From Streptomyces roseicoloratus (lineage in GTDB: Bacteria > Actinomycetota > Actinomycetes > Streptomycetales > Streptomycetaceae): a stretch of 64,000 nucleotides of DNA. Position 1 is the stretch's first letter, and the number at the start of each line of letters is the position of its first letter. Below are positions 1 through 64,000 of the stretch, in pieces. Made by a program: the position numbers and the translations under genes. Below the pieces are notes generated by a model, which worked only from the letters and a program-made list of their open reading frames with translations, ran no database searches and was not told the origin of the DNA. The stretch is from assembly GCF_004117935.1 (NCBI RefSeq), contig NZ_SDOY01000144.1, positions 62,001 to 126,000 of the forward strand, in the 5' to 3' direction.

Positions 1-287
1 GCCACGAGACCGTCCTGTCCGACGACCACGACGACGTCCTCGGGACCGAACAGAAAGCGGTCGAGGTCCGCGCGCTCGACCCGGGCCCGCCGCCAGCGCA
101 GCGGCACCGCCGCGGTCACCTCGGCGAGGGCCCGCAGGTTCCGCTCGTGCCGCTCCCGGATCTCCGCCACGGAGCGCCCCCGGGCGGCCAGGTGGAACGC
201 GGCCTGGCCGTGGGTCCCGTACCGGGCGAGCAACTCCTCGTACTCGGTGGTCCGATGGACCACGACGGCCCGTGGTGCGAGGCTCAC
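1..287 (-). CDS. NAD kinase-like protein, partial (C-terminus outside window)
   Basis: A GTG start at 287 gives 95 codons open to the left edge. The N-terminus begins VSLAPRAVVVHRTTEYEELL and reaches EDVVVVVGQDGLVA, a hydrophobic strand followed by GQDG. This resembles the nucleotide-binding entry of the ATP-NAD kinase fold, where a GGDG-like turn follows a strand. The start overlaps the stop of the SPFH gene as GTGA, so the two are very probably co-translated. The assignment rests on the short visible part; the catalytic core lies outside the window. Confidence 0.55.
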   Translation of the reverse strand, partial: MSLAPRAVVVHRTTEYEELLARYGTHGQAAFHLAARGRSVAEIRERHERNLRALAEVTAAVPLRWRRARVERADLDRFLFGPEDVVVVVGQDGLV

Positions 288-1306
288 GTACCCGTACCCG
301 TACCCGTATCCGTGCCGCCGCCGAGCTTGGCCAGCAGTCCGGTCACGACGTCGGGGGAGAGCGTCAGGTGCTGGATGCGCGGGAGCTGTTCGGCGGCGCG
401 GGTCGCGGCGAGCGCGTGCAGCGTCGCCGGGGCGACCTCGGCGTGGGCCCGCAGCCATGCGCTCTGCGCCTCCGCGCGCGCCGCGCCCACCTCGCGTGCG
501 GCTTCCGCCTCGGCGTGGGCGAGCCGTACCGTACGGGTGGCCTCGGCCTCCGCGCGTACGGCGTCGGCGGCGGCGCTCTCCTCGGCCTCGCGGCGGGAGT
601 TGATGCCGCGCTGCTCGACCAGACGCTCCTCCTGCCGGGCGAGTTCGATCTGGCTGGCCAGCTCGTTCTCGGCGATGGCACGCTCCCGTTCGACGGCGAC
701 GGCGCGCCGTTCGTACGTCGCCCGGTCCGCCTCCTGCTGTATCTGCTCGCGCGCGGGAGTGCGCAGGGCACGCTCGACCTCGGGCTCCGGACGTACGGCA
801 ACGACGCGTACCGCCACGACCTCGATCCCGGTGTCGGGCAGCCGGGGCTCGGCCGCGAGCCCGGCCGCGATCCGGTCCCGTACGGTTCCTACGCCGTCGA
901 CGAGCGCCTCGGCGAGCGGGATCCGGGCGAGCACGGCGAGGGCGTGCTGCTGGGCGGTCTCGGTGAGCAGGGTGCCGATCTGCTCGAGCGGGGTCCCGCG
1001 CCAGGCGCCGGTGTCCGGGTCGACGGAGAAGTCGAGCCGCGTGGCCGCGGCGGCCGGGTCGCCGATCCGGTACGTGACGGTCGACTGGACGCTCACGTCC
1101 TGGAAGTCGGCGGTGCGGGCATGGAAGGCCATCGCCAACTCCCGGTCATCGACCGGTACTTCGCTCAGCGCCGCGGAGAGCGGGCGGAACCAGAAGCTCA
1201 GTCCCACGCCCTCGTGCACGAGCTGCCCGCGCCGCTGGTGGCGGATGTGCGCGGTGGGCGCGGAGCGCAGGTGCCGCCAGCCGGCGCGGCGGGTGATGTC
1301 GGCCAT
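284..1306 (-). CDS. SPFH/band 7 domain protein
   Basis: A 340-aa protein. Residues about 20-200 have the SPFH (stomatin/prohibitin/flotillin/HflK) pattern, including FHARTADFQDVSVQ and a TPLEQIG segment. From about 190 to 310 there is a long Ala/Glu/Arg-rich coiled coil typical of flotillin-like scaffolds. The tail is a short TGTGTGT repeat. No clear membrane helix is visible, so it may attach peripherally. The ATG at 1306 is preceded by an AAGGAGG ribosome site. It is the first gene of a two-gene operon with the kinase-like gene and has a strong promoter with two dyads upstream. SPFH proteins organise membrane microdomains; the partner here is unknown. Confidence 0.85.
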   Translation of the reverse strand: MADITRRAGWRHLRSAPTAHIRHQRRGQLVHEGVGLSFWFRPLSAALSEVPVDDRELAMAFHARTADFQDVSVQSTVTYRIGDPAAAATRLDFSVDPDTGAWRGTPLEQIGTLLTETAQQHALAVLARIPLAEALVDGVGTVRDRIAAGLAAEPRLPDTGIEVVAVRVVAVRPEPEVERALRTPAREQIQQEADRATYERRAVAVERERAIAENELASQIELARQEERLVEQRGINSRREAEESAAADAVRAEAEATRTVRLAHAEAEAAREVGAARAEAQSAWLRAHAEVAPATLHALAATRAAEQLPRIQHLTLSPDVVTGLLAKLGGGTDTGTGTGT

Positions 1307-1318
1307 GAAGCCTCCTTG

Positions 1319-1367
1319 TCGTCAGTTTGACGATAGGTGGCCAAGGGGGTTGTCGTCAAGGTGACGA
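1319..1367 (-). promoter_or_regulatory. Promoter with two identical dyad operators upstream of the SPFH operon
   Basis: TCGTCA-N3-TGACGA occurs twice as a perfect dyad, at 1319-1333 and 1353-1367, centres 34 bp apart. Reading leftward, TTGACG (1354-1359) and TATCGT (1330-1335) are separated by 18 bp and form a good sigma-70-type promoter about 24 bp from the ATG. One dyad overlaps each promoter element, which is what a repressor site would look like. No regulator gene for it is adjacent. Confidence 0.65.
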
Positions 1368-1440
1368 ATTTGAAGGGGGTGGTGGTCGGGGGGTGCCCCT
1401 ATGTCGTCGGTCAAGGTGGTCGGGTGGCAGTGTGGCTGTC

Positions 1441-1602
1441 ATGAGTGATGACGTGCCTGCACGGGAGTCGGCGGGCGAGAGCATGCGGCCGTGCGACTTT
1501 TGCGGTCATCCGGTTGTGTTGGACTCGGTCGACGAGCGGGACTGTCCCGTGTGCGGTGAGGCCTCTGACGATCAGCCGGCCGAGGCTGGCCGGGGTTCGT
1601 AG
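1441..1602 (+). CDS. Small zinc-ribbon-like protein (53 aa)
   Basis: The ATG at 1441 opens 53 codons. The product contains PCDFCGH and RDCPVCGEA, two CxxC pairs about 18 residues apart, as in a zinc ribbon. There is no convincing ribosome site. The last 31 bp overlap the end of the IS110 relic, so the original C-terminus may have been replaced by the insertion. The function is unknown, and it could be a chance ORF, but paired CxxC motifs in such a short frame argue that it is or was a gene. Confidence 0.4.
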   Translation: MSDDVPARESAGESMRPCDFCGHPVVLDSVDERDCPVCGEASDDQPAEAGRGS

Positions 1603-2230
1603 AAGGTGCCGTCGCGGAGCATGGCGAAGAGGACGTCGGCCCGGCGTCTGGCGAGGCAGAGCAGGGCCTGGGTGTGGTGCTTGCCCTGGGCGATCTTCTT
1701 GTCGTAGTAGGTCCGCGATGCGGGGTCGGCCAAGGCTGCAAACGCGGAGAGGAAGAAGGCCCGTTTGAGCTGACCCTGGTCGCCTCGCCGGCCAGGTCGT
1801 CGTCGAATCCGACGATCATCTCCAGCTCGGCGATGGTCTCGTCCTCGCCGTCGATCGCCCGCAGCGTGTGGGGCATCACGCGGGCGGCGTCCGCGATGAT
1901 GAACGCGTCCTTCGCGTCCGTCTTGGCCTCGCCCGGGTAGAGGTCGGCGATCCGCCGCATCGTCAGGCCCGGAAGGTAGGCGACCGGGCAGCCCATGTCC
2001 CTTGCGACCGCCGGCGGCAGGGCGCCGATCGAGGCCGGCTGGTCGACCACGACCAGCACCGTTCCGTGCTTGGCCTGCAGCTTGGCGAACAGCTCGCGGA
2101 GCTTGTGTTCGGTGTTGGGTAACCGCTTGTCGAAGGCCTTCTTCCCGGCCGGGGTGACGGCGGTGGCGTGGTGTTCGCACTTGCCGACGTCCAGGCCGAG
2201 GGAGACGTTGATGTCGCCGGTGTCGATCAC
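1572..2230 (-). pseudogene. IS110-family transposase, internally deleted and frameshifted
   Basis: The first about 150 residues from the ATG at 2230 are a normal IS110 N-terminus (DEDD-type Piv/MooV recombinase): SLGLDVGKCEHHA, LVVVDQPASIG and KTDAKDAFIIADAAR. Near position 1780 the frame changes, and the other frame gives the C-terminal end (LKRAFFLSAFAALADPASR, GKHHTQALLCLARRR, RDGTFYEP). Most of the central and C-terminal Tnp_20 domain is missing; IS110 transposases are normally about 400 aa. The element cannot be active from this copy. Confidence 0.85.
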
Positions 2231-2627
2231 GTCAGGCCCCTCCGCTCACGCTTTCGTCCGGCCTTGCCTCGGCACCGAGCTGCCACATCCCCGTTACGGA
2301 GAGCTCTTCCGGCCTGGGTGAAGCCGGTGCTCAAGCCTCTCATCAGCGGTCCGTCGATGCCTCCGGGCCGGTGACACCACCCCCCGGATCATGAACAACA
2401 AGGGGGGAAGTCATGCCGGACCCGAAGGCCGGAGGCCCCATTGCGGAGCCGACGAAGACGGTAACGGGGGGGGGAGGGAAGGGCGGCGGCAGAGTCGGGG
2501 TGCAGCGGTCCGGGTGTCCGAGCGGGGGCGCGGCAGCCCCAAGACGGTCGAGTCGACGGGCGCTACCCGGGTCGCCGGTCGAGTCGGCAAGCGCCGCCCG
2601 GGCCGCCCGGTCGGGGTGTGCCGTCAC
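2231..2627. other. Intergenic stretch between the IS110 relic and the VOC gene
   Basis: The left part is probably the upstream flank of the insertion sequence. At 2400-2413 a very strong ribosome-site-like AAGGGGGGAAGTC precedes an ATG. The frame runs through a run of nine Gs (2466-2474) into low-complexity sequence opposite the VOC gene. I see no protein I can defend, no RNA gene and no clear terminator. Confidence 0.4.
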
Positions 2628-3011
2628 TCAGACGACCGGCAGCCGGTCCCGAAGCAGGCAGAACTCGTTGCCCTCCGGGTCGGCCAGGACGTGCCAGCTC
2701 TCGTTCCCGGTCTGGCCGACGTCGGCGGGCCTGGCGCCGAGGGCGAGCAGCCGCTCCAGCTCGGCGTCCTGGTCCCGGTCGGTGGCGTTGACGTCGACGT
2801 GCAGCCGCAGCTTTCCCGTCCGGGGGTCGCCGCTGGGGCTGAGGACGAGCGTGGGCTGCGCGCCGCCGAAGCCGACGTCCGGCGGCCCGATCTGGATGCT
2901 CCCGTCGGCCTCCCGGTCCAGCTCGGCATAGCCGAGGACCTCGCGCCAGAACGCGGCGAGCCGTTCGGGGTCGGCGCAGTCGATGACCAGCTCACTGATG
3001 CGGCATGCCAT
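2628..3011 (-). CDS. VOC (glyoxalase/bleomycin-resistance fold) family protein
   Basis: A 127-aa single-domain protein. It starts ISELVIDCADPERLAAFW, the standard first beta-alpha unit of VOC proteins, and ends with WHVLADPEGNEFCLLRD, the conserved metal-ligand Glu strand. Length fits a one-repeat-pair VOC protein that dimerises. The substrate cannot be told. I prefer the ATG at 3011 because TACAGT (3019-3024) lies 7 nt upstream, suggesting a leaderless start; a GTG at 3020 would add three residues. It stands alone, transcribed away from the MerR gene's promoter side. Confidence 0.8.
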   Translation of the reverse strand: MACRISELVIDCADPERLAAFWREVLGYAELDREADGSIQIGPPDVGFGGAQPTLVLSPSGDPRTGKLRLHVDVNATDRDQDAELERLLALGARPADVGQTGNESWHVLADPEGNEFCLLRDRLPVV

Positions 3012-3074
3012 GTCCGTCACTGTACGAACGGGGCCGGCGGAGCGATCGCCGTCCGCGTCCGGCCGGGTGACGGC

Positions 3075-3761
3075 TCAGGCCGTCGCCGTCGGCCGTCCGC
3101 CCTCCTTCGCGCCGCCCGGCCCGCCCTCGTGCCGACGGGCGGAGGCGTCCTCGTGGGCGAGGCGGCGCAGGGCCAGGAGGATGGGTTCGTAGAGCGTCGT
3201 GTAGGCGACGGTCGCCTCGATGGCCTCCTCCAGGACCGGGTACCCGTCGATCACCGCCACCTCCTCCTCGGCGATCGGGTGCAGCGCCAGCGCGTACCGC
3301 CGGATGTCGGCCATCTCGCCGCGATAGCCGAGCGAGCGCACGCTCGTGATCGCGCGGACCAGTGCCGCGAGTGCCGGCGCCTCGTCGTAGACGCGCCAGT
3401 CGAGCTCGGTCAGCAGCGCGCGCACCTCGGCCGCGACCTCGTCCCACAGCTCCCGCTCGGGCGCGCCCTCCTCCGGCGGTTCGACGCGCGGGCCGAGCAT
3501 GTACGTGGCGATGCCGACCCGCTCGTGCCATCCGAACGCCGGGTCGTCCGCGACCGCGAGCACGTCACGGGCCTGCTGCACCGTCATGCCGCCGACCGTG
3601 AGCAGAGCCCGGACCAGCCGCAGCCGGCGCAGGTGCTCCTCGCCGTAGTCGGACTGCCGGGCGGTGACGGGTGCGCCGGGCGCGAGCAGGCCCTCGCGCA
3701 GGTAGTACTTCACCGTCGCGACCGACACGCCGCTACGGGCGCTCAGCTCGGAGAGGCGCAC
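3075..3761 (-). CDS. MerR-family transcriptional regulator with long effector domain
   Basis: Starting at GTG 3761 gives 228 aa. Residues 1-70 are a MerR winged helix: VRLSELSARSGVSVATVKYY, a wing with SDYGEEHLRRLRLV, then GMTVQQARDVL. The remaining about 150 residues form a helical domain (DPAFGWHERVG, EMADIRRYALALHPIAEEE) like the TipA/BltR-type multidrug or unknown-ligand domains. There are no metal-binding cysteines. The open frame continues upstream into the low-complexity repeat at 3893-3974, which I regard as non-coding. A perfect dyad lies 82 bp upstream of the start. The DUF4188 gene is divergent and is the likeliest target. Confidence 0.75.
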   Translation of the reverse strand: MRLSELSARSGVSVATVKYYLREGLLAPGAPVTARQSDYGEEHLRRLRLVRALLTVGGMTVQQARDVLAVADDPAFGWHERVGIATYMLGPRVEPPEEGAPERELWDEVAAEVRALLTELDWRVYDEAPALAALVRAITSVRSLGYRGEMADIRRYALALHPIAEEEVAVIDGYPVLEEAIEATVAYTTLYEPILLALRRLAHEDASARRHEGGPGGAKEGGRPTATA

Positions 3762-3842
3762 CTGAGATCCACCGTTCCCGTTCTCGCTCGTCGCTCCCGC
3801 CGTCTCGACAGGGCTTTCGGGGAGTTCTACTCTGCGACCCAA

Positions 3843-3859
3843 GGATAGTCGAGCTATCC
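3843..3859. promoter_or_regulatory. Perfect dyad, probable MerR operator
   Basis: GGATAG-TCGAG-CTATCC is a perfect inverted repeat with 6-bp arms. It sits between the divergent MerR and DUF4188 genes in AT-richer sequence than its surroundings. Binding by the adjacent MerR protein is inferred from position only. Confidence 0.5.
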
Positions 3860-3892
3860 ATGACTCACGCGTGACGACGGACGACCGACGAC

Positions 3893-3974
3893 GGATGGCC
3901 GGCGGCGGTGACGGACGACGGACGACGGACGGCGGATGGCCGGCGGCGGTGACGGACGACGGACGACGGATGGG
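3893..3974. repeat. Two 41-bp tandem copies in a CGGACGA-rich tract
   Basis: A unit starting GGATGGCCGGCGGCGGTGAC is present at 3893-3933 and again at 3934-3974, nearly identical. The whole region 3870-3980 is built from ACGGACG-like short repeats. It lies in the divergent intergenic region upstream of the DUF4188 start and is probably slippage-prone. Confidence 0.7.
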
Positions 3975-3984
3975 GGACGGACAC

Positions 3985-4788
3985 ATGGCACGACTCGGTC
4001 TGGGCGACGGGATGCGGCTGGTCACGGTGCCCGAGTGGTATGGCGGGAGGCCGTCCGGCGCGGCGGGCGCCTCCGGGGCGCTCGCCGGCGAGGCCGCTGG
4101 CGAGGCCGTTGGAGACGCCGCTGGGGAGGCTGCGGGAGAGGCCGGGGGCGGACTCGGCGGAGGGCAGGGCGGCCCGGGTGCCGGGGAGGCGGAGGCGGAG
4201 GTCCGCCGGCGGGGCGGGAAAGCGGGGCGCGGGAGTCATGCCGAGCGACGCCGGCCGCGGCGGGGCCGCTTCATGGCGGTCAACACCGAACCGGTCGCCG
4301 TGTTCCTGATCGGCGCCCGCATCAACCGCTGGCGCTCGGTGCGCGGTTGGCTGCCCGTCGTCATGGCGATGCCCGGCATGATCAAGGAGCTGAGCGAGGA
4401 CCCGGCCAGCGGCTTCCTCGGCTACCGGATGCTCCTCGGGCCGCGCTTCGGTGAGGTGACGATCGTCCAGTACTGGCGGCGCGCGGGCGACATCCGCGCG
4501 TACGCGGGCGACACCGGCCGCCGTCACCACCCGGCCCAGAACGCCTTCTGGCGCCGCTACTTCAGCAGCAACGGCGCGGTCGGCATCTGGCACGAGATCT
4601 ACTCGGTCCGCCCGGGCGCGTACCAGGCGCTCTACGGCGACATGCCCCCGACGGGCATCGGTGCGATCCACGGCCTCGAACCGGCCGTCCCGCGCGAGAA
4701 GGGCGGCTACGAGACCTCGACAGACCCGGTCTACGCGGCCCAGCTCGGCACCCACGACGGAGCGGCCGGCGCGGCGAAGCCCGCGTAG
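3985..4788 (+). CDS. DUF4188 domain protein
   Basis: From about residue 97 (MAVNTEPVAVFLIGARINRW) to the end the protein matches DUF4188: a ferredoxin-like, monooxygenase-related fold with SGFLGYRMLLGPRFGEVTIV and QYWRRAGDIRAYAGD. The ATG at 3985 has GGGGG upstream and a plausible short N-terminus (MARLGLGDGMRL), but residues 25-95 are low-complexity Gly/Ala/Glu-rich. The internal ATG at 4273 would give a protein of the usual DUF4188 length, so the N-terminal insert may be a repeat expansion or untranslated. The reaction is unknown. It is divergent from the MerR gene. Confidence 0.7.
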   Translation: MARLGLGDGMRLVTVPEWYGGRPSGAAGASGALAGEAAGEAVGDAAGEAAGEAGGGLGGGQGGPGAGEAEAEVRRRGGKAGRGSHAERRRPRRGRFMAVNTEPVAVFLIGARINRWRSVRGWLPVVMAMPGMIKELSEDPASGFLGYRMLLGPRFGEVTIVQYWRRAGDIRAYAGDTGRRHHPAQNAFWRRYFSSNGAVGIWHEIYSVRPGAYQALYGDMPPTGIGAIHGLEPAVPREKGGYETSTDPVYAAQLGTHDGAAGAAKPA

Positions 4789-4902
4789 GGCCGGCGTGGA
4801 GGGCCCGGCGCCGGGCCTGCCCGCGGTTCGGGGCGGGCCGGACGCGCGACCAGCCACTGTCGGGCGGGTCAGGGCAGCCGCTCCGGAGGGTTCGGACAGC
4901 CG

Positions 4903-5937
4903 CTACCGGGCGGGTTCGGGCTGTGTCTGCGGAAGGGAGTGAGACACGGCGGACGGACGTGGACGCGGACGCGGAGGTGCCGGGGCCGCGGTCGGGGCTC
5001 CGGTGCCGGTCGTCGGCGACTCAGGCGCGGGTGACCGCTCCGGTTCGAGGCCCGTGGTCAACAGGACCACCCCGCGGGCCGCGACCAGCGCGGCCACACC
5101 GGCGACCGTCCAGCCCCAGACGCCCGCGCGGAAGGTCTCGCCCAGCAGGGCCACGCCGATGACCGCGGCGGCCGCCGGGTTGGCGAGGTTGACCACGGCG
5201 AGCGGGGCCGCGAGCCCGCCGCGGTACGCGGCCTGCGAGAGCAGCAGCCCGCCCACCGCGAACGCGGCGATCAGGAACGCGAGCAGCGCGGTCGCCCACC
5301 AGCCGACCGCCCCGTCCGTCGCTCCGCCCGGCAGGTCGCGGGCGAGTGCGACGGTCAGCGTCTGCGTCAGCGCCGAGCCGACGGCCGAGGCCACCCCGGA
5401 AGCCGTCGCGTGCCCGAGGCCGCTGCCCCGCCTCCCGTCCCTGCCCCGTTTCCCGTCCCTGCTCCGCCCCCGCGCGGCGAGCAGGGCGATGAGCAGCAGC
5501 GTGACCGCGGTGACGAGCAGCGTCTCGCGCAGGTCGAGCACCTCGCCCGGCGCGACCGGTCCGGTCACGGCCACGAGCCCGACCAGCCCCGCCAGGGTCC
5601 ACGCCGCGCCGCGCCACTCGACCCGGCTGACCCGCCGGTGCGCCCCGTACGCACCGATCGGCAGCGCCGCGACGAGCGTCAGCGCGCCGAGTGGCTGGAC
5701 CAGCGTGAGGGGCCCGTAGTGCAGGGCGGCGACGTGGGCGAGGGCGCCGGCGGCGTTCAGACCGACCGCCCACCACCACTGCGGGCGGGCGAGCAGTCGG
5801 CGCAGCGCCCCGCGTCCGCCGGCGGACGCCGAGGCGAGCCGCGACTGGGCGACGGCGGCGAGCGCGTAACCGGCGGCCGAGACGAGCGAGAGCAGGACCG
5901 CCACCGCGGTCCCGGCGACCCCGCCGACGGCGCTCAT
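4903..5937 (-). CDS. DMT/EamA-like multi-spanning membrane protein
   Basis: A 344-aa protein with about nine or ten hydrophobic segments in two halves, as in the drug/metabolite transporter and magnesium-transporter-like NIPA families. Characteristic parts are LHYGPLTLVQPLGALTLV in the first half and PLAVVNLANPAAAAVIGVAL in the second. The C-terminus is a Pro/Thr-rich tail of about 50 residues. It overlaps the end of the PAP2 gene as ATGA, so the two are translationally coupled. The substrate is unknown. Confidence 0.8.
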   Translation of the reverse strand: MSAVGGVAGTAVAVLLSLVSAAGYALAAVAQSRLASASAGGRGALRRLLARPQWWWAVGLNAAGALAHVAALHYGPLTLVQPLGALTLVAALPIGAYGAHRRVSRVEWRGAAWTLAGLVGLVAVTGPVAPGEVLDLRETLLVTAVTLLLIALLAARGRSRDGKRGRDGRRGSGLGHATASGVASAVGSALTQTLTVALARDLPGGATDGAVGWWATALLAFLIAAFAVGGLLLSQAAYRGGLAAPLAVVNLANPAAAAVIGVALLGETFRAGVWGWTVAGVAALVAARGVVLLTTGLEPERSPAPESPTTGTGAPTAAPAPPRPRPRPSAVSHSLPQTQPEPAR

Positions 5938-7004
5938 CGCAGCGCCCCCACGGTCAGGGCGGAAGCCGCCTGCTGGTCGCCGAGGGGTCCGGGCCGCCGG
6001 CCCTCCCCTTCGGCGCCGGGGTCGGCGTATGCGTCCGCGTCCGTTCCCGTTCCCGCTCGCGTCCCCGCTCGCGTCCCCGCTCCTGTTTCCGCTCCCGTCT
6101 CCGCTCGTGCCGGTGCCGGTGTGGGTTCCGGTGCCGGTGCCGGTGTGGGTGCCGGTGTGGGTGCCGGTGTGGGTTCCGGTGCCGGTGCCGGTGCGGGTGC
6201 CGGTGCGGGTGCCGGTGCGGGTGCCGGTGCGGGTGCCGGTGTGGGTTCCGGTGCGGGCGTCGACGTCGGCCCTGGTACGAGCAGCAGCGCGAGCGCCAGC
6301 AGGGCGGCGGCCACCAGTGCGTCGAACCAGTAGTGGTTGGCGGTGGCGACGATCACGAACAGGGTGAGCAGAGGGTGCAGCAGCCACAGCCACCGCCCGC
6401 GCGAGCGCGTGGCGGCGATCAGCCCGATCGCGACCATCAGCGCCCAGCCGAAGTGGAGCGAGGGCATCGCCGCGAACTGGTTGGCCATCGAGTCCGCCTC
6501 CGGCGTCGCGCCGTACACGGAGGGCCCGTACACCCGCGCGGTGTCGATCAGGCCGCTCGCGGCCAGCATCCGCGGCGGCGCGAGCGGCAGCAGCAGGTGC
6601 AGCGCGAGGGCGGCGGCGGTGAGGAGGGCGAGGACGCGGCGCGACCAGAGGTAGTAGGCCGGGCGGCGCCAGTAGAGCCAGACGAGGAAGGCGACGGTGG
6701 CCGGGAAGTGCACGGCCGCGTAGTAGGTGTTCGCGACCCTGACCAGGCCTTCGCCGTGCAGCAGCAGATCCTGCACCGCGCCTTCGCCCGGCAGGTGCAC
6801 GGCGCGCTCCAGGTCCCAGACGCCGTCGGCGTTGCGGAAGGCGCGGGTCTCGTGGCCGTTCGCGAAGAGCCGGCCGAACTTGTAGACGAGGAAGAGCGCG
6901 GTGACGAGCAGCAGCTCGCGCACCAGCGGCGGGCGCATGGGGGTAGCCGTCGCCCCCGGTCCTGCAGGACGAGTTCTTCGTATCCCGCGTATCCCGGAAG
7001 CCAT
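5934..7004 (-). CDS. PAP2-superfamily membrane phosphatase / inositol phosphoceramide synthase-like
   Basis: A 356-aa membrane protein with about six helices. PAP2 motifs are MPSLHFGWALM (motif 2, PSxH) and ATANHYWFDALVAAAL (motif 3, NHYWxD), as in AUR1/IpcS-like enzymes that transfer or hydrolyse lipid phosphates. After about residue 250 the protein becomes a Pro-Ala repeat tail with PAPEPTPAP units, encoded by a tandem DNA repeat. ATG 7004 has GAGGG upstream; an internal ATG (MRPPLVREL) near 6939 is possible. It overlaps the DMT gene by 4 nt. Confidence 0.85.
   Translation of the reverse strand: MASGIRGIRRTRPAGPGATATPMRPPLVRELLLVTALFLVYKFGRLFANGHETRAFRNADGVWDLERAVHLPGEGAVQDLLLHGEGLVRVANTYYAAVHFPATVAFLVWLYWRRPAYYLWSRRVLALLTAAALALHLLLPLAPPRMLAASGLIDTARVYGPSVYGATPEADSMANQFAAMPSLHFGWALMVAIGLIAATRSRGRWLWLLHPLLTLFVIVATANHYWFDALVAAALLALALLLVPGPTSTPAPEPTPAPAPAPAPAPAPAPAPAPAPEPTPAPTPAPTPAPAPEPTPAPARAETGAETGAGTRAGTRAGTGTDADAYADPGAEGEGRRPGPLGDQQAASALTVGALR
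6110..6262. repeat. Short tandem repeat (GGTGCCGGTGCG/GGTGTG units) encoding a Pro-Ala tail
   Basis: Repeats of GGTGCCGGTGCGGGT and GGTGCCGGTGTGGGT fill this stretch. On the minus strand they encode alternating Pro-Ala/Thr-Pro residues of the PAP2 protein tail. Copy number probably varies between strains. Confidence 0.8.
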
Positions 7005-7077
7005 GGCGCGGCCCTCGTTTTCCGTCGAATTCTCCGCCAAAGCGGACAGCAAACGGAGGAACTCTAGATCCGAATCT

Positions 7078-7115
7078 ATCGAGACGCAAGCGTCTCGATA
7101 CGTTTGCGTCTCGAT
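7078..7115. promoter_or_regulatory. TetR operator: 22-bp perfect dyad plus a third half-site
   Basis: ATCGAGACGC-AA-GCGTCTCGAT (7078-7099) is a perfect inverted repeat with 10-bp arms. A further identical GCGTCTCGAT half-site lies at 7106-7115. It sits between the divergent PAP2 and TetR genes, the classic position for a TetR operator controlling both. Confidence 0.75.
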
Positions 7116-7127
7116 TGTGCGCCCCCT

Positions 7128-7161
7128 ACTCTCGGATGTGCGGAACTCTCGGATGTGCGGA
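7128..7161. repeat. Exact 17-bp tandem duplication upstream of the tetR gene
   Basis: ACTCTCGGATGTGCGGA occurs at 7128-7144 and immediately again at 7145-7161. It lies between the dyad at 7078-7115 and the TetR start, and could be a second regulatory site or a recent slippage event in the leader. Confidence 0.7.
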
Positions 7162-7217
7162 AACGGATCCGCTGGGGTACGGAGTGTCCGGGAGTCCGGA
7201 AGTCCGGGAGGAAGCCG

Positions 7218-7844
7218 ATGTCCACGCAGGCCGCGACCGCCGCAGCCCGTCGCAGCAAGCTCACCCCCGAGCGGGAGGCCGAGCTGTACGAGGCGGTCAT
7301 CTGCCTGTTGCGCGAGGGCGGCTACGACTCCGTCACCATGGAGGGCGTCGCCGCCCGCACCAAGTGCGGCAAGGCCACGCTCTACCGCCAGTGGGGGACC
7401 AAACCCCGGCTCGTCACCGCGGCCCTCGACAAGCGGCGCCGCACCGTCTTCACCGGCATCGACACCGGCTCGCTCGTCGGCGACCTGCGCGAGGCGGCCC
7501 GCATCGCCGCCTCCCGGCGCGAGCGCGACGCCGAACTGATGGAGGCGGTCAGTCAGGCGTACATCCAGCACCCGGACCTGCGGGCGGCCCTGCGCGAGAC
7601 GGTCATCGAGCCGGAGGTCGCCGCCATCGACGCGATGCTCCGCCGGGCGGTCGAGCGCGGCGAGATCGCCGCCGGCAACCCGGCGATCGGCTTCGTCGCC
7701 CCCTGCTTCCTGGGCATGCTCCGCATCGAGCGCCTCTTCGAGGAGCGGTTCACCGACGAGGCGACCATGCGCACCTTCGTGGACGCGGTCCTCCTGCCGG
7801 CCCTGCGGGTGGACGCGCCCGACCGGGAGACGACCGGTGACTGA
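7218..7844 (+). CDS. TetR-family transcriptional regulator
   Basis: A 208-aa protein. The N-terminal HTH (residues about 15-65) includes VAARTKCGKATLYRQWGTKP, a standard TetR recognition helix. A C-terminal domain of the TetR_C_11/AcrR type follows. ATG 7218 has GGGAGGAAG at good spacing. The upstream dyad at 7078-7115 is the likely operator. It is divergent from the PAP2-DMT pair, so it probably represses that membrane operon in response to an unknown ligand. Confidence 0.88.
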   Translation: MSTQAATAAARRSKLTPEREAELYEAVICLLREGGYDSVTMEGVAARTKCGKATLYRQWGTKPRLVTAALDKRRRTVFTGIDTGSLVGDLREAARIAASRRERDAELMEAVSQAYIQHPDLRAALRETVIEPEVAAIDAMLRRAVERGEIAAGNPAIGFVAPCFLGMLRIERLFEERFTDEATMRTFVDAVLLPALRVDAPDRETTGD

Positions 7845-7889
7845 GCGTCCCCGGATGTGAAGCCCGTGCCCGTCCGGCACCCTGAAACC

Positions 7890-8270
7890 ATGCCTCACAC
7901 CGCATCGCCGTCGCCCCGGCTCCGCGTCCGGCGCGTCTACGAGCCGCCCGAGCCCGACGACGGCCTGCGGGTGCTCGTCGACCGCCTCTGGCCCCGCGGC
8001 CTCGCCAAGGCCGACGCACACGTCGACGAATGGCCCAAGGCCCTGACGCCCTCCGACGAACTGCGCCGCTGGTACCACGGGCCCGAGGGCGACTTCGAGG
8101 AGTTCCGGCACCGGTACGAGCAGGAGCTGGCCGAACCGGCCGCCGCCGACGCCCTCGCCGAACTGCGCGCCCGCGCCGCCGAGGGACCGGTCACGCTCCT
8201 CACCGCCGCCAAGGATCCGTCGGTCAGCCACACAGCGGTCCTGACCGAGCTCCTGGGAGACACGCCGTAG
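7890..8270 (+). CDS. DUF488 family protein
   Basis: A 126-aa protein matching DUF488: RLRVRRVYEPP, GLRVLVDRLWPRGLAKADAH, FRHRYEQEL and VTLLTAAKDPSVSHTAVL. Family members are small soluble proteins of unknown biochemical role. ATG 7890 is chosen; an in-frame ATG at 7857 would add 11 residues. Neither has a strong ribosome site. It lies 45 bp after the TetR gene on the same strand and may be read through from it. Confidence 0.85.
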   Translation: MPHTASPSPRLRVRRVYEPPEPDDGLRVLVDRLWPRGLAKADAHVDEWPKALTPSDELRRWYHGPEGDFEEFRHRYEQELAEPAAADALAELRARAAEGPVTLLTAAKDPSVSHTAVLTELLGDTP

Positions 8271-8440
8271 AGGTGGCCGGGGAACCCCCGCCCGTCCGTC
8301 GCTTTCCCGCCACCTCCCGGCACGGCCCTGTTCAGCCGCCCCGGCCCGCCCCACCATGGCCCTGACGGACCCATGGACCCACGGACGCGGCGAGCACGAC
8401 GGACCCTCTCAGGACCGACCGCCCCGGCGAGGAGGCGCAC

Positions 8441-10150
8441 ATGGACCAGGCCCGACACCCGGAACAGCCCGAGCAGACGGCCGAGCAGCCGGAGGCAGGA
8501 CCGGCGCGGGCGATGGCCGTGGCGCCGGGGAGCGCGCGCGACGAGACGCTCGAAGGGTCTCCTGAGGAGACGCGCGAAGGGGCCATCGAGGAGACGCTCG
8601 CAGAGGCGTCTGGAGAGGCGCACGGAGAGGCGTCCAAAGAGACGTCGACGGGGACGCCTACGGAGGCGCCTACGGGGACGCCCGTCGAGGCTGCCGCGGG
8701 GACGGCCCAGGCAGGGACGGCCCAGGCGGGGACGGCCCCGGCAAGGACGGCCCAGGCAAGGACGGCCCCGCCAGGGGCGCCCGCCGGCACACCCGCCGAC
8801 GCCGCCGAACAGGCCCGCCTCGACCGCCGCGAACACCACACCCGCCGCGCTCACCACACCCCTCTCGCACACCACACCCACCTCGCTCACCACACCCCCC
8901 TCGCACACCACACCCGCCTCGACCGCCTCCAGCGCGATCCGTACCCGCTCTATGAGCAGGCCAGGCGCGCCCCCGGCCTCACGTACGTCCCGCTGCTCGA
9001 CGCCTGGCTGGTCTCCCGTGACGCCGACGTCCGGGAGGTGCTGCTGCGGCCCCAGGACTTCTCCTCGGCCCAGTCGCTGCGCCCGGACGTCCGACCCTCG
9101 CCCGCCGCACTCGCCGTCCTCGGCGCCGGTTTCGCGCCCCGTCCCACCGTCGTCTCCACCGACGGCCCCGCCCACCGCCGCCACCGCGCGCCGCTCAACA
9201 GCGGCCTCTCCGCCACCCGCACCGCCGCGCTCACGGCATACGTCACCGAGCAGGCCGAGACGCTCGCCGAGGCCTTCGCCGGCGCCATGGCCGAACACGG
9301 GAGGGCGGACCTGATGGCCCACTACGCGCGCCCGCTGCCGGGCGCGGTCGTCGGACGGCTGCTCGGTCTCGACCCGGCGGACGTGCCGACCGCCGTCCAC
9401 TGCTCGTACAGTGCCGAACGGCTCCTGTACCGACCGCTGTCCGAACCCGAGCAGATCGCCGCGGCCGAGGACGTCCTCGCCCTCCAGCACCTGCTCGACC
9501 GGTACGCCCGTGACCGCCGGGCCCGCCCGAGGGACGATCTGATCACCGGCCTCGTCACCGCGTTGGCGCCCGACGCGGGGCTCGGGCCGGGGCCGCGTGA
9601 GCTCACCGGCGACCAGCGCTGCGAACTGGTCGCCAACCTGCAGAACCTGCTCATCGCCGGCCACCTCACCACCACCGCAATGATCGGCACGACGGTGCTC
9701 CACCTGCTCCGCCACCGGGACCAGTGGGAACGGCTGCTCGCCCGGCCCGAACTCATACCGGCGGCCGTCGAGGAGGCCGCCCGCTACGACAGTGCCGTCC
9801 AGGGCTTCCGTCGCACCACGACCCGCCCCGTGACCCTCGCGGGCACCGAACTGCCCGCCGGCGCCACCGTCTTCGTCGCGTACGGCTCCGCCAACCGCGA
9901 CCCGGCCCGCCACCCGGACCCCGAGGTCTTCGACATCACCCGCGAGCGGCCGGACGCGCGCCACCACGTCGCCTTCGGCCACGGCCCGCACGGCTGCCCC
10001 GGCTCCCAGCTGGCCCGGGCCCAACTCCGCGCCACGCTCGCGGTGTTCACCCGCCGACTGCCCGGGCTGCGGCTGGTGGACGACGGTCGGATCCGGATGC
10101 GGCCGACCTTCATCCACCGCTCGCCCGAGGAACTCCCGCTCACCTGCTGA
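8441..10150 (+). CDS. Cytochrome P450 with a long low-complexity N-terminal extension
   Basis: A 569-aa protein; the P450 fold begins near residue 160. The heme loop is AFGHGPHGCPGSQLAR with Cys519, and the ExxR motif is E445-AA-R448. The I-helix motif reads AGHLTT (406-411), where most bacterial P450s have AGHETT or AGxDT, so the conserved acidic residue is Leu409. The first about 160 residues are Glu/Ala/Thr-rich with AQAGT and AHHTPL repeats and are absent from normal, about 400-aa, bacterial P450s. AGGAGG precedes ATG 8441. No ferredoxin or biosynthetic genes adjoin it. The 3' end overlaps the convergent DUF309 gene by 11 bp. Confidence 0.9.
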   Translation: MDQARHPEQPEQTAEQPEAGPARAMAVAPGSARDETLEGSPEETREGAIEETLAEASGEAHGEASKETSTGTPTEAPTGTPVEAAAGTAQAGTAQAGTAPARTAQARTAPPGAPAGTPADAAEQARLDRREHHTRRAHHTPLAHHTHLAHHTPLAHHTRLDRLQRDPYPLYEQARRAPGLTYVPLLDAWLVSRDADVREVLLRPQDFSSAQSLRPDVRPSPAALAVLGAGFAPRPTVVSTDGPAHRRHRAPLNSGLSATRTAALTAYVTEQAETLAEAFAGAMAEHGRADLMAHYARPLPGAVVGRLLGLDPADVPTAVHCSYSAERLLYRPLSEPEQIAAAEDVLALQHLLDRYARDRRARPRDDLITGLVTALAPDAGLGPGPRELTGDQRCELVANLQNLLIAGHLTTTAMIGTTVLHLLRHRDQWERLLARPELIPAAVEEAARYDSAVQGFRRTTTRPVTLAGTELPAGATVFVAYGSANRDPARHPDPEVFDITRERPDARHHVAFGHGPHGCPGSQLARAQLRATLAVFTRRLPGLRLVDDGRIRMRPTFIHRSPEELPLTC

Positions 10151-10658
10151 GCCGACGCAGCCGCGGCGCCTCCGCCGCCGCGTCGACGACACCGCCCCCG
10201 CCGCCCGCCTCCACACGGGCGGCGAGGCCGCGTGCCCAGGCGACGACCCCGGCGACGTCGATCCCGTACGTCTCGGCCCCGCCCCGCGCATATTCCTCGA
10301 CCCGCCCGGCCCCGCGCCGCAACAGCCGCGCCCCGCCCGCCGCGTTGCCGCGCGCGGAGTGCGTCAGCCCCACCGCCGTCTGCGCGAGCCCCTGCCACAG
10401 ATCCCGCTCGCCGGCCGGGCCCGACTTCCAGGCGTCCTCGAACACCTCGTGCGCGTGGAACGGCATCCCGGCGTCCAGCAGCCGCTGCGCCTCCCGCACC
10501 GTCCCGTCCGGTGACCGCACGACCCCTTCCGGCTGCCGCGCCACACCCTCCGCCCCGTACGGCAGGGGCCGCCCGAGCCCGTCCCGCGGCCGCGCGCTCC
10601 GCGCCCGCCCCTCCGCGTCCCGGTCCCTGCCCCGCTCTCGTCCCGCGTCCGTGTCCAT
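10140..10658 (-). CDS. DUF309 domain protein
   Basis: A 172-aa protein. The C-terminal 120 residues match DUF309: REAQRLLDAGMPFHAHEVFE, DLWQGLAQTAVGLTHSARGN and GGARLLRRGA, an all-helical fold with conserved His/Glu. The first 45 residues are Arg/Gly-rich and poorly constrained. ATG 10658 has GAGAATGGGGCG upstream. The end is convergent with and overlaps the P450 gene. Function is unknown. Confidence 0.85.
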   Translation of the reverse strand: MDTDAGRERGRDRDAEGRARSARPRDGLGRPLPYGAEGVARQPEGVVRSPDGTVREAQRLLDAGMPFHAHEVFEDAWKSGPAGERDLWQGLAQTAVGLTHSARGNAAGGARLLRRGAGRVEEYARGGAETYGIDVAGVVAWARGLAARVEAGGGGGVVDAAAEAPRLRRLSR

Positions 10659-10773
10659 CGCCCCATTCTCCGCCCGGACCGCCGGTGACACCCCGTGTGG
10701 TGATCCACCCCGTGAAGTGAGGTAATGTTCTCTTGCACGCCGCCGCCGGGGCCGAACCGGGGTGGACGGGCAT

Positions 10774-10847
<74 letters not shown>

Positions 10848-10863
10848 CTCGAAAGAGTCGCAG

Positions 10864-10903
10864 GTCAGAGGCCGTTTCAGAGAAATCTGAAACGGCCTCT
10901 GAC
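10864..10903. terminator. Bidirectional terminator between tRNA-Pro and integrase
   Basis: An 18-bp perfect stem (GTCAGAGGCCGTTTCAGA and its complement) with a GAAA loop. It sits between the convergent tRNA and integrase genes and can serve both. Confidence 0.85.
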
Positions 10904-10945
10904 TCGTTCTCGGGGACCAGTTGGGGACCAACTCGCCTTGACCGG

Positions 10946-12163
10946 TCAGCGGGCGGCCACGATCGGGCTCGGCAGGGACCGCGGCGCGCGCAGCACGCTG
11001 AGGTGCGCCGAGAGCGCGGCGCCGGCAGCAGTGATCTTGTGCACGTCGGGGTGCAGGTACCGCTGAGTGGTGGTCAGCGACCCATGGCCGGCGATCTTGC
11101 GTAGGACGTGCACCTGGACCCCGGCGTCGGCGAACCAGGTGAGTCCGGTGTGACGGAGGTCGTGGCGGCGCAGGTGCTCGTAACCGAGCTTCAGGACGAC
11201 GTCGTCCCAGTGTGTCGCGTCGCGCAGGACCGCGGTGGAGATACGGCCGCCCCGGGGTCCGGTGAACATGCGCGCGTCAGGATCGGGGCCGGCGGCCAGG
11301 ATGCGCTGGGCGACGAGGGGGCGGATCTCCTCGATGATGGGGACCTGGCGGGCCCGCTTGCCTTTCGTCCCCTTGTCGACGAGGCCGCCGGGAGCGGGGG
11401 TGGTCTGGCGCCGGACGGTCCAGATCCAGTTGGTGGTGTCGATATCCCCGACCCGGCAGCCGGAGACCTCACCGATGCGCGCGGCCGTGCACGCGGCGAA
11501 GAGGACGACCTCGCCCCAGCCCCGGTACTCGCCGTGAGATGCGGCCACGAGGGCCTCGGCCAGCTCGACGAGTGCCTCCCAGCCGGAGAGGGCCAGTGCC
11601 CGTGGGTCGAGGAGCTCGTCTTCGGCCTGCTTGTAAAGCTTCTGCCACCCCGTCACGCGGGCCGGGTTGATCTTGATGATGCCGTCCCGGACCGCCTGTT
11701 CCATGACGCGGACGAGGACGGCGATGGTGTTCTTGACGGTCGAGCGGCCGTGCTCGTCGGCGATCCAGTTCTGCACGGTGCGGTCGACGGCGCCGTTGGT
11801 GATCATCCGGACCGGCAGGTGGCCGAGGGCCGGGACCACGCGTACTCGCCAGCCTGAGAGATAGGGGTCGCGCGTCTTCAATTCCAGGCCGCGTAGGGCG
11901 AGTTCCATGTTCGTGTCGCCGTAGTCGGCGAGCTTCATGGTGGCCACGGAGGGTGCGAGGCCCGCTTCGGCGGCCTCAATGATGGTCTGGATCCACGCCT
12001 GAGCTTCTTCTTCGCTGTCCTTCCCCTCGGACACGGATTTCCGGCGCTTGGTCGTCGGGTCGAACCAGCGGACGCGGGCGCGGTACGGGTTTGCTCTGTT
12101 GGGCCTGTACTCGACATCCGTGGAGAGGCGTACGCCGACAGGGACGGTTTCTATATGGGCCAT
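10946..12163 (-). CDS. int: Tyrosine-type site-specific integrase (AICE/pSAM2-like)
   Basis: A 405-aa phage-integrase family recombinase. The N-terminal Arm-DNA-binding region holds YRARVRWFDPTTKRRKS, followed by a SAM-like core-binding domain. Catalytic residues are Arg229 (TAARIGEVSG), His334/Arg337 (HDLRHTG), His360 (GHGSLTT) and Tyr369 (QRYLHPD). The ATG overlaps the stop of the xis gene (TGATG), an xis-int pair as in actinomycete integrative elements. The gene end points at the tRNA-Pro 3' end about 100 bp away, so integration at that tRNA is inferred. No rep or tra genes follow upstream, so the element appears stripped or rearranged. Confidence 0.93.
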   Translation of the reverse strand: MAHIETVPVGVRLSTDVEYRPNRANPYRARVRWFDPTTKRRKSVSEGKDSEEEAQAWIQTIIEAAEAGLAPSVATMKLADYGDTNMELALRGLELKTRDPYLSGWRVRVVPALGHLPVRMITNGAVDRTVQNWIADEHGRSTVKNTIAVLVRVMEQAVRDGIIKINPARVTGWQKLYKQAEDELLDPRALALSGWEALVELAEALVAASHGEYRGWGEVVLFAACTAARIGEVSGCRVGDIDTTNWIWTVRRQTTPAPGGLVDKGTKGKRARQVPIIEEIRPLVAQRILAAGPDPDARMFTGPRGGRISTAVLRDATHWDDVVLKLGYEHLRRHDLRHTGLTWFADAGVQVHVLRKIAGHGSLTTTQRYLHPDVHKITAAGAALSAHLSVLRAPRSLPSPIVAAR

Positions 12164-12429
12164 CAAGCCGCCCGGCTGGGGGCGATGCGGCGGCTGTGCA
12201 GCCATTCCTCGATGTCGGCCGCGCTGTACATCACGACTCGCTCCGAGATGGAGACGAAGGGAGGGCCCTGGGGCGGTTGAGCTGTTCGCCATCGGCGCAG
12301 GGTCGAGGTGTCGACGCGGAGGCGAGCGGCGAGGTCCTTGGTCGAGTACCAGGCGCTGGCGAGAAGAGGTGTACGGCGGTCAGCCGGGTCGCCTTGGTAG
12401 TGGAGCGTGGGGTGCGCGGTGGCCTCCAT
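12163..12429 (-). CDS. xis: Excisionase / MerR-like helix-turn-helix protein
   Basis: An 88-aa protein. The core WYSTKDLAARLRVDTSTLRR with RRW, ISERVVMYSAADIEEWL is the winged-helix fold of excisionases from AICEs and phages. It is coupled to int by a 1-nt overlap. ATG 12429 is chosen because translation further upstream is low-complexity; no good ribosome site is visible, so the start is uncertain. It should direct the integrase toward excision. Confidence 0.8.
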   Translation of the reverse strand: MEATAHPTLHYQGDPADRRTPLLASAWYSTKDLAARLRVDTSTLRRWRTAQPPQGPPFVSISERVVMYSAADIEEWLHSRRIAPSRAA

Positions 12430-12931
12430 GTCGGCATGCGGTGCGGCGAGGTTTGTGGGGGATGTGGGTTCGTGGGGCAAGGGCGAACGATCTCCGGGGG
12501 GACGGAACACTAAACGGATTCGTGCAAGAGTCCAGAGGCGGAGGGCACAGTTCGCGAACGGAGAACGAATCGTGTGCGGGCGTGAGCCTGTCGATTCGGA
12601 CTTCCTTCCCGGCGCCATCCGCTAGTGCTCCGTGGATGGATGAGGGGAATCAATCGTCCTGTGAAACCCCGGTTTCCCTAGCCGGGGCTTTGCCGCTATA
12701 AACGATCGCTGCGGGCACTCTCGGGATCTCGCGGAAGTCGGTCATGCCCGTTGGCCGACGTGTCTGCGTCGCCATCGGCTGGCTATCCACTCAGCGCAGC
12801 TGGTCAGACGGCGGGGCGTGGTGCTCCCGGGCAGTGGGCCACACGGCGGGCGGCATGCCGCGGTTGCGAGCAGGCGCGCAATGGCCTGATCGGAGTGTTG
12901 GGCTGACCGAGACGCGGGGCGTGTCGCGGGC
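12430..12931. other. Intergenic stretch upstream of xis
   Basis: This is where an AICE would normally carry its replication initiator gene, but I see no credible reading frame. A hairpin CCCCGG-N9-CCGGGG is at 12667-12687 followed by CTTTG, probably a terminator. I could not find by eye a second copy of the tRNA 3' end that would mark attR. Confidence 0.4.
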
Positions 12932-13363
12932 TCAGGCCGGTGGTGCCGTTCCAGCCGTACGGAGAGCGATCACACGCTGGAACTCAGGGCAGGTGACGAT
13001 GTCGTCGTGGTCGCATTCAAGGGCCCCTTCGACGAGTTCGAGTTGGGCCTCGGCCTTCTTGATGACGTCACGGAGAGATGCTCGCCGGTCGAACAGGATT
13101 TGTCGGTGGCGGTCGGAGTCCCGTGTCGCGAGCATGGCGCGGATCTCTTCTAGGTTCAGGCCGGCCTCCTTGGCCCGGAGGATCATCGCCGTGCGCACCA
13201 CGTCGTCGTGACCGTATCTGCGGCGCCCGTTCCCGTCTCGCTCGGGCGAGAGGAGCTCCATCGATTCCCAGTGGCGGAGCACATGAGTGGCGATCCCGAA
13301 GCGCTCGGCGAGGGCTCCGATGGGCATCGGCCGGTCGGCCCGATCGCTCTGACTTGACTTCAT
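12932..13363 (-). CDS. MerR-family transcriptional regulator
   Basis: A 143-aa MerR protein: PIGALAERFGIATHVLRHWE, wing NGRRRYGHDDVVR, then a coiled-coil dimerisation helix and CDHDDIVTCPEFQ near the end. The start may be ATG 13363 or ATG 13327 (MPIGALAE); the second matches the usual MerR N-terminus and leaves more room for a promoter. It is divergent from the methyltransferase gene with only 28 bp between the outer starts. It probably controls both; the two C-terminal cysteines could bind a metal or thiol-reactive ligand, though this CDH/CPEF pattern is common in drug-sensing MerR proteins too. Confidence 0.85.
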   Translation of the reverse strand: MKSSQSDRADRPMPIGALAERFGIATHVLRHWESMELLSPERDGNGRRRYGHDDVVRTAMILRAKEAGLNLEEIRAMLATRDSDRHRQILFDRRASLRDVIKKAEAQLELVEGALECDHDDIVTCPEFQRVIALRTAGTAPPA

Positions 13364-13380
13364 GCCGACATTAAGCGGCA
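13363..13380. promoter_or_regulatory. Short dyad between divergent merR-type and methyltransferase genes
   Basis: TGCCG-N8-CGGCA lies in the 28-bp divergent gap. TTGACT at 13354-13359 could be a -35 element for the methyltransferase gene, with the dyad in the long spacer, as MerR regulators require. No good -10 is visible. Confidence 0.35.
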
Positions 13381-13391
13381 GCCTGCCAGCC

Positions 13392-14165
13392 ATGTCCAAC
13401 ACACAGGTGCAAACGGAAACGGACGGTTCGAAAGTGCGGCTCATCGCTCTGCTGGACGTGGTGGACGACATGCCGGATGTGCGGCAACTCCGCCAGGACT
13501 CGTATGAGTTGCTCAAGGTGGGTCGTGGCACGACGGTCGTCGACGTGGGTTGTGGAACAGGTCGCGCCGTCGCGGAGATGACCGATCGCGGCGCGCGGGC
13601 AATCGGGCTGGACCTGAGCGAGGAGATGATCGGAGAGGCGAGTCGGCGCCGGCCGGACGCCGACTTCAGATGCGCCGAGGCGTACCAGCTGCCCTTCGGG
13701 GACGGAGAGGTGGACGCCTACCGGGCCGAGAAGCTGTATCACGAGCTCGACGACCCGGTACGGGCACTGAGAGAGGCGCGGCGCGTCCTGGTACCTGGAG
13801 GCCGCACCGTGCTGATCGGCCAGGACTGGGACACCTTCGTCATCGACTCCGACGAAGCCGCCCTGACCCGGACGATCGTTCATGCCCGGGCCGATCTGGT
13901 GCCGGGGGCCCGTACAGCGCGGCGCTATCGGAGCCTGCTGCTTGACGGCGGCTTCCGTGACGTCGTCCTGGAGGTACGCACCGGTGTGTTCACCGGTGCC
14001 GCCATGCTGCCCATGATCATCGGCCTGGCCGAGGGAGCCAGCGCCGCCGGCGCGATCACTCGTGCGGATGCCCGGCGATGGATCGCGGAGCAGCGGAGGC
14101 GAGCGGAGGGCGACCGGCTTTTCCTGGCGATCCCGCTCCTCATCGCCTCCGCAACCCGGACATAG
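13392..14165 (+). CDS. Class I SAM-dependent methyltransferase
   Basis: A 257-aa Rossmann methyltransferase of the UbiE/Methyltransf_11 type. Motif I is VVDVGCGTGRAVAEM, the motif II acid is in AIGLDLSEEMI, and post-motif residues are EARRVLVPGGRTVLI. The substrate is unknown. ATG 13392 follows a short gap from the divergent MerR regulator, which likely induces it. Drug- or secondary-metabolite-directed methylation is possible but not shown. Confidence 0.85.
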   Translation: MSNTQVQTETDGSKVRLIALLDVVDDMPDVRQLRQDSYELLKVGRGTTVVDVGCGTGRAVAEMTDRGARAIGLDLSEEMIGEASRRRPDADFRCAEAYQLPFGDGEVDAYRAEKLYHELDDPVRALREARRVLVPGGRTVLIGQDWDTFVIDSDEAALTRTIVHARADLVPGARTARRYRSLLLDGGFRDVVLEVRTGVFTGAAMLPMIIGLAEGASAAGAITRADARRWIAEQRRRAEGDRLFLAIPLLIASATRT

Positions 14166-14343
14166 CCGACGGCCGCGGCCGAGCTCGGCCGCGCCGATAG
14201 CCGCCTGTCCGTCGCGGCGGTGGCCACCGTCACGAGCCTCGATCACGGATGTGGCCCTCGCACTGCTCCTTGCTCTGGGCCGTTCCGTGCCGTCATGGCC
14301 CGGGGCGGGCAGCAGAGGCATGAAGCGCGACCATCGCCGCCCG

Positions 14344-14349
14344 TACACT
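14344..14349 (+). promoter_or_regulatory. -10 box TACACT, leaderless start of the TVP38 gene
   Basis: TACACT is followed by exactly 6 nt and then GTG at 14356, which places transcription start at the start codon. No ribosome site exists, which supports a leaderless mRNA. Confidence 0.55.
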
Positions 14350-14355
14350 CGACGT

Positions 14356-15024
14356 GTGCGTATGACACCGTCCGTTCGGCTGGGTCTGCTCGTCGTGATC
14401 CTGGCAGCGGCGGCTGGTTCCCTGTTCCTGTGGAGCCCTCAGCGCGTGCTCACACAGGGACTCGCCTCCGATACTCCGCCTGTCTGGGCTGGGCTCGCCT
14501 TCGTGCTCGTGTTCGCGATCGGCACTCTGGCGTTCTTCCCGAAGCCCGTGCTCAACGTGGCCGCCGGGGTCCTCTTCGGTGCCCCAGAGGGGTTGCTGCT
14601 GGCCGTGGCGGGGACGACGCTCGGCGCGGTCCTGGCCTTCGGGCTGGGGCGGGGGCTCGGGCGCGAGGCGCTGCAACCGTTCCTGAAGGGGAAGGTACTG
14701 GCCGCGCTGGACCGGCGGCTCACCCAGCAGGGTTTTCGCAGCGTGTTCCTGCTGCGGGTCGTGCCCGGTGTTCCCTTCCCGGCCGTCAATTTTGCCGCCG
14801 CCTTCTCCGGGGTACGGCTGCGTTCCTTCGTCGCCGCCACGGCGCTGGGCGTGCTGCCCGGCACGGCCGCCTACGTCGTCGCTGGAGCCTCTGCCTCGTC
14901 GCCGACCTCGCCGGCGTTCCTGGCCTCGGTCGGCGTCATGGTGGCGCTGACGGCGCTCACCGTCGTCTCGATGTGGCGGTCCCGGCGGGCGGTCGCCACG
15001 ACGACCGCCCCCGTTGTGGCCTGA
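14356..15024 (+). CDS. TVP38/TMEM64 (DedA-like, SNARE-associated) membrane protein
   Basis: A 222-aa protein with about five or six membrane segments. The VTT/SNARE-associated domain is clear: FAIGTLAFFPKPVLNVAAGVLFG, GTTLGAVLAFGLGRGLGREA, then the F-R-x-x-x-x-x-R-x-x-P pattern FRSVFLLRVVPGVPF and NFAAAFSGVRLRSF. Family members are implicated in lipid scrambling or flipping. GTG 14356 is chosen because of the -10 box 6 nt upstream; ATG 14362 is also in frame. It stands alone before the merB gene, which is convergent. Confidence 0.88.
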   Translation: MRMTPSVRLGLLVVILAAAAGSLFLWSPQRVLTQGLASDTPPVWAGLAFVLVFAIGTLAFFPKPVLNVAAGVLFGAPEGLLLAVAGTTLGAVLAFGLGRGLGREALQPFLKGKVLAALDRRLTQQGFRSVFLLRVVPGVPFPAVNFAAAFSGVRLRSFVAATALGVLPGTAAYVVAGASASSPTSPAFLASVGVMVALTALTVVSMWRSRRAVATTTAPVVA

Positions 15025-15143
15025 CGAGGCGGATCAGCGGGTCGCCGCAGCCTCCGCGAGGTCCGCTTCGAGGATCCAGCTCCGGAGGAGCCTGGTGCCT
15101 CGATGATTCCCGCTCCCACGGGGCAGTGAACCGACGTGCGCGT

Positions 15144-16106
15144 TCAGTCCTCGGTGAGGAGCGGCCCGAAGGTCGACGCTCCGATCGCCACAGCCTCGAC
15201 CTGGCCGGTGATCCGGCCGTTGATCTCGGGGTGCTGCCGCGCCCATGCCTCGGCCGTGGACCGGTCGGCGAAGAAGTTCAGGGCGTCGCAGCACACGGCG
15301 GCCGCCGGCCCGGGTTCCGCCCGCCGGCCGACGAACACGACCGCGCTCGGTGGCTCCCACCGTGGGGCGCCACCCGTGAAGGCGATGGTGACAGGGCGCT
15401 CGTCAACCGGGTCCGAAGACGCGACCAGGACGTCCTGGCCGAGCATCGCCGCGATGCCGAGGGCGTCGATCGCGCACATCGACCACATCTCCACCCCGTT
15501 CCCGAGGCGGACCCGGTGCCGGGTCGCCACCGCGGAGAACGGGTACGCCGCCAGCACCCCGCCGTCGGCGTCGAGCGTGAGGAAGTCCTCGCGGTCCAGC
15601 TCTTCCAGGATGTCCCCAGCCGGGCGGCCCGCCTCGGCCGCGACCGCTTCGAGATCCGCCGTGCTTGGTGCCGAACCGGTAGCGGCGAAGTGGCGCAGAA
15701 CCGCCTGATGGACAGCCCGCAATCCCCGATCGGCAGGGGCCCGCCGGCCACGGCCTGCCCGTCCGATCGGATCGAGGACATCGTCCGCGCAGCATTCCGC
15801 CACCTTCGTGAGGGCCTGACGCAGCGCCTCGACGCTGGGCGCCCCCTCTGCTCGGCCCTCCTCGTCCCGATACAGGCGGCAGGACACGCTCGCCGGCGCG
15901 CCGGTTACCGCGAATGGATCGACGCCGTCCAAGAGGACGGTCGGCGATCCGGTCATGCCCCAGCGCGCCGCCTCCTCTTCCCCGCTCACCTCGATCAGGT
16001 CCACCTCGGCCTCGTGGCCTTCCAGCGCGGCGGTGATTCGCTCGCGCACCACGTCGGCGTTGGGGCAGTCCGGAACCGTGAGCACAGTGATCCTCGTGAC
16101 GTTCAT
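15144..16106 (-). CDS. merB: Alkylmercury lyase (MerB) fused to an N-terminal thioredoxin-like domain
   Basis: A 320-aa protein. Residues 1-105 resemble a small thioredoxin-fold domain (VLTVPDCPNADVV, then MTGSPTVLLDG with the cis-Pro), where the usual CxxC is reduced to CPNA. Residues 125-320 are MerB: the catalytic set maps to Cys211 and Asp214 (MCAIDALG) and Cys272/Cys273 (VCCDALNFFADR), matching Cys96, Asp99 and Cys159 of the R831b enzyme. It should cleave the C-Hg bond of organomercurials. It is divergent from merR across a typical mer promoter. No mercuric reductase gene is in the window, so released Hg(II) must be handled elsewhere. Confidence 0.92.
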   Translation of the reverse strand: MNVTRITVLTVPDCPNADVVRERITAALEGHEAEVDLIEVSGEEEAARWGMTGSPTVLLDGVDPFAVTGAPASVSCRLYRDEEGRAEGAPSVEALRQALTKVAECCADDVLDPIGRAGRGRRAPADRGLRAVHQAVLRHFAATGSAPSTADLEAVAAEAGRPAGDILEELDREDFLTLDADGGVLAAYPFSAVATRHRVRLGNGVEMWSMCAIDALGIAAMLGQDVLVASSDPVDERPVTIAFTGGAPRWEPPSAVVFVGRRAEPGPAAAVCCDALNFFADRSTAEAWARQHPEINGRITGQVEAVAIGASTFGPLLTED

Positions 16107-16160
16107 AGGCCGAACGTAAACCTTCCAGCGCACTAGAAGGTCAAGGCGTACCCTGGCCGC
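16107..16160. promoter_or_regulatory. Divergent merB/merR promoter with MerR operator
   Basis: The dyad ACCTTC-N10-GAAGGT is at 16120-16141. Toward merB, TTGACC (16139-16144) and TACGTT (16113-16118) are about 20 bp apart, the over-long spacer MerR activators act on. TACGTT is 6 nt from the merB ATG. Toward merR, TACCCT (16149-16154) is 6 nt from its ATG. Both transcripts therefore look leaderless. Confidence 0.8.
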
Positions 16161-16559
16161 ATGCGCATCGGAGAGCTCGCCACCAGGGCAGGGCTGAGCA
16201 CCAAGGCGATCCGCTTCTACGAAGAGTCGGGCCTGCTGCCTGAGCCCCCGCGCACCCCCGGCGGATACCGGGACTACCCGGAGCAGAGCGTGGTCCGGCT
16301 CTCGTTCGTCCGTGATGCCCAGGCTGCCGGACTCACTCTCGCGGAGATTCGCTCGGTCCTCACCCTGCGCGACAGCGGCCAGGCACCCTGCGGGCGGGTC
16401 GGGGCCCTCATCGACCAGCACCTGGCCGACATCGACCGGCGTATCGCCGAACTGGGCGAAGCCCGCTCCGCCCTGCGGGAGCTGGCCCGCCGAGCCGCGG
16501 CGACCGACCCCGACACCTGCGCAGAGGGCGACATCTGCACGATCCTCAAGACGTCGTGA
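16161..16559 (+). CDS. merR: MerR-type Hg(II)-responsive regulator
   Basis: A 132-aa protein with an N-terminal MRIGELATRAGLSTKAIRFY helix-turn-helix, wing GGYRDYPEQSVVRLSFVR and a dimerisation helix. Three cysteines at 77, 120 and 126 match the order and approximate spacing of Hg-binding Cys82, Cys117 and Cys126 of Tn501 MerR. Divergence from merB and the dyad between them support mercury control. The start is supported by the -10 box 6 nt upstream rather than by a ribosome site. Confidence 0.9.
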   Translation: MRIGELATRAGLSTKAIRFYEESGLLPEPPRTPGGYRDYPEQSVVRLSFVRDAQAAGLTLAEIRSVLTLRDSGQAPCGRVGALIDQHLADIDRRIAELGEARSALRELARRAAATDPDTCAEGDICTILKTS

Positions 16560-16684
16560 GGAGCTCGCCGCGGGGCGCCTGGGAGGGGCGGAGGGGCGGT
16601 CGATGTCCTCACCGTCTCGAAGGCGGTACCGGGACAGAGGGGTCTGGTGCGTGCCCCTACCGTCCGCAACCGGCTCACGACGCC

Positions 16685-17206
16685 CTATGGCGCCACGAGA
16701 CTCCTCTGCTGCCGGCGCTGTCCATAGCGGGTCCGTCCCTGCGGCTTGTACATCGACAGGGCGGTCGCCAGCAGGAGCACGACCAGGGCCGCGGCGGACT
16801 GGACGACGAGCTGTGTCCGCAGACCGGTCAGGGCGTCGCCGGACCAGTCGGGCGCTGCCGCCGCGCTCGCGATGTGGCTGATGGGTGGCATATGCAGGAG
16901 CAGGGCGCCGGTCGCGAGGACCGTGATCGCGAGCTTCACCGTCACCCAGTAGTAGCGCAGGAGGCCCCACGTCGTCCCGAGTGAGGACACGACTCCGGTC
17001 GCCAGCGAGGCGAAGCAGAGAGGGACGATCACGTACCAGCCGGTCACGCCCATCGTGACGTACACCGATCGCACCGTCAGCGCGTCCTTCGCGGTCAGTC
17101 CGGTCACGGCGAGGGCGAGGAAGACGGCGACCGCGCCGAACCAGCCGACGGAGGCGGTCACATGGGCGGTGAGGGCGAGCTTGCGCACGCGCGGCGACAT
17201 CGCCAT
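16685..17206 (-). CDS. Four-helix membrane protein (DUF2269-like)
   Basis: A 173-aa protein with four strongly hydrophobic segments. It contains HVTASVGWFGAVAVFLAL, GWYVIVPLCFASLATGV, YYWVTVKLAITVLATGALL and a last helix VVLLLATALSMYKP. The arrangement recalls DUF2269 and CopD-like small membrane proteins, but no clear metal ligands are seen. It is the second gene of an operon with a 44-aa membrane peptide (TGATG overlap), facing a divergent TetR. Confidence 0.75.
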   Translation of the reverse strand: MAMSPRVRKLALTAHVTASVGWFGAVAVFLALAVTGLTAKDALTVRSVYVTMGVTGWYVIVPLCFASLATGVVSSLGTTWGLLRYYWVTVKLAITVLATGALLLHMPPISHIASAAAAPDWSGDALTGLRTQLVVQSAAALVVLLLATALSMYKPQGRTRYGQRRQQRSLVAP

Positions 17207-17340
17207 CAGCCGTGGCCTCGCATGCCGCCGCCCGCGAGGTGCAAAGCGAGGAAGGCCACGACGAGGATCGCCGCGCCGATCAGGAGCGCGGTCACCCAGC
17301 GGGGGCGGGGAGCGTGCGGGGTGGGGGTCTGGTCGGACAT
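17206..17340 (-). CDS. Small single-span membrane protein (44 aa)
   Basis: MSDQTPTPHAPRPRWVTALL leads into one transmembrane helix and ends HLAGGGMRGHG. The downstream gene starts within its stop codon (TGATG), and AGGAG lies upstream of the start, so it is probably real. It ends with Gly/His/Met residues often seen in metal-exposed proteins. Function unknown. Confidence 0.6.
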   Translation of the reverse strand: MSDQTPTPHAPRPRWVTALLIGAAILVVAFLALHLAGGGMRGHG

Positions 17341-17410
17341 GAGGAGACTCCGATGCGTGCGGGAAGGTGACAGCCGGGTGGTGCCGGTCGCCGGCCGTCC
17401 ACTTTTTCGA

Positions 17411-17427
17411 GACAGAGTGTCTCTGTC
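17411..17427. promoter_or_regulatory. Perfect dyad, probable TetR operator
   Basis: GACAGAG-TGT-CTCTGTC is a perfect inverted repeat midway between the divergent small-membrane operon (start 17340) and the TetR gene (start 17470). Confidence 0.7.
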
Positions 17428-17469
17428 AAGGCATGGTGTCACGCCATCGTCATCCCGTACATTGTGGGA

Positions 17470-18141
17470 ATGCCGAAGCTGTGGAACGAGACGATCGAGG
17501 CGCACCGCAACACCGTGCGGGACGCGACGCTCGACGCGACCGCCGCGCTCGTCGCCGAGCACGGCCTGATGTCGGTGACCATGTCGCGGATCGCCCAGGA
17601 GACCGGCATCGGACGGGCGACGCTCTATAAGTACTTCCCGGACGTCGAGTCGATCCTCGTCGCCTGGCACGAGCGGCAGGTCGCGCACCACCTCGAGCAG
17701 CTCGAAGCCGTGCGGGATCGCATCACGGACCCCGGCCGGCGGCTCCATGCCGTCCTGGAGACCTACGCGCTCATCTCCTACGAGCGCCACGAGCGTCATG
17801 GTCACCACGGAACCGACATGACCGCCCTGCTCCATCAAGGGCCGACCGTTACCCAGGCCCACGAGCGACTCCTGGGGCTCGTCCGGGACCTCGTCGCCGA
17901 GGGTGCCACGGGCGGCACGCTGCGCGCCGACGTCGCCACCGACGAGCTCGCCGCGTACTGCCTCCACGCGCTCGGCGCGGCTGCGGGGCTCCCGTCGAAG
18001 GCGGCGGTGCGGAGGCTCGTCGCTGTGACACTGGCTGGGCTGAGTGCTGAGGCTCATCCCGTCCCAGCGGCCCCGGCGGAGGCGGAGGACAGCCTGGGCC
18101 GTGGGCGCCACCATGGGCACCACCGCCACGGCTCCCACTGA
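17470..18141 (+). CDS. TetR-family regulator with His-rich C-terminus
   Basis: A 223-aa protein. The HTH is at about residues 15-60: VTMSRIAQETGIGRATLYKYF. The C-terminal domain ends in GRGRHHGHHRHGSH, and a HERHGHHGT stretch lies near residue 115, so metal binding is plausible. ATG 17470 is chosen because TACATT (17458-17463) lies exactly 6 nt upstream, pointing to a leaderless mRNA; an in-frame ATG at 17464 is inside the gap. The dyad at 17411-17427 is the likely operator, controlling itself and the divergent membrane operon. Confidence 0.88.
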   Translation: MPKLWNETIEAHRNTVRDATLDATAALVAEHGLMSVTMSRIAQETGIGRATLYKYFPDVESILVAWHERQVAHHLEQLEAVRDRITDPGRRLHAVLETYALISYERHERHGHHGTDMTALLHQGPTVTQAHERLLGLVRDLVAEGATGGTLRADVATDELAAYCLHALGAAAGLPSKAAVRRLVAVTLAGLSAEAHPVPAAPAEAEDSLGRGRHHGHHRHGSH

Positions 18142-18175
18142 CGCTCCGCATACCCCCTCTCCGTATGATGAGCGG

Positions 18176-18592
18176 ATGGTATCCGAGGTGAAGAGGCGCC
18201 CGAGGGCGGCGACGTGGTGGGGCCGGTTCGTGCTCGCCGCCGCGCTGCTCGTCGGCATCGTGCTCATGCATGTCCTCGGCCACCCCGGCGAGCACGCGGA
18301 CGCCACGCACGTCTCCGGCGGGCATGTGGCCGCCGCGATGGAGCACGTGGTCGCCGATGCGGGCCACGCGACGGCCCCGGCACCCGCCCACGGGGCCGGC
18401 GTCGCAGCTGTGTGTCTGGCCGTGCTCGGCGCAGGGATCGGCATCCTGCTGGCGCTCCGTGGCGCGCTCGTACACCGACGCCAGCGAGCCGCCGAGCCTT
18501 CGGCGACACGGCTCGCCTACGCCCTCTGTGCGATTCCGCCGCCCGAGTCACCCAAGTCCCTCCTGACCCGCCTCTCGTTGTTGCGCATATAG
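18176..18592 (+). CDS. Small His-rich membrane protein, LRI-tail family (DUF6153-like)
   Basis: A 138-aa protein: a short basic N-terminus, a hydrophobic helix (FVLAAALLVGIVLMHVLG), then a His-rich external stretch (HPGEHADATHVSGGHV, MEHVVADAGHAT), a second helix and a C-terminus ending LSLLRI. The same plan and ending recur in other genes of this window. TATGAT (18164-18169) lies exactly 6 nt before ATG 18176, so the mRNA is probably leaderless. It follows the His-tailed TetR and precedes the multicopper oxidase, suggesting a metal (probably copper) role. Confidence 0.75.
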   Translation: MVSEVKRRPRAATWWGRFVLAAALLVGIVLMHVLGHPGEHADATHVSGGHVAAAMEHVVADAGHATAPAPAHGAGVAAVCLAVLGAGIGILLALRGALVHRRQRAAEPSATRLAYALCAIPPPESPKSLLTRLSLLRI

Positions 18593-18668
18593 GCAGACCG
18601 GCCGCTCCACGTCGTGAGCGGAAAGCCGCCTTGTTCATGCAACGACCACGTCAAGAGGTTCCACAGTC

Positions 18669-20270
18669 ATGCCCCGAATCACCCGTCGTACCGTCCTCGG
18701 TGCCGGCCTCGCCGCCGCCGGCACCGGTCTGCTGACCGCCTGCTCCGGCTCCATGAGCGGCATGGACCACTCCTCCGGCGGGGGCGGCATGTCGCCGAGC
18801 GCCGACTACCTCACCCCGGACAGCAAGCAGGTCAGTGCGGCCGAAGCCCTCCGCAAGCCCGGCCCGGAACGGCGGTTCAAGCTCACCGCCGTCGAGACCC
18901 CGCTCGACCTCGGCGGCGGACGGACCGTCCGCTCCTGGGCGTACGGGGACGACCTCCCCGGCACGGAGATCAGGGTCACCGCCGGTGACACCATCGCCCT
19001 CACCCTTGCCAACAACCTCCCCGAGGCCACCAGCGTCCACTGGCACGGACTCGCCCTGCGCAACGACATGGACGGGGTCCCCGGCCTCACCCAGCGCGAC
19101 ATCAAGCCAGGCGGTTCCTTCGACTACCGCTTCGCCGTCTCCCACCCCGGCACGTACTGGTTCCACCCGCACTCCGGCGTCCAGCAGGACCGCGGCCTGT
19201 ACGCCCCGCTCATCGTCGAGGACCCCAAGGAGCCCCTGAAGTACGACAAGGAGTGGGTGATCGTCCTGGACGACTGGGTCGACGGCGTCGACGGTTCCAC
19301 CCCGGACGCCGTGCTCGCCGAGCTCAGCAAGGGCATGGGCGGCATGGACCACGGCGGCTCCGGTTCGGGCGGCATGGAGGGCCACGACATGTCGAACATG
19401 TCGATGACCACCGGGAAGTCCCCGTCCCCGAAGCCGTCCGGGCCCTCGCGGATGCTCATGGGCGCCACGAGCGATCTGCTGGGCGGCGATGCAGGAGACG
19501 TCGGCTATCCGCACTACCTGATCAACGGCCGTACCCCGGACAAGCCGCAGACCTTCGCCGCCAAGCCCGGCGACCGGATCAGGCTCCGGATCATCAACGC
19601 GGGCGGCGACACCGCCTTCCGGATCGCCCTGGGAGGCCACAAGCTCACCGTCACGCACACCGACGGCTTCCCCGTCGAGCATGCGCAGGCCGACGTGCTC
19701 CTCCTCGGCATGGGCGAGCGCCTCGACGCGCTCGTCACCGCCGGGAACGGAACCTTCCCGCTCACCGCGCTGGCCGAGGGCAAGAACCGCACCGCCCTCG
19801 CCGTCCTGCGCACCGGCGGCGGCGCCGCGCCCACCGCCTCCGTACGCCCGAAGGAGCTCGACGGCAAGGTCGTCCACGGCGGTCAGCTGAAGGCGGCCGA
19901 GTCCGTACGGCTCGAGTCGGGGCGTCCGGACCGGACGATCGAGTTCAAGCTCACCGGCTCGATGATGAAGTACGACTGGGCCATCAACGGCAAGAAGTAT
20001 GACCCGGCGCAGCGCTACCCGGTCCGCTCGGGCGAGCGCGTGCGGCTGTCGTTCGTGAACAGCACGACGATGTGGCACCCCATGCACCTGCACGGCCACA
20101 CCTACGCGCTCGCCGACGGTGGCGCGCGCAAGGACACCTCGATCGTGCTGCCGGGCAAACGCCTCGACGTCGACTTCGACGCCGACAACCCCGGCCTGTG
20201 GATGATCCACTGCCACAACGTGTACCACGCCGAATCCGGGATGATGACCGTCCTCGGCTACCTGAAGTAG
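18669..20270 (+). CDS. Multicopper oxidase, exported, Met/His-rich
   Basis: A 533-aa protein. The signal is ITRRTVLGAGLAAAGTGLL with LTAC, so Tat export and a lipoprotein Cys25 are both likely. Copper motifs are HWHG (124-127), WFHPHSG (166-168), HPMHLHGH (from about 470) and HCHNVYHAESGM (514-525), the full type 1/2/3 set with Met as axial ligand. A Met-rich insert (GGMDHGG, GHDMSNMSM) near 225-255 resembles CueO/CopA copper-sensing inserts. It should oxidise Cu(I) or organic substrates outside the membrane. A GAGG ribosome site precedes the start. A strong terminator follows. Confidence 0.95.
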   Translation: MPRITRRTVLGAGLAAAGTGLLTACSGSMSGMDHSSGGGGMSPSADYLTPDSKQVSAAEALRKPGPERRFKLTAVETPLDLGGGRTVRSWAYGDDLPGTEIRVTAGDTIALTLANNLPEATSVHWHGLALRNDMDGVPGLTQRDIKPGGSFDYRFAVSHPGTYWFHPHSGVQQDRGLYAPLIVEDPKEPLKYDKEWVIVLDDWVDGVDGSTPDAVLAELSKGMGGMDHGGSGSGGMEGHDMSNMSMTTGKSPSPKPSGPSRMLMGATSDLLGGDAGDVGYPHYLINGRTPDKPQTFAAKPGDRIRLRIINAGGDTAFRIALGGHKLTVTHTDGFPVEHAQADVLLLGMGERLDALVTAGNGTFPLTALAEGKNRTALAVLRTGGGAAPTASVRPKELDGKVVHGGQLKAAESVRLESGRPDRTIEFKLTGSMMKYDWAINGKKYDPAQRYPVRSGERVRLSFVNSTTMWHPMHLHGHTYALADGGARKDTSIVLPGKRLDVDFDADNPGLWMIHCHNVYHAESGMMTVLGYLK

Positions 20271-20275
20271 GACGA

Positions 20276-20306
20276 CGGCCCGGCCCGGGAATCCCGGGCC
20301 GGGCCG
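20276..20306. terminator. Bidirectional terminator between multicopper oxidase and copper chaperone
   Basis: A perfect 14-bp stem CGGCCCGGCCCGGG with loop AAT and its complement, lying between two convergent genes. Confidence 0.85.
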
Positions 20307-20320
20307 CCTCTTGCTCAGTC

Positions 20321-20593
20321 TCAGCGGACTGGCCGGGCCTCGTACTCGCCTGCCTGGCGCACCGCGGCCACCAGCGCGTCCGTGTCCACGACCGCGCCCT
20401 CCTCGAACCGGACCGTGCTGCGCCCGCTCCGTACGTCGGTCCGCGCCGAGCGCACGCCGGGAACCTCCTCCAGCTCGTCGTCGATGAGCAGCCCGCAGCT
20501 CGTGCAGTGCATCCCCTCGACTTCGAGGACCACCTCGGGCCCCACGGACTCAGGCTCCTGCTTCTTCCTGCCGCCGAACAGTCGCATGGTCAC
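20321..20593 (-). CDS. Heavy-metal-associated (HMA) copper chaperone-like protein
   Basis: A 90-aa protein with one HMA domain: EVVLEVEGMHCTSCGLLIDD carries the Cu-binding MHCTSC motif, followed by a betaalphabeta pattern (VPGVRSARTDVRSGRSTVRF). The N-terminus MTMRLFGGRKKQEPES is an added basic patch. GTG 20593 overlaps the stop of the upstream SafE-cupredoxin gene as GTGA, so they are coupled. It probably passes Cu(I) to or from its membrane partner. Confidence 0.88.
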   Translation of the reverse strand: MTMRLFGGRKKQEPESVGPEVVLEVEGMHCTSCGLLIDDELEEVPGVRSARTDVRSGRSTVRFEEGAVVDTDALVAAVRQAGEYEARPVR

Positions 20594-21762
20594 GCCTTCT
20601 CGAAGTCGATGGAACCGGTCTGCATGCCCATGGCGCAGGAGAACCGGAGCTCCCCGGCGTCACGCGTGCCGAGGTCGATCTCGGTGTCGCCGTTCTCCTT
20701 GACGATCTCCTGGACGCCGAGCTCGGGGATGGTGAACGCCCGCGCGCAGCCGCCCGAGTCCTTGCCGCGCAGGACGAGTGTGGTGGGCAGTCCTGCCTTC
20801 GCCGTGAACCGGGTGGGTGTGTAGAAATCCGTCACGGTCAGGGTGATCACCTGCCGGCCGGAGGCGTCGACCCGGACGGGAGGGTCGTTGGGGATGGGCT
20901 GCTGTGCGCCCTCCTCGCCCGCCGGGCTGTCCGACGGACCGGGCTCGATGACGAAGGCGGGAGCAGTCGCCGACGAGCTCGCACCGCCCTGGTTCAGGCT
21001 GACCCAGCCGCCCGCCTGGAGTCCGGACGCGACCGTCCAGATGGCAACCATCAGGACGACGATGCCGGTGAGCGAAGCCAGCTGGCCCGAGAGCGCCCGG
21101 CTGGTGCGGCGGAACAAGTAGCCGAGCACGGCGAACAGCGGAGCCGTACCGAGGACGAACCCCGCCATGACGGCGGCGCCGGCCACCGGGGACCCCGACG
21201 TCACGGCGATCAGCTCCACCGACAGCGTGACCCCGCACGGGACGAGGACGGTCGCCAGACCGATGAGGGCGGGCGTGGCCAGGGACTCGGTCTTGGCGCT
21301 GCGCCGGAACAGCCGGCCGAAGGAGGCAGGTGCCCGGGGCACGAAGCGGGCCACGGCCTTGACCCCGAACAGGTCGAGCGCGAACAGCACCATCAGCAGG
21401 CCGGACGCGATGACCATCACGGCCCGGGCGCGGGGGCTGGGCTGCAGGGCGTCACCGAAGACGCCGAGCAGCGCCCCGAGGAGGGTGTGGGAGACGAGTT
21501 TGCCCGCGAGGAAGGCGCCGACGGGCGCGAGCGCCTTGGGCGCGGTCGCCTTGGGCTCGGTCGCGGGAGCGGCCGGTGCGGGCTTCCCGGCCGGGCGGCG
21601 CGCCCCGGCCATGGCGGGTACGCGGGCGGGGGCTGTGGAGGCGGAGGCGCGGCGGGTCACCGCACCCGCGAGCAGACCTCCCTGGACGGCGGCACACGAG
21701 GCACCACCGGCGAGCAGACCGGTCGTGAGACCGGTGACGAGCAGGGTGATGGACGACGGCAT
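20590..21762 (-). CDS. SafE/DsbD-like six-helix membrane protein fused to a C-terminal cupredoxin domain
   Basis: A 390-aa protein. Residues 1-260 form the sulfite-exporter/DsbD_2-like membrane domain: GLLAGGASCAAVQGGLLAG near the start and ATVLVPCGVTLSVELIA in the fourth helix, each with the conserved Cys. A Pro/Ala linker of about 45 residues interrupts the first half. Residues about 300-390 are a cupredoxin-like domain ending RFSCAMGMQTGSIDFEKA, with Cys and Met ligands. Such fusions with HMA proteins are associated with copper or electron transfer across the membrane. It is followed by the HMA gene with a GTGA overlap. Confidence 0.85.
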   Translation of the reverse strand: MPSSITLLVTGLTTGLLAGGASCAAVQGGLLAGAVTRRASASTAPARVPAMAGARRPAGKPAPAAPATEPKATAPKALAPVGAFLAGKLVSHTLLGALLGVFGDALQPSPRARAVMVIASGLLMVLFALDLFGVKAVARFVPRAPASFGRLFRRSAKTESLATPALIGLATVLVPCGVTLSVELIAVTSGSPVAGAAVMAGFVLGTAPLFAVLGYLFRRTSRALSGQLASLTGIVVLMVAIWTVASGLQAGGWVSLNQGGASSSATAPAFVIEPGPSDSPAGEEGAQQPIPNDPPVRVDASGRQVITLTVTDFYTPTRFTAKAGLPTTLVLRGKDSGGCARAFTIPELGVQEIVKENGDTEIDLGTRDAGELRFSCAMGMQTGSIDFEKA

Positions 21763-21874
21763 GCGTCGGGACTCCTGAACAGGAAGAGCGGCACGAGCGC
21801 GCGCGTACGGACGCGTGCCGAGTGGACGTGAGGGCGGTTACGTCCGAGGAAGGGCTTCCGCGGACGGAGCGCCG

Positions 21875-22303
21875 TCACGTCCGGCTGACGCAGAGACGTG
21901 TCAGTTCAGGAGGGGAGGGCTGGGCGAGAGGGGGCGGCACACCTGAGCGCGGTGGCCCGGGCTGCATGAACGCGGGCGCCGGCCCGTCGAAGCCGTGGGC
22001 GCAGAGGGTTGGCTCGCCACCGACCGGCGAGACGGAGGGCTGCGCGCAGTCGCCCACGCTCGACATCGGGCACGGCTGCTGAAGGCTGTGGGCATCGGAC
22101 ACGGACGGAGCCGCGCCGGCCCCGGCCTCGTGCATCCCTGCCGGCATGTGCTCCATGCCCACGGACTGCATCGAACCGGCCATGCCCGACATCGCCATCG
22201 CCGGACGGGCCAGCCCGGTCAGGCACAGTGTGACGACACACGCCACCAGCAGCACAGGCAGGAGCCTGAGGCGGGAGGGCGCGGCAGTGATCACGAGCGG
22301 CAT
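21875..22303 (-). CDS. Small secreted/membrane Met-His-rich protein
   Basis: A 142-aa protein with a strong hydrophobic signal or anchor (LLPVLLVACVVTLCLTGLA) followed by a Met/His-rich stretch (MSGMAGSMQSVGMEHMPAGM). Later there are CPMSS, GDCAQ and TLCAHGF. This looks like a periplasm-facing copper binder, as in DUF2946-type proteins. A GTG at 22333 would add 10 residues. It lies between the SafE-cupredoxin and DUF3105 genes on the same strand. Confidence 0.65.
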   Translation of the reverse strand: MPLVITAAPSRLRLLPVLLVACVVTLCLTGLARPAMAMSGMAGSMQSVGMEHMPAGMHEAGAGAAPSVSDAHSLQQPCPMSSVGDCAQPSVSPVGGEPTLCAHGFDGPAPAFMQPGPPRSGVPPPLAQPSPPELTRLCVSRT

Positions 22304-22354
22304 CGTAGTCGCAACGGATATCCCTTCGGGCACCGGCGTACAGCGGACACGCGG

Positions 22355-22990
22355 TCACGAAGTGACGCCGCCGCTGCACGTGGCGCCCGGCTCCGGAGTC
22401 TGCGGCCCCTGCACATACCGGTCGAGGAAGGCGGCTACCCGCGCGTCGTCGGCGCTGCTCACCCCGACCTGGTGGCCCCAGGCCGTGAGGACGATCGGCG
22501 CGGTCTGCTCGGTGCGTGGGCTCATCAGGGTGTACGGCGTCTTGGCGACCCGCTCGCCCAGCGCCTGGACGTCGGCGGCCGTCGCCTTGTTCGTGTACGT
22601 CACCCACACGGCGCCGTGCTCCAGCGCGTGCACCGCATTCTCGTCCCGCACCGGGGCCGTGTAGACGTCGCCGTCGCAGTTCTGCCAGACAGGATCGTGG
22701 TCGCCGCCGGCGGGCGGAGCCATCGGATAGGAGACGGCTGCGGTGACGTGGTTCCTGGAGAGGTCCTGCCAGGTCCGCTCGCCCGCGATCGGCGCGGTCT
22801 TGCTCTGGCCGTCGTCACCGCTGGTCGAGACGAGGTAGCCGACACCGCCGAGGGTCGCCGCCAGAATCGCCGCAGAGACGGCGAACGTGGTGACACGCCT
22901 GCGGTGCTCCCGTACGCGCTCCGCCCGGCGCAGCTCCTCTGCCCGCGCGCGGCGGGCAGCCGACTTGTCGCCCGAACCCGGGTATCCCAT
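22355..22990 (-). CDS. DUF3105 membrane-anchored protein
   Basis: A 211-aa protein: basic N-terminus, one transmembrane helix (VTTFAVSAAILAATLGGVGY), then the DUF3105 domain with HVTAAVSYPMAPPAGGDHDP, WQNCDGDVYTAPVRDENAVH and SLEHGAVWVTY-like LEHGAVWVTYTNKA. Conserved His and Cys in this extracellular domain suggest metal binding. GGGAGG lies 10 nt upstream of ATG 22990. Such genes often neighbour copper oxidases and DUF305 proteins in actinobacteria. Confidence 0.88.
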   Translation of the reverse strand: MGYPGSGDKSAARRARAEELRRAERVREHRRRVTTFAVSAAILAATLGGVGYLVSTSGDDGQSKTAPIAGERTWQDLSRNHVTAAVSYPMAPPAGGDHDPVWQNCDGDVYTAPVRDENAVHALEHGAVWVTYTNKATAADVQALGERVAKTPYTLMSPRTEQTAPIVLTAWGHQVGVSSADDARVAAFLDRYVQGPQTPEPGATCSGGVTS

Positions 22991-23059
22991 GAGCGGCACA
23001 CCTCCCGGGGCCGCGGTCTTCCTTTTCCATCGTAGGGACGACGGAGCCGCTCACGCGAT

Positions 23060-23497
23060 TCAGGAGACGGTGAGCGTCGCCTTCATGTTCGGGTGGATCG
23101 AGCAGAAGAAGGGGTACGTGCCCGGCTTGTCGGGGGCGGTGAAGGTGGCCGAACGGCCGCCCGCGATCTCGCCCGTGTCGAACGCGTCGCTACCTGTAGC
23201 TGTCACGGTGTGGGGCGCTGAATCCTCGTTCACAACGGTGACCGTGGCACCGGGACGTACCTTCAGGTCCGTCGGCTGGAAGGCGAAGCCGCGGATGGTG
23301 ATGCGGACCTCGGCGGACGCGGTGGGGCTCGGGGGCGGGGTGGCTGGTGCACTCGGCGTACCAGGTGCGCTCGGGGCGCTTGTGGCGGGCGATGATGTGC
23401 CTCCGCCGTCGTCACCGCAGCCGGCGACGAGGAGAGCGAGACAGAGGGCGCCGGTCGTGGCAAGAGCGGCACGAGGCGTGCGGGGGAGGTACGTCAT
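23060..23497 (-). CDS. Cupredoxin-domain lipoprotein
   Basis: A 145-aa protein. Lipobox ALLVAGCGDD gives a lipid-anchored Cys after a 25-residue signal. After a Ser/Pro/Ala linker comes a plastocyanin-like domain: EVRITIRGFAFQPTDLKVRP, NEDSAPHTVTA (His ligand) and TYPFFCSIHPNMKATLTVS (Cys, His, Met ligands of a type 1 copper site). The same reading frame stays open 414 bp upstream to ATG 23911 through a hydrophobic segment and a SHOCT-like motif (LRLHDRISAGEYRSR), so either a longer fusion or a separate upstream ORF is possible. Confidence 0.88.
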   Translation of the reverse strand: MTYLPRTPRAALATTGALCLALLVAGCGDDGGGTSSPATSAPSAPGTPSAPATPPPSPTASAEVRITIRGFAFQPTDLKVRPGATVTVVNEDSAPHTVTATGSDAFDTGEIAGGRSATFTAPDKPGTYPFFCSIHPNMKATLTVS

Positions 23498-24105
23498 GGG
23501 GATCACCGGTGAGATGGGGGCTGCCGAATGGGTCATGGCCAGCCTCGCCCCGGCAACCTGGGCGAGCGCCGCCGACTCCGCCGTACGCGCTGGTTTGTCC
23601 ACCCGCAGGGGTGCTCGGCCCCGTAACCGCCTACGGCCCCGCGCGATCCCGCTCATCCGGCTTCGGTACTCGCCCGCACTGATCCGGTCGTGCAGACGGA
23701 GCCCCGTACACCAGCGCTCGGTCGCCGCCAGGGAGGCACGGCGGCCGCGCAACCGGGCCAGGGGAGGGCAGCGGCTCTCGCCCGTGCTGATCAGGCGGAC
23801 GATGTCGTACGCCAGGACGGCCACGATCAGCGCTCCCATGAGCGTCGCCAACAAAGCGACCACCACGGTCATCACCACCGCGGTAAGCGACGGACAGCTC
23901 CTACGCTCCATTGTTCCGCAATGCGGCTGCTGGTGAGCTGTGGGAATCCCGGTCCGCGGTCGCTGCACGTCGCGGCCTGATTTACATGCGCACGGCACCC
24001 TTTCGTGGCGGACTGGAGAGGGAGTTCCTCCCCGATCCGGTGAAGTCGACTTCGACCATTGCGTGTTGAACGACGACTTACCCGACGCACTCCCCCCGCG
24101 AAGGA

Positions 24106-24678
24106 GTGATCCGAGGTGACGGCAATCCGTTCGACCCGCCGCGCAGCCTCACACGAGAGGTTCGCGATGGCGCGCCTGACCTGCCCTTCGAGGACTTCGA
24201 GATCATCCGCTCGTCGAACTACCTGAGTATGCGCATCCGGCTCGAGCGCTGCCATGACCGCGCCCACGGGTACATCCGGGGCACGATCGGCAATGCCCAC
24301 ACCTCCTTCCGCGACCCGTTCGTCTTCCTGATCCACTCGAACGTGGACCGCCTCTTCGCGATGTGGCAGTACGAGGACCCGGCCTCCCGGCTCGACCCCG
24401 CCACCGTGTACGGGGACGATCCCGGCAACCCTCTGTGGTACGTGCGCAGACTCCTGCCCTGGGACGGCTCGGGGCGGACGCGGCCGTGGGTGCGGCCGGA
24501 GCTCGAGCGGCTGGTGAAGGACTACCAGCACACCAGCATCGTCAACCCGCCGCAGTACGACACGCTCCAGCCGGTGGGCGACGGTCCGCTCACCGCATAT
24601 CAGCTGAACGAACTGCGCAATGCGCTCGATGGCGCCGTCGCTCTTCACGCGGCCCTGCCCCACAGCCACGATCACTAG
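24106..24678 (+). pseudogene. Tyrosinase/polyphenol oxidase fragment (CuB half only)
   Basis: A 190-aa open frame that matches only the second half of tyrosinase. The CuB site is present: HDRAHGYIRG supplies the HxxxH pair and RDPFVFLIHSNVDRLFAMWQ the third His with the NVDR motif. The N-terminal half with the CuA histidines is absent, and the frame has only a GTG in an AT-poor context to start. It is probably a decayed copper enzyme at the edge of the copper gene block; it ends with a short HSHDH tail. Confidence 0.75.
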
Positions 24679-26097
24679 CTAGGTGGAGAGCGAGCTGCCC
24701 AGGGCAGGGAGTACGGGCCCCGCCGCCAGCCCGAGTCCCACCGACATCACGGTGGCCGTGTAGGCGACCCCTCGTGCCGGGCGGTCTTCGGCGGCGAGCG
24801 CGGCACCATCACCCCGCGAGACCGCTGGCACGATCCAGCGCAGGTAGTAGAAGAGGGAGGCGACGGTGTTCACGGCTGCCAGGACGGCCAGCCAGGCGTA
24901 TCCGCCGTCGAAGGCGGCGCTGAACGCCTCGAGTTTGCCGACGAACACGGCGGTCGGCGGGGTGCCCACGAGTCCGAGGAGGCAGATGACGAGACTCGCG
25001 GCTAGGAGTGGGCGCCGTCGGGCCAGGCCGCGGTAGTCGGTGAGCCGAGTGGCCTGGGGGAGCGCGCAGACCACGGCGAAGGCACCCAGGTTCGTCACGG
25101 CGTACGCGGCCACGTAGTACAGCAGCGCCTCCTGGGCAAGGTCCGATCGGCCGGCCGTCGCGACGGGCAGCAGCAGGTATCCGACTTGGCTGATCGTCGA
25201 GTACGCGAGGAGCCGTTTGACGTCGTCCTGGAAGAAGGCGGCCAGGTTGCCCAGCGTCATCGACGCCGCCGCCACCACGGAGATCACGGCGGCCCATGGC
25301 ATTCCGCTGTCGGCGAGGACCGCCTCGCCGAGCCGAAGCAGAGCAGCCAGTGCGCCGATCTTCGGAATCGTGGTCAGGAACGCGGCGACCGGCGCCGTAC
25401 TGCCCTGGATCGCGTCCGGCACCCAGAAGTGGGCCGGGACGGCTCCGGCCTTGAACAGCACGCCGGCGAGCAGCCCGACGGTGCCCGCGGCGACCAGCGC
25501 CTCGGGGGCCTGGGGGAGTGCGGGACCGAGCAGCGGGTATCCAGTCGCCCGGCCCGCCGCGTACAGGACGGTGATCCCGGCCAGCATCAGCACGCCGAGC
25601 AGCGCGCCGATCACGTAGTACTTGAGCGCGGCCTCCGTGCCGGGGCCGTCCTTGCGGAAGCCGGCCAGTGTGTACGCGGGGATGCTCGCCAGCAGGTATC
25701 CGGCGGCGAGCAGCAGCAGATCCTGGGTACCGGCCATGACGAGAGCGCCGAGGGCGGACAGCTGGAGCAGGACATACGCCTCGCTCTCGCGCGGGTGCGC
25801 GTGGAACGGCCTCGCGAAGAGGGCGAGGACGAGCAGGACGGCGCCCAGGACGACGATCCGGGACGTGCTGGTGACCGGGTCCACGGTGAACGCCTCGCCG
25901 AACGCGGTCAGGTCGGGGCGGGCCGCGGCGACAGCCGCCGCCACGATCCCCACGCCCGCCGCCATCGCCGCTAGAAGCCCCACCAGCCACTGCCGGCCGC
26001 GCGGCAGCCACGCACCGAGGAGCAGCCCGAGAACGGCCGAGGCCGCGAGCAGTACCTCGGGGAGGATGTCGAGAGGGTTCTCGTTCATGTCGGTCAT
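24679..26097 (-). CDS. nuoN: NADH-quinone oxidoreductase subunit N-like (membrane proton channel)
   Basis: A 472-aa protein with about 14 helices of the Mrp/NuoL-M-N antiporter fold. Key elements are the E in PRESEAYVLLQLSALGALVMAG, K in VLFKAGAVPAHFWVPDA, FFQDDVKRLLAYSTISQ and GTPPTAVFVGKLEAFSAAF. It starts at ATG 26097, overlapping the nuoM stop (ATGA). It is the last gene of the operon. As a complex I subunit it moves protons; here no NADH-binding genes accompany it. Confidence 0.93.
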   Translation of the reverse strand: MTDMNENPLDILPEVLLAASAVLGLLLGAWLPRGRQWLVGLLAAMAAGVGIVAAAVAAARPDLTAFGEAFTVDPVTSTSRIVVLGAVLLVLALFARPFHAHPRESEAYVLLQLSALGALVMAGTQDLLLLAAGYLLASIPAYTLAGFRKDGPGTEAALKYYVIGALLGVLMLAGITVLYAAGRATGYPLLGPALPQAPEALVAAGTVGLLAGVLFKAGAVPAHFWVPDAIQGSTAPVAAFLTTIPKIGALAALLRLGEAVLADSGMPWAAVISVVAAASMTLGNLAAFFQDDVKRLLAYSTISQVGYLLLPVATAGRSDLAQEALLYYVAAYAVTNLGAFAVVCALPQATRLTDYRGLARRRPLLAASLVICLLGLVGTPPTAVFVGKLEAFSAAFDGGYAWLAVLAAVNTVASLFYYLRWIVPAVSRGDGAALAAEDRPARGVAYTATVMSVGLGLAAGPVLPALGSSLST

Positions 26098-27599
26098 CGG
26101 GCGAGCTGCTCCAGGACCGTGCGGGAAGCCGGCTCGATGAGGTCCAGGAGGAAGCGAGGTGCGATGCCGAGGACGACGGCCAGGGCCAGGAGCGGGACGA
26201 CGGCCGCGCTCTCGTGGGCCCGAAGGTCGGGGAACGCGCGCGGCGTGCCGGGTGCGTCGGGCAGCCGCAGCGGTCCCATCAGGATCTGCCGCAGTGCGCG
26301 CAGGAACAGTCCGGCCGTGAGCAGGATGCCGAGGACGGCGAGTGCGGTGGCGAGCGGCCTCGGCCCGAGGGAGCCGGTGAAGATCTGGAACTCCGCGATG
26401 AAGCCGGAGAAGCCGGGGAGCCCGAGTGACGCGAAGGCGGCCACGCCGGTGAGGGCGGCGAAGACGGGCGCGGTGGCGGCGAGTCCGCCGTACGCGCTCA
26501 TCTCGTAGGTCCGCCCGCGCTCGTACAGCACCCCGGCGAGGAGTAAGAGCGCGCCGGTGATCAGGCCGTGGCTGACCATCTGGGTGACTGAGCCGGTGAT
26601 CGCGAGGGAGCGGGCCTGGGCCGAGGTGTCGGCGGTTGCGGCGGCGGCGCCGACGGCGAGGATGATGTAGCCCATGTGATTGACGGAGGTGTACGCGACC
26701 ATCCGCTTGAAGTCGGTCTGGGCCAGCGCCACCAGGGCTCCGTGGAGGACGGACAGGACCCCGATCACGACGAGGACGAGGGCGTACCGCCGCCACGCGT
26801 CGGGCAGCAGCGGCATGGCGATGCGCAGGAAGCCGTACGTCCCCATCTTCAGGAGTACCCCGGCGAGGATCGCCGAGCCGGCGGCCGGGGCTTCGGTGTG
26901 GGCGGGTGGCAGCCAGGTGTGGAAGGGGACTGTCGGGGTCTTGACGGCGAGGCCGATGGCGACGGCAAGCAGGACGAGGGCGGCGTACGCGGAACGGCCG
27001 GCGAGGGGGTTCTGGCGGGTCAGCTCGACCATGTCGAAGGTGTGCGGGGTCGCCGCGAGGTACAGCCCGATGAAGCCGAGGAGCAGAGCGAGTGAGCCGA
27101 TGAACGTGTAGAGGAAGAACGTCAGCGCGGCCCGCTTGGCGTCGCGGTGTCCCCATCCGGCGATGATGAAGTACATCGCCACGATCGACAGGTCGAAGAA
27201 GACGAAGAACAGGATCAGGTCGAGGGAGACGAACAGACCCAGGCACGTCGTCTGGAGGAAGAGGAACAGGGCGGCGAACTCGCGGAACCGGCGGCTCTCG
27301 CGCAGCGCGTACACCGCGCAGGCGAGGAAGAGCACGCAGGTGAGGGCGAGTAGCGGCAGGGACAGGCCGTCGACGCCGATGTGATAGCTCACGCCCGCGC
27401 TGGGGATCCATCGGGCCCGGACCTCGTACTGCATGCCGCCTGTCGTCTCGTACCCGGCCCAGATGGCGACGACGAGGCCGAGTTCGACGGCGGCCGTCGC
27501 CACCCAGACGGCGCGCAGCGCCTGGACGGGGATACGGGAGGGGAGCGCGAGGAGCAGGAGGGCGATCGCGGTCGGGGCGAAGACGAGGGCGGTGAGCAC
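26094..27599 (-). CDS. nuoM: NADH-quinone oxidoreductase subunit M-like
   Basis: A 501-aa, 14-helix antiporter-like subunit. It contains ILFFVFFDLSIVAMYFIIAGWG, TPTVPFHTWLPPAHTEAPA (TM7-8 Lys/His region), AQTDFKRMVAYTSVNHMGYI and GLPGFSGFIAEFQIF, all typical of NuoM. Length is normal. It sits 3 bp after nuoL and overlaps nuoN by 4 nt. Confidence 0.95.
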   Translation of the reverse strand: MLTALVFAPTAIALLLLALPSRIPVQALRAVWVATAAVELGLVVAIWAGYETTGGMQYEVRARWIPSAGVSYHIGVDGLSLPLLALTCVLFLACAVYALRESRRFREFAALFLFLQTTCLGLFVSLDLILFFVFFDLSIVAMYFIIAGWGHRDAKRAALTFFLYTFIGSLALLLGFIGLYLAATPHTFDMVELTRQNPLAGRSAYAALVLLAVAIGLAVKTPTVPFHTWLPPAHTEAPAAGSAILAGVLLKMGTYGFLRIAMPLLPDAWRRYALVLVVIGVLSVLHGALVALAQTDFKRMVAYTSVNHMGYIILAVGAAAATADTSAQARSLAITGSVTQMVSHGLITGALLLLAGVLYERGRTYEMSAYGGLAATAPVFAALTGVAAFASLGLPGFSGFIAEFQIFTGSLGPRPLATALAVLGILLTAGLFLRALRQILMGPLRLPDAPGTPRAFPDLRAHESAAVVPLLALAVVLGIAPRFLLDLIEPASRTVLEQLAR

Positions 27600-27602
27600 G
27601 GG

Positions 27603-29432
27603 TTACCTCACGAGGACGAGCACGACGGCGATGACGGAGAAGGTGGCGACGGCCTGGGCGAGGTACTGGTGGAGCTGTCCGGTCTGCGGCCGGCGGGCCC
27701 GTTCGCCGAGCCGCCGGGCCGCGGTGGCGACGCCCTCGACCGCGCCGTCGACCGCACCCTCGACGAACCGGTTCGTCCATCGGGCGCAGGCAAGCGCGCC
27801 CTGGGCGGAGGCGTCCACGGCGCGGTCCAGCACCCGGTCGTCGAATGCGGCTGCGGCGTGTGCGATCCGCAGAGTGGGGGCTACGAGGAGGACGTGGGCG
27901 GCGCGTTCGAGACCGAGCCACTCCCGGGCGAGACCCCAGGTCCGGGTCCCGCCCCAGGCCCAGGTGACGGCGGAGGCTGCGAGGGCGAGGGCGCCAGACA
28001 GTGCGAACTCCCAGACCTTCGGGTCTGGTTGGCCCTCCGCGCCGAGGTAGCCGGTGAGCGCGTCGCGTACGGGAGGGAAGGCGACGGGCGTCAGGGCGAG
28101 ACACGCGAGGGCGAACAGCACCAGCGGCGCGACCGCTCCGCCGGGAATCCGCCGCCCGGCTGTCGCACCCGGCTCCGGGGGGCTCCACACGAAGCGGAGG
28201 ATCTTCACGCTGTACACGGCGGAGAGTACGGCGGCGGCGAGCCCGGTCGCGTACAGCCACGGGCTGTCCTCCATGGCCCCCGCCAACAGCACGTCCTTCG
28301 CCGCCCAGAGGGAGAGCGGCGGCAGCCCGGCGAGCGAGAGAGCGCCCACGGTGCAGACCACGCCGACGGTCCGGTACGCCCGGGCGGCCCCGCGAAGCTC
28401 GGGGAGCTGCTGTGTACCCCACGCCGTGAGCCAGGCGCCGGCCACCAGGAAGAGCAGACTCTTCGCGGCGGCGTGCGCCATCAGTTGCAGGGCGCCTCCG
28501 GTGGTCGCCGCGGCACCGGCGGCGAGCACCATGAACCCGATCTGCGCGCAGGTGGAGGCGGCGAGCAGCTGCTTGAGATCGGTCTGCGCCACGGCGACGA
28601 GTCCCAGGGCGACGGCGGTCGCCGCGCCCACCCAGGCCGCCGTGTCCGCGCCCCAACCGGAGGCGTCCAGGAGCGGCGCGGTCCGCAGCAGCAGGTACGC
28701 GCCCGCCACGACCATCGCCGCCGAGTGCAGCAGTGCCGACACCGGGCTCGGACCCTGCATGGCCCGTGACAGCCAGAAGCTGAAGGGGAGTTGCGCGGAC
28801 TTGCCGAATGTGGCGATCAGGAGACCCGCTGTCACGAAGGACAACCACGGCTCGTCGAGCCCCGCGAGTCCATCGAGCGTGAGCGGACCGGGTGCGCCCG
28901 CCAGGGCGGCCCCCGCGGCGAGATAGAGCCCGAGATCAGCGGTTCGGGTGGTGAGGAAGGCGGTGTCGGCCGCTGCTGTACGGGCGGGCTCGCGCCACCA
29001 GTAGCCGATGAGCGCCCAGGAGGTGGCGCCCATGACTTCCCAGCCCATGAGTAGCGTGGGGAGGGTGACGGCGGTGACCGTGACGAGCATGCTTCCCGCG
29101 AAGATCAGCATCAGGCCGAAGAAGCGGGCCCGCGCCTCCTCGGGGCCGAACTCCGCAAGGCTGAACAGCAGTACGGCGAGGGTGACGGCGGCGACGGTGA
29201 CGACGAGCACTCCGGAGAGCCCGTCGACCGCCAGACGGACGGGCAGCCCTTCCAGGAGGGGCGCCTCGACCGCCGGCCCGCGGACCGCAGCGGTGATGGC
29301 CAGGCCCAGTGCGACTGCGGCGACGGTGACGGCCGCGCCGGGGGCCCACCGGTCCACCGCCCGCCCGGCGAGGGCGAGCAGAGCACCCGTCGCGAGCGGC
29401 ACGGCGATGAGCATCCACAGGAGAAGGCTCAC
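27603..29432 (-). CDS. nuoL: NADH-quinone oxidoreductase subunit L-like
   Basis: A 609-aa subunit. The antiporter core contains MGWEVMGATSWALIGYWW, FGKSAQLPFSFWLSRAMQGP, SALLHSAAMVVAGAYLL and AQTDLKQLLAASTCAQIGFM. The C-terminal part (about 450-600) contains amphipathic segments compatible with the lateral helix. The GTG start overlaps the nuoK stop as GTGA. Confidence 0.95.
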   Translation of the reverse strand: MSLLLWMLIAVPLATGALLALAGRAVDRWAPGAAVTVAAVALGLAITAAVRGPAVEAPLLEGLPVRLAVDGLSGVLVVTVAAVTLAVLLFSLAEFGPEEARARFFGLMLIFAGSMLVTVTAVTLPTLLMGWEVMGATSWALIGYWWREPARTAAADTAFLTTRTADLGLYLAAGAALAGAPGPLTLDGLAGLDEPWLSFVTAGLLIATFGKSAQLPFSFWLSRAMQGPSPVSALLHSAAMVVAGAYLLLRTAPLLDASGWGADTAAWVGAATAVALGLVAVAQTDLKQLLAASTCAQIGFMVLAAGAAATTGGALQLMAHAAAKSLLFLVAGAWLTAWGTQQLPELRGAARAYRTVGVVCTVGALSLAGLPPLSLWAAKDVLLAGAMEDSPWLYATGLAAAVLSAVYSVKILRFVWSPPEPGATAGRRIPGGAVAPLVLFALACLALTPVAFPPVRDALTGYLGAEGQPDPKVWEFALSGALALAASAVTWAWGGTRTWGLAREWLGLERAAHVLLVAPTLRIAHAAAAFDDRVLDRAVDASAQGALACARWTNRFVEGAVDGAVEGVATAARRLGERARRPQTGQLHQYLAQAVATFSVIAVVLVLVR

Positions 29433-29734
29433 TCCTTCAACTCCGCGGCCATGTCCGTCATGTCGATCTCTCGGGACCGGAAGAGGGCGGTGACGACAGC
29501 GAAGCCGATCGCCATCTCCACCGCCATGGCGGTGATGGCGACCACGATCAGGACCTGTCCGTCGGCCGCGGCGGGCGCGATGTAGTGCCAGGCCGCGCCC
29601 GCGGCGAGGATCACCCCACCCAGCATCAGCTCGAGGCCCATCATCAGCATCACGATCGACTGCTGGGTCAGCGCGCCGAACAGTCCGACGCAGAACAGCG
29701 CGGCGGCGACGATCAGGAACAGCTCCAGGCTCAC
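29429..29734 (-). CDS. nuoK: NADH-quinone oxidoreductase subunit K-like
   Basis: A 101-aa, three-helix subunit. It has the conserved glutamates of NuoK in GLELMLGGVILAA and AITAMAVEMAIGFAVV. GTG 29734 overlaps the nuoJ stop (GTGA), and its own stop overlaps the nuoL start. Confidence 0.93.
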   Translation of the reverse strand: MSLELFLIVAAALFCVGLFGALTQQSIVMLMMGLELMLGGVILAAGAAWHYIAPAAADGQVLIVVAITAMAVEMAIGFAVVTALFRSREIDMTDMAAELKE

Positions 29735-30291
29735 CGGCCCACCCCGCCTCGAACCGGGTCCGCGGGCGGGGCGGCCTGGAGCTCGTCGCCGTAGCGGTCG
29801 TACCGGCCGCGCCGGGTGGCCAGCACGACGGTCGCCACGATCGTCGCGAACAGCGCCATGCCGAGCGTCATCATGGTCAGCATCTGCGGCCCCATGAGGG
29901 ACATCCCGAGGTCCATCGTCGGATCGGCGGGGGGACGTCCTTGTCGGCTGGGCCAGGGGGCGAGCAGGATGCCGGCGACGAGCAGGGCGAACGCGAGGGC
30001 GCAGATGACGGCGGCGCCGCGCTTGTTGTGGATCATCGTCATCGGCATGAGCCCGGCCGGGTTCATCATGAACATGACCATGAAGACGGCCATGATGGCC
30101 ATCTCGATCGTCATCATCAGGATCGTGACGATGCCCAGGTAGTCCAGGCCCAGCACGATCAACTCCCCGCCCACGCACAGCAGTGCCGTGAGCAGCGAGA
30201 ACGTCGCGCGCGCCATCGAGTCGAAGCGAAACACCATGACGCCGCTCGCGACGGCGACGACGGCCAGGAGCCAGAACGCGGCTGTACTCAC
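29731..30291 (-). CDS. nuoJ: NADH-quinone oxidoreductase subunit J-like
   Basis: A 186-aa, five-helix subunit. The third-helix region reads DYLGIVTILMMTIEMAIMAV, similar to the NuoJ TM3 that undergoes a pi-bulge transition, but with Thr/Met in place of the usual Tyr-Val-Gly-Ala pattern. It is otherwise Met-rich (MVMFMMNPAGLMPMTMIH). GTG 30291 overlaps the nuoH stop. Confidence 0.85.
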   Translation of the reverse strand: MSTAAFWLLAVVAVASGVMVFRFDSMARATFSLLTALLCVGGELIVLGLDYLGIVTILMMTIEMAIMAVFMVMFMMNPAGLMPMTMIHNKRGAAVICALAFALLVAGILLAPWPSRQGRPPADPTMDLGMSLMGPQMLTMMTLGMALFATIVATVVLATRRGRYDRYGDELQAAPPADPVRGGVGR

Positions 30292-31175
30292 CGGGCGAGC
30301 ACCACCACGGCCACCACCAGCGCCTGCGCCACCGCGAGCGGTGTCAGGACCACCCAGGCCAGCTCCACGTAACGCTCCATCCGTACGGTCGGCACCCGGC
30401 GGCGAGCCCAGAGCAGGAACCCCAGCACGGCGGCCGTCTTGAGCACCGTCCACGCCCAGCCGGGCAGCAGTGGGCCGTGCCCGCCGCCCAGGAAGAGCGG
30501 GACGGCGAAGGCGGCGGCGACCACGAGCAGCAGCCACCGTCCGCCGAGGAACACCAGTCGGTCGACCCCGGAGAGCTCGCCGGCCGCGCCGCCCGCCACA
30601 TCCGCGCCGGCCGGCTGGTCGAACGGCCCCCAGAAGGCCATCGCCAGCGCGCTCAGCAGGTAGATCCCGAAGGCCACCGGCATCCACACCGCGAACCAGA
30701 GCCCGGACTGGGCGTCCACCACCGCGCCGACCTGCAAGGACTCGGCGCCGAGCGCCGCCGTCGTGATGGCCAGCATGTGCGGCAGCTCGTAGGCCAGCCC
30801 TTGCGCGAGGAATCGGTAGCCGCCGATCAGCGACAGCGTGGAGTTCGGAGCCCAGCCCGTCAGCCACACGGCCGCCCAGGCCAGCGCCTCCATGGCGTTG
30901 AACCACACGACCCCGTCCGGCAGATCGGACACCGAACGGAACCCGAAGGGGAGGACGGCGGCGGCGAGTACGGCGGCGACCGGGAGTAGCGTCGTTCCCA
31001 GCCGTACGAGAGGGATGTCAGCAGCCCTCGTGATCCGGCGCTGCTGCACGAGGAGTCGCAGCACCTCGCGCCCCGGGCCGGTCGACCTCGCGTCGACGGT
31101 CGCCGTCGCCCACGCGGCGAGGACCAGCACGGCAGGAAGGGCGGCTACCGCCCACGGCGGAGTGGAATCAACCAT
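30288..31175 (-). CDS. nuoH: NADH-quinone oxidoreductase subunit H-like
   Basis: A 295-aa, eight-helix subunit, shorter than the usual about 330-450 aa. Recognisable parts are LLVQQRRITRAADIPL, SLIGGYRFLAQGLAYELPHM and LAMAFWGPFDQPAG. The last corresponds to the loop that normally holds E-rich NRxPFDLPEAE quinone-site residues; here the acidic residues are largely missing. Proton-pathway charges are therefore altered. The start overlaps the preceding B/D-like fusion gene by 8 nt. Confidence 0.9.
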   Translation of the reverse strand: MVDSTPPWAVAALPAVLVLAAWATATVDARSTGPGREVLRLLVQQRRITRAADIPLVRLGTTLLPVAAVLAAAVLPFGFRSVSDLPDGVVWFNAMEALAWAAVWLTGWAPNSTLSLIGGYRFLAQGLAYELPHMLAITTAALGAESLQVGAVVDAQSGLWFAVWMPVAFGIYLLSALAMAFWGPFDQPAGADVAGGAAGELSGVDRLVFLGGRWLLLVVAAAFAVPLFLGGGHGPLLPGWAWTVLKTAAVLGFLLWARRRVPTVRMERYVELAWVVLTPLAVAQALVVAVVVLAR

Positions 31176-32517
31176 GGTTCCGGCCCACTGGCAGCTGCTG
31201 AGGGGCCAGTTCGTCGAGGTCAGGGTCCAGGCTCGCCACGATGAGCCGGGCGCAGGCGAACTCGGCGCCTTCGAGGAGTTCGGGTAGCGCGTCCAGGAGG
31301 GACTGCGAGGGGGGTGTCTCGGTGTCGACTCGACCCCGGGGGCCGCGCAGTGGGCGGGCCGGAAGGCGTTCGCGGCCGTCGATGGCGTCGAGGGCGTGCT
31401 CGATCGCGTCCAGCCATGCGATGAGCCTGCTGTGCACGTCTCCGCCGACCGGCCCTCGGGCCTGCGCGCCGACACCCGCCAGGAGCCACCGCAGAGTCCA
31501 CGATCGGCGCAGGCGCCGCACCAAGGGGCGGATGCGCGGTACGAGTTCGTCGCGTCCCGCACCGCCCAGCAGGCTGTCCCGAGCGTCGCGCGCCCTTCCC
31601 GCCGCATCGATCCATCCGGCGACGCCGAGGAGCCTGCCGAGACTGTCGAGGTGTGCCGCGCACTGCCGCCGGGCGGCCTCGCCGACCGTCACCGGCTCAC
31701 CTGTCATGGCCCTGAGCCACGGCTCGTTCCAGAACGCGGGCCCGGAAGCGGAAGGCGTGGGCACCGGGTCGACCTCCGCGCGCTGCACCACGTCGCCCTG
31801 GAGCTCCAGACGCAGCACGAGGCCCGCCGGCCAGTCCGGCAGTGCGGGCCCGAGCGGCACGTGCAGCCGGTCGAGCCTCAACTCGTCCCGGTCGGCGGCC
31901 CGTTCGGCCATGGGGAGCCCGGCGACGGCGCCCATGTGGTGCTGGTGCCCTCCGTGGCCCATGGCGCCGTGGTCCATCCCGCCGTGATCCATGTGACCGT
32001 GTCCCTGGTGTGCGGCGTGCTCGCCGTTCGGGCGATGGCCTTCGTGCCCACCGTGTCCTTCGTGCCCGCCGTGATCGGCTTGTTCCTCGTGGCCACCGTG
32101 TTCTTCGTGCGCGCCGCCATGCTCACCGTGCCCGGATTCGTGCTCATGATCCGCGCCGTGGCCCTGATGATTCATGTGGCCCTGGTGCCCGGCGTGCTGG
32201 GTGCCCGGCTTCAGCAGCGTCGCGTGCCCGTGGTCCAGCGCGTGCGCCGCGTGCACGGCATCCGTGACCGTCACCCGCGCCCTCGGAGCCGGTACGCCCT
32301 GCCACACCCGTTCCGCCCAGTCGTCCTCCCGTACGGGAAGCGGCGTGCCCGCGAAGACCACCAGGTCCGCGGAAGCCGGACCGGCGGCCTGGGGCCAGTC
32401 CCTGCGCTCGAGTTCGGCCTCGACGGCCAGTCGCTCGCGCGTCGCTCCCGGACTGGTCACGAGCAGAACGGCCGGCTGGGCCAGTGCCACCCTGGTGAGG
32501 CGCGTCCTCAGGTCCAC
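31168..32517 (-). CDS. NuoB-like and NuoD-like fusion with histidine-rich linker (complex I-associated, no FeS ligands)
   Basis: A 449-aa soluble protein from GTG 32517, overlapping nuoA by 10 nt. Residues 10-85 align by eye with NuoB: SADLVVFAGTP, then ERVWQGVPAPRARVTVTDA resembles the VYDQMPEPRYVISMG segment, but the four cysteines for cluster N2 are absent. Residues 89-194 hold about 30 histidines (HEEHGGHEEQADHGGHEG). Residues 218-255 (VPLGPALPDWPAGLVLRLEL, QGDVVQRAEVDP) follow the NuoD start MGPQHPSTHGVLRL...LDGE..RAEP, without its HPSTHG histidines. Residues 285-380 have a NuoD-like helical pattern. I infer a cofactor-free adaptor that caps the membrane arm and may bind metal. Confidence 0.65.
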   Translation of the reverse strand: MDLRTRLTRVALAQPAVLLVTSPGATRERLAVEAELERRDWPQAAGPASADLVVFAGTPLPVREDDWAERVWQGVPAPRARVTVTDAVHAAHALDHGHATLLKPGTQHAGHQGHMNHQGHGADHEHESGHGEHGGAHEEHGGHEEQADHGGHEGHGGHEGHRPNGEHAAHQGHGHMDHGGMDHGAMGHGGHQHHMGAVAGLPMAERAADRDELRLDRLHVPLGPALPDWPAGLVLRLELQGDVVQRAEVDPVPTPSASGPAFWNEPWLRAMTGEPVTVGEAARRQCAAHLDSLGRLLGVAGWIDAAGRARDARDSLLGGAGRDELVPRIRPLVRRLRRSWTLRWLLAGVGAQARGPVGGDVHSRLIAWLDAIEHALDAIDGRERLPARPLRGPRGRVDTETPPSQSLLDALPELLEGAEFACARLIVASLDPDLDELAPQQLPVGRNHG

Positions 32518-32864
32518 CGGAACGCTCCCTCGCGCCAGGCATACCCGACGCCAGCGAGCAGGATGCCGAGGAACAGGAACATCTCGACGACCGCCGGGGT
32601 GCCGACCTCCGGGACGACCTTCGTCCACGGATACATGAAGAGCATTTCCATATCGAACGCAAGGAAGATCATCGTGACCGGGTACCAGCGCACGTGGAAC
32701 CGGGACACCGGGTGCTCCCGCGGTTCGAGCCCACCGCTGAACGGCCCCGTGTGCAGCGGCTCCCGGACTGTGCGGACGGCGGCCGCGACGCCACGGAGCA
32801 GGAAGACCCCTGCCACGGTGACCGCGAACAGGAGGGCGACCGGCTCCCAGGCCGCGGCTTCCAC
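32508..32864 (-). CDS. nuoA: NADH-quinone oxidoreductase subunit A-like
   Basis: A 118-aa, three-helix subunit. The conserved loop is present as FSGGLEPREHPVSRFHVRWY followed by PVTMIFLAFDMEMLFMYPW, the ERFHVRYY and FDxExxFLYPW signatures of NuoA; the usual Cys in the loop is Gly. GTG 32864 has AAGGGG upstream. It is the first gene of an eight-gene operon in which almost every junction overlaps. Confidence 0.93.
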   Translation of the reverse strand: MEAAAWEPVALLFAVTVAGVFLLRGVAAAVRTVREPLHTGPFSGGLEPREHPVSRFHVRWYPVTMIFLAFDMEMLFMYPWTKVVPEVGTPAVVEMFLFLGILLAGVGYAWREGAFRWT

Positions 32865-33285
32865 GTGATCCCCTTCCCGGCGGCCCGACCGCTACCGGCC
32901 GCCATCGGCAGGCAGCATCTCAGCGGCTTTGCCGGGATGAACGGACCAACACGGGTAAATCGCATCCTTCTTCACTTTGGTGCGGGTGACTCGCACGTGG
33001 TGTCCGGGCTGCAGGATTCGGACGGCTCCTGACCCACGTCGGCGGCTTCCCTGCATGGCCGGGCCATGGGCAATACGGGCAGCGGGGTTTCGACGGCCGG
33101 CCAAGTGAAGCTGATCACACTCTGTGGGGAACCCGGATCACCGTGCATGGTTCCGCCGTTGATCAAACGGTGGGGCTGGCCGAGCTGGCGGAATCCACCG
33201 CAAACTCACACGGCCGCCGTGCAGGGAGCCGGTCCCGGGCCGATCCGCCGGACGCCGCGGCCGACGATCCAGGGAGACCCTTGTC
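32865..33285. other. Divergent intergenic region between the nuo-like operon and the SanA-like gene
   Basis: I see no gene. TTGATCAA at 33157-33164 is a short palindrome and AT-rich sequence around 32955-32985 may hold the nuo promoter. No CsoR, Zur or MerR-type dyad is evident by eye. Confidence 0.4.
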
Positions 33286-34014
33286 ATGCGTCTGCCGCGC
33301 GCCGCACTCCGGCCACACCGGGTTCTCCAGAGGCTACGGGGCCTGAGTCGACCGCGGTTGCCGCGTACTCGTGCAGGGCGGCGAAGGGCCGCGCAAGCGG
33401 TGATGTTGCTGAGCGTGCTGGCGCTCTTGCCTGCAACGTGGACCTTCACGACGGCGGACGACCGGCTGCGGACCGCCGATGGCGTGCCGCGTACCGAGGT
33501 GGCTGTGGTGTTCGGCGCGGGGCTGCGGGACGGCGAGCCAGGCTCCTACCTCGTCCATCGTCTGGACACGGCGGCGGAGCTGTACAGGGCGGGACGTGTC
33601 GAGGTCATCCTGGTGACCGGTGACAACAGCCGGCACGACTACGATGAACCACATGCCATGAGCATGTACTTGACCAAGCGTGGTGTTCCCCACGGGCGCA
33701 TCGTCAGTGACTTCGCCGGCTTCGACACCTGGGATTCGTGCGTGCGCGCCAAGAAGGTCTTCGGCGTCGACCGGGCGGTTCTCATCAGCCAGGGCTTCCA
33801 CATCCGCCGAGCGGTTGCCCTGTGTCAGGCGGCGGGGGTCCGGTCTTACGGCATCGGAGTGGCCGGCTCACACAACGCCACCTGGTACTACAGCGGCGTC
33901 CGGGAGATCATGGCGGCGGGCAAGGCCGGCCTGGACGCGGCGTTCCAGCCGGACCCCCGGTTCCTGGGGCCGAAGGAACCGGGCGTGGAGCGGGCGCTGG
34001 CGACCGAGCGATGA
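33286..34014 (+). CDS. SanA/YdcF-family (DUF218) envelope protein
   Basis: A 242-aa protein with a basic N-terminus, one transmembrane helix (AVMLLSVLALLPATWTF) and a DUF218 domain: VAVVFGAGLRDGEPGSYLVH, VEVILVTGDNSRHDYDEPHA, MSMYLTKRGVPHGRI, DSCVRAKKVFGVDRAVLISQ. This matches SanA/VanZ-linked SanA proteins implicated in envelope permeability and vancomycin tolerance. GGGAGA lies upstream of ATG 33286. It points toward the lgt-lnt cluster. Confidence 0.88.
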   Translation: MRLPRAALRPHRVLQRLRGLSRPRLPRTRAGRRRAAQAVMLLSVLALLPATWTFTTADDRLRTADGVPRTEVAVVFGAGLRDGEPGSYLVHRLDTAAELYRAGRVEVILVTGDNSRHDYDEPHAMSMYLTKRGVPHGRIVSDFAGFDTWDSCVRAKKVFGVDRAVLISQGFHIRRAVALCQAAGVRSYGIGVAGSHNATWYYSGVREIMAAGKAGLDAAFQPDPRFLGPKEPGVERALATER

Positions 34015-34045
34015 AATGTGATCCCCGCCCCATGCCCGTGAGAGC

Positions 34046-34915
34046 TCACCTGTCGGGGATGGTGGTCCGGTCGGCTCGGCTGTCGCTCGGGCTCTCGGGC
34101 CGTGACACGTCCTCGACGCCCGGGCGCAGGCGTGCTGAGACGACGAGGTAGGTGACCGCGCCGAGGAACACCACCACGGAGGTCCAGTTGTTGAGGCGAA
34201 GCCCGAGGAAGACCTGTGCCTCGTCGATGCGCAGGTACTCGATCCAGAAGCGCCCGACGGTGTAGGCCGCGACGTACAGGGCGAACGTCCTTCCGTGACC
34301 GAGAGCGAACCGACGGCCCGCCCAGATGACCAGCACCGCCACGCCGATGTTCCAGAGCGACTCGTAGAGGAACGTGGGGTGGTACGTCGCCACGTCGAGC
34401 ATGTCGGCCGGCCGGTTGTCGCGGTCGATCTCCAGGCCCCAGGGGAGCGTGCTGGGGCGGCCGTACAGCTCCTGGTTGAACCAGTTGCCCCAGCGACCGA
34501 TCGCTTGGGCCAGCGCGATGCCGGGGGCGACCGTGTCCGCGAAGGCCGGGAAGGAGATGCCGTACCGCCGGCAGCCGATCCATGCGCCGACACCGCCCAG
34601 GGCGATGGCGCCCCAGATGCCGAGTCCGCCCTCCCAGACGTACAGGGCGCGGATCGGCTCGCCGCCCTCGCCGAAGTACGCGGCGGGGCTCGTGATCACG
34701 TGGTACAGCCGTCCGCCGACGATGCCGAAGGGCACCGCCCAGACGGCGACGTCCGCGATGACGCCCTTCTCGCCGCCGCGGGCCACCCAGCGCCGGTTGC
34801 CGAGCCAGACGGCGAGGAAGACGCCGAGGATGATGCAGAAGGCGTACGCCCTCAGGGGAAGCGCGCCGAGGTAGAGGACACCAGTCGACGGGCTGGGTAG
34901 GTAGGCAAAATCCAT
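34046..34915 (-). CDS. lgt: Prolipoprotein diacylglyceryl transferase
   Basis: A 289-aa, seven-helix enzyme that adds diacylglycerol to the lipobox cysteine. Signatures: RAYAFCIILGVFLAVWLG, GIVGGRLYHVITSP, WEGGLGIWGAIALG, IGRWGNWFNQELYG (containing the essential Arg and the Lgt signature) and FLYESLWN. Length is normal. Together with the adjacent lnt it forms a lipoprotein-maturation pair; since every Streptomyces already has core lgt and lnt copies, these are probably additional paralogues. The start lies 18 nt after lnt. Confidence 0.95.
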   Translation of the reverse strand: MDFAYLPSPSTGVLYLGALPLRAYAFCIILGVFLAVWLGNRRWVARGGEKGVIADVAVWAVPFGIVGGRLYHVITSPAAYFGEGGEPIRALYVWEGGLGIWGAIALGGVGAWIGCRRYGISFPAFADTVAPGIALAQAIGRWGNWFNQELYGRPSTLPWGLEIDRDNRPADMLDVATYHPTFLYESLWNIGVAVLVIWAGRRFALGHGRTFALYVAAYTVGRFWIEYLRIDEAQVFLGLRLNNWTSVVVFLGAVTYLVVSARLRPGVEDVSRPESPSDSRADRTTIPDR

Positions 34916-34933
34916 GTTCTCACCACAAAAGTT

Positions 34934-36520
34934 TCATCTAAGGAGATTAGTAAGGGTGGGGTCATGAGCCTCCAGAGGCCCCGGAGGGGAATCGGGTCGC
35001 CTCCCGGCTCGCGGACGAAATAGCGCCAGCAACGCCGGGGCGCCCAGCAGGGCCTCCGGCCACGCGCCCAGGCTTGCGGCGATCGTCCGCCCGTCCAGGA
35101 GTGGAACCCGCTCCATCAGGTAGCCCCCACGCCATGTGCCGAGCCGGTCCGAGACCGTCCCGTCCGGCCTCACGATGGCGCTGACCCCGCTCGTCGAGGC
35201 GAGGGCGACGGCTCGGCCGTACTCGATGGCCCGGATGCGCGCCATCGCCAACTGCTGCTCCGACTGTCCTCCCTGGAAGCCGCGCTCGTAGGTCGCATTG
35301 TTCGTCTGGACGACGAGGAGATTCGCGCCAGCCCGCACCGTGTCCCGCACCCGTCCGTCGTACGCGATCTCGTAGCAGATCACGTCGCCGAGCCACACGG
35401 GGCCGGCCGCCAGGGGTGCCTGGGACACACCCGGGATGAAGTCCCGGGGGATGAGCTGTAGGGCGCCGAGCCCGCCCAGGGCGGAGCGGGCCGGGATGTA
35501 CTCGCCGAAGGGGACGAGTTGCCGCTTCGCGTACGAGGCCACGGGGCCCCGCCCGGGAAGCCAGAGCTGTCCGGCGTTGTACGACCGGCCTCCGGGCCCG
35601 TCCAGGATCGCGCCGATCAACAGCGGCGCGTCGAGCTCGCGGACCGAGTCCGCGACGAGCGCGCCCAGCTCGGGGTCGGCAAGCGGGTCGCTGTCGAGTG
35701 AGTTCTCCGGCCACAGCACCACATCGGGTCGGGGGGCCTTGCCCGCCCGGACGTCGTCGGCCAGCTTCCTGGTCTCACGCGCGTGGTTCTCGGCGACGCC
35801 GCGCACCCGCGCCTGCTCCTCCAGGGTCCGCTCGCGCTCCACATTGCCCTGGACGACCGCCACGACGGCGCTCCGTCCACTCGTCGCCGGAATGGTGACC
35901 AGGGATCCGTACGAGACCAGGGCGACCGCTCCGCACACGGCGATCGCCCCCACGCGAACGCGGGCGGTGCGCGGGGAGGTGATGCCGTAGACCAGCAGCG
36001 AGCCGAGGAGTGCCGTAACGAAGGTGAGCGCGGGAGCGCCGCCCACGGCCGCCCAGCCTGCCCACGGTGCATCGGCCTGACCGAAGGCGAGGCGTCCCCA
36101 GGGGAAGCCGCCGAGCGGAGTCCGTCCGCGTACGGCCTCGACGGCCACCCACCAGGCTGCGGTGAGCAGCGGCCATCCGGGCAGCCGCAGCAGGCGGGGC
36201 AACAGCATGGCGGCCAGCGCCACAACCACGGCCTGCGTCGCTGTCAGGGCGAGCCACGGGACCAGTCCGAGGTTGGCGAGCCAGGCGATCAGGGGGCCGA
36301 TGAAGGAGGCGCCGAAGACGGCTCCGACGGCGAAGGCGGACCGGGCGGACCGCCCCCGGATCGCGATCAGCAGGAGCGCTGGTCCGAGCGGTGCGAGAAA
36401 CCACAGGCCGATCGGCGGGAAGGAGGCGTAGAGCGCGATGCCCGCGAGGCCGGCCATGCCCCAGGCCCTCGTGCGGGGGAGCTGCCCAGACCGCGCACCG
36501 CCCAGTTCGTCGAGCGTCAC
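34934..36520 (-). CDS. lnt: Apolipoprotein N-acyltransferase
   Basis: A 528-aa protein with an N-terminal membrane domain of about seven or eight helices and a C-terminal nitrilase domain. The E-K-C triad is visible: VLWPENSLDSDP (Glu), ASYAKRQLVPFGEYIP (Lys) and GDVICYEIAYDG (Cys). It N-acylates lipoproteins after Lgt and LspA. The GTG start overlaps the stop of the upstream CPICNK membrane gene (GTGA), so the three-gene set CPICNK-lnt-lgt is one operon. A CTAAG-N4-TTAG dyad lies over its last codons. Confidence 0.95.
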   Translation of the reverse strand: MTLDELGGARSGQLPRTRAWGMAGLAGIALYASFPPIGLWFLAPLGPALLLIAIRGRSARSAFAVGAVFGASFIGPLIAWLANLGLVPWLALTATQAVVVALAAMLLPRLLRLPGWPLLTAAWWVAVEAVRGRTPLGGFPWGRLAFGQADAPWAGWAAVGGAPALTFVTALLGSLLVYGITSPRTARVRVGAIAVCGAVALVSYGSLVTIPATSGRSAVVAVVQGNVERERTLEEQARVRGVAENHARETRKLADDVRAGKAPRPDVVLWPENSLDSDPLADPELGALVADSVRELDAPLLIGAILDGPGGRSYNAGQLWLPGRGPVASYAKRQLVPFGEYIPARSALGGLGALQLIPRDFIPGVSQAPLAAGPVWLGDVICYEIAYDGRVRDTVRAGANLLVVQTNNATYERGFQGGQSEQQLAMARIRAIEYGRAVALASTSGVSAIVRPDGTVSDRLGTWRGGYLMERVPLLDGRTIAASLGAWPEALLGAPALLALFRPRAGRRPDSPPGPLEAHDPTLTNLLR

Positions 36521-36972
36521 GTGGGTACGGGGCAGTTCTCGGCGGTACGGAGTCGGCGGATCACTGCGTACGTGAGCAGGCCCACCGAGGCGAGCGCCAG
36601 TACGGGCTGCAGCGGGGCCCAGAAGGACAGGGCTCCGCTCACGCCGATCGCGAGCACCACCAGCTTGTTGCAGATGGGGCAGCCGACGGCGAAGGCGGAG
36701 AGCAGACCGGCCCCCAAGGCGCGGGCAGTCTGGGGGCGATCATGCGCGGGCTCCTCGACGGCCGGGCGCGGGCCCACGCGGACGTACGACGCGACCAGCA
36801 GCCCCTCAAGAGCCGAGCTGACGATCCACACCGGGTAGTTCCACCAAAGGACGGGTGTCATCCGGGTGTAGAAGGGCGACGGGACGACGCCTGTGGGCAC
36901 ACCGATCACAACTGCGGCGAGCAGGGCCACCGCCGCGGCGACGGCCCATCTCCGGAGGGGCCAGTTGCCCAT
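36517..36972 (-). CDS. Small membrane protein with CPICNK motif
   Basis: A 151-aa protein with about four hydrophobic segments. Near residue 105 AFAVGCPICNKLVVLAIGVS places a CPxC motif at the start of a helix, a good Cu or Hg site. FYTRMTPVLWWNYPVWI precedes it. I do not recognise a named family. It is first in the lnt-lgt operon (GTGA overlap), suggesting that metal sensing or transport is linked to lipoprotein maturation. ATG 36972 lies in MGNWPLRRW. Confidence 0.65.
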   Translation of the reverse strand: MGNWPLRRWAVAAAVALLAAVVIGVPTGVVPSPFYTRMTPVLWWNYPVWIVSSALEGLLVASYVRVGPRPAVEEPAHDRPQTARALGAGLLSAFAVGCPICNKLVVLAIGVSGALSFWAPLQPVLALASVGLLTYAVIRRLRTAENCPVPT

Positions 36973-37066
36973 GCACGTACTCCTTGGGAGAGGGGTGCCG
37001 TCGGCCGGTTGGCGGGCCACTGCGGGGGAGCCTGCTCGGGTCGTCCGGCCGACGGTGAAACCGATC

Positions 37067-37090
37067 GTAGTCTACGAATCTACTTAGAAG
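37067..37090. promoter_or_regulatory. AT-rich dyad region upstream of the CPICNK-lnt-lgt operon
   Basis: CGTAG-T-CTACG is a perfect palindrome at 37066-37076, followed by CTACTTAGAAG. The right part resembles one half of the CTAAG-N4-TTAGA dyad found at 39807, 53358 and 55793, the left half being degenerate. It lies about 95 bp upstream of the operon start. Confidence 0.4.
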
Positions 37091-37107
37091 AACAGAGGGG
37101 ATTCTTG

Positions 37108-38535
37108 TCACACTCCGGGCAGGAGGTGCGGGCGTCCCCGTCCAGACCGGGAGGTCAGGAGGAGCAGTGCTCCCGACAGGCCGTACAGCGCGACAGCGGC
37201 GGCGGTCCTGCCCGCTCCCGCCTGTTCCGGTGCGGCAGGCAGGTAGAGGTCTCGGGTCTCCCGTACGGTCCCGCCCGCCGACAGGTCGACGGGGATCCAG
37301 GACTCGACGGCGCGACCGGACGGGTCCCGGAGGACGGCGTACACGAACCAGCGCCCGGCATCGTGCAGGGTTACCGCACCCCTGAATCCCCCAGCGCCAT
37401 CGGGGGCCAGCGTGCCGGTGACCTCGCCACCCGCGCGCCGAGCGACCAGCGAGGGCGTGCCCGGCCCGGTCGGCGTCAAGGCGACCGCGACTTCTACGAC
37501 AGAGCCCCGCACGGAGGCGTCCCAGCGCACCTCGCCCACGACGACCCCCTGGCCCGGATCGTGCGCGACGGCTCGTTCCGGGCTCGCCAGGGACTGGAGG
37601 GCCAGGATGCCGGCGACCGCGGTGATCGCCGCCACCCGGGTGATCCATGCCCGGGGCCGGCCCTCTGCGGCCAGGACGGCCACGGCGGAACCGGCCAATG
37701 ACAGCAGCAGGGAAGGGATCGCCAGGCCGAGTGGTACGGCCGTCGCGTGAGGCAGGAGGGGGAGCAGGGGTAGGGAAAGCAGGTGTGTCATCACCGGCAC
37801 GACGGCCGCGAGTGCCCACGGCGACGCGACCCGTCTCCGGACCAGGTCCGCTGCCACCGCCACGCCCAGGACGAGTGGCACCATCGGCGTCGAGTACCCC
37901 AGGAGGGCGAGTACCGGAACGACCAGCAGCCGTACAGCGGTTACCAGCAGTGCCGCCCGCGTGAAGGCCCACGGCTGCGGATCGAAACGGCGGATCAGTA
38001 GGGCGGCGAGGGTGACGCCGACGGCGACGGCCGGAAGGAACCACACCTCCGAGAACTGCGGCACGTCCGACTCGTACTCCATGACCGGAGCGAGCGACGC
38101 GGCCAGGACGAGCGCCGAGCCGAGCGCGATCGACCTTCCTCCGCCCTCCCCTGCGATCGCCCGCAGCAGGACCACCGAGAGCGTGAAGGTCGCCGTGATC
38201 GCCAGGAGATGCGGCGGGCTCCAGAGGACCGAGTCACGGCCGAACGCCGTGTGCCAGGCGGCGTCCGCCGGCGCCGCGATCCCGATGGCCCCGCCCGCTG
38301 CGGCGGCCCACCGCAGCAGCGGGTCGGCGACCGCCGCGCGGAGCCCCTGGTCGCGGGCCTGGCTCAGCACCCATCCCGCGACCATGACCAGCGTTCCCGT
38401 CAGGGAGCCGTACAACAGGACATGAGGGGCGCTCCAGAAGGTGTCCCGGCCTTCGTCGGTGTGCAACGAGTCGTCCCAGTACATGCTGAACAAGGCCAGC
38501 AGGCCGCCGATCGTGGCAGTGACGAGCCATCTCAA
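37108..38535 (-). CDS. Multi-span membrane protein with C-terminal extracellular beta domain
   Basis: A 475-aa protein: about ten hydrophobic segments in residues 1-320, with two similar WSAPHVLLYG and WSPPHLLAITAT motifs that suggest an internal repeat with conserved Pro-His pairs. The last 140 residues (VVVGEVRWDASVRGSVVEVA, VTLHDAGRWFVYAVLRDP) look like an Ig/CopC-like or YtkA-like beta sandwich, followed by one final helix. Function unknown; the SxPH motifs in membrane helices could bind copper. It is between the lnt operon and the L,D-transpeptidase, same strand. Confidence 0.7.
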   Translation of the reverse strand: MRWLVTATIGGLLALFSMYWDDSLHTDEGRDTFWSAPHVLLYGSLTGTLVMVAGWVLSQARDQGLRAAVADPLLRWAAAAGGAIGIAAPADAAWHTAFGRDSVLWSPPHLLAITATFTLSVVLLRAIAGEGGGRSIALGSALVLAASLAPVMEYESDVPQFSEVWFLPAVAVGVTLAALLIRRFDPQPWAFTRAALLVTAVRLLVVPVLALLGYSTPMVPLVLGVAVAADLVRRRVASPWALAAVVPVMTHLLSLPLLPLLPHATAVPLGLAIPSLLLSLAGSAVAVLAAEGRPRAWITRVAAITAVAGILALQSLASPERAVAHDPGQGVVVGEVRWDASVRGSVVEVAVALTPTGPGTPSLVARRAGGEVTGTLAPDGAGGFRGAVTLHDAGRWFVYAVLRDPSGRAVESWIPVDLSAGGTVRETRDLYLPAAPEQAGAGRTAAAVALYGLSGALLLLTSRSGRGRPHLLPGV

Positions 38536-38581
38536 CGCGTCCCCCTCGGGTGGTGTTGTCGGGTGGGTGCCGGCCGGGTGA

Positions 38582-39784
38582 TCAGGAGAGCGCGCTGCCC
38601 TTCTTCCAGGTCTCCCAGTCGACGTTCCAGGCGCCGTAGCCGTTGTTGACGGCGACCGTGTCCGTGGAGTTCACGACGGTGACGGGGTCACCGAAGCGCA
38701 CCTGGTCGTAGAACCACTTCGCGTCCGCCGTGCTCATTCCGATGCAGCCGTGGCTGGCGTTGACGCGGCCGAACTTGCCCTCGTTCCAGGGTGCAGCGTG
38801 CGCGTACGTGCCGGACGGGGTGAGTTGGACGTCCCACTTGACGTCCTCCATGTCGTACGCTTCGGGGCCGAAGATGCCGACGGTGGAGGAGTTCATCCGG
38901 ATCGAGGGGACCTTGCCGAGGACGACCATGGTGCCGTTCCAGGTCTCGAAGGTCTCTTTACCGGTGGAGACCTTCAGGGTCCGTAGGGCTTTCCCGTTCC
39001 TGGAGACCGTCATGGTCTTCTTCACGACGTCAACGGTGCTGGTCACGGCTTCGCCGATGCGGAAGTTCACGACGCGTTTCTGTGTGCCGTAGACGCCGCT
39101 GCCCGCGTCCACTCCGGCGAGGTCCATGCGCAGGGTGACATCGGTGCCCGGCTTCCAGTACTCCTTCGGCCGGTAGTCGATCCGGTCCTTGCCGTCCCGG
39201 TCCTTCATCCAGCTCCAGGCGCCCTCGACCGCTGGGGACGAGGTGACCGTGAGCTTCCGCTCGACAGCGGCCTTGTCGTGGATGGGCTTGTTGAAGGTGA
39301 TCGAGACCGGCAGGGCGACGCCGACGGTCGACTCCTTGTCGACGTTGTACGTGCCGACGAAGGTGCTCTTGGCCGCCGGGGTCGTGAAGTTCGACGATTT
39401 ACTCAGAGGAGCGCCGTCACCGCCCGTGCCCTGGGCGGAGATCGTGTATGTGGCGCCGGGGGAGAGCGGCGTCGTCGAGGTCCACACGGATTTGTCGGCG
39501 GAGAGTGATCCTTCCACCTTGCCGGGCCCGGGCGCGCTCACGTCCACGGAGGTCAGTACCCCGCCCTGGGCTTTGACCGTGATCTTCCCGGTAGTCCCGG
39601 TGTCGACGGCTATCGCGGACGGCCCTCCACTCGTCGTCGCGTCCCTCGCCGGCTTTCCGGTCGCTCCCGTCCCGGAGTCCGTCGCTCCCGCGGAGCTGCA
39701 GCCGGCCACGAGGAGGCCGGCCGCCGAGGTGAGCGCGAGCATGCGCACGGCGCTGTGCCGGTTCCGTGCTCTCGTGTGCTTCAT
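38582..39784 (-). CDS. L,D-transpeptidase lipoprotein (YkuD domain with Ig-like domains)
   Basis: A 400-aa protein. Lipobox LLVAGCSS gives an N-terminal lipid anchor. Two Ig-like domains lie at about 50-240 (GKITVKAQGGVLTSVDVSAP, PVSITFNKPIHDK), followed by the YkuD catalytic domain with NASHGCIGMSTADAKWFYDQ, the HxxxSHGCxxM-type active-site Cys. It forms 3-3 peptidoglycan cross-links, as in mycobacterial LdtMt2-like enzymes. GGAAGGGG lies upstream of ATG 39784. The CTAAG-CAAA-TTAGA dyad lies 23 bp upstream. Confidence 0.93.
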   Translation of the reverse strand: MKHTRARNRHSAVRMLALTSAAGLLVAGCSSAGATDSGTGATGKPARDATTSGGPSAIAVDTGTTGKITVKAQGGVLTSVDVSAPGPGKVEGSLSADKSVWTSTTPLSPGATYTISAQGTGGDGAPLSKSSNFTTPAAKSTFVGTYNVDKESTVGVALPVSITFNKPIHDKAAVERKLTVTSSPAVEGAWSWMKDRDGKDRIDYRPKEYWKPGTDVTLRMDLAGVDAGSGVYGTQKRVVNFRIGEAVTSTVDVVKKTMTVSRNGKALRTLKVSTGKETFETWNGTMVVLGKVPSIRMNSSTVGIFGPEAYDMEDVKWDVQLTPSGTYAHAAPWNEGKFGRVNASHGCIGMSTADAKWFYDQVRFGDPVTVVNSTDTVAVNNGYGAWNVDWETWKKGSALS

Positions 39785-39806
39785 AGTGCCCCTTCCGTCT
39801 AACTCT

Positions 39807-39820
39807 CTAAGCAAATTAGA
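39807..39820. promoter_or_regulatory. CTAAG-N4-TTAGA dyad upstream of the L,D-transpeptidase
   Basis: CTAAG-CAAA-TTAGA, 23 bp upstream of the start codon and very AT-rich for this genome. A further CTAAC lies 8 bp to its left. It matches the sites at 53358 and 55793; the BlaI-type protein encoded at 42287-42655 is a candidate binder. Confidence 0.6.
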
Positions 39821-39876
39821 AGACGAGTTCCCGAGTCGGGTAGTTCCCGCTCTCCTCGCTTACTTGAGTGGGGAGT

Positions 39877-40620
39877 TCAGTGCGCGTGGCCGTCGTCCGT
39901 GCCTTCGTCCGCGTGCTCCGGCTCGGCGCTCGTGGGCGCCGAACTGGGCTCTGCGGACTTGTCGGCCGAGGTCGACGGTTCCGGTTCGGCGCCGTGCTCG
40001 TCCGTCTCCGGCTCCCCGCCGCCGTGGCTGTGCCCGCCTCCCTCCGACGACTCGCTGCCCATCCCGGCCGCCAGCGTGCTCAGGCCGAAGTAGCTCCCGC
40101 CGGCAACGAGCAGGACGACCAGCCCGAGGGGGCTGAAGATGCGGCGCGAGGGGGTCTCCGCGTCCTTGAGGACGAAGGCGACGAACGAGACCACGATGCC
40201 GAGCGGCACGAGGACCGCTCCGCGTGCGGGGAAGTCCTCGAAGTGCTGGAGTCCGCCGCTGAGCATGCCGATGCCGAACGAGAGCAGCAGCGAGGCGCCG
40301 ATCACCACGAGCGCGCGGGCGAACGGCGGCCGGTCCTGGGCCAGCATGAACTCGTTGACCAACGTGGCGAGGAGGAAGACGAAGACACCGATGATCGCCA
40401 CCACTGTGTAGCGGGCGGGGTCGAGCGGGTGGTGGACCACGGCACCGCTGATCAGACCGGCGCCGACGAAGTACAGCACGTAACCGATGTAGCGACCGGA
40501 CAGGGGCGTGCTGCGCTTGCGTCGGCGCGACCGGGCGGAGCGGCGACCGGCGGCACGGCCTCCGGGCTCGGGCTGCGGTGCGAGGTGGTGAGGTGCGGTC
40601 TGGTCGGTGAGAAGGGACAC
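39877..40620 (-). CDS. Membrane protein with His/Glu-rich C-terminal tail
   Basis: A 247-aa protein. After a Arg/Ser-rich N-terminus there are about five hydrophobic helices (YIGYVLYFVGAGLISGAVVH, YTVVAIIGVFVFLLATLVN, VLVPLGIVVSFVAFVL). The tail after residue 185 is His/Glu/Ser-rich (GGGHSHGGGEPETDEHG) and ends GTDDGHAH. GTG 40620 has TGGAGG upstream. The plan (membrane part plus acidic His-rich tail) fits a metal-binding membrane protein, but the family is not recognised. Confidence 0.65.
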   Translation of the reverse strand: MSLLTDQTAPHHLAPQPEPGGRAAGRRSARSRRRKRSTPLSGRYIGYVLYFVGAGLISGAVVHHPLDPARYTVVAIIGVFVFLLATLVNEFMLAQDRPPFARALVVIGASLLLSFGIGMLSGGLQHFEDFPARGAVLVPLGIVVSFVAFVLKDAETPSRRIFSPLGLVVLLVAGGSYFGLSTLAAGMGSESSEGGGHSHGGGEPETDEHGAEPEPSTSADKSAEPSSAPTSAEPEHADEGTDDGHAH

Positions 40621-40829
40621 GAAAGCCTCCAGGAAACTGAGGGCACACGGCGGCGGCCTACCTGCGGCCTTGCGGGCGGAGGCGGGCGGCGTCGAACCGT
40701 GCAAGGGAGTGGAACCGAAGCGTGGCCTGTCGGCGGGACGGCGCTCCGGGCATGAAATGGGGACAGCCCAGCGACCGCTGGGTGAGGGACCCAAGGACGC
40801 AAGGTGTCGCGCGTCGCCTCGGGTGCCTG

Positions 40830-41246
40830 CTAAATGCGCAGTACGACCGATGACGGACAGAGAGCCGCCATCGGCCGCGCAGCGGCGGCACCGGCACCGG
40901 TGCGTGCGACGCCGGCGAGAGCGTGCTTCGTATCGAGGATCGACACGGCAGGCGGAATGATGTCGACGCCTGTGGTGGGCTGTCCGGTCGCGCAGTCCTG
41001 TACGGCGTGCGCCGACTCCTCGCCGCCGTCGTGTTCGTAGCCGGACTCCGGGTGCTGCTCATGGGCGTGAGCGGTGGGGGCTGCGGCGACGCTTCCCGGT
41101 GCGATGTGCCCCGCGCTGCTGTCGCCGTGGAGGCCATGCGCGTACAAGAGCCCGAAGAGTAGTGCTCCGAGCCACAGCAGACGCGACCACGGGGGAACCA
41201 AGGAGGGGGTGCGGGGCTTCCTCGCCGCCTTGAGTTCCGTGACCAC
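40830..41246 (-). CDS. Small His-rich membrane protein, LRI-tail family (DUF6153-like)
   Basis: A 138-aa protein with a hydrophobic segment LLWLGALLFGLLYAHGLHG, then a His-rich region (HAHEQHPESGYEHDGGEESA), a DCATGQ motif and the C-terminus SSVVLRI. GTG 41246 lies exactly 6 nt after TATGAT (41253-41258), indicating a leaderless transcript. Same plan as the proteins at 18176, 42755, 48352 and 62241. It lies between the His-tailed membrane gene and the M56 protease. Confidence 0.75.
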   Translation of the reverse strand: MVTELKAARKPRTPSLVPPWSRLLWLGALLFGLLYAHGLHGDSSAGHIAPGSVAAAPTAHAHEQHPESGYEHDGGEESAHAVQDCATGQPTTGVDIIPPAVSILDTKHALAGVARTGAGAAAARPMAALCPSSVVLRI

Positions 41247-41252
41247 GGCGCG

Positions 41253-41258
41253 ATCATA
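41253..41258 (-). promoter_or_regulatory. -10 box TATGAT, leaderless start
   Basis: TATGAT, then CGCGCC, then the GTG at 41246. The spacing of exactly 6 nt equals that before the family members at 18176 and 42755. Confidence 0.6.
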
Positions 41259-41378
41259 ACCAGCCTGGGTTACACGCTCGGTACGGGGTGCGGCATGCGC
41301 CGGGAGCGACGTTCGGGCGGAGAACCACGGCAGCGACGTCGGTCACCACGTCGGCCGGTGGGAGCTGTGGGCGGACGG

Positions 41379-42290
41379 TTAGACGCCGGGCGGGCAGGCG
41401 ACCAGCAACGGAAGCAGCGGGACGGCGAGGGCGACGGAGGCCACCGAGCCCCAGAGCGCCGGGTGAGGGGCTCGGCGCGGGCCGAGGATGCGCTTCATGC
41501 GGAGGACGGCCGCCGAGCCCCCCGCGCCGAACGCGCCCTTCGGGGCCCGGCCGGCGGCCATCTCGTACATCGCAGTCGCCAGGGCCTCGTGCGAGTGGCT
41601 TCGCAGAGCGCGGTCGTCCGCGATCATCTCCAGCAGCACGGCCATCTCCGCCCGTGCCCGGCGTGCGAGTGGCAACCAGGGGAAGACGGTGGCGAACGCC
41701 TCCGCGGCCGCGATCAGCAGATGGTGGCGGCCGGCGACGTGCGCCCGCTCGTGCTCGAGGACGGCGTCGAGCTGCTCTTCCGTGAGCAGTCGCACGGCGG
41801 CGTCGCTCACCACGATGCGGGAGCGGAGCCCCGGTAGGCAGTACGCCGCGGGCGTGCCGTGCATCAGGACGGTGGCCCGCAGACGGTCGGAGCGCACTCC
41901 CACCTTGTCGAGCCGGTCACGGTGTCGAGCGCGCGTCAGCCCTGCCCGGGCGAGGTGGAAGAGAAAGGCGCCGACGATCGCGGTGACGACGGCAAGGGGC
42001 ATCGCCAGGGCCAGTCGGTCGGCGGTGGTCGGGTTGGGCGCCACAGGGGCCCCCGTACCGAGGCCGCAGGCGTGCAGCAACCCTACGAGTCCGGCGTGCA
42101 GATGCTCGGTGGGCGTGGCCAGCTGGGAGGCGGCGAGCGCGGTCGCGAGCGTGAACGACACCATGAGGGCGAGCCATATGGCTGCTCCGAGGGCCGGTGC
42201 CCGGTGGGGCCAGGCGCTGCGCACCATCAGGCGTGGGGCGGCGATGCCCACCACGGCCGCGTACCCCAGAAGGGCGGGGGCCGCGTTCAC
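41379..42290 (-). CDS. M56-family membrane metallopeptidase (BlaR/MecR-like protease)
   Basis: A 303-aa protein with four membrane helices around a cytoplasmic zinc-protease domain. The HExxH motif is VLEHERAHVAGRHHLLIAA near residue 180, with the following helix FATVFPWLPLARRARAEMA. No extracellular penicillin-binding domain is present, so the signal sensed is not necessarily a beta-lactam. It overlaps the BlaI-type repressor gene (ATGA), the usual BlaI-BlaR pair in which the protease cleaves the repressor. Confidence 0.92.
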   Translation of the reverse strand: MNAAPALLGYAAVVGIAAPRLMVRSAWPHRAPALGAAIWLALMVSFTLATALAASQLATPTEHLHAGLVGLLHACGLGTGAPVAPNPTTADRLALAMPLAVVTAIVGAFLFHLARAGLTRARHRDRLDKVGVRSDRLRATVLMHGTPAAYCLPGLRSRIVVSDAAVRLLTEEQLDAVLEHERAHVAGRHHLLIAAAEAFATVFPWLPLARRARAEMAVLLEMIADDRALRSHSHEALATAMYEMAAGRAPKGAFGAGGSAAVLRMKRILGPRRAPHPALWGSVASVALAVPLLPLLVACPPGV

Positions 42291-42655
42291 TGCTTCGCCC
42301 GTCGTCCGACGTCCCGCAGGGCCTTCCGGAGCGCCGCGATCTCGTCGTCGTCGAGGTTCTCCACGAACTGCACGAGAGCGGCGGGCCTATCCTCGCTGAC
42401 TTCCAGGCCGTCCTCCATGAGCGCGGCCGAGTACGCCTCACGTGAGCCGACGGCCTTGTACAGCCAGATCCGGCCGTTCCTGGCCCGTGTGAGGTGGCCC
42501 TTGTGGAAGAGGATGGTCGTGACCGTGGTCACGGTCGTGTAGGCGGCGTCTCGATGCAGATTGATGTCGTCGACGACCTCACGCACGGTGGCGGGGCGGT
42601 TCCATCTCCAGAAGCGGTCCATGATCTCCGCTTCAAGTTCCCCCAGCCGGCGCAT
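42287..42655 (-). CDS. BlaI/MecI/CopY-family repressor
   Basis: A 122-aa winged-helix protein: RRLGELEAEIMDRFWRWNRP, ATVREVVDDINLHRDAAYTT and VTTVTTILFHKGHLTRARNG, matching Penicillinase_R. The C-terminal helix mediates dimerisation. GAGAGGAAC precedes ATG 42655. It is first in the operon with the M56 protease and probably autoregulated; TAGTAGAC at 42693-42700 is a candidate half-site. It is the natural candidate for binding the CTAAG-N4-TTAGA sites, but that is not shown. Confidence 0.92.
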   Translation of the reverse strand: MRRLGELEAEIMDRFWRWNRPATVREVVDDINLHRDAAYTTVTTVTTILFHKGHLTRARNGRIWLYKAVGSREAYSAALMEDGLEVSEDRPAALVQFVENLDDDEIAALRKALRDVGRRAKQ

Positions 42656-42754
42656 GGCCCGTTCCTCTCCGCTGATCAGCACTCGGTTTCATAGTAGACG
42701 GGCGTACACGTGGGGTTCCGCGCTCGACGGACATGCGGTGCCTAGGATGGGCTC

Positions 42755-43168
42755 ATGGCCATGTTCGAGAAGCCCCTTGAGGCGCAGCGGGCGCTGCGCC
42801 TCAAGGGGCTTCTCGTGGTGGCCGTGCTCGTCGGGCTGCTGGGCATGCATGCCATGGGGCCTGGGCCGATGACGGCGCAGGCGAGCGGCGCCACGGCTTC
42901 CGTCACCGCCGTCGCGTCGACGTTCGTCGAGGCCGATCGCGAGGGGCACTGCGATCACGATTGCTCAGGACACGGCGGGAGCGGTGAGCACGCCGATCCG
43001 ACATGTGCCTCAGCCGGGGTAGCGGGCCCCGTCGTTCTCCCCGCGCTTGGGCCGAGCCTCGTCGGCCCGGTTGTGACCGCCGACGGGCTCGTCAGTACGC
43101 AGACGGTCGCTGCCGAGCGAGGCCGTGCCCCACCATCCCTGTACGAACTCCAACTCCTGCGGATCTAG
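42755..43168 (+). CDS. Small His-rich membrane protein, LRI-tail family (DUF6153-like)
   Basis: A 137-aa protein. The membrane segment is LLVVAVLVGLLGMHAMG; a Cys/His-rich region follows (GHCDHDCSGHGGSGEHA, DPTCASAG), ending YELQLLRI. TAGGAT (42743-42748) lies exactly 6 nt before ATG 42755, so leaderless expression is likely. A perfect 23-bp-arm hairpin falls over codons 4-21. It is divergent from the BlaI gene, so BlaI may control it. The HCDHDC motif is a strong metal-site candidate. Confidence 0.75.
   Translation: MAMFEKPLEAQRALRLKGLLVVAVLVGLLGMHAMGPGPMTAQASGATASVTAVASTFVEADREGHCDHDCSGHGGSGEHADPTCASAGVAGPVVLPALGPSLVGPVVTADGLVSTQTVAAERGRAPPSLYELQLLRI
42766..42815. repeat. 50-bp hairpin with 23-bp perfect arms inside a 5' coding region
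   Basis: CGAGAAGCCCCTTGAGG begins the left arm (42766-42788); loop GGGC; right arm 42793-42815 is its exact complement. Because it is palindromic, both strands encode EKPLEAQR-like peptides. It begins 12 nt into the gene at 42755. Confidence 0.9.
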
Positions 43169-43262
43169 GAAGCGCCTGCGGCGCCGTACGCCATGTGGCC
43201 CGTCCAACGGGCATGGCGGGCGCCTACCGGCTTACCTTCCAGAACAAACGCAGGAGTCACGC

Positions 43263-43901
43263 ATGAACACGCACCGCAAGCTGATCCGTCGTACCGCCCT
43301 CGTCGCCGCCACCGGCGTCGCCGCCCTGGTGCTCGCCGCCTGCGGCGGCAACGGCTCCAGCGGCCACGACATGGGCTCCATGGGAACCGAGTCCTCCGCG
43401 CCCGCCACGAGCGCGCCGGCGCAGACCGGTGACCACAACGCGGCGGACGTCTCCTTCGCCAAGGAGATGATCCAGCACCACCGCCAGGCCGTGGAGATGG
43501 CCGACCTGGCGCCGACGCGGGCCTCGTCCGCGGAGACGAAGGAGCTGGCCGCGAAGATCAAGGGCGCCCAGGACCCTGAGATCAAGACCATGTCCGGTTG
43601 GCTCACGTCGTGGGGCGAGGAGGTCCCCGCCGACATGTCCGGCATGGGCCACGACATGGCGAACGGCATGCCCGGCATGATGAGCAAGGCGGACATGGAC
43701 GAGCTCATGCAGGCCAAGGGCGCCGAGTTCGACAAGATGTTCGCCGAGATGATGATCAAGCATCACGAGGGCGCCATCGAGATGGCCACGACGGAGAAGG
43801 CGGAGGGCAAGTACGGCCCCGCCCTCAAGCTGGCCGATGAGGTGATCAAGGCCCAGACGGCAGAGATCGAGCAGATGAACAAGATGCTCGGCGAGAGCTG
43901 A
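43263..43901 (+). CDS. DUF305 lipoprotein (CopM-like copper-binding)
   Basis: A 212-aa protein. Lipobox LVLAACGGN; a Met/His linker (GHDMGSMG) and then the DUF305 ferritin-like four-helix bundle: FAKEMIQHHRQAVEMADLA in the first half and FAEMMIKHHEGAIEMATTE in the second, each with the HHxxAxxM signature, separated by a Met-rich loop (MSGMGHDMANGMPGMM). Extracytoplasmic copper binding is expected. CAGGAG precedes ATG 43263. It follows the LRI-family gene by 94 bp and ends before a strong terminator. Confidence 0.93.
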   Translation: MNTHRKLIRRTALVAATGVAALVLAACGGNGSSGHDMGSMGTESSAPATSAPAQTGDHNAADVSFAKEMIQHHRQAVEMADLAPTRASSAETKELAAKIKGAQDPEIKTMSGWLTSWGEEVPADMSGMGHDMANGMPGMMSKADMDELMQAKGAEFDKMFAEMMIKHHEGAIEMATTEKAEGKYGPALKLADEVIKAQTAEIEQMNKMLGES

Positions 43902-43921
43902 CCGCAGCTCGGTCCGTGTGT

Positions 43922-43957
43922 GCGGGGCACGGCAGGTAGGCACCGGCCGTGCCCCGC
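43922..43957. terminator. Bidirectional terminator after DUF305 and DUF1015 genes
   Basis: GCGGGGCACGGC and its exact complement, 12-bp arms and a 12-nt loop, between two convergent genes. Confidence 0.8.
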
Positions 43958-43965
43958 TGCTGTGC

Positions 43966-45192
43966 CTAGGTGCGCGGCAGGATCCGCATCACGAGCCCGG
44001 CGGCAGGTTTCGGGCCGAACGAGGTGGACTTGCGGGGCAGCAGAACGCCCTGCTCAGCGAGGTCTCGTATCCCGTCTTCGGTGGGAGTCGGCAGGAGCAC
44101 GGCGGTGCCCGTGCCCTGGGAGGTCACGGCTGCGACGGCCCGGCCGGCGTCATGCATGTGGACGACGGCGCCGGGGAGGTCGGGTATGGACCAGCAGCTC
44201 GCGATGAGGAGACGGTCGGTGACGGCTGCGGGCTGATCGTGCCATTGGGTCGGCAGTCCGGCCAGCGCTTCGGACAGGGCCGATGCCTGCGGTTCCGTCA
44301 CGCTCCAGGCACTTCCATCTCCGGCGAGCACCAGTTCGCCGGGCCGGGGGAGCCGAGGCCCGTCCCGAAGCGGCCGGACGCGGGCGACGCCCGATGACGC
44401 ACGCGCGGCCTTCTCCGCGTCCAGACCCGGCAGGACCCGGTGGATCGCCCTCAGCCGAAGCGGGGTGGTGGCCGAGTCGACGAGCAGCGCCAGGCTGCGT
44501 TGCCAGGGGAGGGCGTCACGTCGGCGGCTGAGCCGTTGGGCGGCTGCGAGGCGGTGGTGGCCGTCGGCGACGAGCGGGACCCGCGTTCCACCGAGCTCGG
44601 AGGTGAGGAGGTCCTGATCGGCGGGGTCGGTGCATCGCCATAGGTAGTGCGTGACGCCACCCAGCTGGGCGCCGGCGATGCGAGGGTGTTCGGCGACCCA
44701 CTCCGCCAGGCGGCGGCCGGTCCCCTCGGTGGAGCGGTGGGTGAGCAGCAGCGGCTCCAACTGGGCCCGCAGGCCGGACATGTGGGCGGCGCGCTGCCGT
44801 ACGACGTGTTCCTGTACGTCCTCGTGGGGGATGACGGAACCGGCATGGGGGCCGGCGATGCTGAGCTCGCCGATCAGGCCGCGCTGGAGGAGGCGAGGAC
44901 CGAGTCGTTGCTCGTAGACGTAGAGGGAGGGCTCGGGGTCGGGGCGCAGGATTCCGCGGTCCAGCCAGCGTTCGAGTTGACCAGCCGCGTCCTGGGGATT
45001 GGTGGCGTACAGCAGTCGGGCTATGTGGTGGGGCCGGGCGCGCTGGGCCCGGGCGTGGGCGGGGCTCATGTCGTCGTGCGGGGGACTGAGCACGGCGGAC
45101 AGCTGGCCGGCCTGCGCCGAGTCGTATCGGACGGCGCGGAACGGAAGGAGCCGCACGGTGGTGCGTGCCTTCCGCGACGGGACGGTCGTCAA
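43966..45192 (-). CDS. DUF1015 family protein
   Basis: A 408-aa soluble protein matching DUF1015: VRLLPFRAVRYDSA at the start, SPPHDDMSP, a middle YVYEQRLG segment, PLVADGHHRLAAAQRLS and the C-terminal LLPRKSTSFGPKPAAGLVMR. The family is widespread; its biochemical role is not established to my knowledge. TTG 45192 with GGGAGTG upstream is the likely start. A terminator-like hairpin separates it from the MFS gene, so it may be its own unit, although the three genes 43966-47708 point the same way. Confidence 0.88.
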   Translation of the reverse strand: MTTVPSRKARTTVRLLPFRAVRYDSAQAGQLSAVLSPPHDDMSPAHARAQRARPHHIARLLYATNPQDAAGQLERWLDRGILRPDPEPSLYVYEQRLGPRLLQRGLIGELSIAGPHAGSVIPHEDVQEHVVRQRAAHMSGLRAQLEPLLLTHRSTEGTGRRLAEWVAEHPRIAGAQLGGVTHYLWRCTDPADQDLLTSELGGTRVPLVADGHHRLAAAQRLSRRRDALPWQRSLALLVDSATTPLRLRAIHRVLPGLDAEKAARASSGVARVRPLRDGPRLPRPGELVLAGDGSAWSVTEPQASALSEALAGLPTQWHDQPAAVTDRLLIASCWSIPDLPGAVVHMHDAGRAVAAVTSQGTGTAVLLPTPTEDGIRDLAEQGVLLPRKSTSFGPKPAAGLVMRILPRT

Positions 45193-45223
45193 GGTTCACT
45201 CCCGAATGTGGGCACGGCGGTAC

Positions 45224-45254
45224 GGGGGCGGGCGCTTTGTGGGCGCCCGCCCCC
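45224..45254. terminator. Terminator after the MFS gene
   Basis: GGGGGCGGGCGC, loop TTTGTGG and exact complement; 12-bp arms, just downstream of the MFS stop at 45271. Confidence 0.75.
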
Positions 45255-45270
45255 TGCCGCGGGTGTCAGG

Positions 45271-46566
45271 TCAGACGGTCGCAGGCTCCGGGCGGGCCTC
45301 GGCCTGGGGCTCGGCGAGTCGGCCCGTGCGGTGCAGCCCGTACAGGGCGGCGGTGCATGCCAGGCCGAGCGCGGTGAGCGCTAGCCAGGGGAGCGCGGAC
45401 AGGCCGGCCTTCCGGGCGGCGTCGAGAGCCGCTCCGGTCAGCAGGTTCCCCACGGTGATGCCGATTCCGCAGACGGTGTTGTAGAGGCCGTAGTGCGTGG
45501 CAACGAGGCGGTCGCCCGAGAGTCGGACGATCGTGTCCATCTCGAAGGGATACGCGATCATCGTGCCCATGGCCAGGAGCAGCGCGGCGAGTGTCGGCGG
45601 TACGGAGGCCAGCAGCCACAGGCCGATGCCTTCGCCCGGTACGGGAACCGCCGAGGCGATGAGCAGGGGCACGAAGGCCACGCCCATGGTGAGCAGACCC
45701 CAGGTGAGAGCCCGTCCCGGCTCCATGCGGGCCTTGCACCAGGCGGTCACCTTCGTCTGGAGGAGGATCGTACTCAGCCCGGACACGGCGAACAGGACAG
45801 CCACGGCTGCCGTGCCGAACGTGCCCTCGCCGCCGAGACGTCGGACTTCCAGGGGAAGCGCCAGGTAGACCTGGAAGGACATGACGTACGAGCCGATCAT
45901 GGCCACGGAGAAGAGCAGGAACGGGCGGTTGGCGAGAATGCCGCGCCACTCGGCCAGCACGCTCTGCCCCTCCTTCCCCTTCGTCTCCTTGGCCCGGCGC
46001 GCCGGGAGGGCGCGGATCTGCACCACGCTCAGGACGGCGAAGGTGCCCGCCGCGACCAGGCACGTGATGCGGAAGTCGACCCCGGTCAGCACCATGCCCA
46101 CGAGCGGCCCGAGCAGGATGCCCGCCTGGTAGAAGACGTTGAACAGGGCGAACGCCTCCACCCTGCGCTCACCCGAATCGGCGGCGAGGTAGGCGCGGGT
46201 GGCCGGGTTGAACAGCGCGCCGGCCAGGCCGGTCGCCGCGGAGGCGGCGATCAGCGCGGGCACGGAGTCCACCAGGCCCAGGGTCGCGAAGCCGACGGTG
46301 CGCAGGACGAGACCGGCGATGATCATCGGCTTGTAGCCGAGCCGGTCCGCGAGCGTGCCGCCGACCAGGAACATGCCCTGCTGGCTGAAGTTGCGGACAC
46401 CGAGGATGAGTCCGACCAGCCAGCCGGCGAGCCCGAGGGGACCGGCCAGGTGGGCGGCGAGGTACGGCATCAGCATGTAGAAGCCGAGGTTGATGGTGAA
46501 CTGATTCACCATCAGCAGTCGAACGCTGCGTTCGTACGAACGGAACTGGGAGAGAGTGCCCTTCAT
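45271..46566 (-). CDS. Major facilitator superfamily transporter
   Basis: A 431-aa, 12-helix transporter. The 2-3 loop signature is GGTLADRLGYKPMIIAGLVL, similar to GxxxDRxGRK. Helix 1 follows FTINLGFYMLMPYLAAHLAG. A central loop ARRAKETKGKEG separates two six-helix halves. It starts 1 nt into the end of the cysteine-synthase-like gene (TGATG), so export of that enzyme's product is a reasonable inference; the substrate is unknown. Confidence 0.9.
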   Translation of the reverse strand: MKGTLSQFRSYERSVRLLMVNQFTINLGFYMLMPYLAAHLAGPLGLAGWLVGLILGVRNFSQQGMFLVGGTLADRLGYKPMIIAGLVLRTVGFATLGLVDSVPALIAASAATGLAGALFNPATRAYLAADSGERRVEAFALFNVFYQAGILLGPLVGMVLTGVDFRITCLVAAGTFAVLSVVQIRALPARRAKETKGKEGQSVLAEWRGILANRPFLLFSVAMIGSYVMSFQVYLALPLEVRRLGGEGTFGTAAVAVLFAVSGLSTILLQTKVTAWCKARMEPGRALTWGLLTMGVAFVPLLIASAVPVPGEGIGLWLLASVPPTLAALLLAMGTMIAYPFEMDTIVRLSGDRLVATHYGLYNTVCGIGITVGNLLTGAALDAARKAGLSALPWLALTALGLACTAALYGLHRTGRLAEPQAEARPEPATV

Positions 46567-47708
46567 CAGGCCCGCTCCTCCGCAGCGTCCGTGAGCTCGT
46601 CGTCGGCGACGTCGTCGGCGGCCGAGTCCTCATCGGTGAGCGTGAGGGGGTCGACCACGGTGGCGCAGCGGGTCCAGCGGGTGACCTCCTTCTCGTCCAG
46701 ACGGCCGATGACGTCCGGCTCGATCGCGGGCGGGCCGTCGAGCAAGCCGTGGGCGGCGCAGTAGTCGTCGTCGTACACGGTGCCGAGATAGCGCTGCGGG
46801 CCGTCGGGGAAGATCGCGGCGATCCGCGTCTCCTTGGGCAGGGAGCGGGCGAGCCAGCCCGCGACCAGTGCGACCGCGCCGACGCTCCAACCGCCGGTCG
46901 CGTAGTGGGAGGTGGCGAGCTGACGGCAGCTCCACACCGCCTCGCTCGGCGCCACCCAATGGACCTCGCTGAACTGTTCGTACGCGACGTTGCGCGGGTA
47001 GATGCTCGATCCGAGCCCGCGCATGAGCCGGGTGCGGGCCGGCTGGCCGAAGATCGTGGAGCCGATGGTGTCGACGCCGACCAGGGTCAGGTCCGGGTAG
47101 AGCTGGCGCAGGACACGGGAAACGCCCGCCGAGTGTCCGCCGGTGCCTACGCTGCACACCAGGACGTCGATGTGGCCGAGCTCGGTGGCGAGTTCGAGGG
47201 CGAGCGGGGTGTACGCGGTGGTGTTGTCCGGGTTGTTGTACTGGTCCGGGCACCAGGATCCGGGGTGCTGTGCGAGGAGCTGGGTGACCCGGTCCCGGCG
47301 GGCCTGCTGCCAGCCGCCGGTGGGGTGCGGTTCGGAGACCACGTTGACCTGGGCTCCGTACGCGGTCAGCAGTCGCGTCATGGACATCTCCAGGCCCGGG
47401 TCGGTGACCAGGGTGACGGGGTGTCCGTAGACCATGCCGGCGAGGGCGAGGCCGAGTCCGAGAGTGCCACTGGTGGACTCGATGATCCGTGCGCCGGGGC
47501 GCAGGTCGCCACGGGCGCGGGCCCGCTCGACCATGTGGAGACCCGGGCGGTCCTTGATGCCGCCGGGGTTGAAGCCCTCCAGCTTGGCCCAGAAGCCGCG
47601 GCCCGCCGGGGCGAGCGGCTCCGAGACGTGGAGGAGAGGAGTGTTGCCTACCAGCCCGGACAGGGCGGAGCGGGTGGGGGGTGTGACGTCGGTGGTCGAG
47701 GAGTGCAT
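46566..47708 (-). CDS. Cysteine synthase-like PLP enzyme (fold type II)
   Basis: A 380-aa protein of the OASS/CBS/SbnA group: [19 protein letters not shown], the PLP lysine in [14 protein letters not shown], the substrate loop [30 protein letters not shown] for phosphate binding. An unusual acidic C-terminal extension of about 45 residues ([20 protein letters not shown]) is present. The glycine-rich loop and ESTSGT differ from classic TSGNTG, so the natural substrate may not be O-acetylserine. Coupled to the MFS gene. Confidence 0.88.
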
Positions 47709-47789
47709 GTTCCGCTCTCATTTCGGTGGTGCGCGTCAAGTACTCGTTCGGGAGACGGCCACGTCATGCACGGCCGGGAGCCGAACGGT

Positions 47790-48191
47790 CTAGATGCGCC
47801 ACCGGCAGACGCGGATCTGCGTCGAGCGGCCTGACCGGGCTATCGGCACTCGGTCGCCGGGCGGGTTCCGGACCTGGGTGGCTGGCGCGGTCGGGATGTC
47901 GCCGAAGGGCGCAGCGAGCGCGATGACATCGGGCACGTGCCGCGTCGCGAGGTGGGTGTGGGATGCGAGGCCCGGCGAAGCGCAGTCGGCGCCGTGGTTG
48001 TGGTGCCGCTGCTGCGGGGGCCGGTCTTCCGTCCGCTCGGCATCGAGGCTGAGTGCCGTGGTGGTGACGGCGCCGCTGTCTACGGAGTGGTGGTGCCCGG
48101 CTTCGCCGAGAGGCGTGAAGCAGAGGAATGCCGACAGCAGCAGAGCGCCGACTACGGTGGCGATTAAGGGCGTGTTGGGATGGCGAGGCAC
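47790..48191 (-). CDS. Small His-rich exported/membrane protein
   Basis: A 133-aa protein from GTG 48191, with GGAGG four nt upstream. One hydrophobic helix (IATVVGALLLSAFLCFTPLG) is followed by EAGHHHSVDSG and RHHNHGADCASPGLASHTHL, a His/Cys-rich stretch, and the end RVCRWRI. It resembles the LRI-tail family in plan and C-terminal hydrophobic-Arg-Ile but is more divergent. Alternative start ATG 48269. It follows the cysteine-synthase-like gene by about 80 bp upstream. Confidence 0.6.
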   Translation of the reverse strand: MPRHPNTPLIATVVGALLLSAFLCFTPLGEAGHHHSVDSGAVTTTALSLDAERTEDRPPQQRHHNHGADCASPGLASHTHLATRHVPDVIALAAPFGDIPTAPATQVRNPPGDRVPIARSGRSTQIRVCRWRI

Positions 48192-48351
48192 AGTTCCTCC
48201 GGGCGGGGCCGTACCGTCTCGGTCCCTATGCGACAGGAGGGAGCGGTACCCGCGAGAGATCAGGGGCATGGGGGGCAGAACGCGCTGCTCGGCTCGCCGC
48301 CCGGGGGCGCGGTCGCGCGGGGGCAGCAGGGAGTGTGAGCGGCGGGGCGTT

Positions 48352-48741
48352 CTACACCTGAAGGACTGTTGAGGCTCTCGGGGCAGTCGACGGCGTTGTG
48401 CGCGCCTCGACCGCATGGGTGTTGGCCCGGATACAGGGCCCGGCAGAGCACGGCGCATCGGGCTGTCGCGAGGAACACGGCGTATTGGGTGCCGGTGTTC
48501 CCTCCGGCGGCCTTGGCGTGCATTCGTGTGCCGGGTGCGCCGGACCGTGGTCGCCGGAGTTTCCATCAATGCTGTGGGAAGCGCTGGTCATCGCGGGCGA
48601 CGCGACAACCGCGGCCCCGTCCACGTCCACTCCGTGCCCGACCATCAGGCCGAACAGGAGCGCGGCCAGGCCGAGTAGACGTCGCAACCCCGCTGAAGAG
48701 CGGGAGTGCGGCGCACGCGAGCGCGACCGGGCTGTAATCAC
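48352..48741 (-). CDS. Small membrane protein, LRI-tail family (DUF6153-like)
   Basis: A 129-aa protein with a membrane segment LLGLAALLFGLMVGHGVDVD closely similar to that of the 41246 gene, then HSIDGNSGDHGPAHPAHECT, two Cys motifs (PCSSR, APCSAGPC) and the end ASTVLQV. GTG 48741 lies exactly 6 nt after TAAGAT (48748-48753), again a leaderless arrangement. A CTAAG-type site lies about 120 bp upstream. Confidence 0.7.
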   Translation of the reverse strand: MITARSRSRAPHSRSSAGLRRLLGLAALLFGLMVGHGVDVDGAAVVASPAMTSASHSIDGNSGDHGPAHPAHECTPRPPEGTPAPNTPCSSRQPDAPCSAGPCIRANTHAVEARTTPSTAPRASTVLQV

Positions 48742-48859
48742 GCCGTTATCTTAACCATCTCTTCGGGGTGGTTCGGAATTCCATCCGAAACGTGGCGTGA
48801 ATAAGTCGTGCAGGTGCTCGGTCGATTGTCTGATTTGGAGGGGTCGGTCAGGGTCTCTA

Positions 48860-48873
48860 CTAAGCAACTAAGA
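48860..48873. promoter_or_regulatory. Degenerate CTAAG-N4-TTAGA site
   Basis: CTAAG-CAAC-TAAGA, one mismatch from the dyad, in a strongly AT-rich stretch (48855-48885) between the anti-sigma-like gene and the small protein at 48741. Confidence 0.4.
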
Positions 48874-48887
48874 AATAAATTTACGCC

Positions 48888-49712
48888 TCAACAATGCCCC
48901 CGTGGCGAGGCCGGCGTCGACCCCAGGCAGTGTTCGGTGCGCGGATCGGTGTGCGTCGGGTCGGCGCTGTGCCCCGCGCCCAGTGCCAACACGGCGACGC
49001 GGTGATCCGACTGGACGAGCGTGACTCGTAGCGGCGCTCCCGAGTCGCCGGCCAAGGCGTAGTCGTACACGACCGGCAAGTCCTGGCCGTGGCCCTCTCC
49101 GGTGGTCTGGGCGCCGTGCCATCCACACCGCCGCAGGGCCTCGGCCACTTCGCCGATGCTCCGCCGGGCCTCGCCTTCGGTGGGGAAGTCGACGATCCGG
49201 TGCTGCGCAGTGGCGTGACCCTGGCCGCTGTACGTGCGGACGATCTGGTCCCTTGCACTCGATCCGGAGAACCAGACGAGGCTGCACGGGTGGGTTCCCC
49301 CGCTCGGCAGGGCCGCGGTCGACCCGTCCCCGGTCGTGACCGCCTGCCATCGGTACGTCGCGTTCCAGGGCAGAGCCGCGGGTGAGAGCAGGGCCCTGGG
49401 TGCCAACCCGCGATCCGCGCTGGGCGAGGGCAGGATCGAGGCGGCCGCGACCAGTTGGCCGGTTGCCGGGTCGGGTTGCGCCGAGAGTGGCGCGTCCGTG
49501 GGGCGGGGGAGGACCCACCAGCCGGACGTGATCGCCACGGCGGCGACGACGGCCGTGGCCCCCGTACGGCGGCGAGTACGACGCCGGACAGCCCGGAGAC
49601 GTACGTCCGCGACTCCGCCGGCGGGGGCGACGAGGGCATCGACCTCGGCCGCGAACTCCCGGAGCCTCGAATCCAGTGCGCTGCCGTGCGGCATGGGCCT
49701 GTGGTCATTCAT
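48888..49712 (-). CDS. Membrane-anchored protein, probable anti-sigma partner
   Basis: A 274-aa protein with an about 50-residue cytoplasmic N-terminus (LDSRLREFAAEVDALVAPAG), a basic stop (RRRTRRRTG), one membrane helix and an about 190-residue external domain (SLVWFSGSSARDQIVRTYSG, FPTEGEARRSIGEVAEALRR). The start is in a strong AGGAGG context and overlaps the end of the ECF sigma gene by 8 nt. This order and topology fit an anti-sigma factor or sigma-associated sensor, although no ZAS motif (HxxxCxxC) is visible. Confidence 0.7.
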   Translation of the reverse strand: MNDHRPMPHGSALDSRLREFAAEVDALVAPAGGVADVRLRAVRRRTRRRTGATAVVAAVAITSGWWVLPRPTDAPLSAQPDPATGQLVAAASILPSPSADRGLAPRALLSPAALPWNATYRWQAVTTGDGSTAALPSGGTHPCSLVWFSGSSARDQIVRTYSGQGHATAQHRIVDFPTEGEARRSIGEVAEALRRCGWHGAQTTGEGHGQDLPVVYDYALAGDSGAPLRVTLVQSDHRVAVLALGAGHSADPTHTDPRTEHCLGSTPASPRGHC

Positions 49713-50280
49713 GGGGATACGCCTCCTGTCGAGGCCGGTACGGCGCGACCGCTCGTGGGCGGACGCGCGCCGGAGCCTCCGACGCGGCGGTGTCGGAGAG
49801 ATGGCTGTTCAGGATGCGGCGGGCGCGCATGAGGCGCGAGCGTACCGCCGTGCTGGTCGAACCGGTCTGTCGGGCCACCTCGTCCACGGGGAGGTCGACC
49901 AGATGATGCAGGACGACGGCTCGGCGCTGCTCGGGGGCGAGGTGCCGGAGCGCCGCGACCAGGGCCACGTGGTCCGGGTCGAGACCGGGAATGTCCGCAG
50001 GCGGCCCGTGCCGGAAGTGTGCCCTGACGCGGTTGCGGGCCCTACGCCACGAACTCACCGCCAGCCGCAGGGCGACCGTCCGCACCCAGGGGGTGGGGTC
50101 TCCCTGCTCGGCCAACTCGTTCCAGCGTGGCCAGGCTCGCGCGTATGCCTCCTGCACGGCGTCCTCCGCCTCGCCGATGTCGCCGGTGACCGCGTACACG
50201 ACGACGACCATGCGCCGCACGCTCTCCGCGTAGAATCTCTCGAAGTCCCGCTCGGTGGGGTCATGCGCGGGATCGTTCAC
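49705..50280 (-). CDS. ECF sigma factor (SigE family)
   Basis: A 191-aa sigma factor. Region 2 includes DFERFYAESVRRMVVVVYAV and GDIGEAEDAVQEAYARAWPRW; region 4 includes LRHLAPEQRRAVVLHHLVDL and VDEVARQTGSTSTAVRSRLM. The GTG start overlaps the murJ stop (GTGA) and the anti-sigma-like gene follows. Its target promoters probably include envelope-stress genes, judging from the murJ neighbour. Confidence 0.92.
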   Translation of the reverse strand: MNDPAHDPTERDFERFYAESVRRMVVVVYAVTGDIGEAEDAVQEAYARAWPRWNELAEQGDPTPWVRTVALRLAVSSWRRARNRVRAHFRHGPPADIPGLDPDHVALVAALRHLAPEQRRAVVLHHLVDLPVDEVARQTGSTSTAVRSRLMRARRILNSHLSDTAASEAPARVRPRAVAPYRPRQEAYPHE

Positions 50281-51980
50281 AGGCCACCTCCGCGTCCTTC
50301 CGCACGGTGGCGGCCGCGTTTCCCCAGCCGCCGCACCAGCGGTGCCAGAAGGGCATCCACCTCCGGCACGCCAAGCGGCCTGGCGAGCAGCAGCACGGAC
50401 AGACCGATGAACCCCGCGCCGATCAGCAGGGCACCGCCGTCGGCGAGTGGCCCGTCGCCCAGCACCCTGCCGGCCAGCCGGTCGACGGCGAGCGCCGCGC
50501 CGGCCCCGGGCAGGCAGGCGACCGCGAGCCGTACGTGGGTACCGAGTGCGCTGTCGAATCCCCGCCCCAGACGGCGTCGTAGCACCGTCGCGGTACACGC
50601 GAGACCGGCCGTGCACGCCAACGCGTACGTCCCCGCGATGCCGGCGACGGCCCAGTGAGCGGGCAGCAGGGCGTACGCGGCCAGTGACAGGCCCGCGTTG
50701 AGACAGGCGATCACGAGGGTGAGGAAGAAGGGCGTACGAGTGTCGCCGAGGGCGTAGAAGCCCCGAGCGAGAACGTACTGCGCCGATAACGCCGCGAGAC
50801 CTGGGGCGAACGCGGCAAGGACCCAGCCGATCGCCTGTGCATCGGCCTCGGTGACCTGGCCGTACTGATAGGCGACGCCGGTGAGCCGGGGTGCCAGGAG
50901 CAGGAAGACGACGGCGGCAGGGACGATCGCCACGGCTGTGGTCTTGAGGCAGCGGGTGAGCTCCGCGCCGACCCGGCCGGGGTCCCCGTCGATCGCTGCC
51001 CGGCTCATCACGGGCAGGAGGGCGGTGACCAGGGAGACCGTGATGATCCCCTGGGGGACGACCCAGAGCTGGTACGCGCTGCTGTATGCCGTGTACCCCA
51101 CACCCGCCGTGATCCCCTCGGCGTCCGCACGCAGTCCGGCCGTCGTGGTGAGCCGGGTCACCACCCAGTACGCGACCTGGTTCGCGAGCACGAGCAACAG
51201 CGTCCACACCGCGGCGCGCACCGGGCGGCCGAGGCCCGAACGTCGCCAGTCGAACCGTGGGCGCCACCGGAAGCCCGCGGATCGCAGGGCGGGCAGCAGG
51301 GCGAGGGCCTGCACCGCGATTCCCGCCGTACTGCCGAGACCGAGGAGAAGGAGCTGCCCGTCAGTGACCTCGCCGGCTCCGGTCGCCGTCGCGGCCACCA
51401 CCAGATAGAGGCCGAAGACCACGATCACGACCACGTTGTTGAGGACAGGGGTCCACATCATCGTGCCGAGCCGGCCACGGGCGTTGAGTACCTGACCGAG
51501 CACGGTGAAGGCGCCGTAGAAGAGGATCTGCGGCAGGCAGTAGCGAGCCAGGGCCACCGTGAGGTCGCGCTGGGGGCCGGCGTAGTCCGTGTACGCGGTC
51601 ACGATCCAGGGCGCCGCGAGCACGGCCACAGCGGTGATCGCGGTCAGTGCGACCAGGCAGAGGGTGATGAGCCGGTCGGTGTACGCGACCCCGCCGTCCT
51701 CGTGCTCCTTGGCGGCACGGACCAGCTCGGGCACGAAGACCGAGTTGAGCGCCCCGCCCATGAGCAGGATGTAGACGATGTTCGGCACCGTGTTGGCGAC
51801 GTTGTAGGCGTCGGCGAGCAGCGCGGTGCCCAGGGCCGCGACGACCACCGCGCTCCGTACGAAGCCTGTGATCCGGGAGGCGAGCGAGCCGAGCATCATC
51901 AGCGCCTTGCCGCGCCCGCTCCCCGCATCGCTCTTCGCGCTCCCGACGCCGGCGGCTCCCGCCGGCCTCGTCCCGGTCAC
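50277..51980 (-). CDS. murJ: MurJ-type lipid II flippase (MVF family)
   Basis: A protein of 567 aa from GTG 51980 (589 if GTG 52046 is used) with about 14 helices. MOP-superfamily MurJ features: LGSLASRITGFVRSAVVVAALG, TVPNIVYILLMGGALNSVFVP, ARYCLPQILFYGAFTVLGQVL and QYVLARGFYALGDTRTPF. It lacks the cytoplasmic pseudokinase extension of the main mycobacterial MurJ. Linked to an ECF sigma factor and divergent from a FemX gene, it belongs to an accessory cell-wall block. Confidence 0.92.
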   Translation of the reverse strand: MTGTRPAGAAGVGSAKSDAGSGRGKALMMLGSLASRITGFVRSAVVVAALGTALLADAYNVANTVPNIVYILLMGGALNSVFVPELVRAAKEHEDGGVAYTDRLITLCLVALTAITAVAVLAAPWIVTAYTDYAGPQRDLTVALARYCLPQILFYGAFTVLGQVLNARGRLGTMMWTPVLNNVVVIVVFGLYLVVAATATGAGEVTDGQLLLLGLGSTAGIAVQALALLPALRSAGFRWRPRFDWRRSGLGRPVRAAVWTLLLVLANQVAYWVVTRLTTTAGLRADAEGITAGVGYTAYSSAYQLWVVPQGIITVSLVTALLPVMSRAAIDGDPGRVGAELTRCLKTTAVAIVPAAVVFLLLAPRLTGVAYQYGQVTEADAQAIGWVLAAFAPGLAALSAQYVLARGFYALGDTRTPFFLTLVIACLNAGLSLAAYALLPAHWAVAGIAGTYALACTAGLACTATVLRRRLGRGFDSALGTHVRLAVACLPGAGAALAVDRLAGRVLGDGPLADGGALLIGAGFIGLSVLLLARPLGVPEVDALLAPLVRRLGKRGRHRAEGRGGGL

Positions 51981-52126
51981 GCCGCACTCGCCGGCGAGCC
52001 ATTTGCCTGGATGCCGGCGAAATCGTCTGCCACATTCCGGCGCCACCGGGCGTGCATGAGACAGGCGGGGGTATCCCGCCGCCCTCCCGCAGGGGGCGTA
52101 AGGACCAGAACGAGGAGACCTTCGAC

Positions 52127-53305
52127 ATGGCTGTCGCCGAGGTGCAGATGACCCACCGTGCCGGTGCCCTGGAGACCGTGCCCACGACCGCTGAACAGCA
52201 CCTGGCCTACCTCGACTCCCTCTCGGGAGGTACGCAGGGCGACCAGGTCAGCTTCCTCCAGCTGCCGTCCTGGAGCGCGGTCAAGGACGGATGGCGGGCC
52301 GAGCGGCTCGGCTGGTTCGACGGGGCAGGCCGTCAGCGCGCCGCCGCCCAGGTGCTGTACCGCCAGCTGCCGGGAACGCGGCGCTCCTTCGCGTACATCC
52401 CGGACGGTCCGGTGCTCGACTGGGCGGACCCGGCGCTGATGGATGTCCTGCAGCTGCTCCTGGACCACCTGCGGGCGGCCGGGGCCTTCGCGGTACGCAT
52501 GGGGCCGCCTTTGGGATACCGCCGCTGGAACGGGGCGACGCTCAAGGCCGCTGTCGGCCCGGGGCGCCGGGTGGGCGACGTGCTGCCGGACGTGGTCGAG
52601 CCGGTCGGGGCGGCCGTGGCGGACCGGCTGCGAGCGGCCGGATGGCGGCGCTGCGGTGACGACGGCGGCGCGGGCGACGCCCAGCCCCGGTACCTCTTCG
52701 AGCTTCCGCTGGTCGGCCGCAGCACGGACGACCTGTGGTCCGGTCTCAACCAGGAGTGGCGGCGCAACATCAAGAAGGCGACCACGGCGGGGGTCGAGAC
52801 CTGCCTCGGCACCGGTGAGGACCTGCCCGCCTTCTACGACCTGCTCCAGGTCACCGAGCGGCGCGACGGGTTCCGACGGGGGCGCTCGCTTCCGTACTTC
52901 GAGCGGCAGTACGAGGCGCTCAACGCGGAGGAGGTCGGGCGCATGCGGCTCTATCTGGCACGGCACGACGGCGAGGTGCTCGCCGCCCACACCATGATCG
53001 TGGCGGGTCGGCGTGCCTGGTACCAGACAGGGGCCTCCGCCGACCACCGCCGCGAGGTCAGGCCGAGCAACGCCCTGCAGTGGCGACTGATCCGCGACGC
53101 GCACTCGCTGGGGGCGGCGGTCTACGACATGCGGGGTGTGCCGGACACCCTCGACCCCGCGGAGCGGCCGTTCGGGCTGCTGCGCTGGAAGCTCGGCACA
53201 GGAGGTCAGGTGGTCGAGACCCTCGGTGAGTGGGAGCTTCCCCTGCAAGGAGCGGTGAACAAGACCCTGCATCGGGCCATGCAGGCGTATCTCTCGCGCC
53301 GCTGA
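52127..53305 (+). CDS. FemABX-family aminoacyl/peptidyltransferase
   Basis: A 392-aa protein with the double GNAT fold of Fem transferases: SFLQLPSWSAVKDGWRAERL at the N-terminal repeat, LVGRSTDDLWSGLNQEWRRNIKKA (Fem motif), VTERRDGFRRGRSLPYFERQ and NALQWRLIRDAHSLGAAVYD. These enzymes attach the interpeptide amino acid (Gly in Streptomyces) to lipid II. GAGGAG precedes ATG 52127. It diverges from murJ, reinforcing a cell-wall role. Confidence 0.93.
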   Translation: MAVAEVQMTHRAGALETVPTTAEQHLAYLDSLSGGTQGDQVSFLQLPSWSAVKDGWRAERLGWFDGAGRQRAAAQVLYRQLPGTRRSFAYIPDGPVLDWADPALMDVLQLLLDHLRAAGAFAVRMGPPLGYRRWNGATLKAAVGPGRRVGDVLPDVVEPVGAAVADRLRAAGWRRCGDDGGAGDAQPRYLFELPLVGRSTDDLWSGLNQEWRRNIKKATTAGVETCLGTGEDLPAFYDLLQVTERRDGFRRGRSLPYFERQYEALNAEEVGRMRLYLARHDGEVLAAHTMIVAGRRAWYQTGASADHRREVRPSNALQWRLIRDAHSLGAAVYDMRGVPDTLDPAERPFGLLRWKLGTGGQVVETLGEWELPLQGAVNKTLHRAMQAYLSRR

Positions 53306-53354
53306 GTCCACCCCAGGGGCGTGTGGATCGGTCATGGGTGAACCCTAATCTATC

Positions 53355-53373
53355 CTTCTAAGTCTTTTAGAAG
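53355..53373. promoter_or_regulatory. CTTCTAA-GTCTT-TTAGAAG dyad upstream of cbtBA
   Basis: A perfect inverted repeat with 7-bp arms; the best example of the CTAAG-N4-TTAGA element in this window. It lies just before the cobalamin riboswitch, where the promoter should be. Confidence 0.65.
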
Positions 53374-53384
53374 TTTGGTTGTGG

Positions 53385-53535
53385 GTTCGAGAGGCTTCGG
53401 CTACCTTGACCGGGACAAGTCAATCGACGGGCGGCGGAAGCCGGTGGGAATCCGGCACGGTCGCGCCACTGTGTGCTCGGCGGCAGCCGCTCATCTCCTG
53501 AGCGGCGCGGCTGGGCAAGTCAGACTCGCCCTCGT
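53385..53535 (+). promoter_or_regulatory. Cobalamin (adenosylcobalamin) riboswitch
   Basis: Contains the B12 core: AAGCCGGTGGGAATCCGGCA, CGGTCGCGCCACTGTG (B12 box GCCACTG) and the closing AAGTCAGACTC. It ends about 50 nt before cbtB and should switch cbtBA off when cobalamin is sufficient. Confidence 0.92.
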
Positions 53536-53585
53536 CGTACGAGCTCCATCCGACCGGGACGCGAGTTCCCACTGGAGGTCCTGCC

Positions 53586-53798
53586 ATGGCCCAGACCGCT
53601 GCTCAGCCGAGCGTCGCCACCCCCGCCGCACTCCCCGTCAAGGCGATTCTGCCCTGGGCCGTCTTCTTCGGGGCCCTGATGCTGCTCGCGCTCTTCTTCG
53701 TCGGCGCCGAGCAGGGCGCCACCGCCATCTTCGCCGGCGAAGGCGTCCACGAGTGGGTGCACGACGGCCGTCACCTGCTCGGCTTCCCCTGCCACTGA
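53586..53798 (+). CDS. cbtB: CbtB, cobalt transporter small subunit
   Basis: A 70-aa protein with one membrane helix (AVFFGALMLLALFFVGAEQG) and the C-terminal His-rich signature HEWVHDGRHLLGFPCH, typical of CbtB. Works with CbtA in cobalt uptake for cobalamin synthesis. It follows a B12 riboswitch and precedes cbtA by 18 bp. Confidence 0.93.
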   Translation: MAQTAAQPSVATPAALPVKAILPWAVFFGALMLLALFFVGAEQGATAIFAGEGVHEWVHDGRHLLGFPCH

Positions 53799-53816
53799 GA
53801 CGGGGCTGCGAGCATC

Positions 53817-54581
53817 ATGAACTCCGCAACTGTCGGAAAGCTTCTCGCGCGCGGCATGGTGGCCGGTCTCCTGGCTGGCCTCCTCGCCCTGGGCGTCGCC
53901 TACTTCCTCGGCGAGCCGCCGACCGAGGCCGGCATCGCCTACGAGGCGGCACACAGCCATGAGGAGGGGGCGGAACTGGTCAGCCGTGCGGCCCAATCCA
54001 CCACCGGTCTGGCGACGGGCGTCCTCGTCTACGGCGTCGGCCTCGGCGGAATCGCCGCGCTGGCGTACTCCTTCGCCCTGGGCCGGATCGGCGCATTCGG
54101 ACCCCGCGCCACCGCGGCGCTGCTGTCCCTCGGCGGCCTGATCGCGTTCTACGTCGTGCCGTTCCTCAAGTACCCCGCCAATCCACCGGCGGTCAGCGAT
54201 CCGGCCACGATCAGCCAGCGCACCACCCTGTACCTGCTCATGGTGGTGCTCAGCGTGCTGCTCGCCGTCTCCGCCGTGATCGTCGGCAAGCGGCTCGCGT
54301 CCCGTCTGGGCAACTGGAACGCGTCGGTCGGGGCAGGGGCGTTCTTCGTCCTCGCCGTCGGACTCGCCTACGCCTTCCTGCCGGCGGTCACCGAGATGCC
54401 GAAGGACTTCCCGGCTTCGGTCGTCTGGCAGTTCCGCGTCTCCGCGCTCGCCATCCAGGCCACGCTGTGGGCCGGATTCGGTCTCGTCTTCGGCATCCTG
54501 GCCGAGCGACTGCTGCAGCCGCGCGAGTCCGGCGAGCGGATCGGGGCCATGGAGCCGGGCGCGGTCGCGCCCTCGTCCTGA
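53817..54581 (+). CDS. cbtA: CbtA, cobalt transporter membrane subunit
   Basis: A 254-aa protein with about six helices. CbtA features: RGMVAGLLAGLLALGVAYFL, GEPPTEAGIAYE near the first loop, AALLSLGGLIAFYVVPFLKY and ANPPAVSDPATISQRTTLYL. The short loop YEAAHSHEEGAE may coordinate metal. Operon with cbtB under a cobalamin riboswitch; ends at a strong terminator. Confidence 0.93.
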   Translation: MNSATVGKLLARGMVAGLLAGLLALGVAYFLGEPPTEAGIAYEAAHSHEEGAELVSRAAQSTTGLATGVLVYGVGLGGIAALAYSFALGRIGAFGPRATAALLSLGGLIAFYVVPFLKYPANPPAVSDPATISQRTTLYLLMVVLSVLLAVSAVIVGKRLASRLGNWNASVGAGAFFVLAVGLAYAFLPAVTEMPKDFPASVVWQFRVSALAIQATLWAGFGLVFGILAERLLQPRESGERIGAMEPGAVAPSS

Positions 54582-54596
54582 CGCCTGTTCATGCGA

Positions 54597-54629
54597 GAGG
54601 GGGCGCCGGTCTCGGACCGGCGCCCCCTC
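54597..54629. terminator. Bidirectional terminator between cbtA and the NlpC/P60 gene
   Basis: GAGGGGGCGCCGGTC, loop TCG and exact complement; 15-bp perfect arms between convergent genes. Confidence 0.9.
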
Positions 54630-54640
54630 TGCTGTGTGCG

Positions 54641-55681
54641 TCAGCCGATGCGGACGCCCCACATGAAGGGCATGCCGCTGCGGGCGATCGACTCGTACCG
54701 CACCTGGGCGCCGGGCTTGGGTGCGTGGAGGATCTGCCCGTTGCCGGCGTAGAAGCCGACGTGGCTGAGGTCGCTGCGCATGATGATCAGGTCGCCGGGC
54801 TTCAAGGCGCTGAGGGAGTTGATACGCGTCCCGACGCCGGCCTGCGCCTGGGAGGTGCGGGGTATCGTCACGCCGGCCTGGCGGAACGCCCACGAGGTGA
54901 GGCCGGAGCAGTCGAACGAGGTCGGGCCGCTCGCGCCCCAGACGTACGGCATGCCGACGCGGCTCTTGGCGGCGGCGAAGGCCGCGGCGGCGCGCCCCGA
55001 GGCGCTCGCCTCGTTGCCGAGTTCGACCCGCGCGCTTGCCCGGTTGGCCCGGTCCTCCGCTTCCGCGATCCGGGCCCGCTCCTTCGCCGAGAGGGTGTTG
55101 AGCAGGCGCTGGGCCTCGCGCAGCTTGCCCTGGATCTCCGTCTTCCGCTTCCCCAGTTCCTTCTGTACGGAGTCGAGGTCGCGCAGTTTCCCGGAGGCTT
55201 CTCGCCGCTGCTGCTGGAGAACCCGCTGCTCGGAGAGGAACTGCTGCAGTACTGCTGCCTGCCGGTCGCCGGCGCGGTCCAGCGCGGTTGCCTTCTCCAG
55301 GTACGTGTCGGGATCCTGGGAGAGGAAGAGCTGGAGGGCCGGGTCGAGGCCGCCCGAACGGTACTGGCCTGCGGCCACCGTGCCGATCTTGTCGCGGAGT
55401 TCGTTCAGCTCACCCTGCTTGCGGGCCGCCGTGTCCTGGAGGGTCTCCACCTGCTCCTTGAGGGCGTCGGCCTTTTCCTTGGCTCCGTTGTACTTCTCGG
55501 TGGCCTGGGTCGCCTCCTCGTAGAGGCGGTCCACCTGCGCCTTGACGCCCTTCTTGTTGGGGTCGGGCAGTGGGTCGGCCGAGGCCACCTGGGTGGACAG
55601 AGCCACGGCCGCCGCGGCGGTGACGGTCAGGACGCCGGTGTAGCGCGGACTGGACTGCTTCGGGCGGCGGTGGGAGGCCAC
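54641..55681 (-). CDS. NlpC/P60 endopeptidase, secreted, coiled-coil
   Basis: A 346-aa secreted protein: Sec signal with ALSTQVASA cleavage, a long coiled coil at about 45-225 (VDRLYEEATQATEKYNGAKE), then the NlpC/P60 domain with catalytic Cys in SFDCSGLTSWAFRQAG, His in LSHVGFYAGNGQ and His in ILHAPKPG. RipA-like peptidoglycan hydrolase. GTG 55681 has GGAG upstream. A CTAAG-CTCC-TTAGA dyad lies about 112 bp upstream, shared with the L,D-transpeptidase and cbtBA. Confidence 0.94.
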   Translation of the reverse strand: MASHRRPKQSSPRYTGVLTVTAAAAVALSTQVASADPLPDPNKKGVKAQVDRLYEEATQATEKYNGAKEKADALKEQVETLQDTAARKQGELNELRDKIGTVAAGQYRSGGLDPALQLFLSQDPDTYLEKATALDRAGDRQAAVLQQFLSEQRVLQQQRREASGKLRDLDSVQKELGKRKTEIQGKLREAQRLLNTLSAKERARIAEAEDRANRASARVELGNEASASGRAAAAFAAAKSRVGMPYVWGASGPTSFDCSGLTSWAFRQAGVTIPRTSQAQAGVGTRINSLSALKPGDLIIMRSDLSHVGFYAGNGQILHAPKPGAQVRYESIARSGMPFMWGVRIG

Positions 55682-55792
55682 TGCGGAGCTCCTTCTTCCT
55701 CGACCGCCGACGTGCTGGGCGTACAGCCGGCGCGGCGGCGCCTCCGCCGCCGCCCCGGATGGGCGACCGGCTGCGCGAAGACTCCGCGAATA

Positions 55793-55806
55793 CTAAGCTC
55801 CTTAGA
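55793..55806. promoter_or_regulatory. CTAAG-N4-TTAGA dyad upstream of the NlpC/P60 gene
   Basis: CTAAG-CTCC-TTAGA followed by TGCTTAGA, a second half-site. It lies about 112 bp upstream of GTG 55681 in an AT-rich patch. Confidence 0.6.
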
Positions 55807-55941
55807 TGCTTAGACTCAACGAGGATGCTTGTGGCGGGCAGTGAGGGACGCCACAGGCGCACCGGATATCGGGTGCGAAAGCCCTCACATGACGGGCGCC
55901 TTACGATGACCGGACTTCTGTGAATAGGGAGGGGAACCCTC

Positions 55942-56532
55942 TTGACCGTCCGGCTCACGCTGTTGTGCGCTGCCGCCCCCGTGGAACGCGACGTGCGATT
56001 CGGAGACGTGCGCCTCGACGAACGGGCGCTGCGGCAGGTTCAGGAAGCTGCCCCTTCTCTGCTCACAGCCACGGCCTCCTTGCTGTACTCGGCACCCTCG
56101 CAGCGCTGTGCTCAGACCTTCGAGGTTCTGGAGTGGGACGTGGTCACCGTCGAACCTGCCCTTCGCGACATCGACACGGGCAACTGGCTCGGCCGGACGC
56201 TTGCCGAAGTCGCGGCCGAGGACGGCGCCGGGCTCGCCGCGTGGATGTCGGATCCGGACGCAGCGCCGCACGGAGGTGAATCGGTGGCGCAGGTCTGCCG
56301 CCGGATCGCCATATGGATGGACGGCCTCCCGGACGATGCCGGGCGCGTACTGGCCGTGGTCGAACCGGCAGTGGTGCGCGCGGCGTTGGTGTCCGCACTG
56401 GGCGCACCGCAGCAGTCGTTCTGGCGCATCGACGTTCCACCTCTGGCCGTTGTTCAGCTCACGGGCCGTGACGGGCGCTGGAACCTACGGATGGGGGCTG
56501 CCTCCGCCACAAGTGGCGATGGCAGCGGTTGA
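55942..56532 (+). CDS. Histidine phosphatase-like protein, catalytic residues lost
   Basis: A 196-aa protein with the phosphoglycerate-mutase/CobC-like fold pattern: GDVRLDERALRQVQ, the middle LLYSAPSQRCAQTFEVL, PALRDIDTGNWLGRTLAEV and AVVEPAVVRAALVSAL. The normal RHGE start is replaced by CAAAPVERD, and the second catalytic His (THPAVVRA-type) is Glu, so phosphatase activity is unlikely. TTG 55942 follows AGGGGAA. It may be a pseudo-enzyme or a precorrin-type relative; proximity to cbtBA suggests a cobalamin link but does not prove one. Confidence 0.75.
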   Translation: MTVRLTLLCAAAPVERDVRFGDVRLDERALRQVQEAAPSLLTATASLLYSAPSQRCAQTFEVLEWDVVTVEPALRDIDTGNWLGRTLAEVAAEDGAGLAAWMSDPDAAPHGGESVAQVCRRIAIWMDGLPDDAGRVLAVVEPAVVRAALVSALGAPQQSFWRIDVPPLAVVQLTGRDGRWNLRMGAASATSGDGSG

Positions 56533-56719
56533 ACTTCCTTCCGCGCAGGCGGGCGTTCCCGGAACCGTCCGTGTGCGGTCAGCGGTCCCGCGAGGCGGCG
56601 CGTCACCTTTCCTCGAGTTCTTGCGGTCGCCCCGCTCTCATGGAGACGGGTGGATTCACCGCACGCCCGGCAGCTGATGGACGACTTCAGCCATCGGCGA
56701 CGCTCCATGGTGGTTTTCG

Positions 56720-57499
56720 TTACAAGGGCAGGAGCTCGGGACGCTTTGGTTCCAGGGCCTCGGCTGCGGCCCTGCCGAGCAGGTGCTGGCCGAGCCAGGG
56801 CAGGAAGTGCTCCTTGGCCCACCGGAGGTCTTGGAGCTGCTGACGTACGGGAGGCTGCGGTACGTCCGACGCGCGCGCGTTCTGCGCTGGCCCCAGCCCG
56901 AGAACCTCAGCGGCTCGCAATGCGACCTGTCTGTGCCCCTCGGACGACAGATGCAGCCGGTCCTCGCTCCACGCGCTCGGATGCTGGATGGACTTCAAGG
57001 ACCACAGATCCACTACCGCGCAGTCGTGCCGATCCGCTATGGCGTGGATGTGAGCTGTGTAGGTGGCGATCCTTCCACGCAGCCGACGTAGTACGGGTGT
57101 GTCCCGCGGGTCGAACCCGGTGAAGACCAGCACCGTGTTCGCGTTGGCGCTGAGCGCTGTGATGGCCTCCTCGAACCGGTCCGTGATGCGGTCGACGGAA
57201 CTCCCCAACCGTAAAATGTCGTTGCCTCCGGCGCAGAAACTCACCAGGTCCGGGGCCAGTTCCGCTACCCGCGGCACTTGCTCCTCGATGATCTCGTCGA
57301 TGACTCGACCCCGAACGGCGAGATTGGCGTAGCGGAACGGCACCGGGGATCGGCGGGCCATCAGATCGGCGAGCCGATCGGCCCACCCCACGCACGCACC
57401 GTCGGAGGTCTCATCGCCCAACCCCTCCGTGAAGCTGTCTCCGAGGGCTACGAACGAGCCGATGGAAGCACGACCGGGCATGCTCCGCTTCTCCGACAT
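56720..57499 (-). CDS. SGNH/GDSL hydrolase
   Basis: A 259-aa protein: block I FVALGDSFTEGLGDE, block II NLAVRGRVIDEI, block III SFCAGGNDILRLG and block V SEDRLHLSSEGHRQVAL. All SGNH catalytic residues are present. No signal peptide is visible from ATG 57499, which has GGGGAGG upstream, so it is probably a cytoplasmic esterase/lipase-like enzyme. The substrate is unknown. Confidence 0.9.
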   Translation of the reverse strand: MSEKRSMPGRASIGSFVALGDSFTEGLGDETSDGACVGWADRLADLMARRSPVPFRYANLAVRGRVIDEIIEEQVPRVAELAPDLVSFCAGGNDILRLGSSVDRITDRFEEAITALSANANTVLVFTGFDPRDTPVLRRLRGRIATYTAHIHAIADRHDCAVVDLWSLKSIQHPSAWSEDRLHLSSEGHRQVALRAAEVLGLGPAQNARASDVPQPPVRQQLQDLRWAKEHFLPWLGQHLLGRAAAEALEPKRPELLPL

Positions 57500-57750
57500 C
57501 TTGCCTCGCCTCCCCGTAGGCCCCGGCTCCAGAAGCAGTGGACGCGTGGGTGAGGAGCACGGACGCTGGGGCCGAGCAGGGCGGGAACGCCCACCGTGCC
57601 ACCTCATCACCGCGAGCTTGGTGCGTATATTTGGTTTGGTCAAATAATTGGTCGACAGTGTGTCATGTGTCAGTCGGTAGCCGCTCAGCAGGTGATCGAT
57701 ACCCCTCATGGGTGTGCCGATGCAGGGTTCTGTGTGGGCGTGGCGACGGG

Positions 57751-58338
57751 CTAGGTGGCAACGAGGAGGGTGACCAGGCGCTCGGCGGTCTGTAGGGGCT
57801 CCGGTAGCCCGCTCGGGCCGCTGGTCATCAGCAGGTGGTGCACGGTCCCGACCAGGGCGAGAGCTGCGGTTGCGGTGTCAGTACCGGACGGGATCCTGCC
57901 CAGCCGGCTCTCGGCGTCGAGATAGCCGGTCACGGAGTCCTGGATTGCCGAGAAAGCGGGCGCCCCTGCCTCCAGCCCCTGGCGCGTGTGCAGTGCGGCT
58001 GCCGGGCGGGTCATGGCGAGGGTGACCATCGCTGGATTCACCGAGGTCAGAAGCGCGGCCGTGACCGTGACGAGGTTGGCCTTCACCGTGTCCTGGCCGA
58101 CCAGTGACGGCAGCTGGTCGGCTTGGCGTGCCGTACTGGCGAAGCGGTCCAGGACGAGTTCGCCGATGAACTCGTCCAGGCCCGAGAAATGGGCATGCAG
58201 GGCCCCCTTGGCGACTCCGGCCTCGCTCGTGACCGCCCTGCTCGTGAGCGCCCCCGGCCCGTCTCGGGTCACCACCCTTTCCGCCGCCGCGAACAGCCGC
58301 TCGCGTACGTCGGGAATCGCTACACCGCGGGGTGACAT
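57751..58338 (-). CDS. TetR-family transcriptional regulator
   Basis: A 195-aa protein. The HTH reads ALTSRAVTSEAGVAKGALHA then HFSGLDEF. The helical C-terminal ligand domain lacks specific motifs. It is divergent from a methyltransferase gene across two near-identical dyads at 58366-58408, which it very probably binds. Together they form a typical regulator/detoxifying-methyltransferase pair. Confidence 0.88.
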   Translation of the reverse strand: MSPRGVAIPDVRERLFAAAERVVTRDGPGALTSRAVTSEAGVAKGALHAHFSGLDEFIGELVLDRFASTARQADQLPSLVGQDTVKANLVTVTAALLTSVNPAMVTLAMTRPAAALHTRQGLEAGAPAFSAIQDSVTGYLDAESRLGRIPSGTDTATAALALVGTVHHLLMTSGPSGLPEPLQTAERLVTLLVAT

Positions 58339-58365
58339 ACCGCCTCTTTCCGGAAGTGGATTGCC

Positions 58366-58408
58366 AGTATGGGCGCTCGCCCATACTGTTTGGGCACTCG
58401 CCCATACT
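58366..58408. promoter_or_regulatory. Two TetR operators between tetR and methyltransferase
   Basis: AGTATGGGCG-CT-CGCCCATACT (58366-58387) is a perfect dyad with 10-bp arms. GTTTGGGCACTCGCCCATACT (58388-58408) is an adjacent imperfect copy. They are arranged head to tail in the divergent promoter region. Confidence 0.85.
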
Positions 58409-58421
58409 AGTGAGGTGCCGC

Positions 58422-59282
58422 ATGGAACACATCGTCAACACCGGGCAGGCGCAGGCGTGGAACGGCCCGGAAGGCCGCCACTGGGCCGCCCATCAGGACC
58501 GCTGGGACGCCGTGAACGACGGCTTCAACAAGCTGCTGCTCGACGCCGTCGGCCTCGCCCACAACGCCCAGGTACTCGACATCGGCTGCGGAGCCGGCCG
58601 GACTACCCGCCTCGCTGCCCGCCTTGCTCCGGCCGGGCGGGCTGTGGGTCTGGACCTCTCCGGGCCGATGCTCGACCGCGCCCGGGCCACCGCCCGCGAC
58701 GAGGGCGTCGCCAACGTCGAATTCCTGCAGGGTGACGCGCAGGTGCACCCCCTTTACCCGGATACGTTCGACGCGGCCATCAGCCGGTACGGCGTGATGT
58801 TCTTCGCCGATCCCTCCGCGGCTTTCGCCAACCTCGGCCGCGCGCTTCGGCCGCACGGGCGCCTCGCGTTCGTCTGCCCGGCAGAGCCGGAGGGGAACGA
58901 GTGGATCACGGCTATGACGTCGCTGCGCGGCATCCTTCCGGTCGGCGATTTCGGCACGCCGGGCGCGGGCATGTTCTCGCTGTCCGATCCCGACCGCATC
59001 ACCGGGATTCTCTCCGCCGCCGGGTTCGCGGACATCCGCATCGAGCACGTGACGGCGTACGGGCACTGGGGCGAGCGCGCCGAGGACGCTGCGGCGTTCC
59101 TCCTGGACTCCGGCCCCGGTCGCCATCTGCTCGACCAGGTGGATGCCGACGTACAGGCCCAGGCTCGAAGCGCCCTGCAAGACGTGCTGCGACTGCACGA
59201 AACAGAGGGCCGGGTGGCGCTTCGGAGCACGGCATGGCTGGTGACCGCGCGTCGACAGGCCGGAACACCGGCCGGGGCCTGA
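58422..59282 (+). CDS. Class I SAM-dependent methyltransferase
   Basis: A 286-aa Rossmann methyltransferase: MEHIVNTGQAQAWNGPEGRH at the N-terminus, motif I VLDIGCGAGRTTRLAARL, AVGLDLSGPMLDRA, SRYGVMFFADPSAAFANLGR. It resembles the UbiE-like enzymes often seen beside TetR regulators. GAGG lies upstream of ATG 58422. Its substrate is unknown; a drug or toxin inducing the TetR is a reasonable guess. Confidence 0.9.
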   Translation: MEHIVNTGQAQAWNGPEGRHWAAHQDRWDAVNDGFNKLLLDAVGLAHNAQVLDIGCGAGRTTRLAARLAPAGRAVGLDLSGPMLDRARATARDEGVANVEFLQGDAQVHPLYPDTFDAAISRYGVMFFADPSAAFANLGRALRPHGRLAFVCPAEPEGNEWITAMTSLRGILPVGDFGTPGAGMFSLSDPDRITGILSAAGFADIRIEHVTAYGHWGERAEDAAAFLLDSGPGRHLLDQVDADVQAQARSALQDVLRLHETEGRVALRSTAWLVTARRQAGTPAGA

Positions 59283-59408
59283 TCGAGGATCCGGCGTCCC
59301 TGAGGGTTCAGCTGTGCGGCCGGCAGGTCCTTGGTCCCCGCGTTCGTCGCGTCGCTCGCGGGGCTCAGAGGTTGATCCCCCTTTGCGTGATACGAGCTCG
59401 AGGGACTG

Positions 59409-59497
59409 TAGGACCGGGCGAACAGCGTAGGTACGTCGGCGGCCGGGGGAGGTACCGCTCGTTGTTTCCTACGTGGCAGGGGGATCGCCCGGTCCTA
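59409..59497. mobile_element. MITE-like element with 13-bp perfect terminal inverted repeats
   Basis: TAGGACCGGGCGA at 59409-59421 and its exact complement TCGCCCGGTCCTA at 59485-59497 bound an 89-bp unit. Internally CGTAGG pairs with CCTACG, making a nested hairpin. No obvious target duplication is seen. It could instead be a structured RNA or large terminator for the methyltransferase gene. Confidence 0.4.
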
Positions 59498-59591
59498 GCT
59501 GTTGGAGCTTGATTCCCGTGCCGCTGGGTTCCAAGCCGCGAGAAGAATTCTGCCCCGACGCGCGGGGTCGGCCAAGCGAATCGGATTGCGT

Positions 59592-59753
59592 TCACACGCG
59601 ATGGCGCGATAACGCCAAAGGCGTGGGCAGGCGCCGGTCCCGCCGGAACACGTCCCACAACTCGTCCGGCATCAGACGCTCGACGAGACTCGCCGTGTTC
59701 GGGACAGTGAAAACGATTCGCCCGGAAGAAGAGATGTCTGACTGACATGACAT
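59592..59753 (-). pseudogene. Possible IS5-like transposase N-terminal fragment
   Basis: The stretch SLVERLMPDELWDVFRR resembles the N-terminus of IS5-type transposases (LVERLVPDELWELF). Translation then departs into unrelated sequence and stops after about 20 residues. Support is one short similarity judged by eye. Confidence 0.3.
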
Positions 59754-59887
59754 CGCTCCACTGCCAGAGGCCGTTTGGGTGATGGAGTTGTCGGCACCCG
59801 CGGCCACCTCGCGTAGCCTCGTCACCAGAGGGGCACCGACAGCTATTCCGCCACCGCGTCGCCGGTCGCGGTGTGAAGGGGTGCTGG

Positions 59888-61174
59888 ATGTCGATGACGA
59901 GTCGGCGTGATCTGTTGGCGAGATCTGCGGGAGTGGTGGCGGTCGCCCTCGTGCCCGGCTCCGGCGTGGCAAGCGTGCCCACACCACAGGAACTGCCGGT
60001 CACTACGCCCGATGGGGGCGTGGACTGGGACGCCTTGCGAGCGCAGTTTCGTCTGGAGCCGGGATGGGCGAATCTCGCGTTGTTCTACCTGGCCTCGCAT
60101 CCGAAGGTCGTACGTGATGCGGTGGATCATCTGAGTGCGCAGGTCGATGCCAATCCTCTGTCGGTACCCACGGGGTTGGCGCTGCCCGACGGTCCGACTG
60201 GATGGCCCCGGGTTCGCCAGTCGCTCGCGACCTATCTGGGAGGCCGGGCCGACGACATCGCGATGACGGCGAGCACGAGTATCGGGCTGGGTGTCGTCTA
60301 CAACGGCGTCGTGACCCGTCCGGGACAAGAGTTCCTGTTGACGGAGCACGACCATAACGCCCATCGCACCGCCGCTCGGTTGGCCGCCGAAAAGCATGGC
60401 AACAGGGTGCGGCTGGTCTCCTGGTTCGCCGATCCGGCCACCGCGACGGCCGACGGCATCGCAGCGGCGGTCGGCGAGGCGCTACGCCCGAACACCAGAA
60501 TCGTGGGGATCACCTGGGTGCAGTCCAGCACGGGGCTTCGGATGCCCGTGCGTGCGGTGGCCGAGGTGGTGCGCCGGGCCAATGAAGGACGCAGTCCTGC
60601 CGACCGGTGCCTGCTGGTCGTCGACGGCGTGCACGGGCTGGCGGCAGTCGACGAGGATGCCGCCCGCCTGGGCGCGGACGTGGTGGTCGCCGGAACGCAC
60701 AAATGGCTCTTCGGTCCAAGGGGCACGGGGCTGGTCTGGGTGGCGCCGGATGTCCTCGAGCAGCTGCGGCCCACGTTCGTGAGCTTCATCAGTGGCGGGG
60801 GAGCAGCGCCCCTGTCGCCCGGCGGGTTTCTGGCGTTCGAGCATGCCTTCGCCCTGCCCGTGGCAGTGGCGCTGCATGAGCAGCTGGGCCGAGCACGCGT
60901 TGCCACCCGCATCACACAGCTGTCGACCCGGGCGAAACAAGGACTGAGCCGCATCCGCGGGGTCACCGTGCACACTCCCGCCGACCCGGAGCTGTCAGCG
61001 GGTATCACCTGCTTCAGCGTGGCAGGCCACACCCATCAGCAGGTCGTCGACCACGCCGCCGCCGCCCGCGTGCGGCTGTCCACCTTGACCTACACCCGCA
61101 TCGGCACCGCCGTCATCAACACCCCAGCAGAGATCGACACCGCACTCAACAGTGTGGCTGACATCACCCGCTGA
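59888..61174 (+). CDS. Tat-exported class V aminotransferase-fold PLP enzyme
   Basis: A 428-aa protein. The N-terminus MSMTSRRDLLARSAGVVAVA is a twin-arginine signal. The catalytic domain is class V (cysteine desulfurase / isopenicillin epimerase / EgtE-like): LFYLASHPKVVRDAVDHL, TEHDHNAHRTAARLAAE, VQSSTGLRMPVRAVAEVV, CLLVVDGVHGLAAVD (PLP Asp), GTHKWLFGPRGTGLV with the PLP Lys. An exported PLP enzyme is uncommon because the cofactor must be inserted before Tat transport. ATG 59888 follows AAGGGG. Reaction unknown; C-S lyase or racemase-type chemistry are options. Confidence 0.88.
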   Translation: MSMTSRRDLLARSAGVVAVALVPGSGVASVPTPQELPVTTPDGGVDWDALRAQFRLEPGWANLALFYLASHPKVVRDAVDHLSAQVDANPLSVPTGLALPDGPTGWPRVRQSLATYLGGRADDIAMTASTSIGLGVVYNGVVTRPGQEFLLTEHDHNAHRTAARLAAEKHGNRVRLVSWFADPATATADGIAAAVGEALRPNTRIVGITWVQSSTGLRMPVRAVAEVVRRANEGRSPADRCLLVVDGVHGLAAVDEDAARLGADVVVAGTHKWLFGPRGTGLVWVAPDVLEQLRPTFVSFISGGGAAPLSPGGFLAFEHAFALPVAVALHEQLGRARVATRITQLSTRAKQGLSRIRGVTVHTPADPELSAGITCFSVAGHTHQQVVDHAAAARVRLSTLTYTRIGTAVINTPAEIDTALNSVADITR

Positions 61175-61263
61175 CAGCCGTGTTGGGCGTCGCTGGGGCG
61201 TTCGGCAGAGATCAGGTTGGGCTCGCCGATGACTGCCGGGCCGGCCCGATGCACCGCCGTACG

Positions 61264-62181
61264 TCAGTGGTGATCGCCGCTTGCCACATTGAGACGCTTG
61301 GTGAAGGTCTTCCCCGCGTCCTGGGACTCGTAGATCCCGTCCTGGGTGGCCGCGAGGATGTGCCGCTCGTCGACGGCGGTCAGGGCCTGGGGCTGTCCTC
61401 CGGGCACGGTCGCCGTCTTCTTCCAGGTGGCGCCGCCGTCCGAACTGATGCTCAGAGCGCCGGTGAAGTCGACGCCGAACAACGCGCTCGGCGATCCCCA
61501 GGACAGGTACTCCATCCCCGCTCCCTCGCCGGGTCCGAAGGTTGCACCTCCGTCCGTGCTCCGCGCAACGCCCTCCGCCGTGGTGGCGACAACCTGGCTC
61601 GGGTCCGCCGGATTGACCGCGAAATCAAGAGCCTGCAACTGGGCACGGTTCTGCCAGCTCGTGCCGTCCTTGCTCACCCGCAGTAGACCGCGTGTGCTGT
61701 CGTATCCGTAGATGACGCCTTGGGCGTGGTCCAGGCTGTGGAAGTCCGCCTCGCCCTGGAGCGAGGCACTCTTCCACGACCTTCCGGCATCGGTGCTCTT
61801 GATCAGCCCGTGGTCGGCCGGCTGATCGCTGTCGGGGGCCGGGTGGCCGCTGGCCAGGAAGGTCTTGGCGCCGGCCACGGTGAAGCCCATGAAGTCGTCC
61901 TTGCTGTCTCCGACCAGCTGCGGGCTCCCAGCGCCATCCGGAGTGAAGATTCCTTCGTGGGTGGCCACGTAGAGCCTGCCGTCTTCCGGGTCGACCCCCA
62001 GTCCGTGAATGTGGCTGTGCAGGGCCGGGGCCGACTTGACGCCATCACTCCCGGCAGCAGCGCCTTCGGAGGTGGTCCCGTCACCACAGGCGGCAAGGAG
62101 GAGGGCACCCGCAGCAGCGGAGCCTACGGCGAAGAGTGAGCGGGTGCGCGGTCGGCGGAACGGATTCGTGAAGGAAGGCAT
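61264..62181 (-). CDS. Beta-propeller lipoprotein (Asp-box / F510_1955-like glycosylhydrolase family)
   Basis: A 305-aa protein with lipobox AGALLLAACGDG. The body is made of repeats with Asp-box motifs, e.g. KSTDAGRSWKSAS, RVSKDGTSWQN, RSTDGGATFGP, SISSDGGATWKKT and ESQDAGKTFTKR, typical of BNR/YCF48-like propellers. The entry HSHIHGLGVDPEDGRLYVA is characteristic of a family annotated in actinobacteria as F510_1955-type. GAGGT lies upstream of ATG 62181. It is followed upstream by an LRI-type small protein, linking it to the metal gene group. Confidence 0.85.
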   Translation of the reverse strand: MPSFTNPFRRPRTRSLFAVGSAAAGALLLAACGDGTTSEGAAAGSDGVKSAPALHSHIHGLGVDPEDGRLYVATHEGIFTPDGAGSPQLVGDSKDDFMGFTVAGAKTFLASGHPAPDSDQPADHGLIKSTDAGRSWKSASLQGEADFHSLDHAQGVIYGYDSTRGLLRVSKDGTSWQNRAQLQALDFAVNPADPSQVVATTAEGVARSTDGGATFGPGEGAGMEYLSWGSPSALFGVDFTGALSISSDGGATWKKTATVPGGQPQALTAVDERHILAATQDGIYESQDAGKTFTKRLNVASGDHH

Positions 62182-62240
62182 GAGTGAATTACCTCGTGTG
62201 TCGGTCGTACGGGGAGCCGCTGGCGGAAGCACGGGACGGT

Positions 62241-62669
62241 CTATACCCGTAGGACCGGCAACCGGGCCAGGCTGAGTACTCGCGGCAATGGGGCGGGCCG
62301 AAGCCAATGAGCGAACGCTGCCCCACTCGGAGGCGACCAGCCGGGGTGACGGGGGAGCGCAGGCCGAAGCAGTGAAGCGGCCGCCGAGCTGCTGATCGCT
62401 CCGACGCACAGTGAGGACATGTCCGAACCATTGGACGGGCTGGTGACCGTCGACGAATGGCTGTACTGAGCAGACAGCTGCGATGAGCCGTCACTCGTAG
62501 GTTCGTCGTGGGAGTGTCCCGCGCCGTGCGGGGTGGCGGACACGCCGTGGACCGGCGAGCCGTCCGCATGGCAGACGGTGTGCATGACGAGCGCGGCGAA
62601 TGCGAGCACTCCGACGAGCAGGAGGCGCCCCAGGACACCGCCTGTGCGTACGTCTCTGCTCGCGTTCAC
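62241..62669 (-). CDS. Small His-rich membrane protein, LRI-tail family (DUF6153-like)
   Basis: A 142-aa protein. The membrane segment is LLLVGVLAFAALVMHTVCHA; a His/Ser-rich stretch follows (GVSATPHGAGHSHDEPTSDG), and the C-terminus is LARLPVLRV. GTG 62669 has GGAGG six nt upstream, so unlike its relatives it is not leaderless. It precedes the beta-propeller lipoprotein gene by about 60 bp and is probably cotranscribed with it. Confidence 0.72.
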   Translation of the reverse strand: MNASRDVRTGGVLGRLLLVGVLAFAALVMHTVCHADGSPVHGVSATPHGAGHSHDEPTSDGSSQLSAQYSHSSTVTSPSNGSDMSSLCVGAISSSAAASLLRPALPRHPGWSPPSGAAFAHWLRPAPLPRVLSLARLPVLRV

Positions 62670-62884
62670 GTTCGACCTCCGCGCGGGACACTATCAACCG
62701 ACGCAGGGCGCCCTCTGTGGTGAAACCCACCATGGGACTCTGACGGCAGCCGGCCCGAGCACGTCATGGCGGGCACCTGATCACGATCAGAGATCCTCGG
62801 GAGGACGCACCCAAGATCGCGACAGTCGCGTGGCTCATGAGACTGCATGGTGCATCAGGGGGGCGAGTGACCGGTGGAGCAAGG

Positions 62885-62918
62885 AAGAGGGACGGACCCC
62901 ATGGGGTCCGCCCCTCTT
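62885..62918 (-). terminator. Terminator of the copper P-type ATPase gene
   Basis: AAGAGGG-A-CGGACCCC, loop AT, and the complement with one mismatch; located 12 bp beyond the ATPase stop codon. Confidence 0.8.
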
Positions 62919-62929
62919 TGCCTACTGGC

Positions 62930-64000
62930 TTACTTGTCGGCGGCCTGGAAGCCGCGCAGGCGGAGGCTGTTGCCGACGACGAAGACCGAGGAGAAGGCCA
63001 TCGCGGCCCCCGCGATCATCGGGTTGAGCAGTCCGGCCGCGGCGAGCGGCAGGGCGGCCACGTTGTAGGCGAAGGCCCAGAAGAGGTTCGAGCGGATCGT
63101 GCCGAGGGTCTTGCGGGAGAGCCGGATCGCGTCGGCCGCGGCCCGCAGGTCTCCCCGTACGAGGGTCAGGTCGCCGGCCTCGATGGCGGCGTCCGTGCCG
63201 GTCCCCATCGCCAGGCCCAGGTCGGCCTGGGCGAGCGCGGCGGCGTCGTTCACGCCGTCGCCGACCATCGCGACCGAACGGCCGTCCGCCTGGAGCTTCT
63301 TGACGACGTCGACCTTGTCCTGCGGCATGACCTCCGCGATGACCTCGTCGATGCCGACCTCGGCGGCGACGGCCTCGGCGACGGCCTTGTTGTCGCCGGT
63401 GAGCAGGATCGGGGTGAGCCCGAGGGCGCGCAGCCGCCGGATGGCCTCGGGGCTGGTCTCCTTGACGGCGTCGGCGACCTCCAGGACCGCGCGGGCCTCG
63501 CCGTCCCAGGCCACGGCGATGGCGGTCTTGCCGGCCTTCTCCGCGGTGTCCTTGGCGGCCTTGAGCTCCGCCGGGAGGGCCATGGCCCACTCGTCGAGGA
63601 GCTTCTCGCGGCCGACGAGGACGGCGTGTCCTTCGACGATGCCCTGGACGCCGAGGCCGGGGATGTTGGCGAAGTCCTCGGGGGTGGGGAGCGTGCCGAC
63701 CTTGGCGGCGGCGCCGGTGGCGACGGCCTGGGCGATCGGGTGCTCGGAGGAGTGCTCCAGGGCGCCCGCGAGGCGCAGGACGTCGGTCTCGTCGGTGCCT
63801 TCGGCGGTGTGGACCTTGATGAGGGTCATGCGGCCGGTGGTGACGGTGCCGGTCTTGTCGAGGACGATCGTGTCGACCTTGCGGGTGGTCTCCAGGACCT
63901 CGGGGCCCTTGATGAGGATGCCGAGCTGGGCGCCGCGGCCGGTGCCGACCATGAGGGCGGTCGGGGTGGCCAGTCCGAGGGCGCAGGGGCAGGCGATGAT
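62930..64000 (-). CDS. copA: Copper-type P1B ATPase, C-terminal part (gene continues past window)
   Basis: 357 codons are visible. The frame begins in IIACPCALGLATPTALMVG, the metal-binding CPC motif in TM6. It continues with the phosphorylation site VLDKTGTVTTGRMTL, the HP motif in SSEHPIAQAV, ATP-binding GLGVQGI, MVGDGVNDAAALAQADLGLA (hinge) and the last helix pair with NLFWAFAYNVAALPLAAAG and MAFSSVFVVGNSLRLR. The last two helices carry Asn/Tyr and Met-Ser residues of CopA-type Cu(I) exporters. The N-terminal HMA domains are outside the window. Confidence 0.93.
   Translation of the reverse strand: MIACPCALGLATPTALMVGTGRGAQLGILIKGPEVLETTRKVDTIVLDKTGTVTTGRMTLIKVHTAEGTDETDVLRLAGALEHSSEHPIAQAVATGAAAKVGTLPTPEDFANIPGLGVQGIVEGHAVLVGREKLLDEWAMALPAELKAAKDTAEKAGKTAIAVAWDGEARAVLEVADAVKETSPEAIRRLRALGLTPILLTGDNKAVAEAVAAEVGIDEVIAEVMPQDKVDVVKKLQADGRSVAMVGDGVNDAAALAQADLGLAMGTGTDAAIEAGDLTLVRGDLRAAADAIRLSRKTLGTIRSNLFWAFAYNVAALPLAAAGLLNPMIAGAAMAFSSVFVVGNSLRLRGFQAADK

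Follow-up and report, generated by a model that had tools for sequence, protein, structure and literature searches.

A dyad of the form CTACTAAG-N3-CTTAGTAG, which recurs before envelope and metal genes in the window (the whole stretch of 64,000 nucleotides that was analysed), is very likely the operator of a BlaI-type repressor encoded in the same cluster, and it would, with a neighbouring M56 protease relieving the repression, govern a mobile regulon of copper and envelope genes. One such repressor most likely lets copper defence and envelope repair be switched on together. The longer consensus of the dyad, a sigma-E-type promoter to which it is fused, a cobalamin riboswitch and plasmid islands of another order go beyond an earlier note on this DNA, which had described the motif as CTAAG-N4-TTAGA.

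The exact matches to this 14-mer quoted in the earlier note (39807, 53358 and 55793) and its near matches (34937/34938, 37074/37075 and 48859/48860) were all found, and a pattern scan returned 18 rows with at most two mismatches (shuffled controls: mean 4.42, maximum 11). The 14-mer is merely the core of the longer element, for which the collected sites give the consensus CTACTAAGnnnCTTAGTAG. The core CTAA-N5-TTAG at 34938..34950 precedes lgt (34046..34915, minus strand; the genome has two LGT matches in all) and overlaps the last codons and 3' end of lnt, as does the corresponding dyad (13528) of the relative locus L080. The core at 37075..37087 precedes the operon of a CPICNK membrane protein (36517..37020, minus strand, no Pfam or NCBIfam match at E 0.001), lnt (34934..36520, minus strand; the genome has three LNT_N matches in all) and lgt, and that at 39807..39819 precedes an L,D-transpeptidase gene, ldt (38582..39784, minus strand, Big_10 and YkuD, with a start that looks lipoprotein-like by eye). 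The gene of a small Cys/His-rich protein (48352..48741, minus strand) lies behind the core at 48860..48872; a similar site is present in locus L206 (15118), where no gene is called behind it. At 53358..53370, before cbtB (53586..53798) and cbtA (53817..54581, both plus strand), the raw sequence has the 7-bp arms described earlier, CTTCTAA-N5-TTAGAAG. The core at 55793..55805, which is followed after 8 bp by another half-site, precedes the gene of an NlpC/P60 peptidoglycan hydrolase (54641..55681, minus strand, best NCBIfam match RipC, below the model cut-off). A 27-bp matrix from relatives, in part circular because it was trained on sites gathered with a matrix built from the six window sites alone, gave these six places ranks 1–6 in the window (22.1–32.9 bits), the next independent place scoring 13.6 bits at 12503. 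The strongest of them (32.9 bits) was the site at 37075, contrary to its earlier description as weak.

In the 7.6 Mb genome, all exact matches (3/3) and 11 of the 18 rows with at most one mismatch fell between 34.9 and 55.8 kb of the window (21 kb). The seven remaining rows comprised five in tRNA genes, one on contig C128, the location of a second BlaI–M56 pair, and one, on C113, that is unexplained. As a reversed-pattern control gave 12+12 matches in the same genome against 7+11 for the motif, it is the clustering and placement that are non-random and not the raw genome count. Plain patterns were rejected as genome-wide detectors: among the matches listed for 150 genus genomes, inspection showed TCTAA-N5-TTAGA and CTACKAA-N5-TTMGTAG, one mismatch allowed, to be no commoner than the same patterns reversed. 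Thirteen stretches around single pattern matches (L058-L067, L069-L071) held no cluster gene, and a fourteenth, L068, carried ldt. A profile built from 40 of 74 relatives' site sequences (off-register or near-identical ones dropped by eye) returned only four rows from the genome at E<=10, individually weak (E 0.68-2.28): window 37069 on both strands, window 55789, and C128:10735, directly 3' of the second BlaI–M56 pair. Arbitrary genus DNA (384 kb) had 0 sites of at least 15 bits by the window-trained matrix and one by the relatives' matrix.

The earlier note had named equal frequency inside genes as an outcome that would refute it; in the relatives, the motif was not equally common there. The window-trained matrix found 53 non-overlapping sites of at least 18 bits in 25 relative loci (512 kb), 51 of them intergenic, as compared with an intergenic share of 22% for random positions. 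When overlapping registers were counted there were 57 sites (55 intergenic), 49 of them at -60..400 relative to a gene start; eight column-permuted matrices gave 0–3 sites. The 25-locus set omitted near-identical loci (L083, L087, L090, L091, L097), short or distant ones (L081, L094, L099-L127) and L139-L141, in which no site exceeded 12.4 bits. The comparison with related species proposed earlier was made for ldt: with the window-trained matrix, an upstream site of at least 15 bits was present in 19/20 homologues at least 60% identical and in 1/28 below 60%, the sole distant one being L118 (15.8 bits, and 18.8 bits with the relatives' matrix). All 48 ldt loci were scored with both matrices; scoring with the relatives' matrix is partly in-sample, because the training sites from the 25 loci contain ldt sites, and scoring with the window-trained one is not.

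The dyads of relatives also precede blaI, nlpC, lgt, CPICNK–lnt, DUF305/CopM, SCO1, ResB and P-type-ATPase genes. The gene of the DUF305/CopM-type metallochaperone in the window (43263..43901, plus strand) has no dyad of its own there, and some relatives have one. Among 85 sites of at least 20 bits in 36 loci, nine lacked a called gene behind them; of the 79 genes behind dyads, 31 were not recognised as cluster genes, and about half of these 31 were run against Pfam. The 36 loci were picked for holding sites, ldt or BlaI, so they show which genes lie behind dyads and not how frequent dyads are at copper genes; L207, L208, L210, L218 and L224 were left out as near-copies or for having no 20-bit site.

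The dyad before ldt is joined directly to a promoter, GGAAC-N17-CGTCT (39821..39847, minus strand), that matches the sigma-E form described in PMC6767563, where other L,D-transpeptidases are under sigma-E control. GGAAC-N16/18-CGTCT was found upstream of ldt in 17/20 loci at least 60% identical and in 0/28 below, in addition to the window, and the pattern with N15-18 occurred twice in the 384 kb of arbitrary DNA. Most ldt promoters have the dyad fused to their -10 element, the match to the sigma-E form being established for ldt only. Between the dyad and cbtB lies a predicted cobalamin riboswitch aptamer (53366..53547, plus strand; RF00174, 32.8 bits, gathering threshold 31.5), the predicted start of which shares 5 bp with the dyad core. 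This link was seen in the window only, with no Rfam match in L267, L268, L088 and L206. The annotation of cbtBA itself points to cobalt, not copper.

Of the earlier link between envelope and metal genes, the envelope part was kept and the metal part narrowed to mostly copper, from the genes behind the relatives' dyads: SCO1, ResB, HMA chaperone, P-type ATPase, DUF305/CopM and cupredoxin genes and, in L137, a dyad followed by DUF6153 and a multicopper oxidase. A guessed cbtB behind a dyad at L088:19687 was dropped, as it had no Pfam match and its neighbour was methyltransferase-like. The dyad recurs with overlapping gene packages on plasmids of Streptomyces, Rhodococcus and Mycobacterium, and so on island plasmids outside the order of Streptomyces. 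In the four stretches read, from 58 plasmid records with a BlaI match, sites of at least 15 bits numbered nine in 27 kb of S. mirabilis pI, ten in 34 kb of pFRL3, four in 16 kb of a Mycobacterium plasmid and four in 16 kb of a Rhodococcus plasmid (Markov null: means 0-0.1, maximum 1).

The BlaI/M56 pair, earlier named the best candidate for the regulator, gained support from its relatives: of 29 BlaI homologues chosen regardless of the motif, 11 had a site of at least 18 bits within about 1.5 kb, as opposed to none in the 384 kb of arbitrary genus DNA; the examined flanks of the other 18 homologues had no such site. The BlaI-type repressor, the proposed dyad binder (42287..42655, minus strand, start codon chosen by eye), matches the Penicillinase_R winged-helix model PF03965 with 78.8 bits (cut-off 22.6), and its closest solved chain is 2g9w (E 4e-19; MecI 1okr, E 2.2e-05). 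The M56 metallopeptidase (41379..42290, minus strand) keeps its HExxH motif, with H179, E180 and H183 invariant in 17/17; it scores 29.8 bits with PF05569, just below the 31-bit cut-off, and 35.6 bits with PF01435 (M48), above the cut-off of 20.3. Only peptidase models match this protein of about 303 aa, which has no penicillin-binding sensor domain.

As had been noted earlier, the blaI promoter of the window is only loosely similar to the dyad, having just a half site, CGTCTACTATG (42690..42700, minus strand), which contains a possible -10, TACTAT. The half site is also present in L085, L086, L129, L137, L050, L148, L149 and L150, and a full dyad is present in the blaI promoter region of L160, L161, L162 and L165 (the last three from one genus). 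A dyad precedes CPICNK–blaI–M56 in L096 and L098, and the same dyad lies between divergent genes in L219 (lgt and blaI–M56) and L220 (nlpC and blaI–M56); other orders were blaI–M56–dyad–nlpC (L221-L223) and copZ–copA–csoR–blaI–M56–dyad (L212, L213). The nearest BlaI among those examined (94%, genome G242) lacked a site within 1.5 kb, its surrounding 20 kb containing a single dyad, a 78% paralogue on contig C85 had no site of at least 17 bits in the 20 kb examined, and BlaI was seen in only 9 of the 20 loci with ldt at least 60% identical (flanks examined up to 10 kb). A class-wide BlaI search added 20 loci, 16 of which show no M56, and among these 16 only L255 has a site, a weak one (19.3 bits) next to blaI. 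Over all 50 BlaI loci, sites of at least 17 bits were present in 10/27 with M56 and in 3/23 without. BlaI–M56 is the recurring regulator of dyad-bearing loci.

That BlaI–M56 is a mere neighbour, and the dyad the operator of another regulator of the island (TetR, a SigE-family sigma/anti-sigma pair, a two-component system or CsoR), seems quite improbable. A sigma factor does stand beside murJ in the window and in pFRL3, which also has a TetR; the Rhodococcus island carries a two-component system and a metal-sensitive regulator, an HTH protein lies behind a dyad in the S. mirabilis island, and csoR adjoins blaI in L212, L213 and the C128 locus of the genome itself. However, BlaI–M56 alone among the annotated regulators is common to the four plasmid stretches (the PLSDB gene tables being incomplete) and the window, neither a sigma factor nor TetR is annotated in the dyad-bearing S. 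mirabilis, Mycobacterium and Rhodococcus stretches, and the blaI promoter regions of several lineages contain dyads. The sigma factor at 49705-50280 was rejected as the binder because an operator of two-fold symmetry does not constitute a sigma promoter and the dyad-bearing L268-L270 have no annotated sigma factor, and CsoR was ruled out by its Streptomyces operator, ATATACCCCTNAGGGGTATAT (PMC3902906), which is unlike the dyad.

It is also rather unlikely that BlaI regulates these genes in response to cell-wall damage or beta-lactams, the copper genes being passengers or lying downstream of envelope stress. The best-known role of BlaI is that of a beta-lactam switch (PMC7593790), several dyad targets are cell-wall enzymes and the ldt promoter is of the sigma-E type, but the short M56 protein lacks the penicillin-binding domain, beta-lactamase and PBP models had no match among the dyad targets scanned (part of all targets), and copper chaperone, ATPase and CopM genes stand directly behind dyads. 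That the dyads act as RNA hairpins (attenuators or processing signals) and not as protein sites is hardly credible: the coordinated arm changes (CTACTAA/TTAGTAG, CTACGAA/TTCGTAG) would pair in RNA too, but the arms are mostly A/T, the dyad of ldt promoters directly follows the likely -10, and a single dyad serves the divergent genes of L219 and L220.

With the dyad as the BlaI operator, we infer from these arrangements that, when no signal is present, a BlaI dimer would sit on dyads within or beside the core promoters of ldt, lgt, CPICNK–lnt, nlpC, cbtBA and the small Cys/His-rich protein gene and block them. A signal, most likely tied to surface copper or the resulting envelope damage, would activate the M56 membrane protease, which would remove BlaI and allow joint expression of the operons. 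Since the ldt promoter joins GGAAC-N17-CGTCT to the dyad, ldt expression would also require a sigma-E-like ECF sigma factor of envelope stress, and cbtBA would also respond to cobalamin via the riboswitch. Copper inhibits L,D-transpeptidases and lipoprotein acylation, according to PMC11390936 and PMC6538781, respectively. We tentatively propose a mobile "spare-parts" island, in which BlaI–M56 without a beta-lactam sensor might induce the export and oxidation of copper and, with them, additional copies of envelope enzymes whose reactions copper poisons (L,D-transpeptidase, and Lgt and Lnt of lipoprotein maturation). In this proposal, BlaI release and an envelope-stress sigma factor might together form an AND gate for ldt, and the same operator, with overlapping gene sets, might serve two or more orders of Actinomycetota, in part on linear plasmids. 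For a possible coupling in actinobacteria of copper defence to the repair of L,D-transpeptidase and lipoprotein acylation steps, the dyad provides a precise putative operator with a candidate sensor–protease pair. It offers an explanation for why actinobacterial islands group copper genes with lgt, lnt, ldt and nlpC, and it supplies a regulon definition for annotating such islands. It further suggests a possible role in metal or envelope sensing for M56–BlaI pairs that lack a penicillin sensor.

As in the BlaI/MecI–BlaR1/MecR1 systems, a PF03965 winged-helix repressor stands here beside an M56-type membrane protease. Those switches have palindromic operators at promoters, of the TACA–TGTA type, which CTACTAAG-N3-CTTAGTAG and the consensus CTACTAAGnnnCTTAGTAG, compared by eye, do not resemble; their target is beta-lactamase, whereas the dyad targets are copper and envelope genes and the M56 protein has no penicillin sensor. 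M. tuberculosis BlaI (Rv1846c), which we take to be the chain in 2g9w, is likewise an actinobacterial BlaI with an M56 neighbour; its regulon links the cell wall and respiration, with blaC and ATP synthase as known targets, and the literature passages on it considered here give neither a copper–envelope island nor an operator sequence. CopY/TcrY is of the same superfamily and also has copper-related targets, but the window BlaI scores 23.9 bits with its model TIGR02698 (cut-off 121.95), and CopY is not known to be paired with a protease, whereas this BlaI is paired with M56. Streptomyces CsoR controls copZA through the operator ATATACCCCTNAGGGGTATAT (PMC3902906), which the dyads, compared by eye, do not match, and csoR adjoins the BlaI–M56 pair in the C128-type locus. 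The main text of PMC6767563 on the sigma-E regulon has 0 occurrences of "copper" and "BlaI". The ldt promoters described here share the sigma-E form of that Streptomyces regulon and, in contrast to it, have the dyad operator fused to their -10 element.

The dyad CTAAG-N4-TTAGA, which the earlier note had placed upstream of the L,D-transpeptidase gene ldt (38582..39784, minus strand), cbtBA and the NlpC/P60 hydrolase gene, was indeed found there (39807, 53358 and 55793), and so were its weaker forms near lgt (34938), the CPICNK-lnt-lgt operon, headed by a membrane-protein gene (37075), and a small-protein gene (48860). In a genome-wide pattern search (7.6 Mb in 180 contigs), the only three exact matches all fell within this 21 kb, and when one mismatch was allowed, 11 of the 18 rows did so. 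Five of the seven rows outside it lie in tRNA genes, one is unexplained and one is on contig C128, which carries another pair of BlaI-type repressor and M56 metallopeptidase genes (BlaI-M56). The tRNA genes on C131, C145 and C112 (L004, L007-L009 and L018) include CTCAGTTGGTTAGA or CTCAGCCGGTTAGA, which resembles the dyad with one mismatch. The genome-wide total was not above that of the reversed-pattern control (7 + 11 vs. 12 + 12 for the control). Because that control is equally frequent, the evidence lies in the clustering and placement of the sites and not in their genome total.

Sites in relatives extended the dyad core to CTACTAAG-N3-CTTAGTAG, with CTACGAA/TTCGTAG as a common variant. 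The 27-bp matrix of relatives' sites, which were gathered with the matrix of the six window sites and hence are not blind to the window, ranked these six places 1-6 in the window (22.1-32.9 bits); the next independent place, at 12503, scored 13.6 bits, and no place of at least 15 bits occurred in 20 first-order Markov versions of the window. With the window matrix, 25 relative loci (512 kb) contained 53 non-overlapping places of at least 18 bits, 51 of them intergenic; with overlapping registers counted, 49 of 57 fell between -60 and 400 relative to a gene start. The random-position baseline was 22% intergenic and 33% upstream, and eight column-permuted matrices yielded 0 to 3 places. In 20 arbitrary-position stretches of genus genomes (384 kb), the window matrix found no place of at least 12 bits, and the relatives' matrix found one of at least 15 bits and none of at least 18. 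A further half-site is located 8 bp off the dyad at 55793, and also in L160 and L161.

We compared the promoters of all 48 ldt homologue loci, the closest named ones being from Streptomyces. A site of at least 15 bits (window matrix) preceded 19 of the 20 homologues with at least 60% identity, some of which are near-copies of one another, but only 1 of the 28 more distant ones, indicating that the dyad is tied to the island form of ldt and not to L,D-transpeptidases generally. Similarly, GGAAC-N16/18-CGTCT, the form of S. coelicolor sigma-E promoters, including those of other L,D-transpeptidases (PMC6767563), was present upstream of 17/20 close and 0/28 distant homologues; as the ldt promoters are orthologous, this count reflects conservation and not independent origins. 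With spacings of N15-18, the two boxes occurred together twice in the 384 kb of arbitrary DNA. In 15 of the 18 loci listed, the window included, CGTCT ran directly into the dyad or a sequence closely resembling it; two further matches in that listing were located elsewhere. This fusion would put the dyad after the -10 box, over the likely start, which is a repressor position. Expression of ldt would thus require both an envelope-stress sigma factor and removal of the repressor. In some relatives, inspection by eye placed the dyad between possible -35 and -10 boxes upstream of CPICNK and lgt. Two dyads, one closer to each gene, separate the divergent resB and ldt in L102, L082 and L084 (~9720-9890).

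The 85 sites of at least 20 bits in 36 loci precede 79 distinct genes, nine sites being without a called gene. A likeness to named references was found for 48 of the 79, a share biased by the selection of the loci for sites, ldt or BlaI. These were ldt (16), nlpC (10), CPICNK (4), lgt (2), DUF305 (4, CopM by NCBIfam), ResB (3), HMA chaperone (2), P-type ATPase (2), SCO1/SenC (1), blaI (2), CsoR (1) and DUF5134 (1). A Pfam scan of about half of the other 31 matched M23 peptidases, cupredoxin, thioredoxin-like, DUF6153, DUF3105, GNAT, MMPL and CAP proteins, and some of the scanned genes had no match; in L137, the DUF6153 relative is followed by a multicopper oxidase. Most targets that could be recognised thus belong to copper handling or the envelope, and the remainder are of unclear relation. 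The annotation of cbtBA is cobalt, and a cobalamin riboswitch is predicted in its leader (53366-53547), directly 3' of the dyad, so that the operon would have two controls in series.

In Gram-negative bacteria, copper is reported to inhibit L,D-transpeptidases (PMC11390936) and to impair lipoprotein acylation (PMC6538781), and a commentary discusses a block at the Lgt-modified cysteine (PMC6593411). The island carries an L,D-transpeptidase gene, one of the two lgt genes of the genome and one of its three LNT_N matches. On our boldest reading, it would be a spare-enzyme set for the steps poisoned by copper.

The suggestion of the earlier note that the BlaI-M56 pair (blaI, 42287..42655; M56, 41379..42290; both minus strand) regulates the dyads was supported and extended by linkage and dyad placement. 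Searched with a profile of relatives' sites, the own genome gave four rows at E of 10 or less (range 0.68-2.28, individually weak); they fell at two window places, one of them on both strands, and at C128:10735, just 3' of the second BlaI-M56 pair (BlaI 64%), which adjoins genes encoding CsoR and a 760-aa product. Among 29 BlaI homologue loci collected by protein search alone, 11 had a site within ~1.5 kb. The dyad is in blaI's own promoter region in L160 and in L161, L162 and L165, which come from a single genus, upstream of CPICNK-blaI-M56 in L096 and L098, between lgt and blaI-M56 in L219, between nlpC and blaI-M56 in L220, and after blaI-M56 and before nlpC in L221-L223; L212 and L213 have the order copZ-copA-csoR-blaI-M56-dyad. 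However, in the window and several close relatives the blaI promoter holds just a half site, CGTCTACTATG, with a possible -10 box inside it, the nearest BlaI (G242, 94%) has a single dyad in the surrounding 20 kb, and BlaI was seen in flanks of up to 10 kb at only 9 of the 20 close ldt loci. No dyad site of at least 17 bits was found in the 20 kb examined around the 78% BlaI paralogue at C85:22646, which has no recognised M56 neighbour and is 11 kb from another lnt-like gene (C85:33650). CsoR was rejected as the dyad binder, since the operator described for it differs (PMC3902906). The aligned BlaI recognition helix reads AYTTVTTV in the window, G242 and C85 proteins and AYTTVMTV in most others, and the TTAGTAG of relatives corresponds to TTAGAAG in three of the six sites of the window; helix and operator may co-vary.

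Overlapping gene packages occur on plasmids of Streptomyces sp. FR1 (pFRL3), S. mirabilis P16B-1 (pI), Mycobacterium gallinarum and Rhodococcus erythropolis, the four records compared out of the 58 that matched BlaI. All four stretches share the Ig-like (ldt) gene together with blaI and M56; two of them also carry lgt and a single one lnt. The counts of dyads scoring 15 bits or more were 10, 9, 4 and 4, respectively, against Markov-null means of 0-0.1 (maximum 1). The best of all (33.2 bits) is on the Rhodococcus plasmid, upstream of the F510_1955-CopC operon, and a 21.3-bit dyad there precedes an lgt-type gene; Mycobacterium sites precede DUF305 and ctaD. The operator thus appears common to Kitasatosporales and Mycobacteriales, despite only 42-43% BlaI identity for the Mycobacteriales plasmids.

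Three islands share a block of murJ, a sigma factor and an unknown-function protein, a possible anti-sigma (window 48888-52046, L096 11166-14345, L267 11670-13721), accompanied in the window and L096 by a FemAB-like gene. Genes for a PLP-dependent enzyme and an MFS transporter accompany several islands (window 45271-47708; L085, L096, L098, L136, L206 and L223), with 80-93% identity across the six loci. In several islands, ldt adjoins the gene of a large membrane protein (window 37108-38535), whose match to an acyltransferase is weak and below cut-off and whose C-terminal part looks CopC-like by eye.

Neither this operator nor a copper-envelope BlaI regulon was described among the literature matches listed, a scope with most subscription journals outside it, and we provisionally regard the operator sequence as new. 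Taken together, these comparisons support BlaI-M56 as a putative repressor-protease that would control a mobile copper-plus-envelope regulon through a defined candidate operator coupled to promoters of the sigma-E type. In BlaI-BlaR1 pairs, BlaI is cleaved upon a signal (PMC7593790). The window M56 protein retains HExxH but lacks a sensor domain, which argues against beta-lactam binding in its classical form as the signal; our best guess from the target genes is copper.
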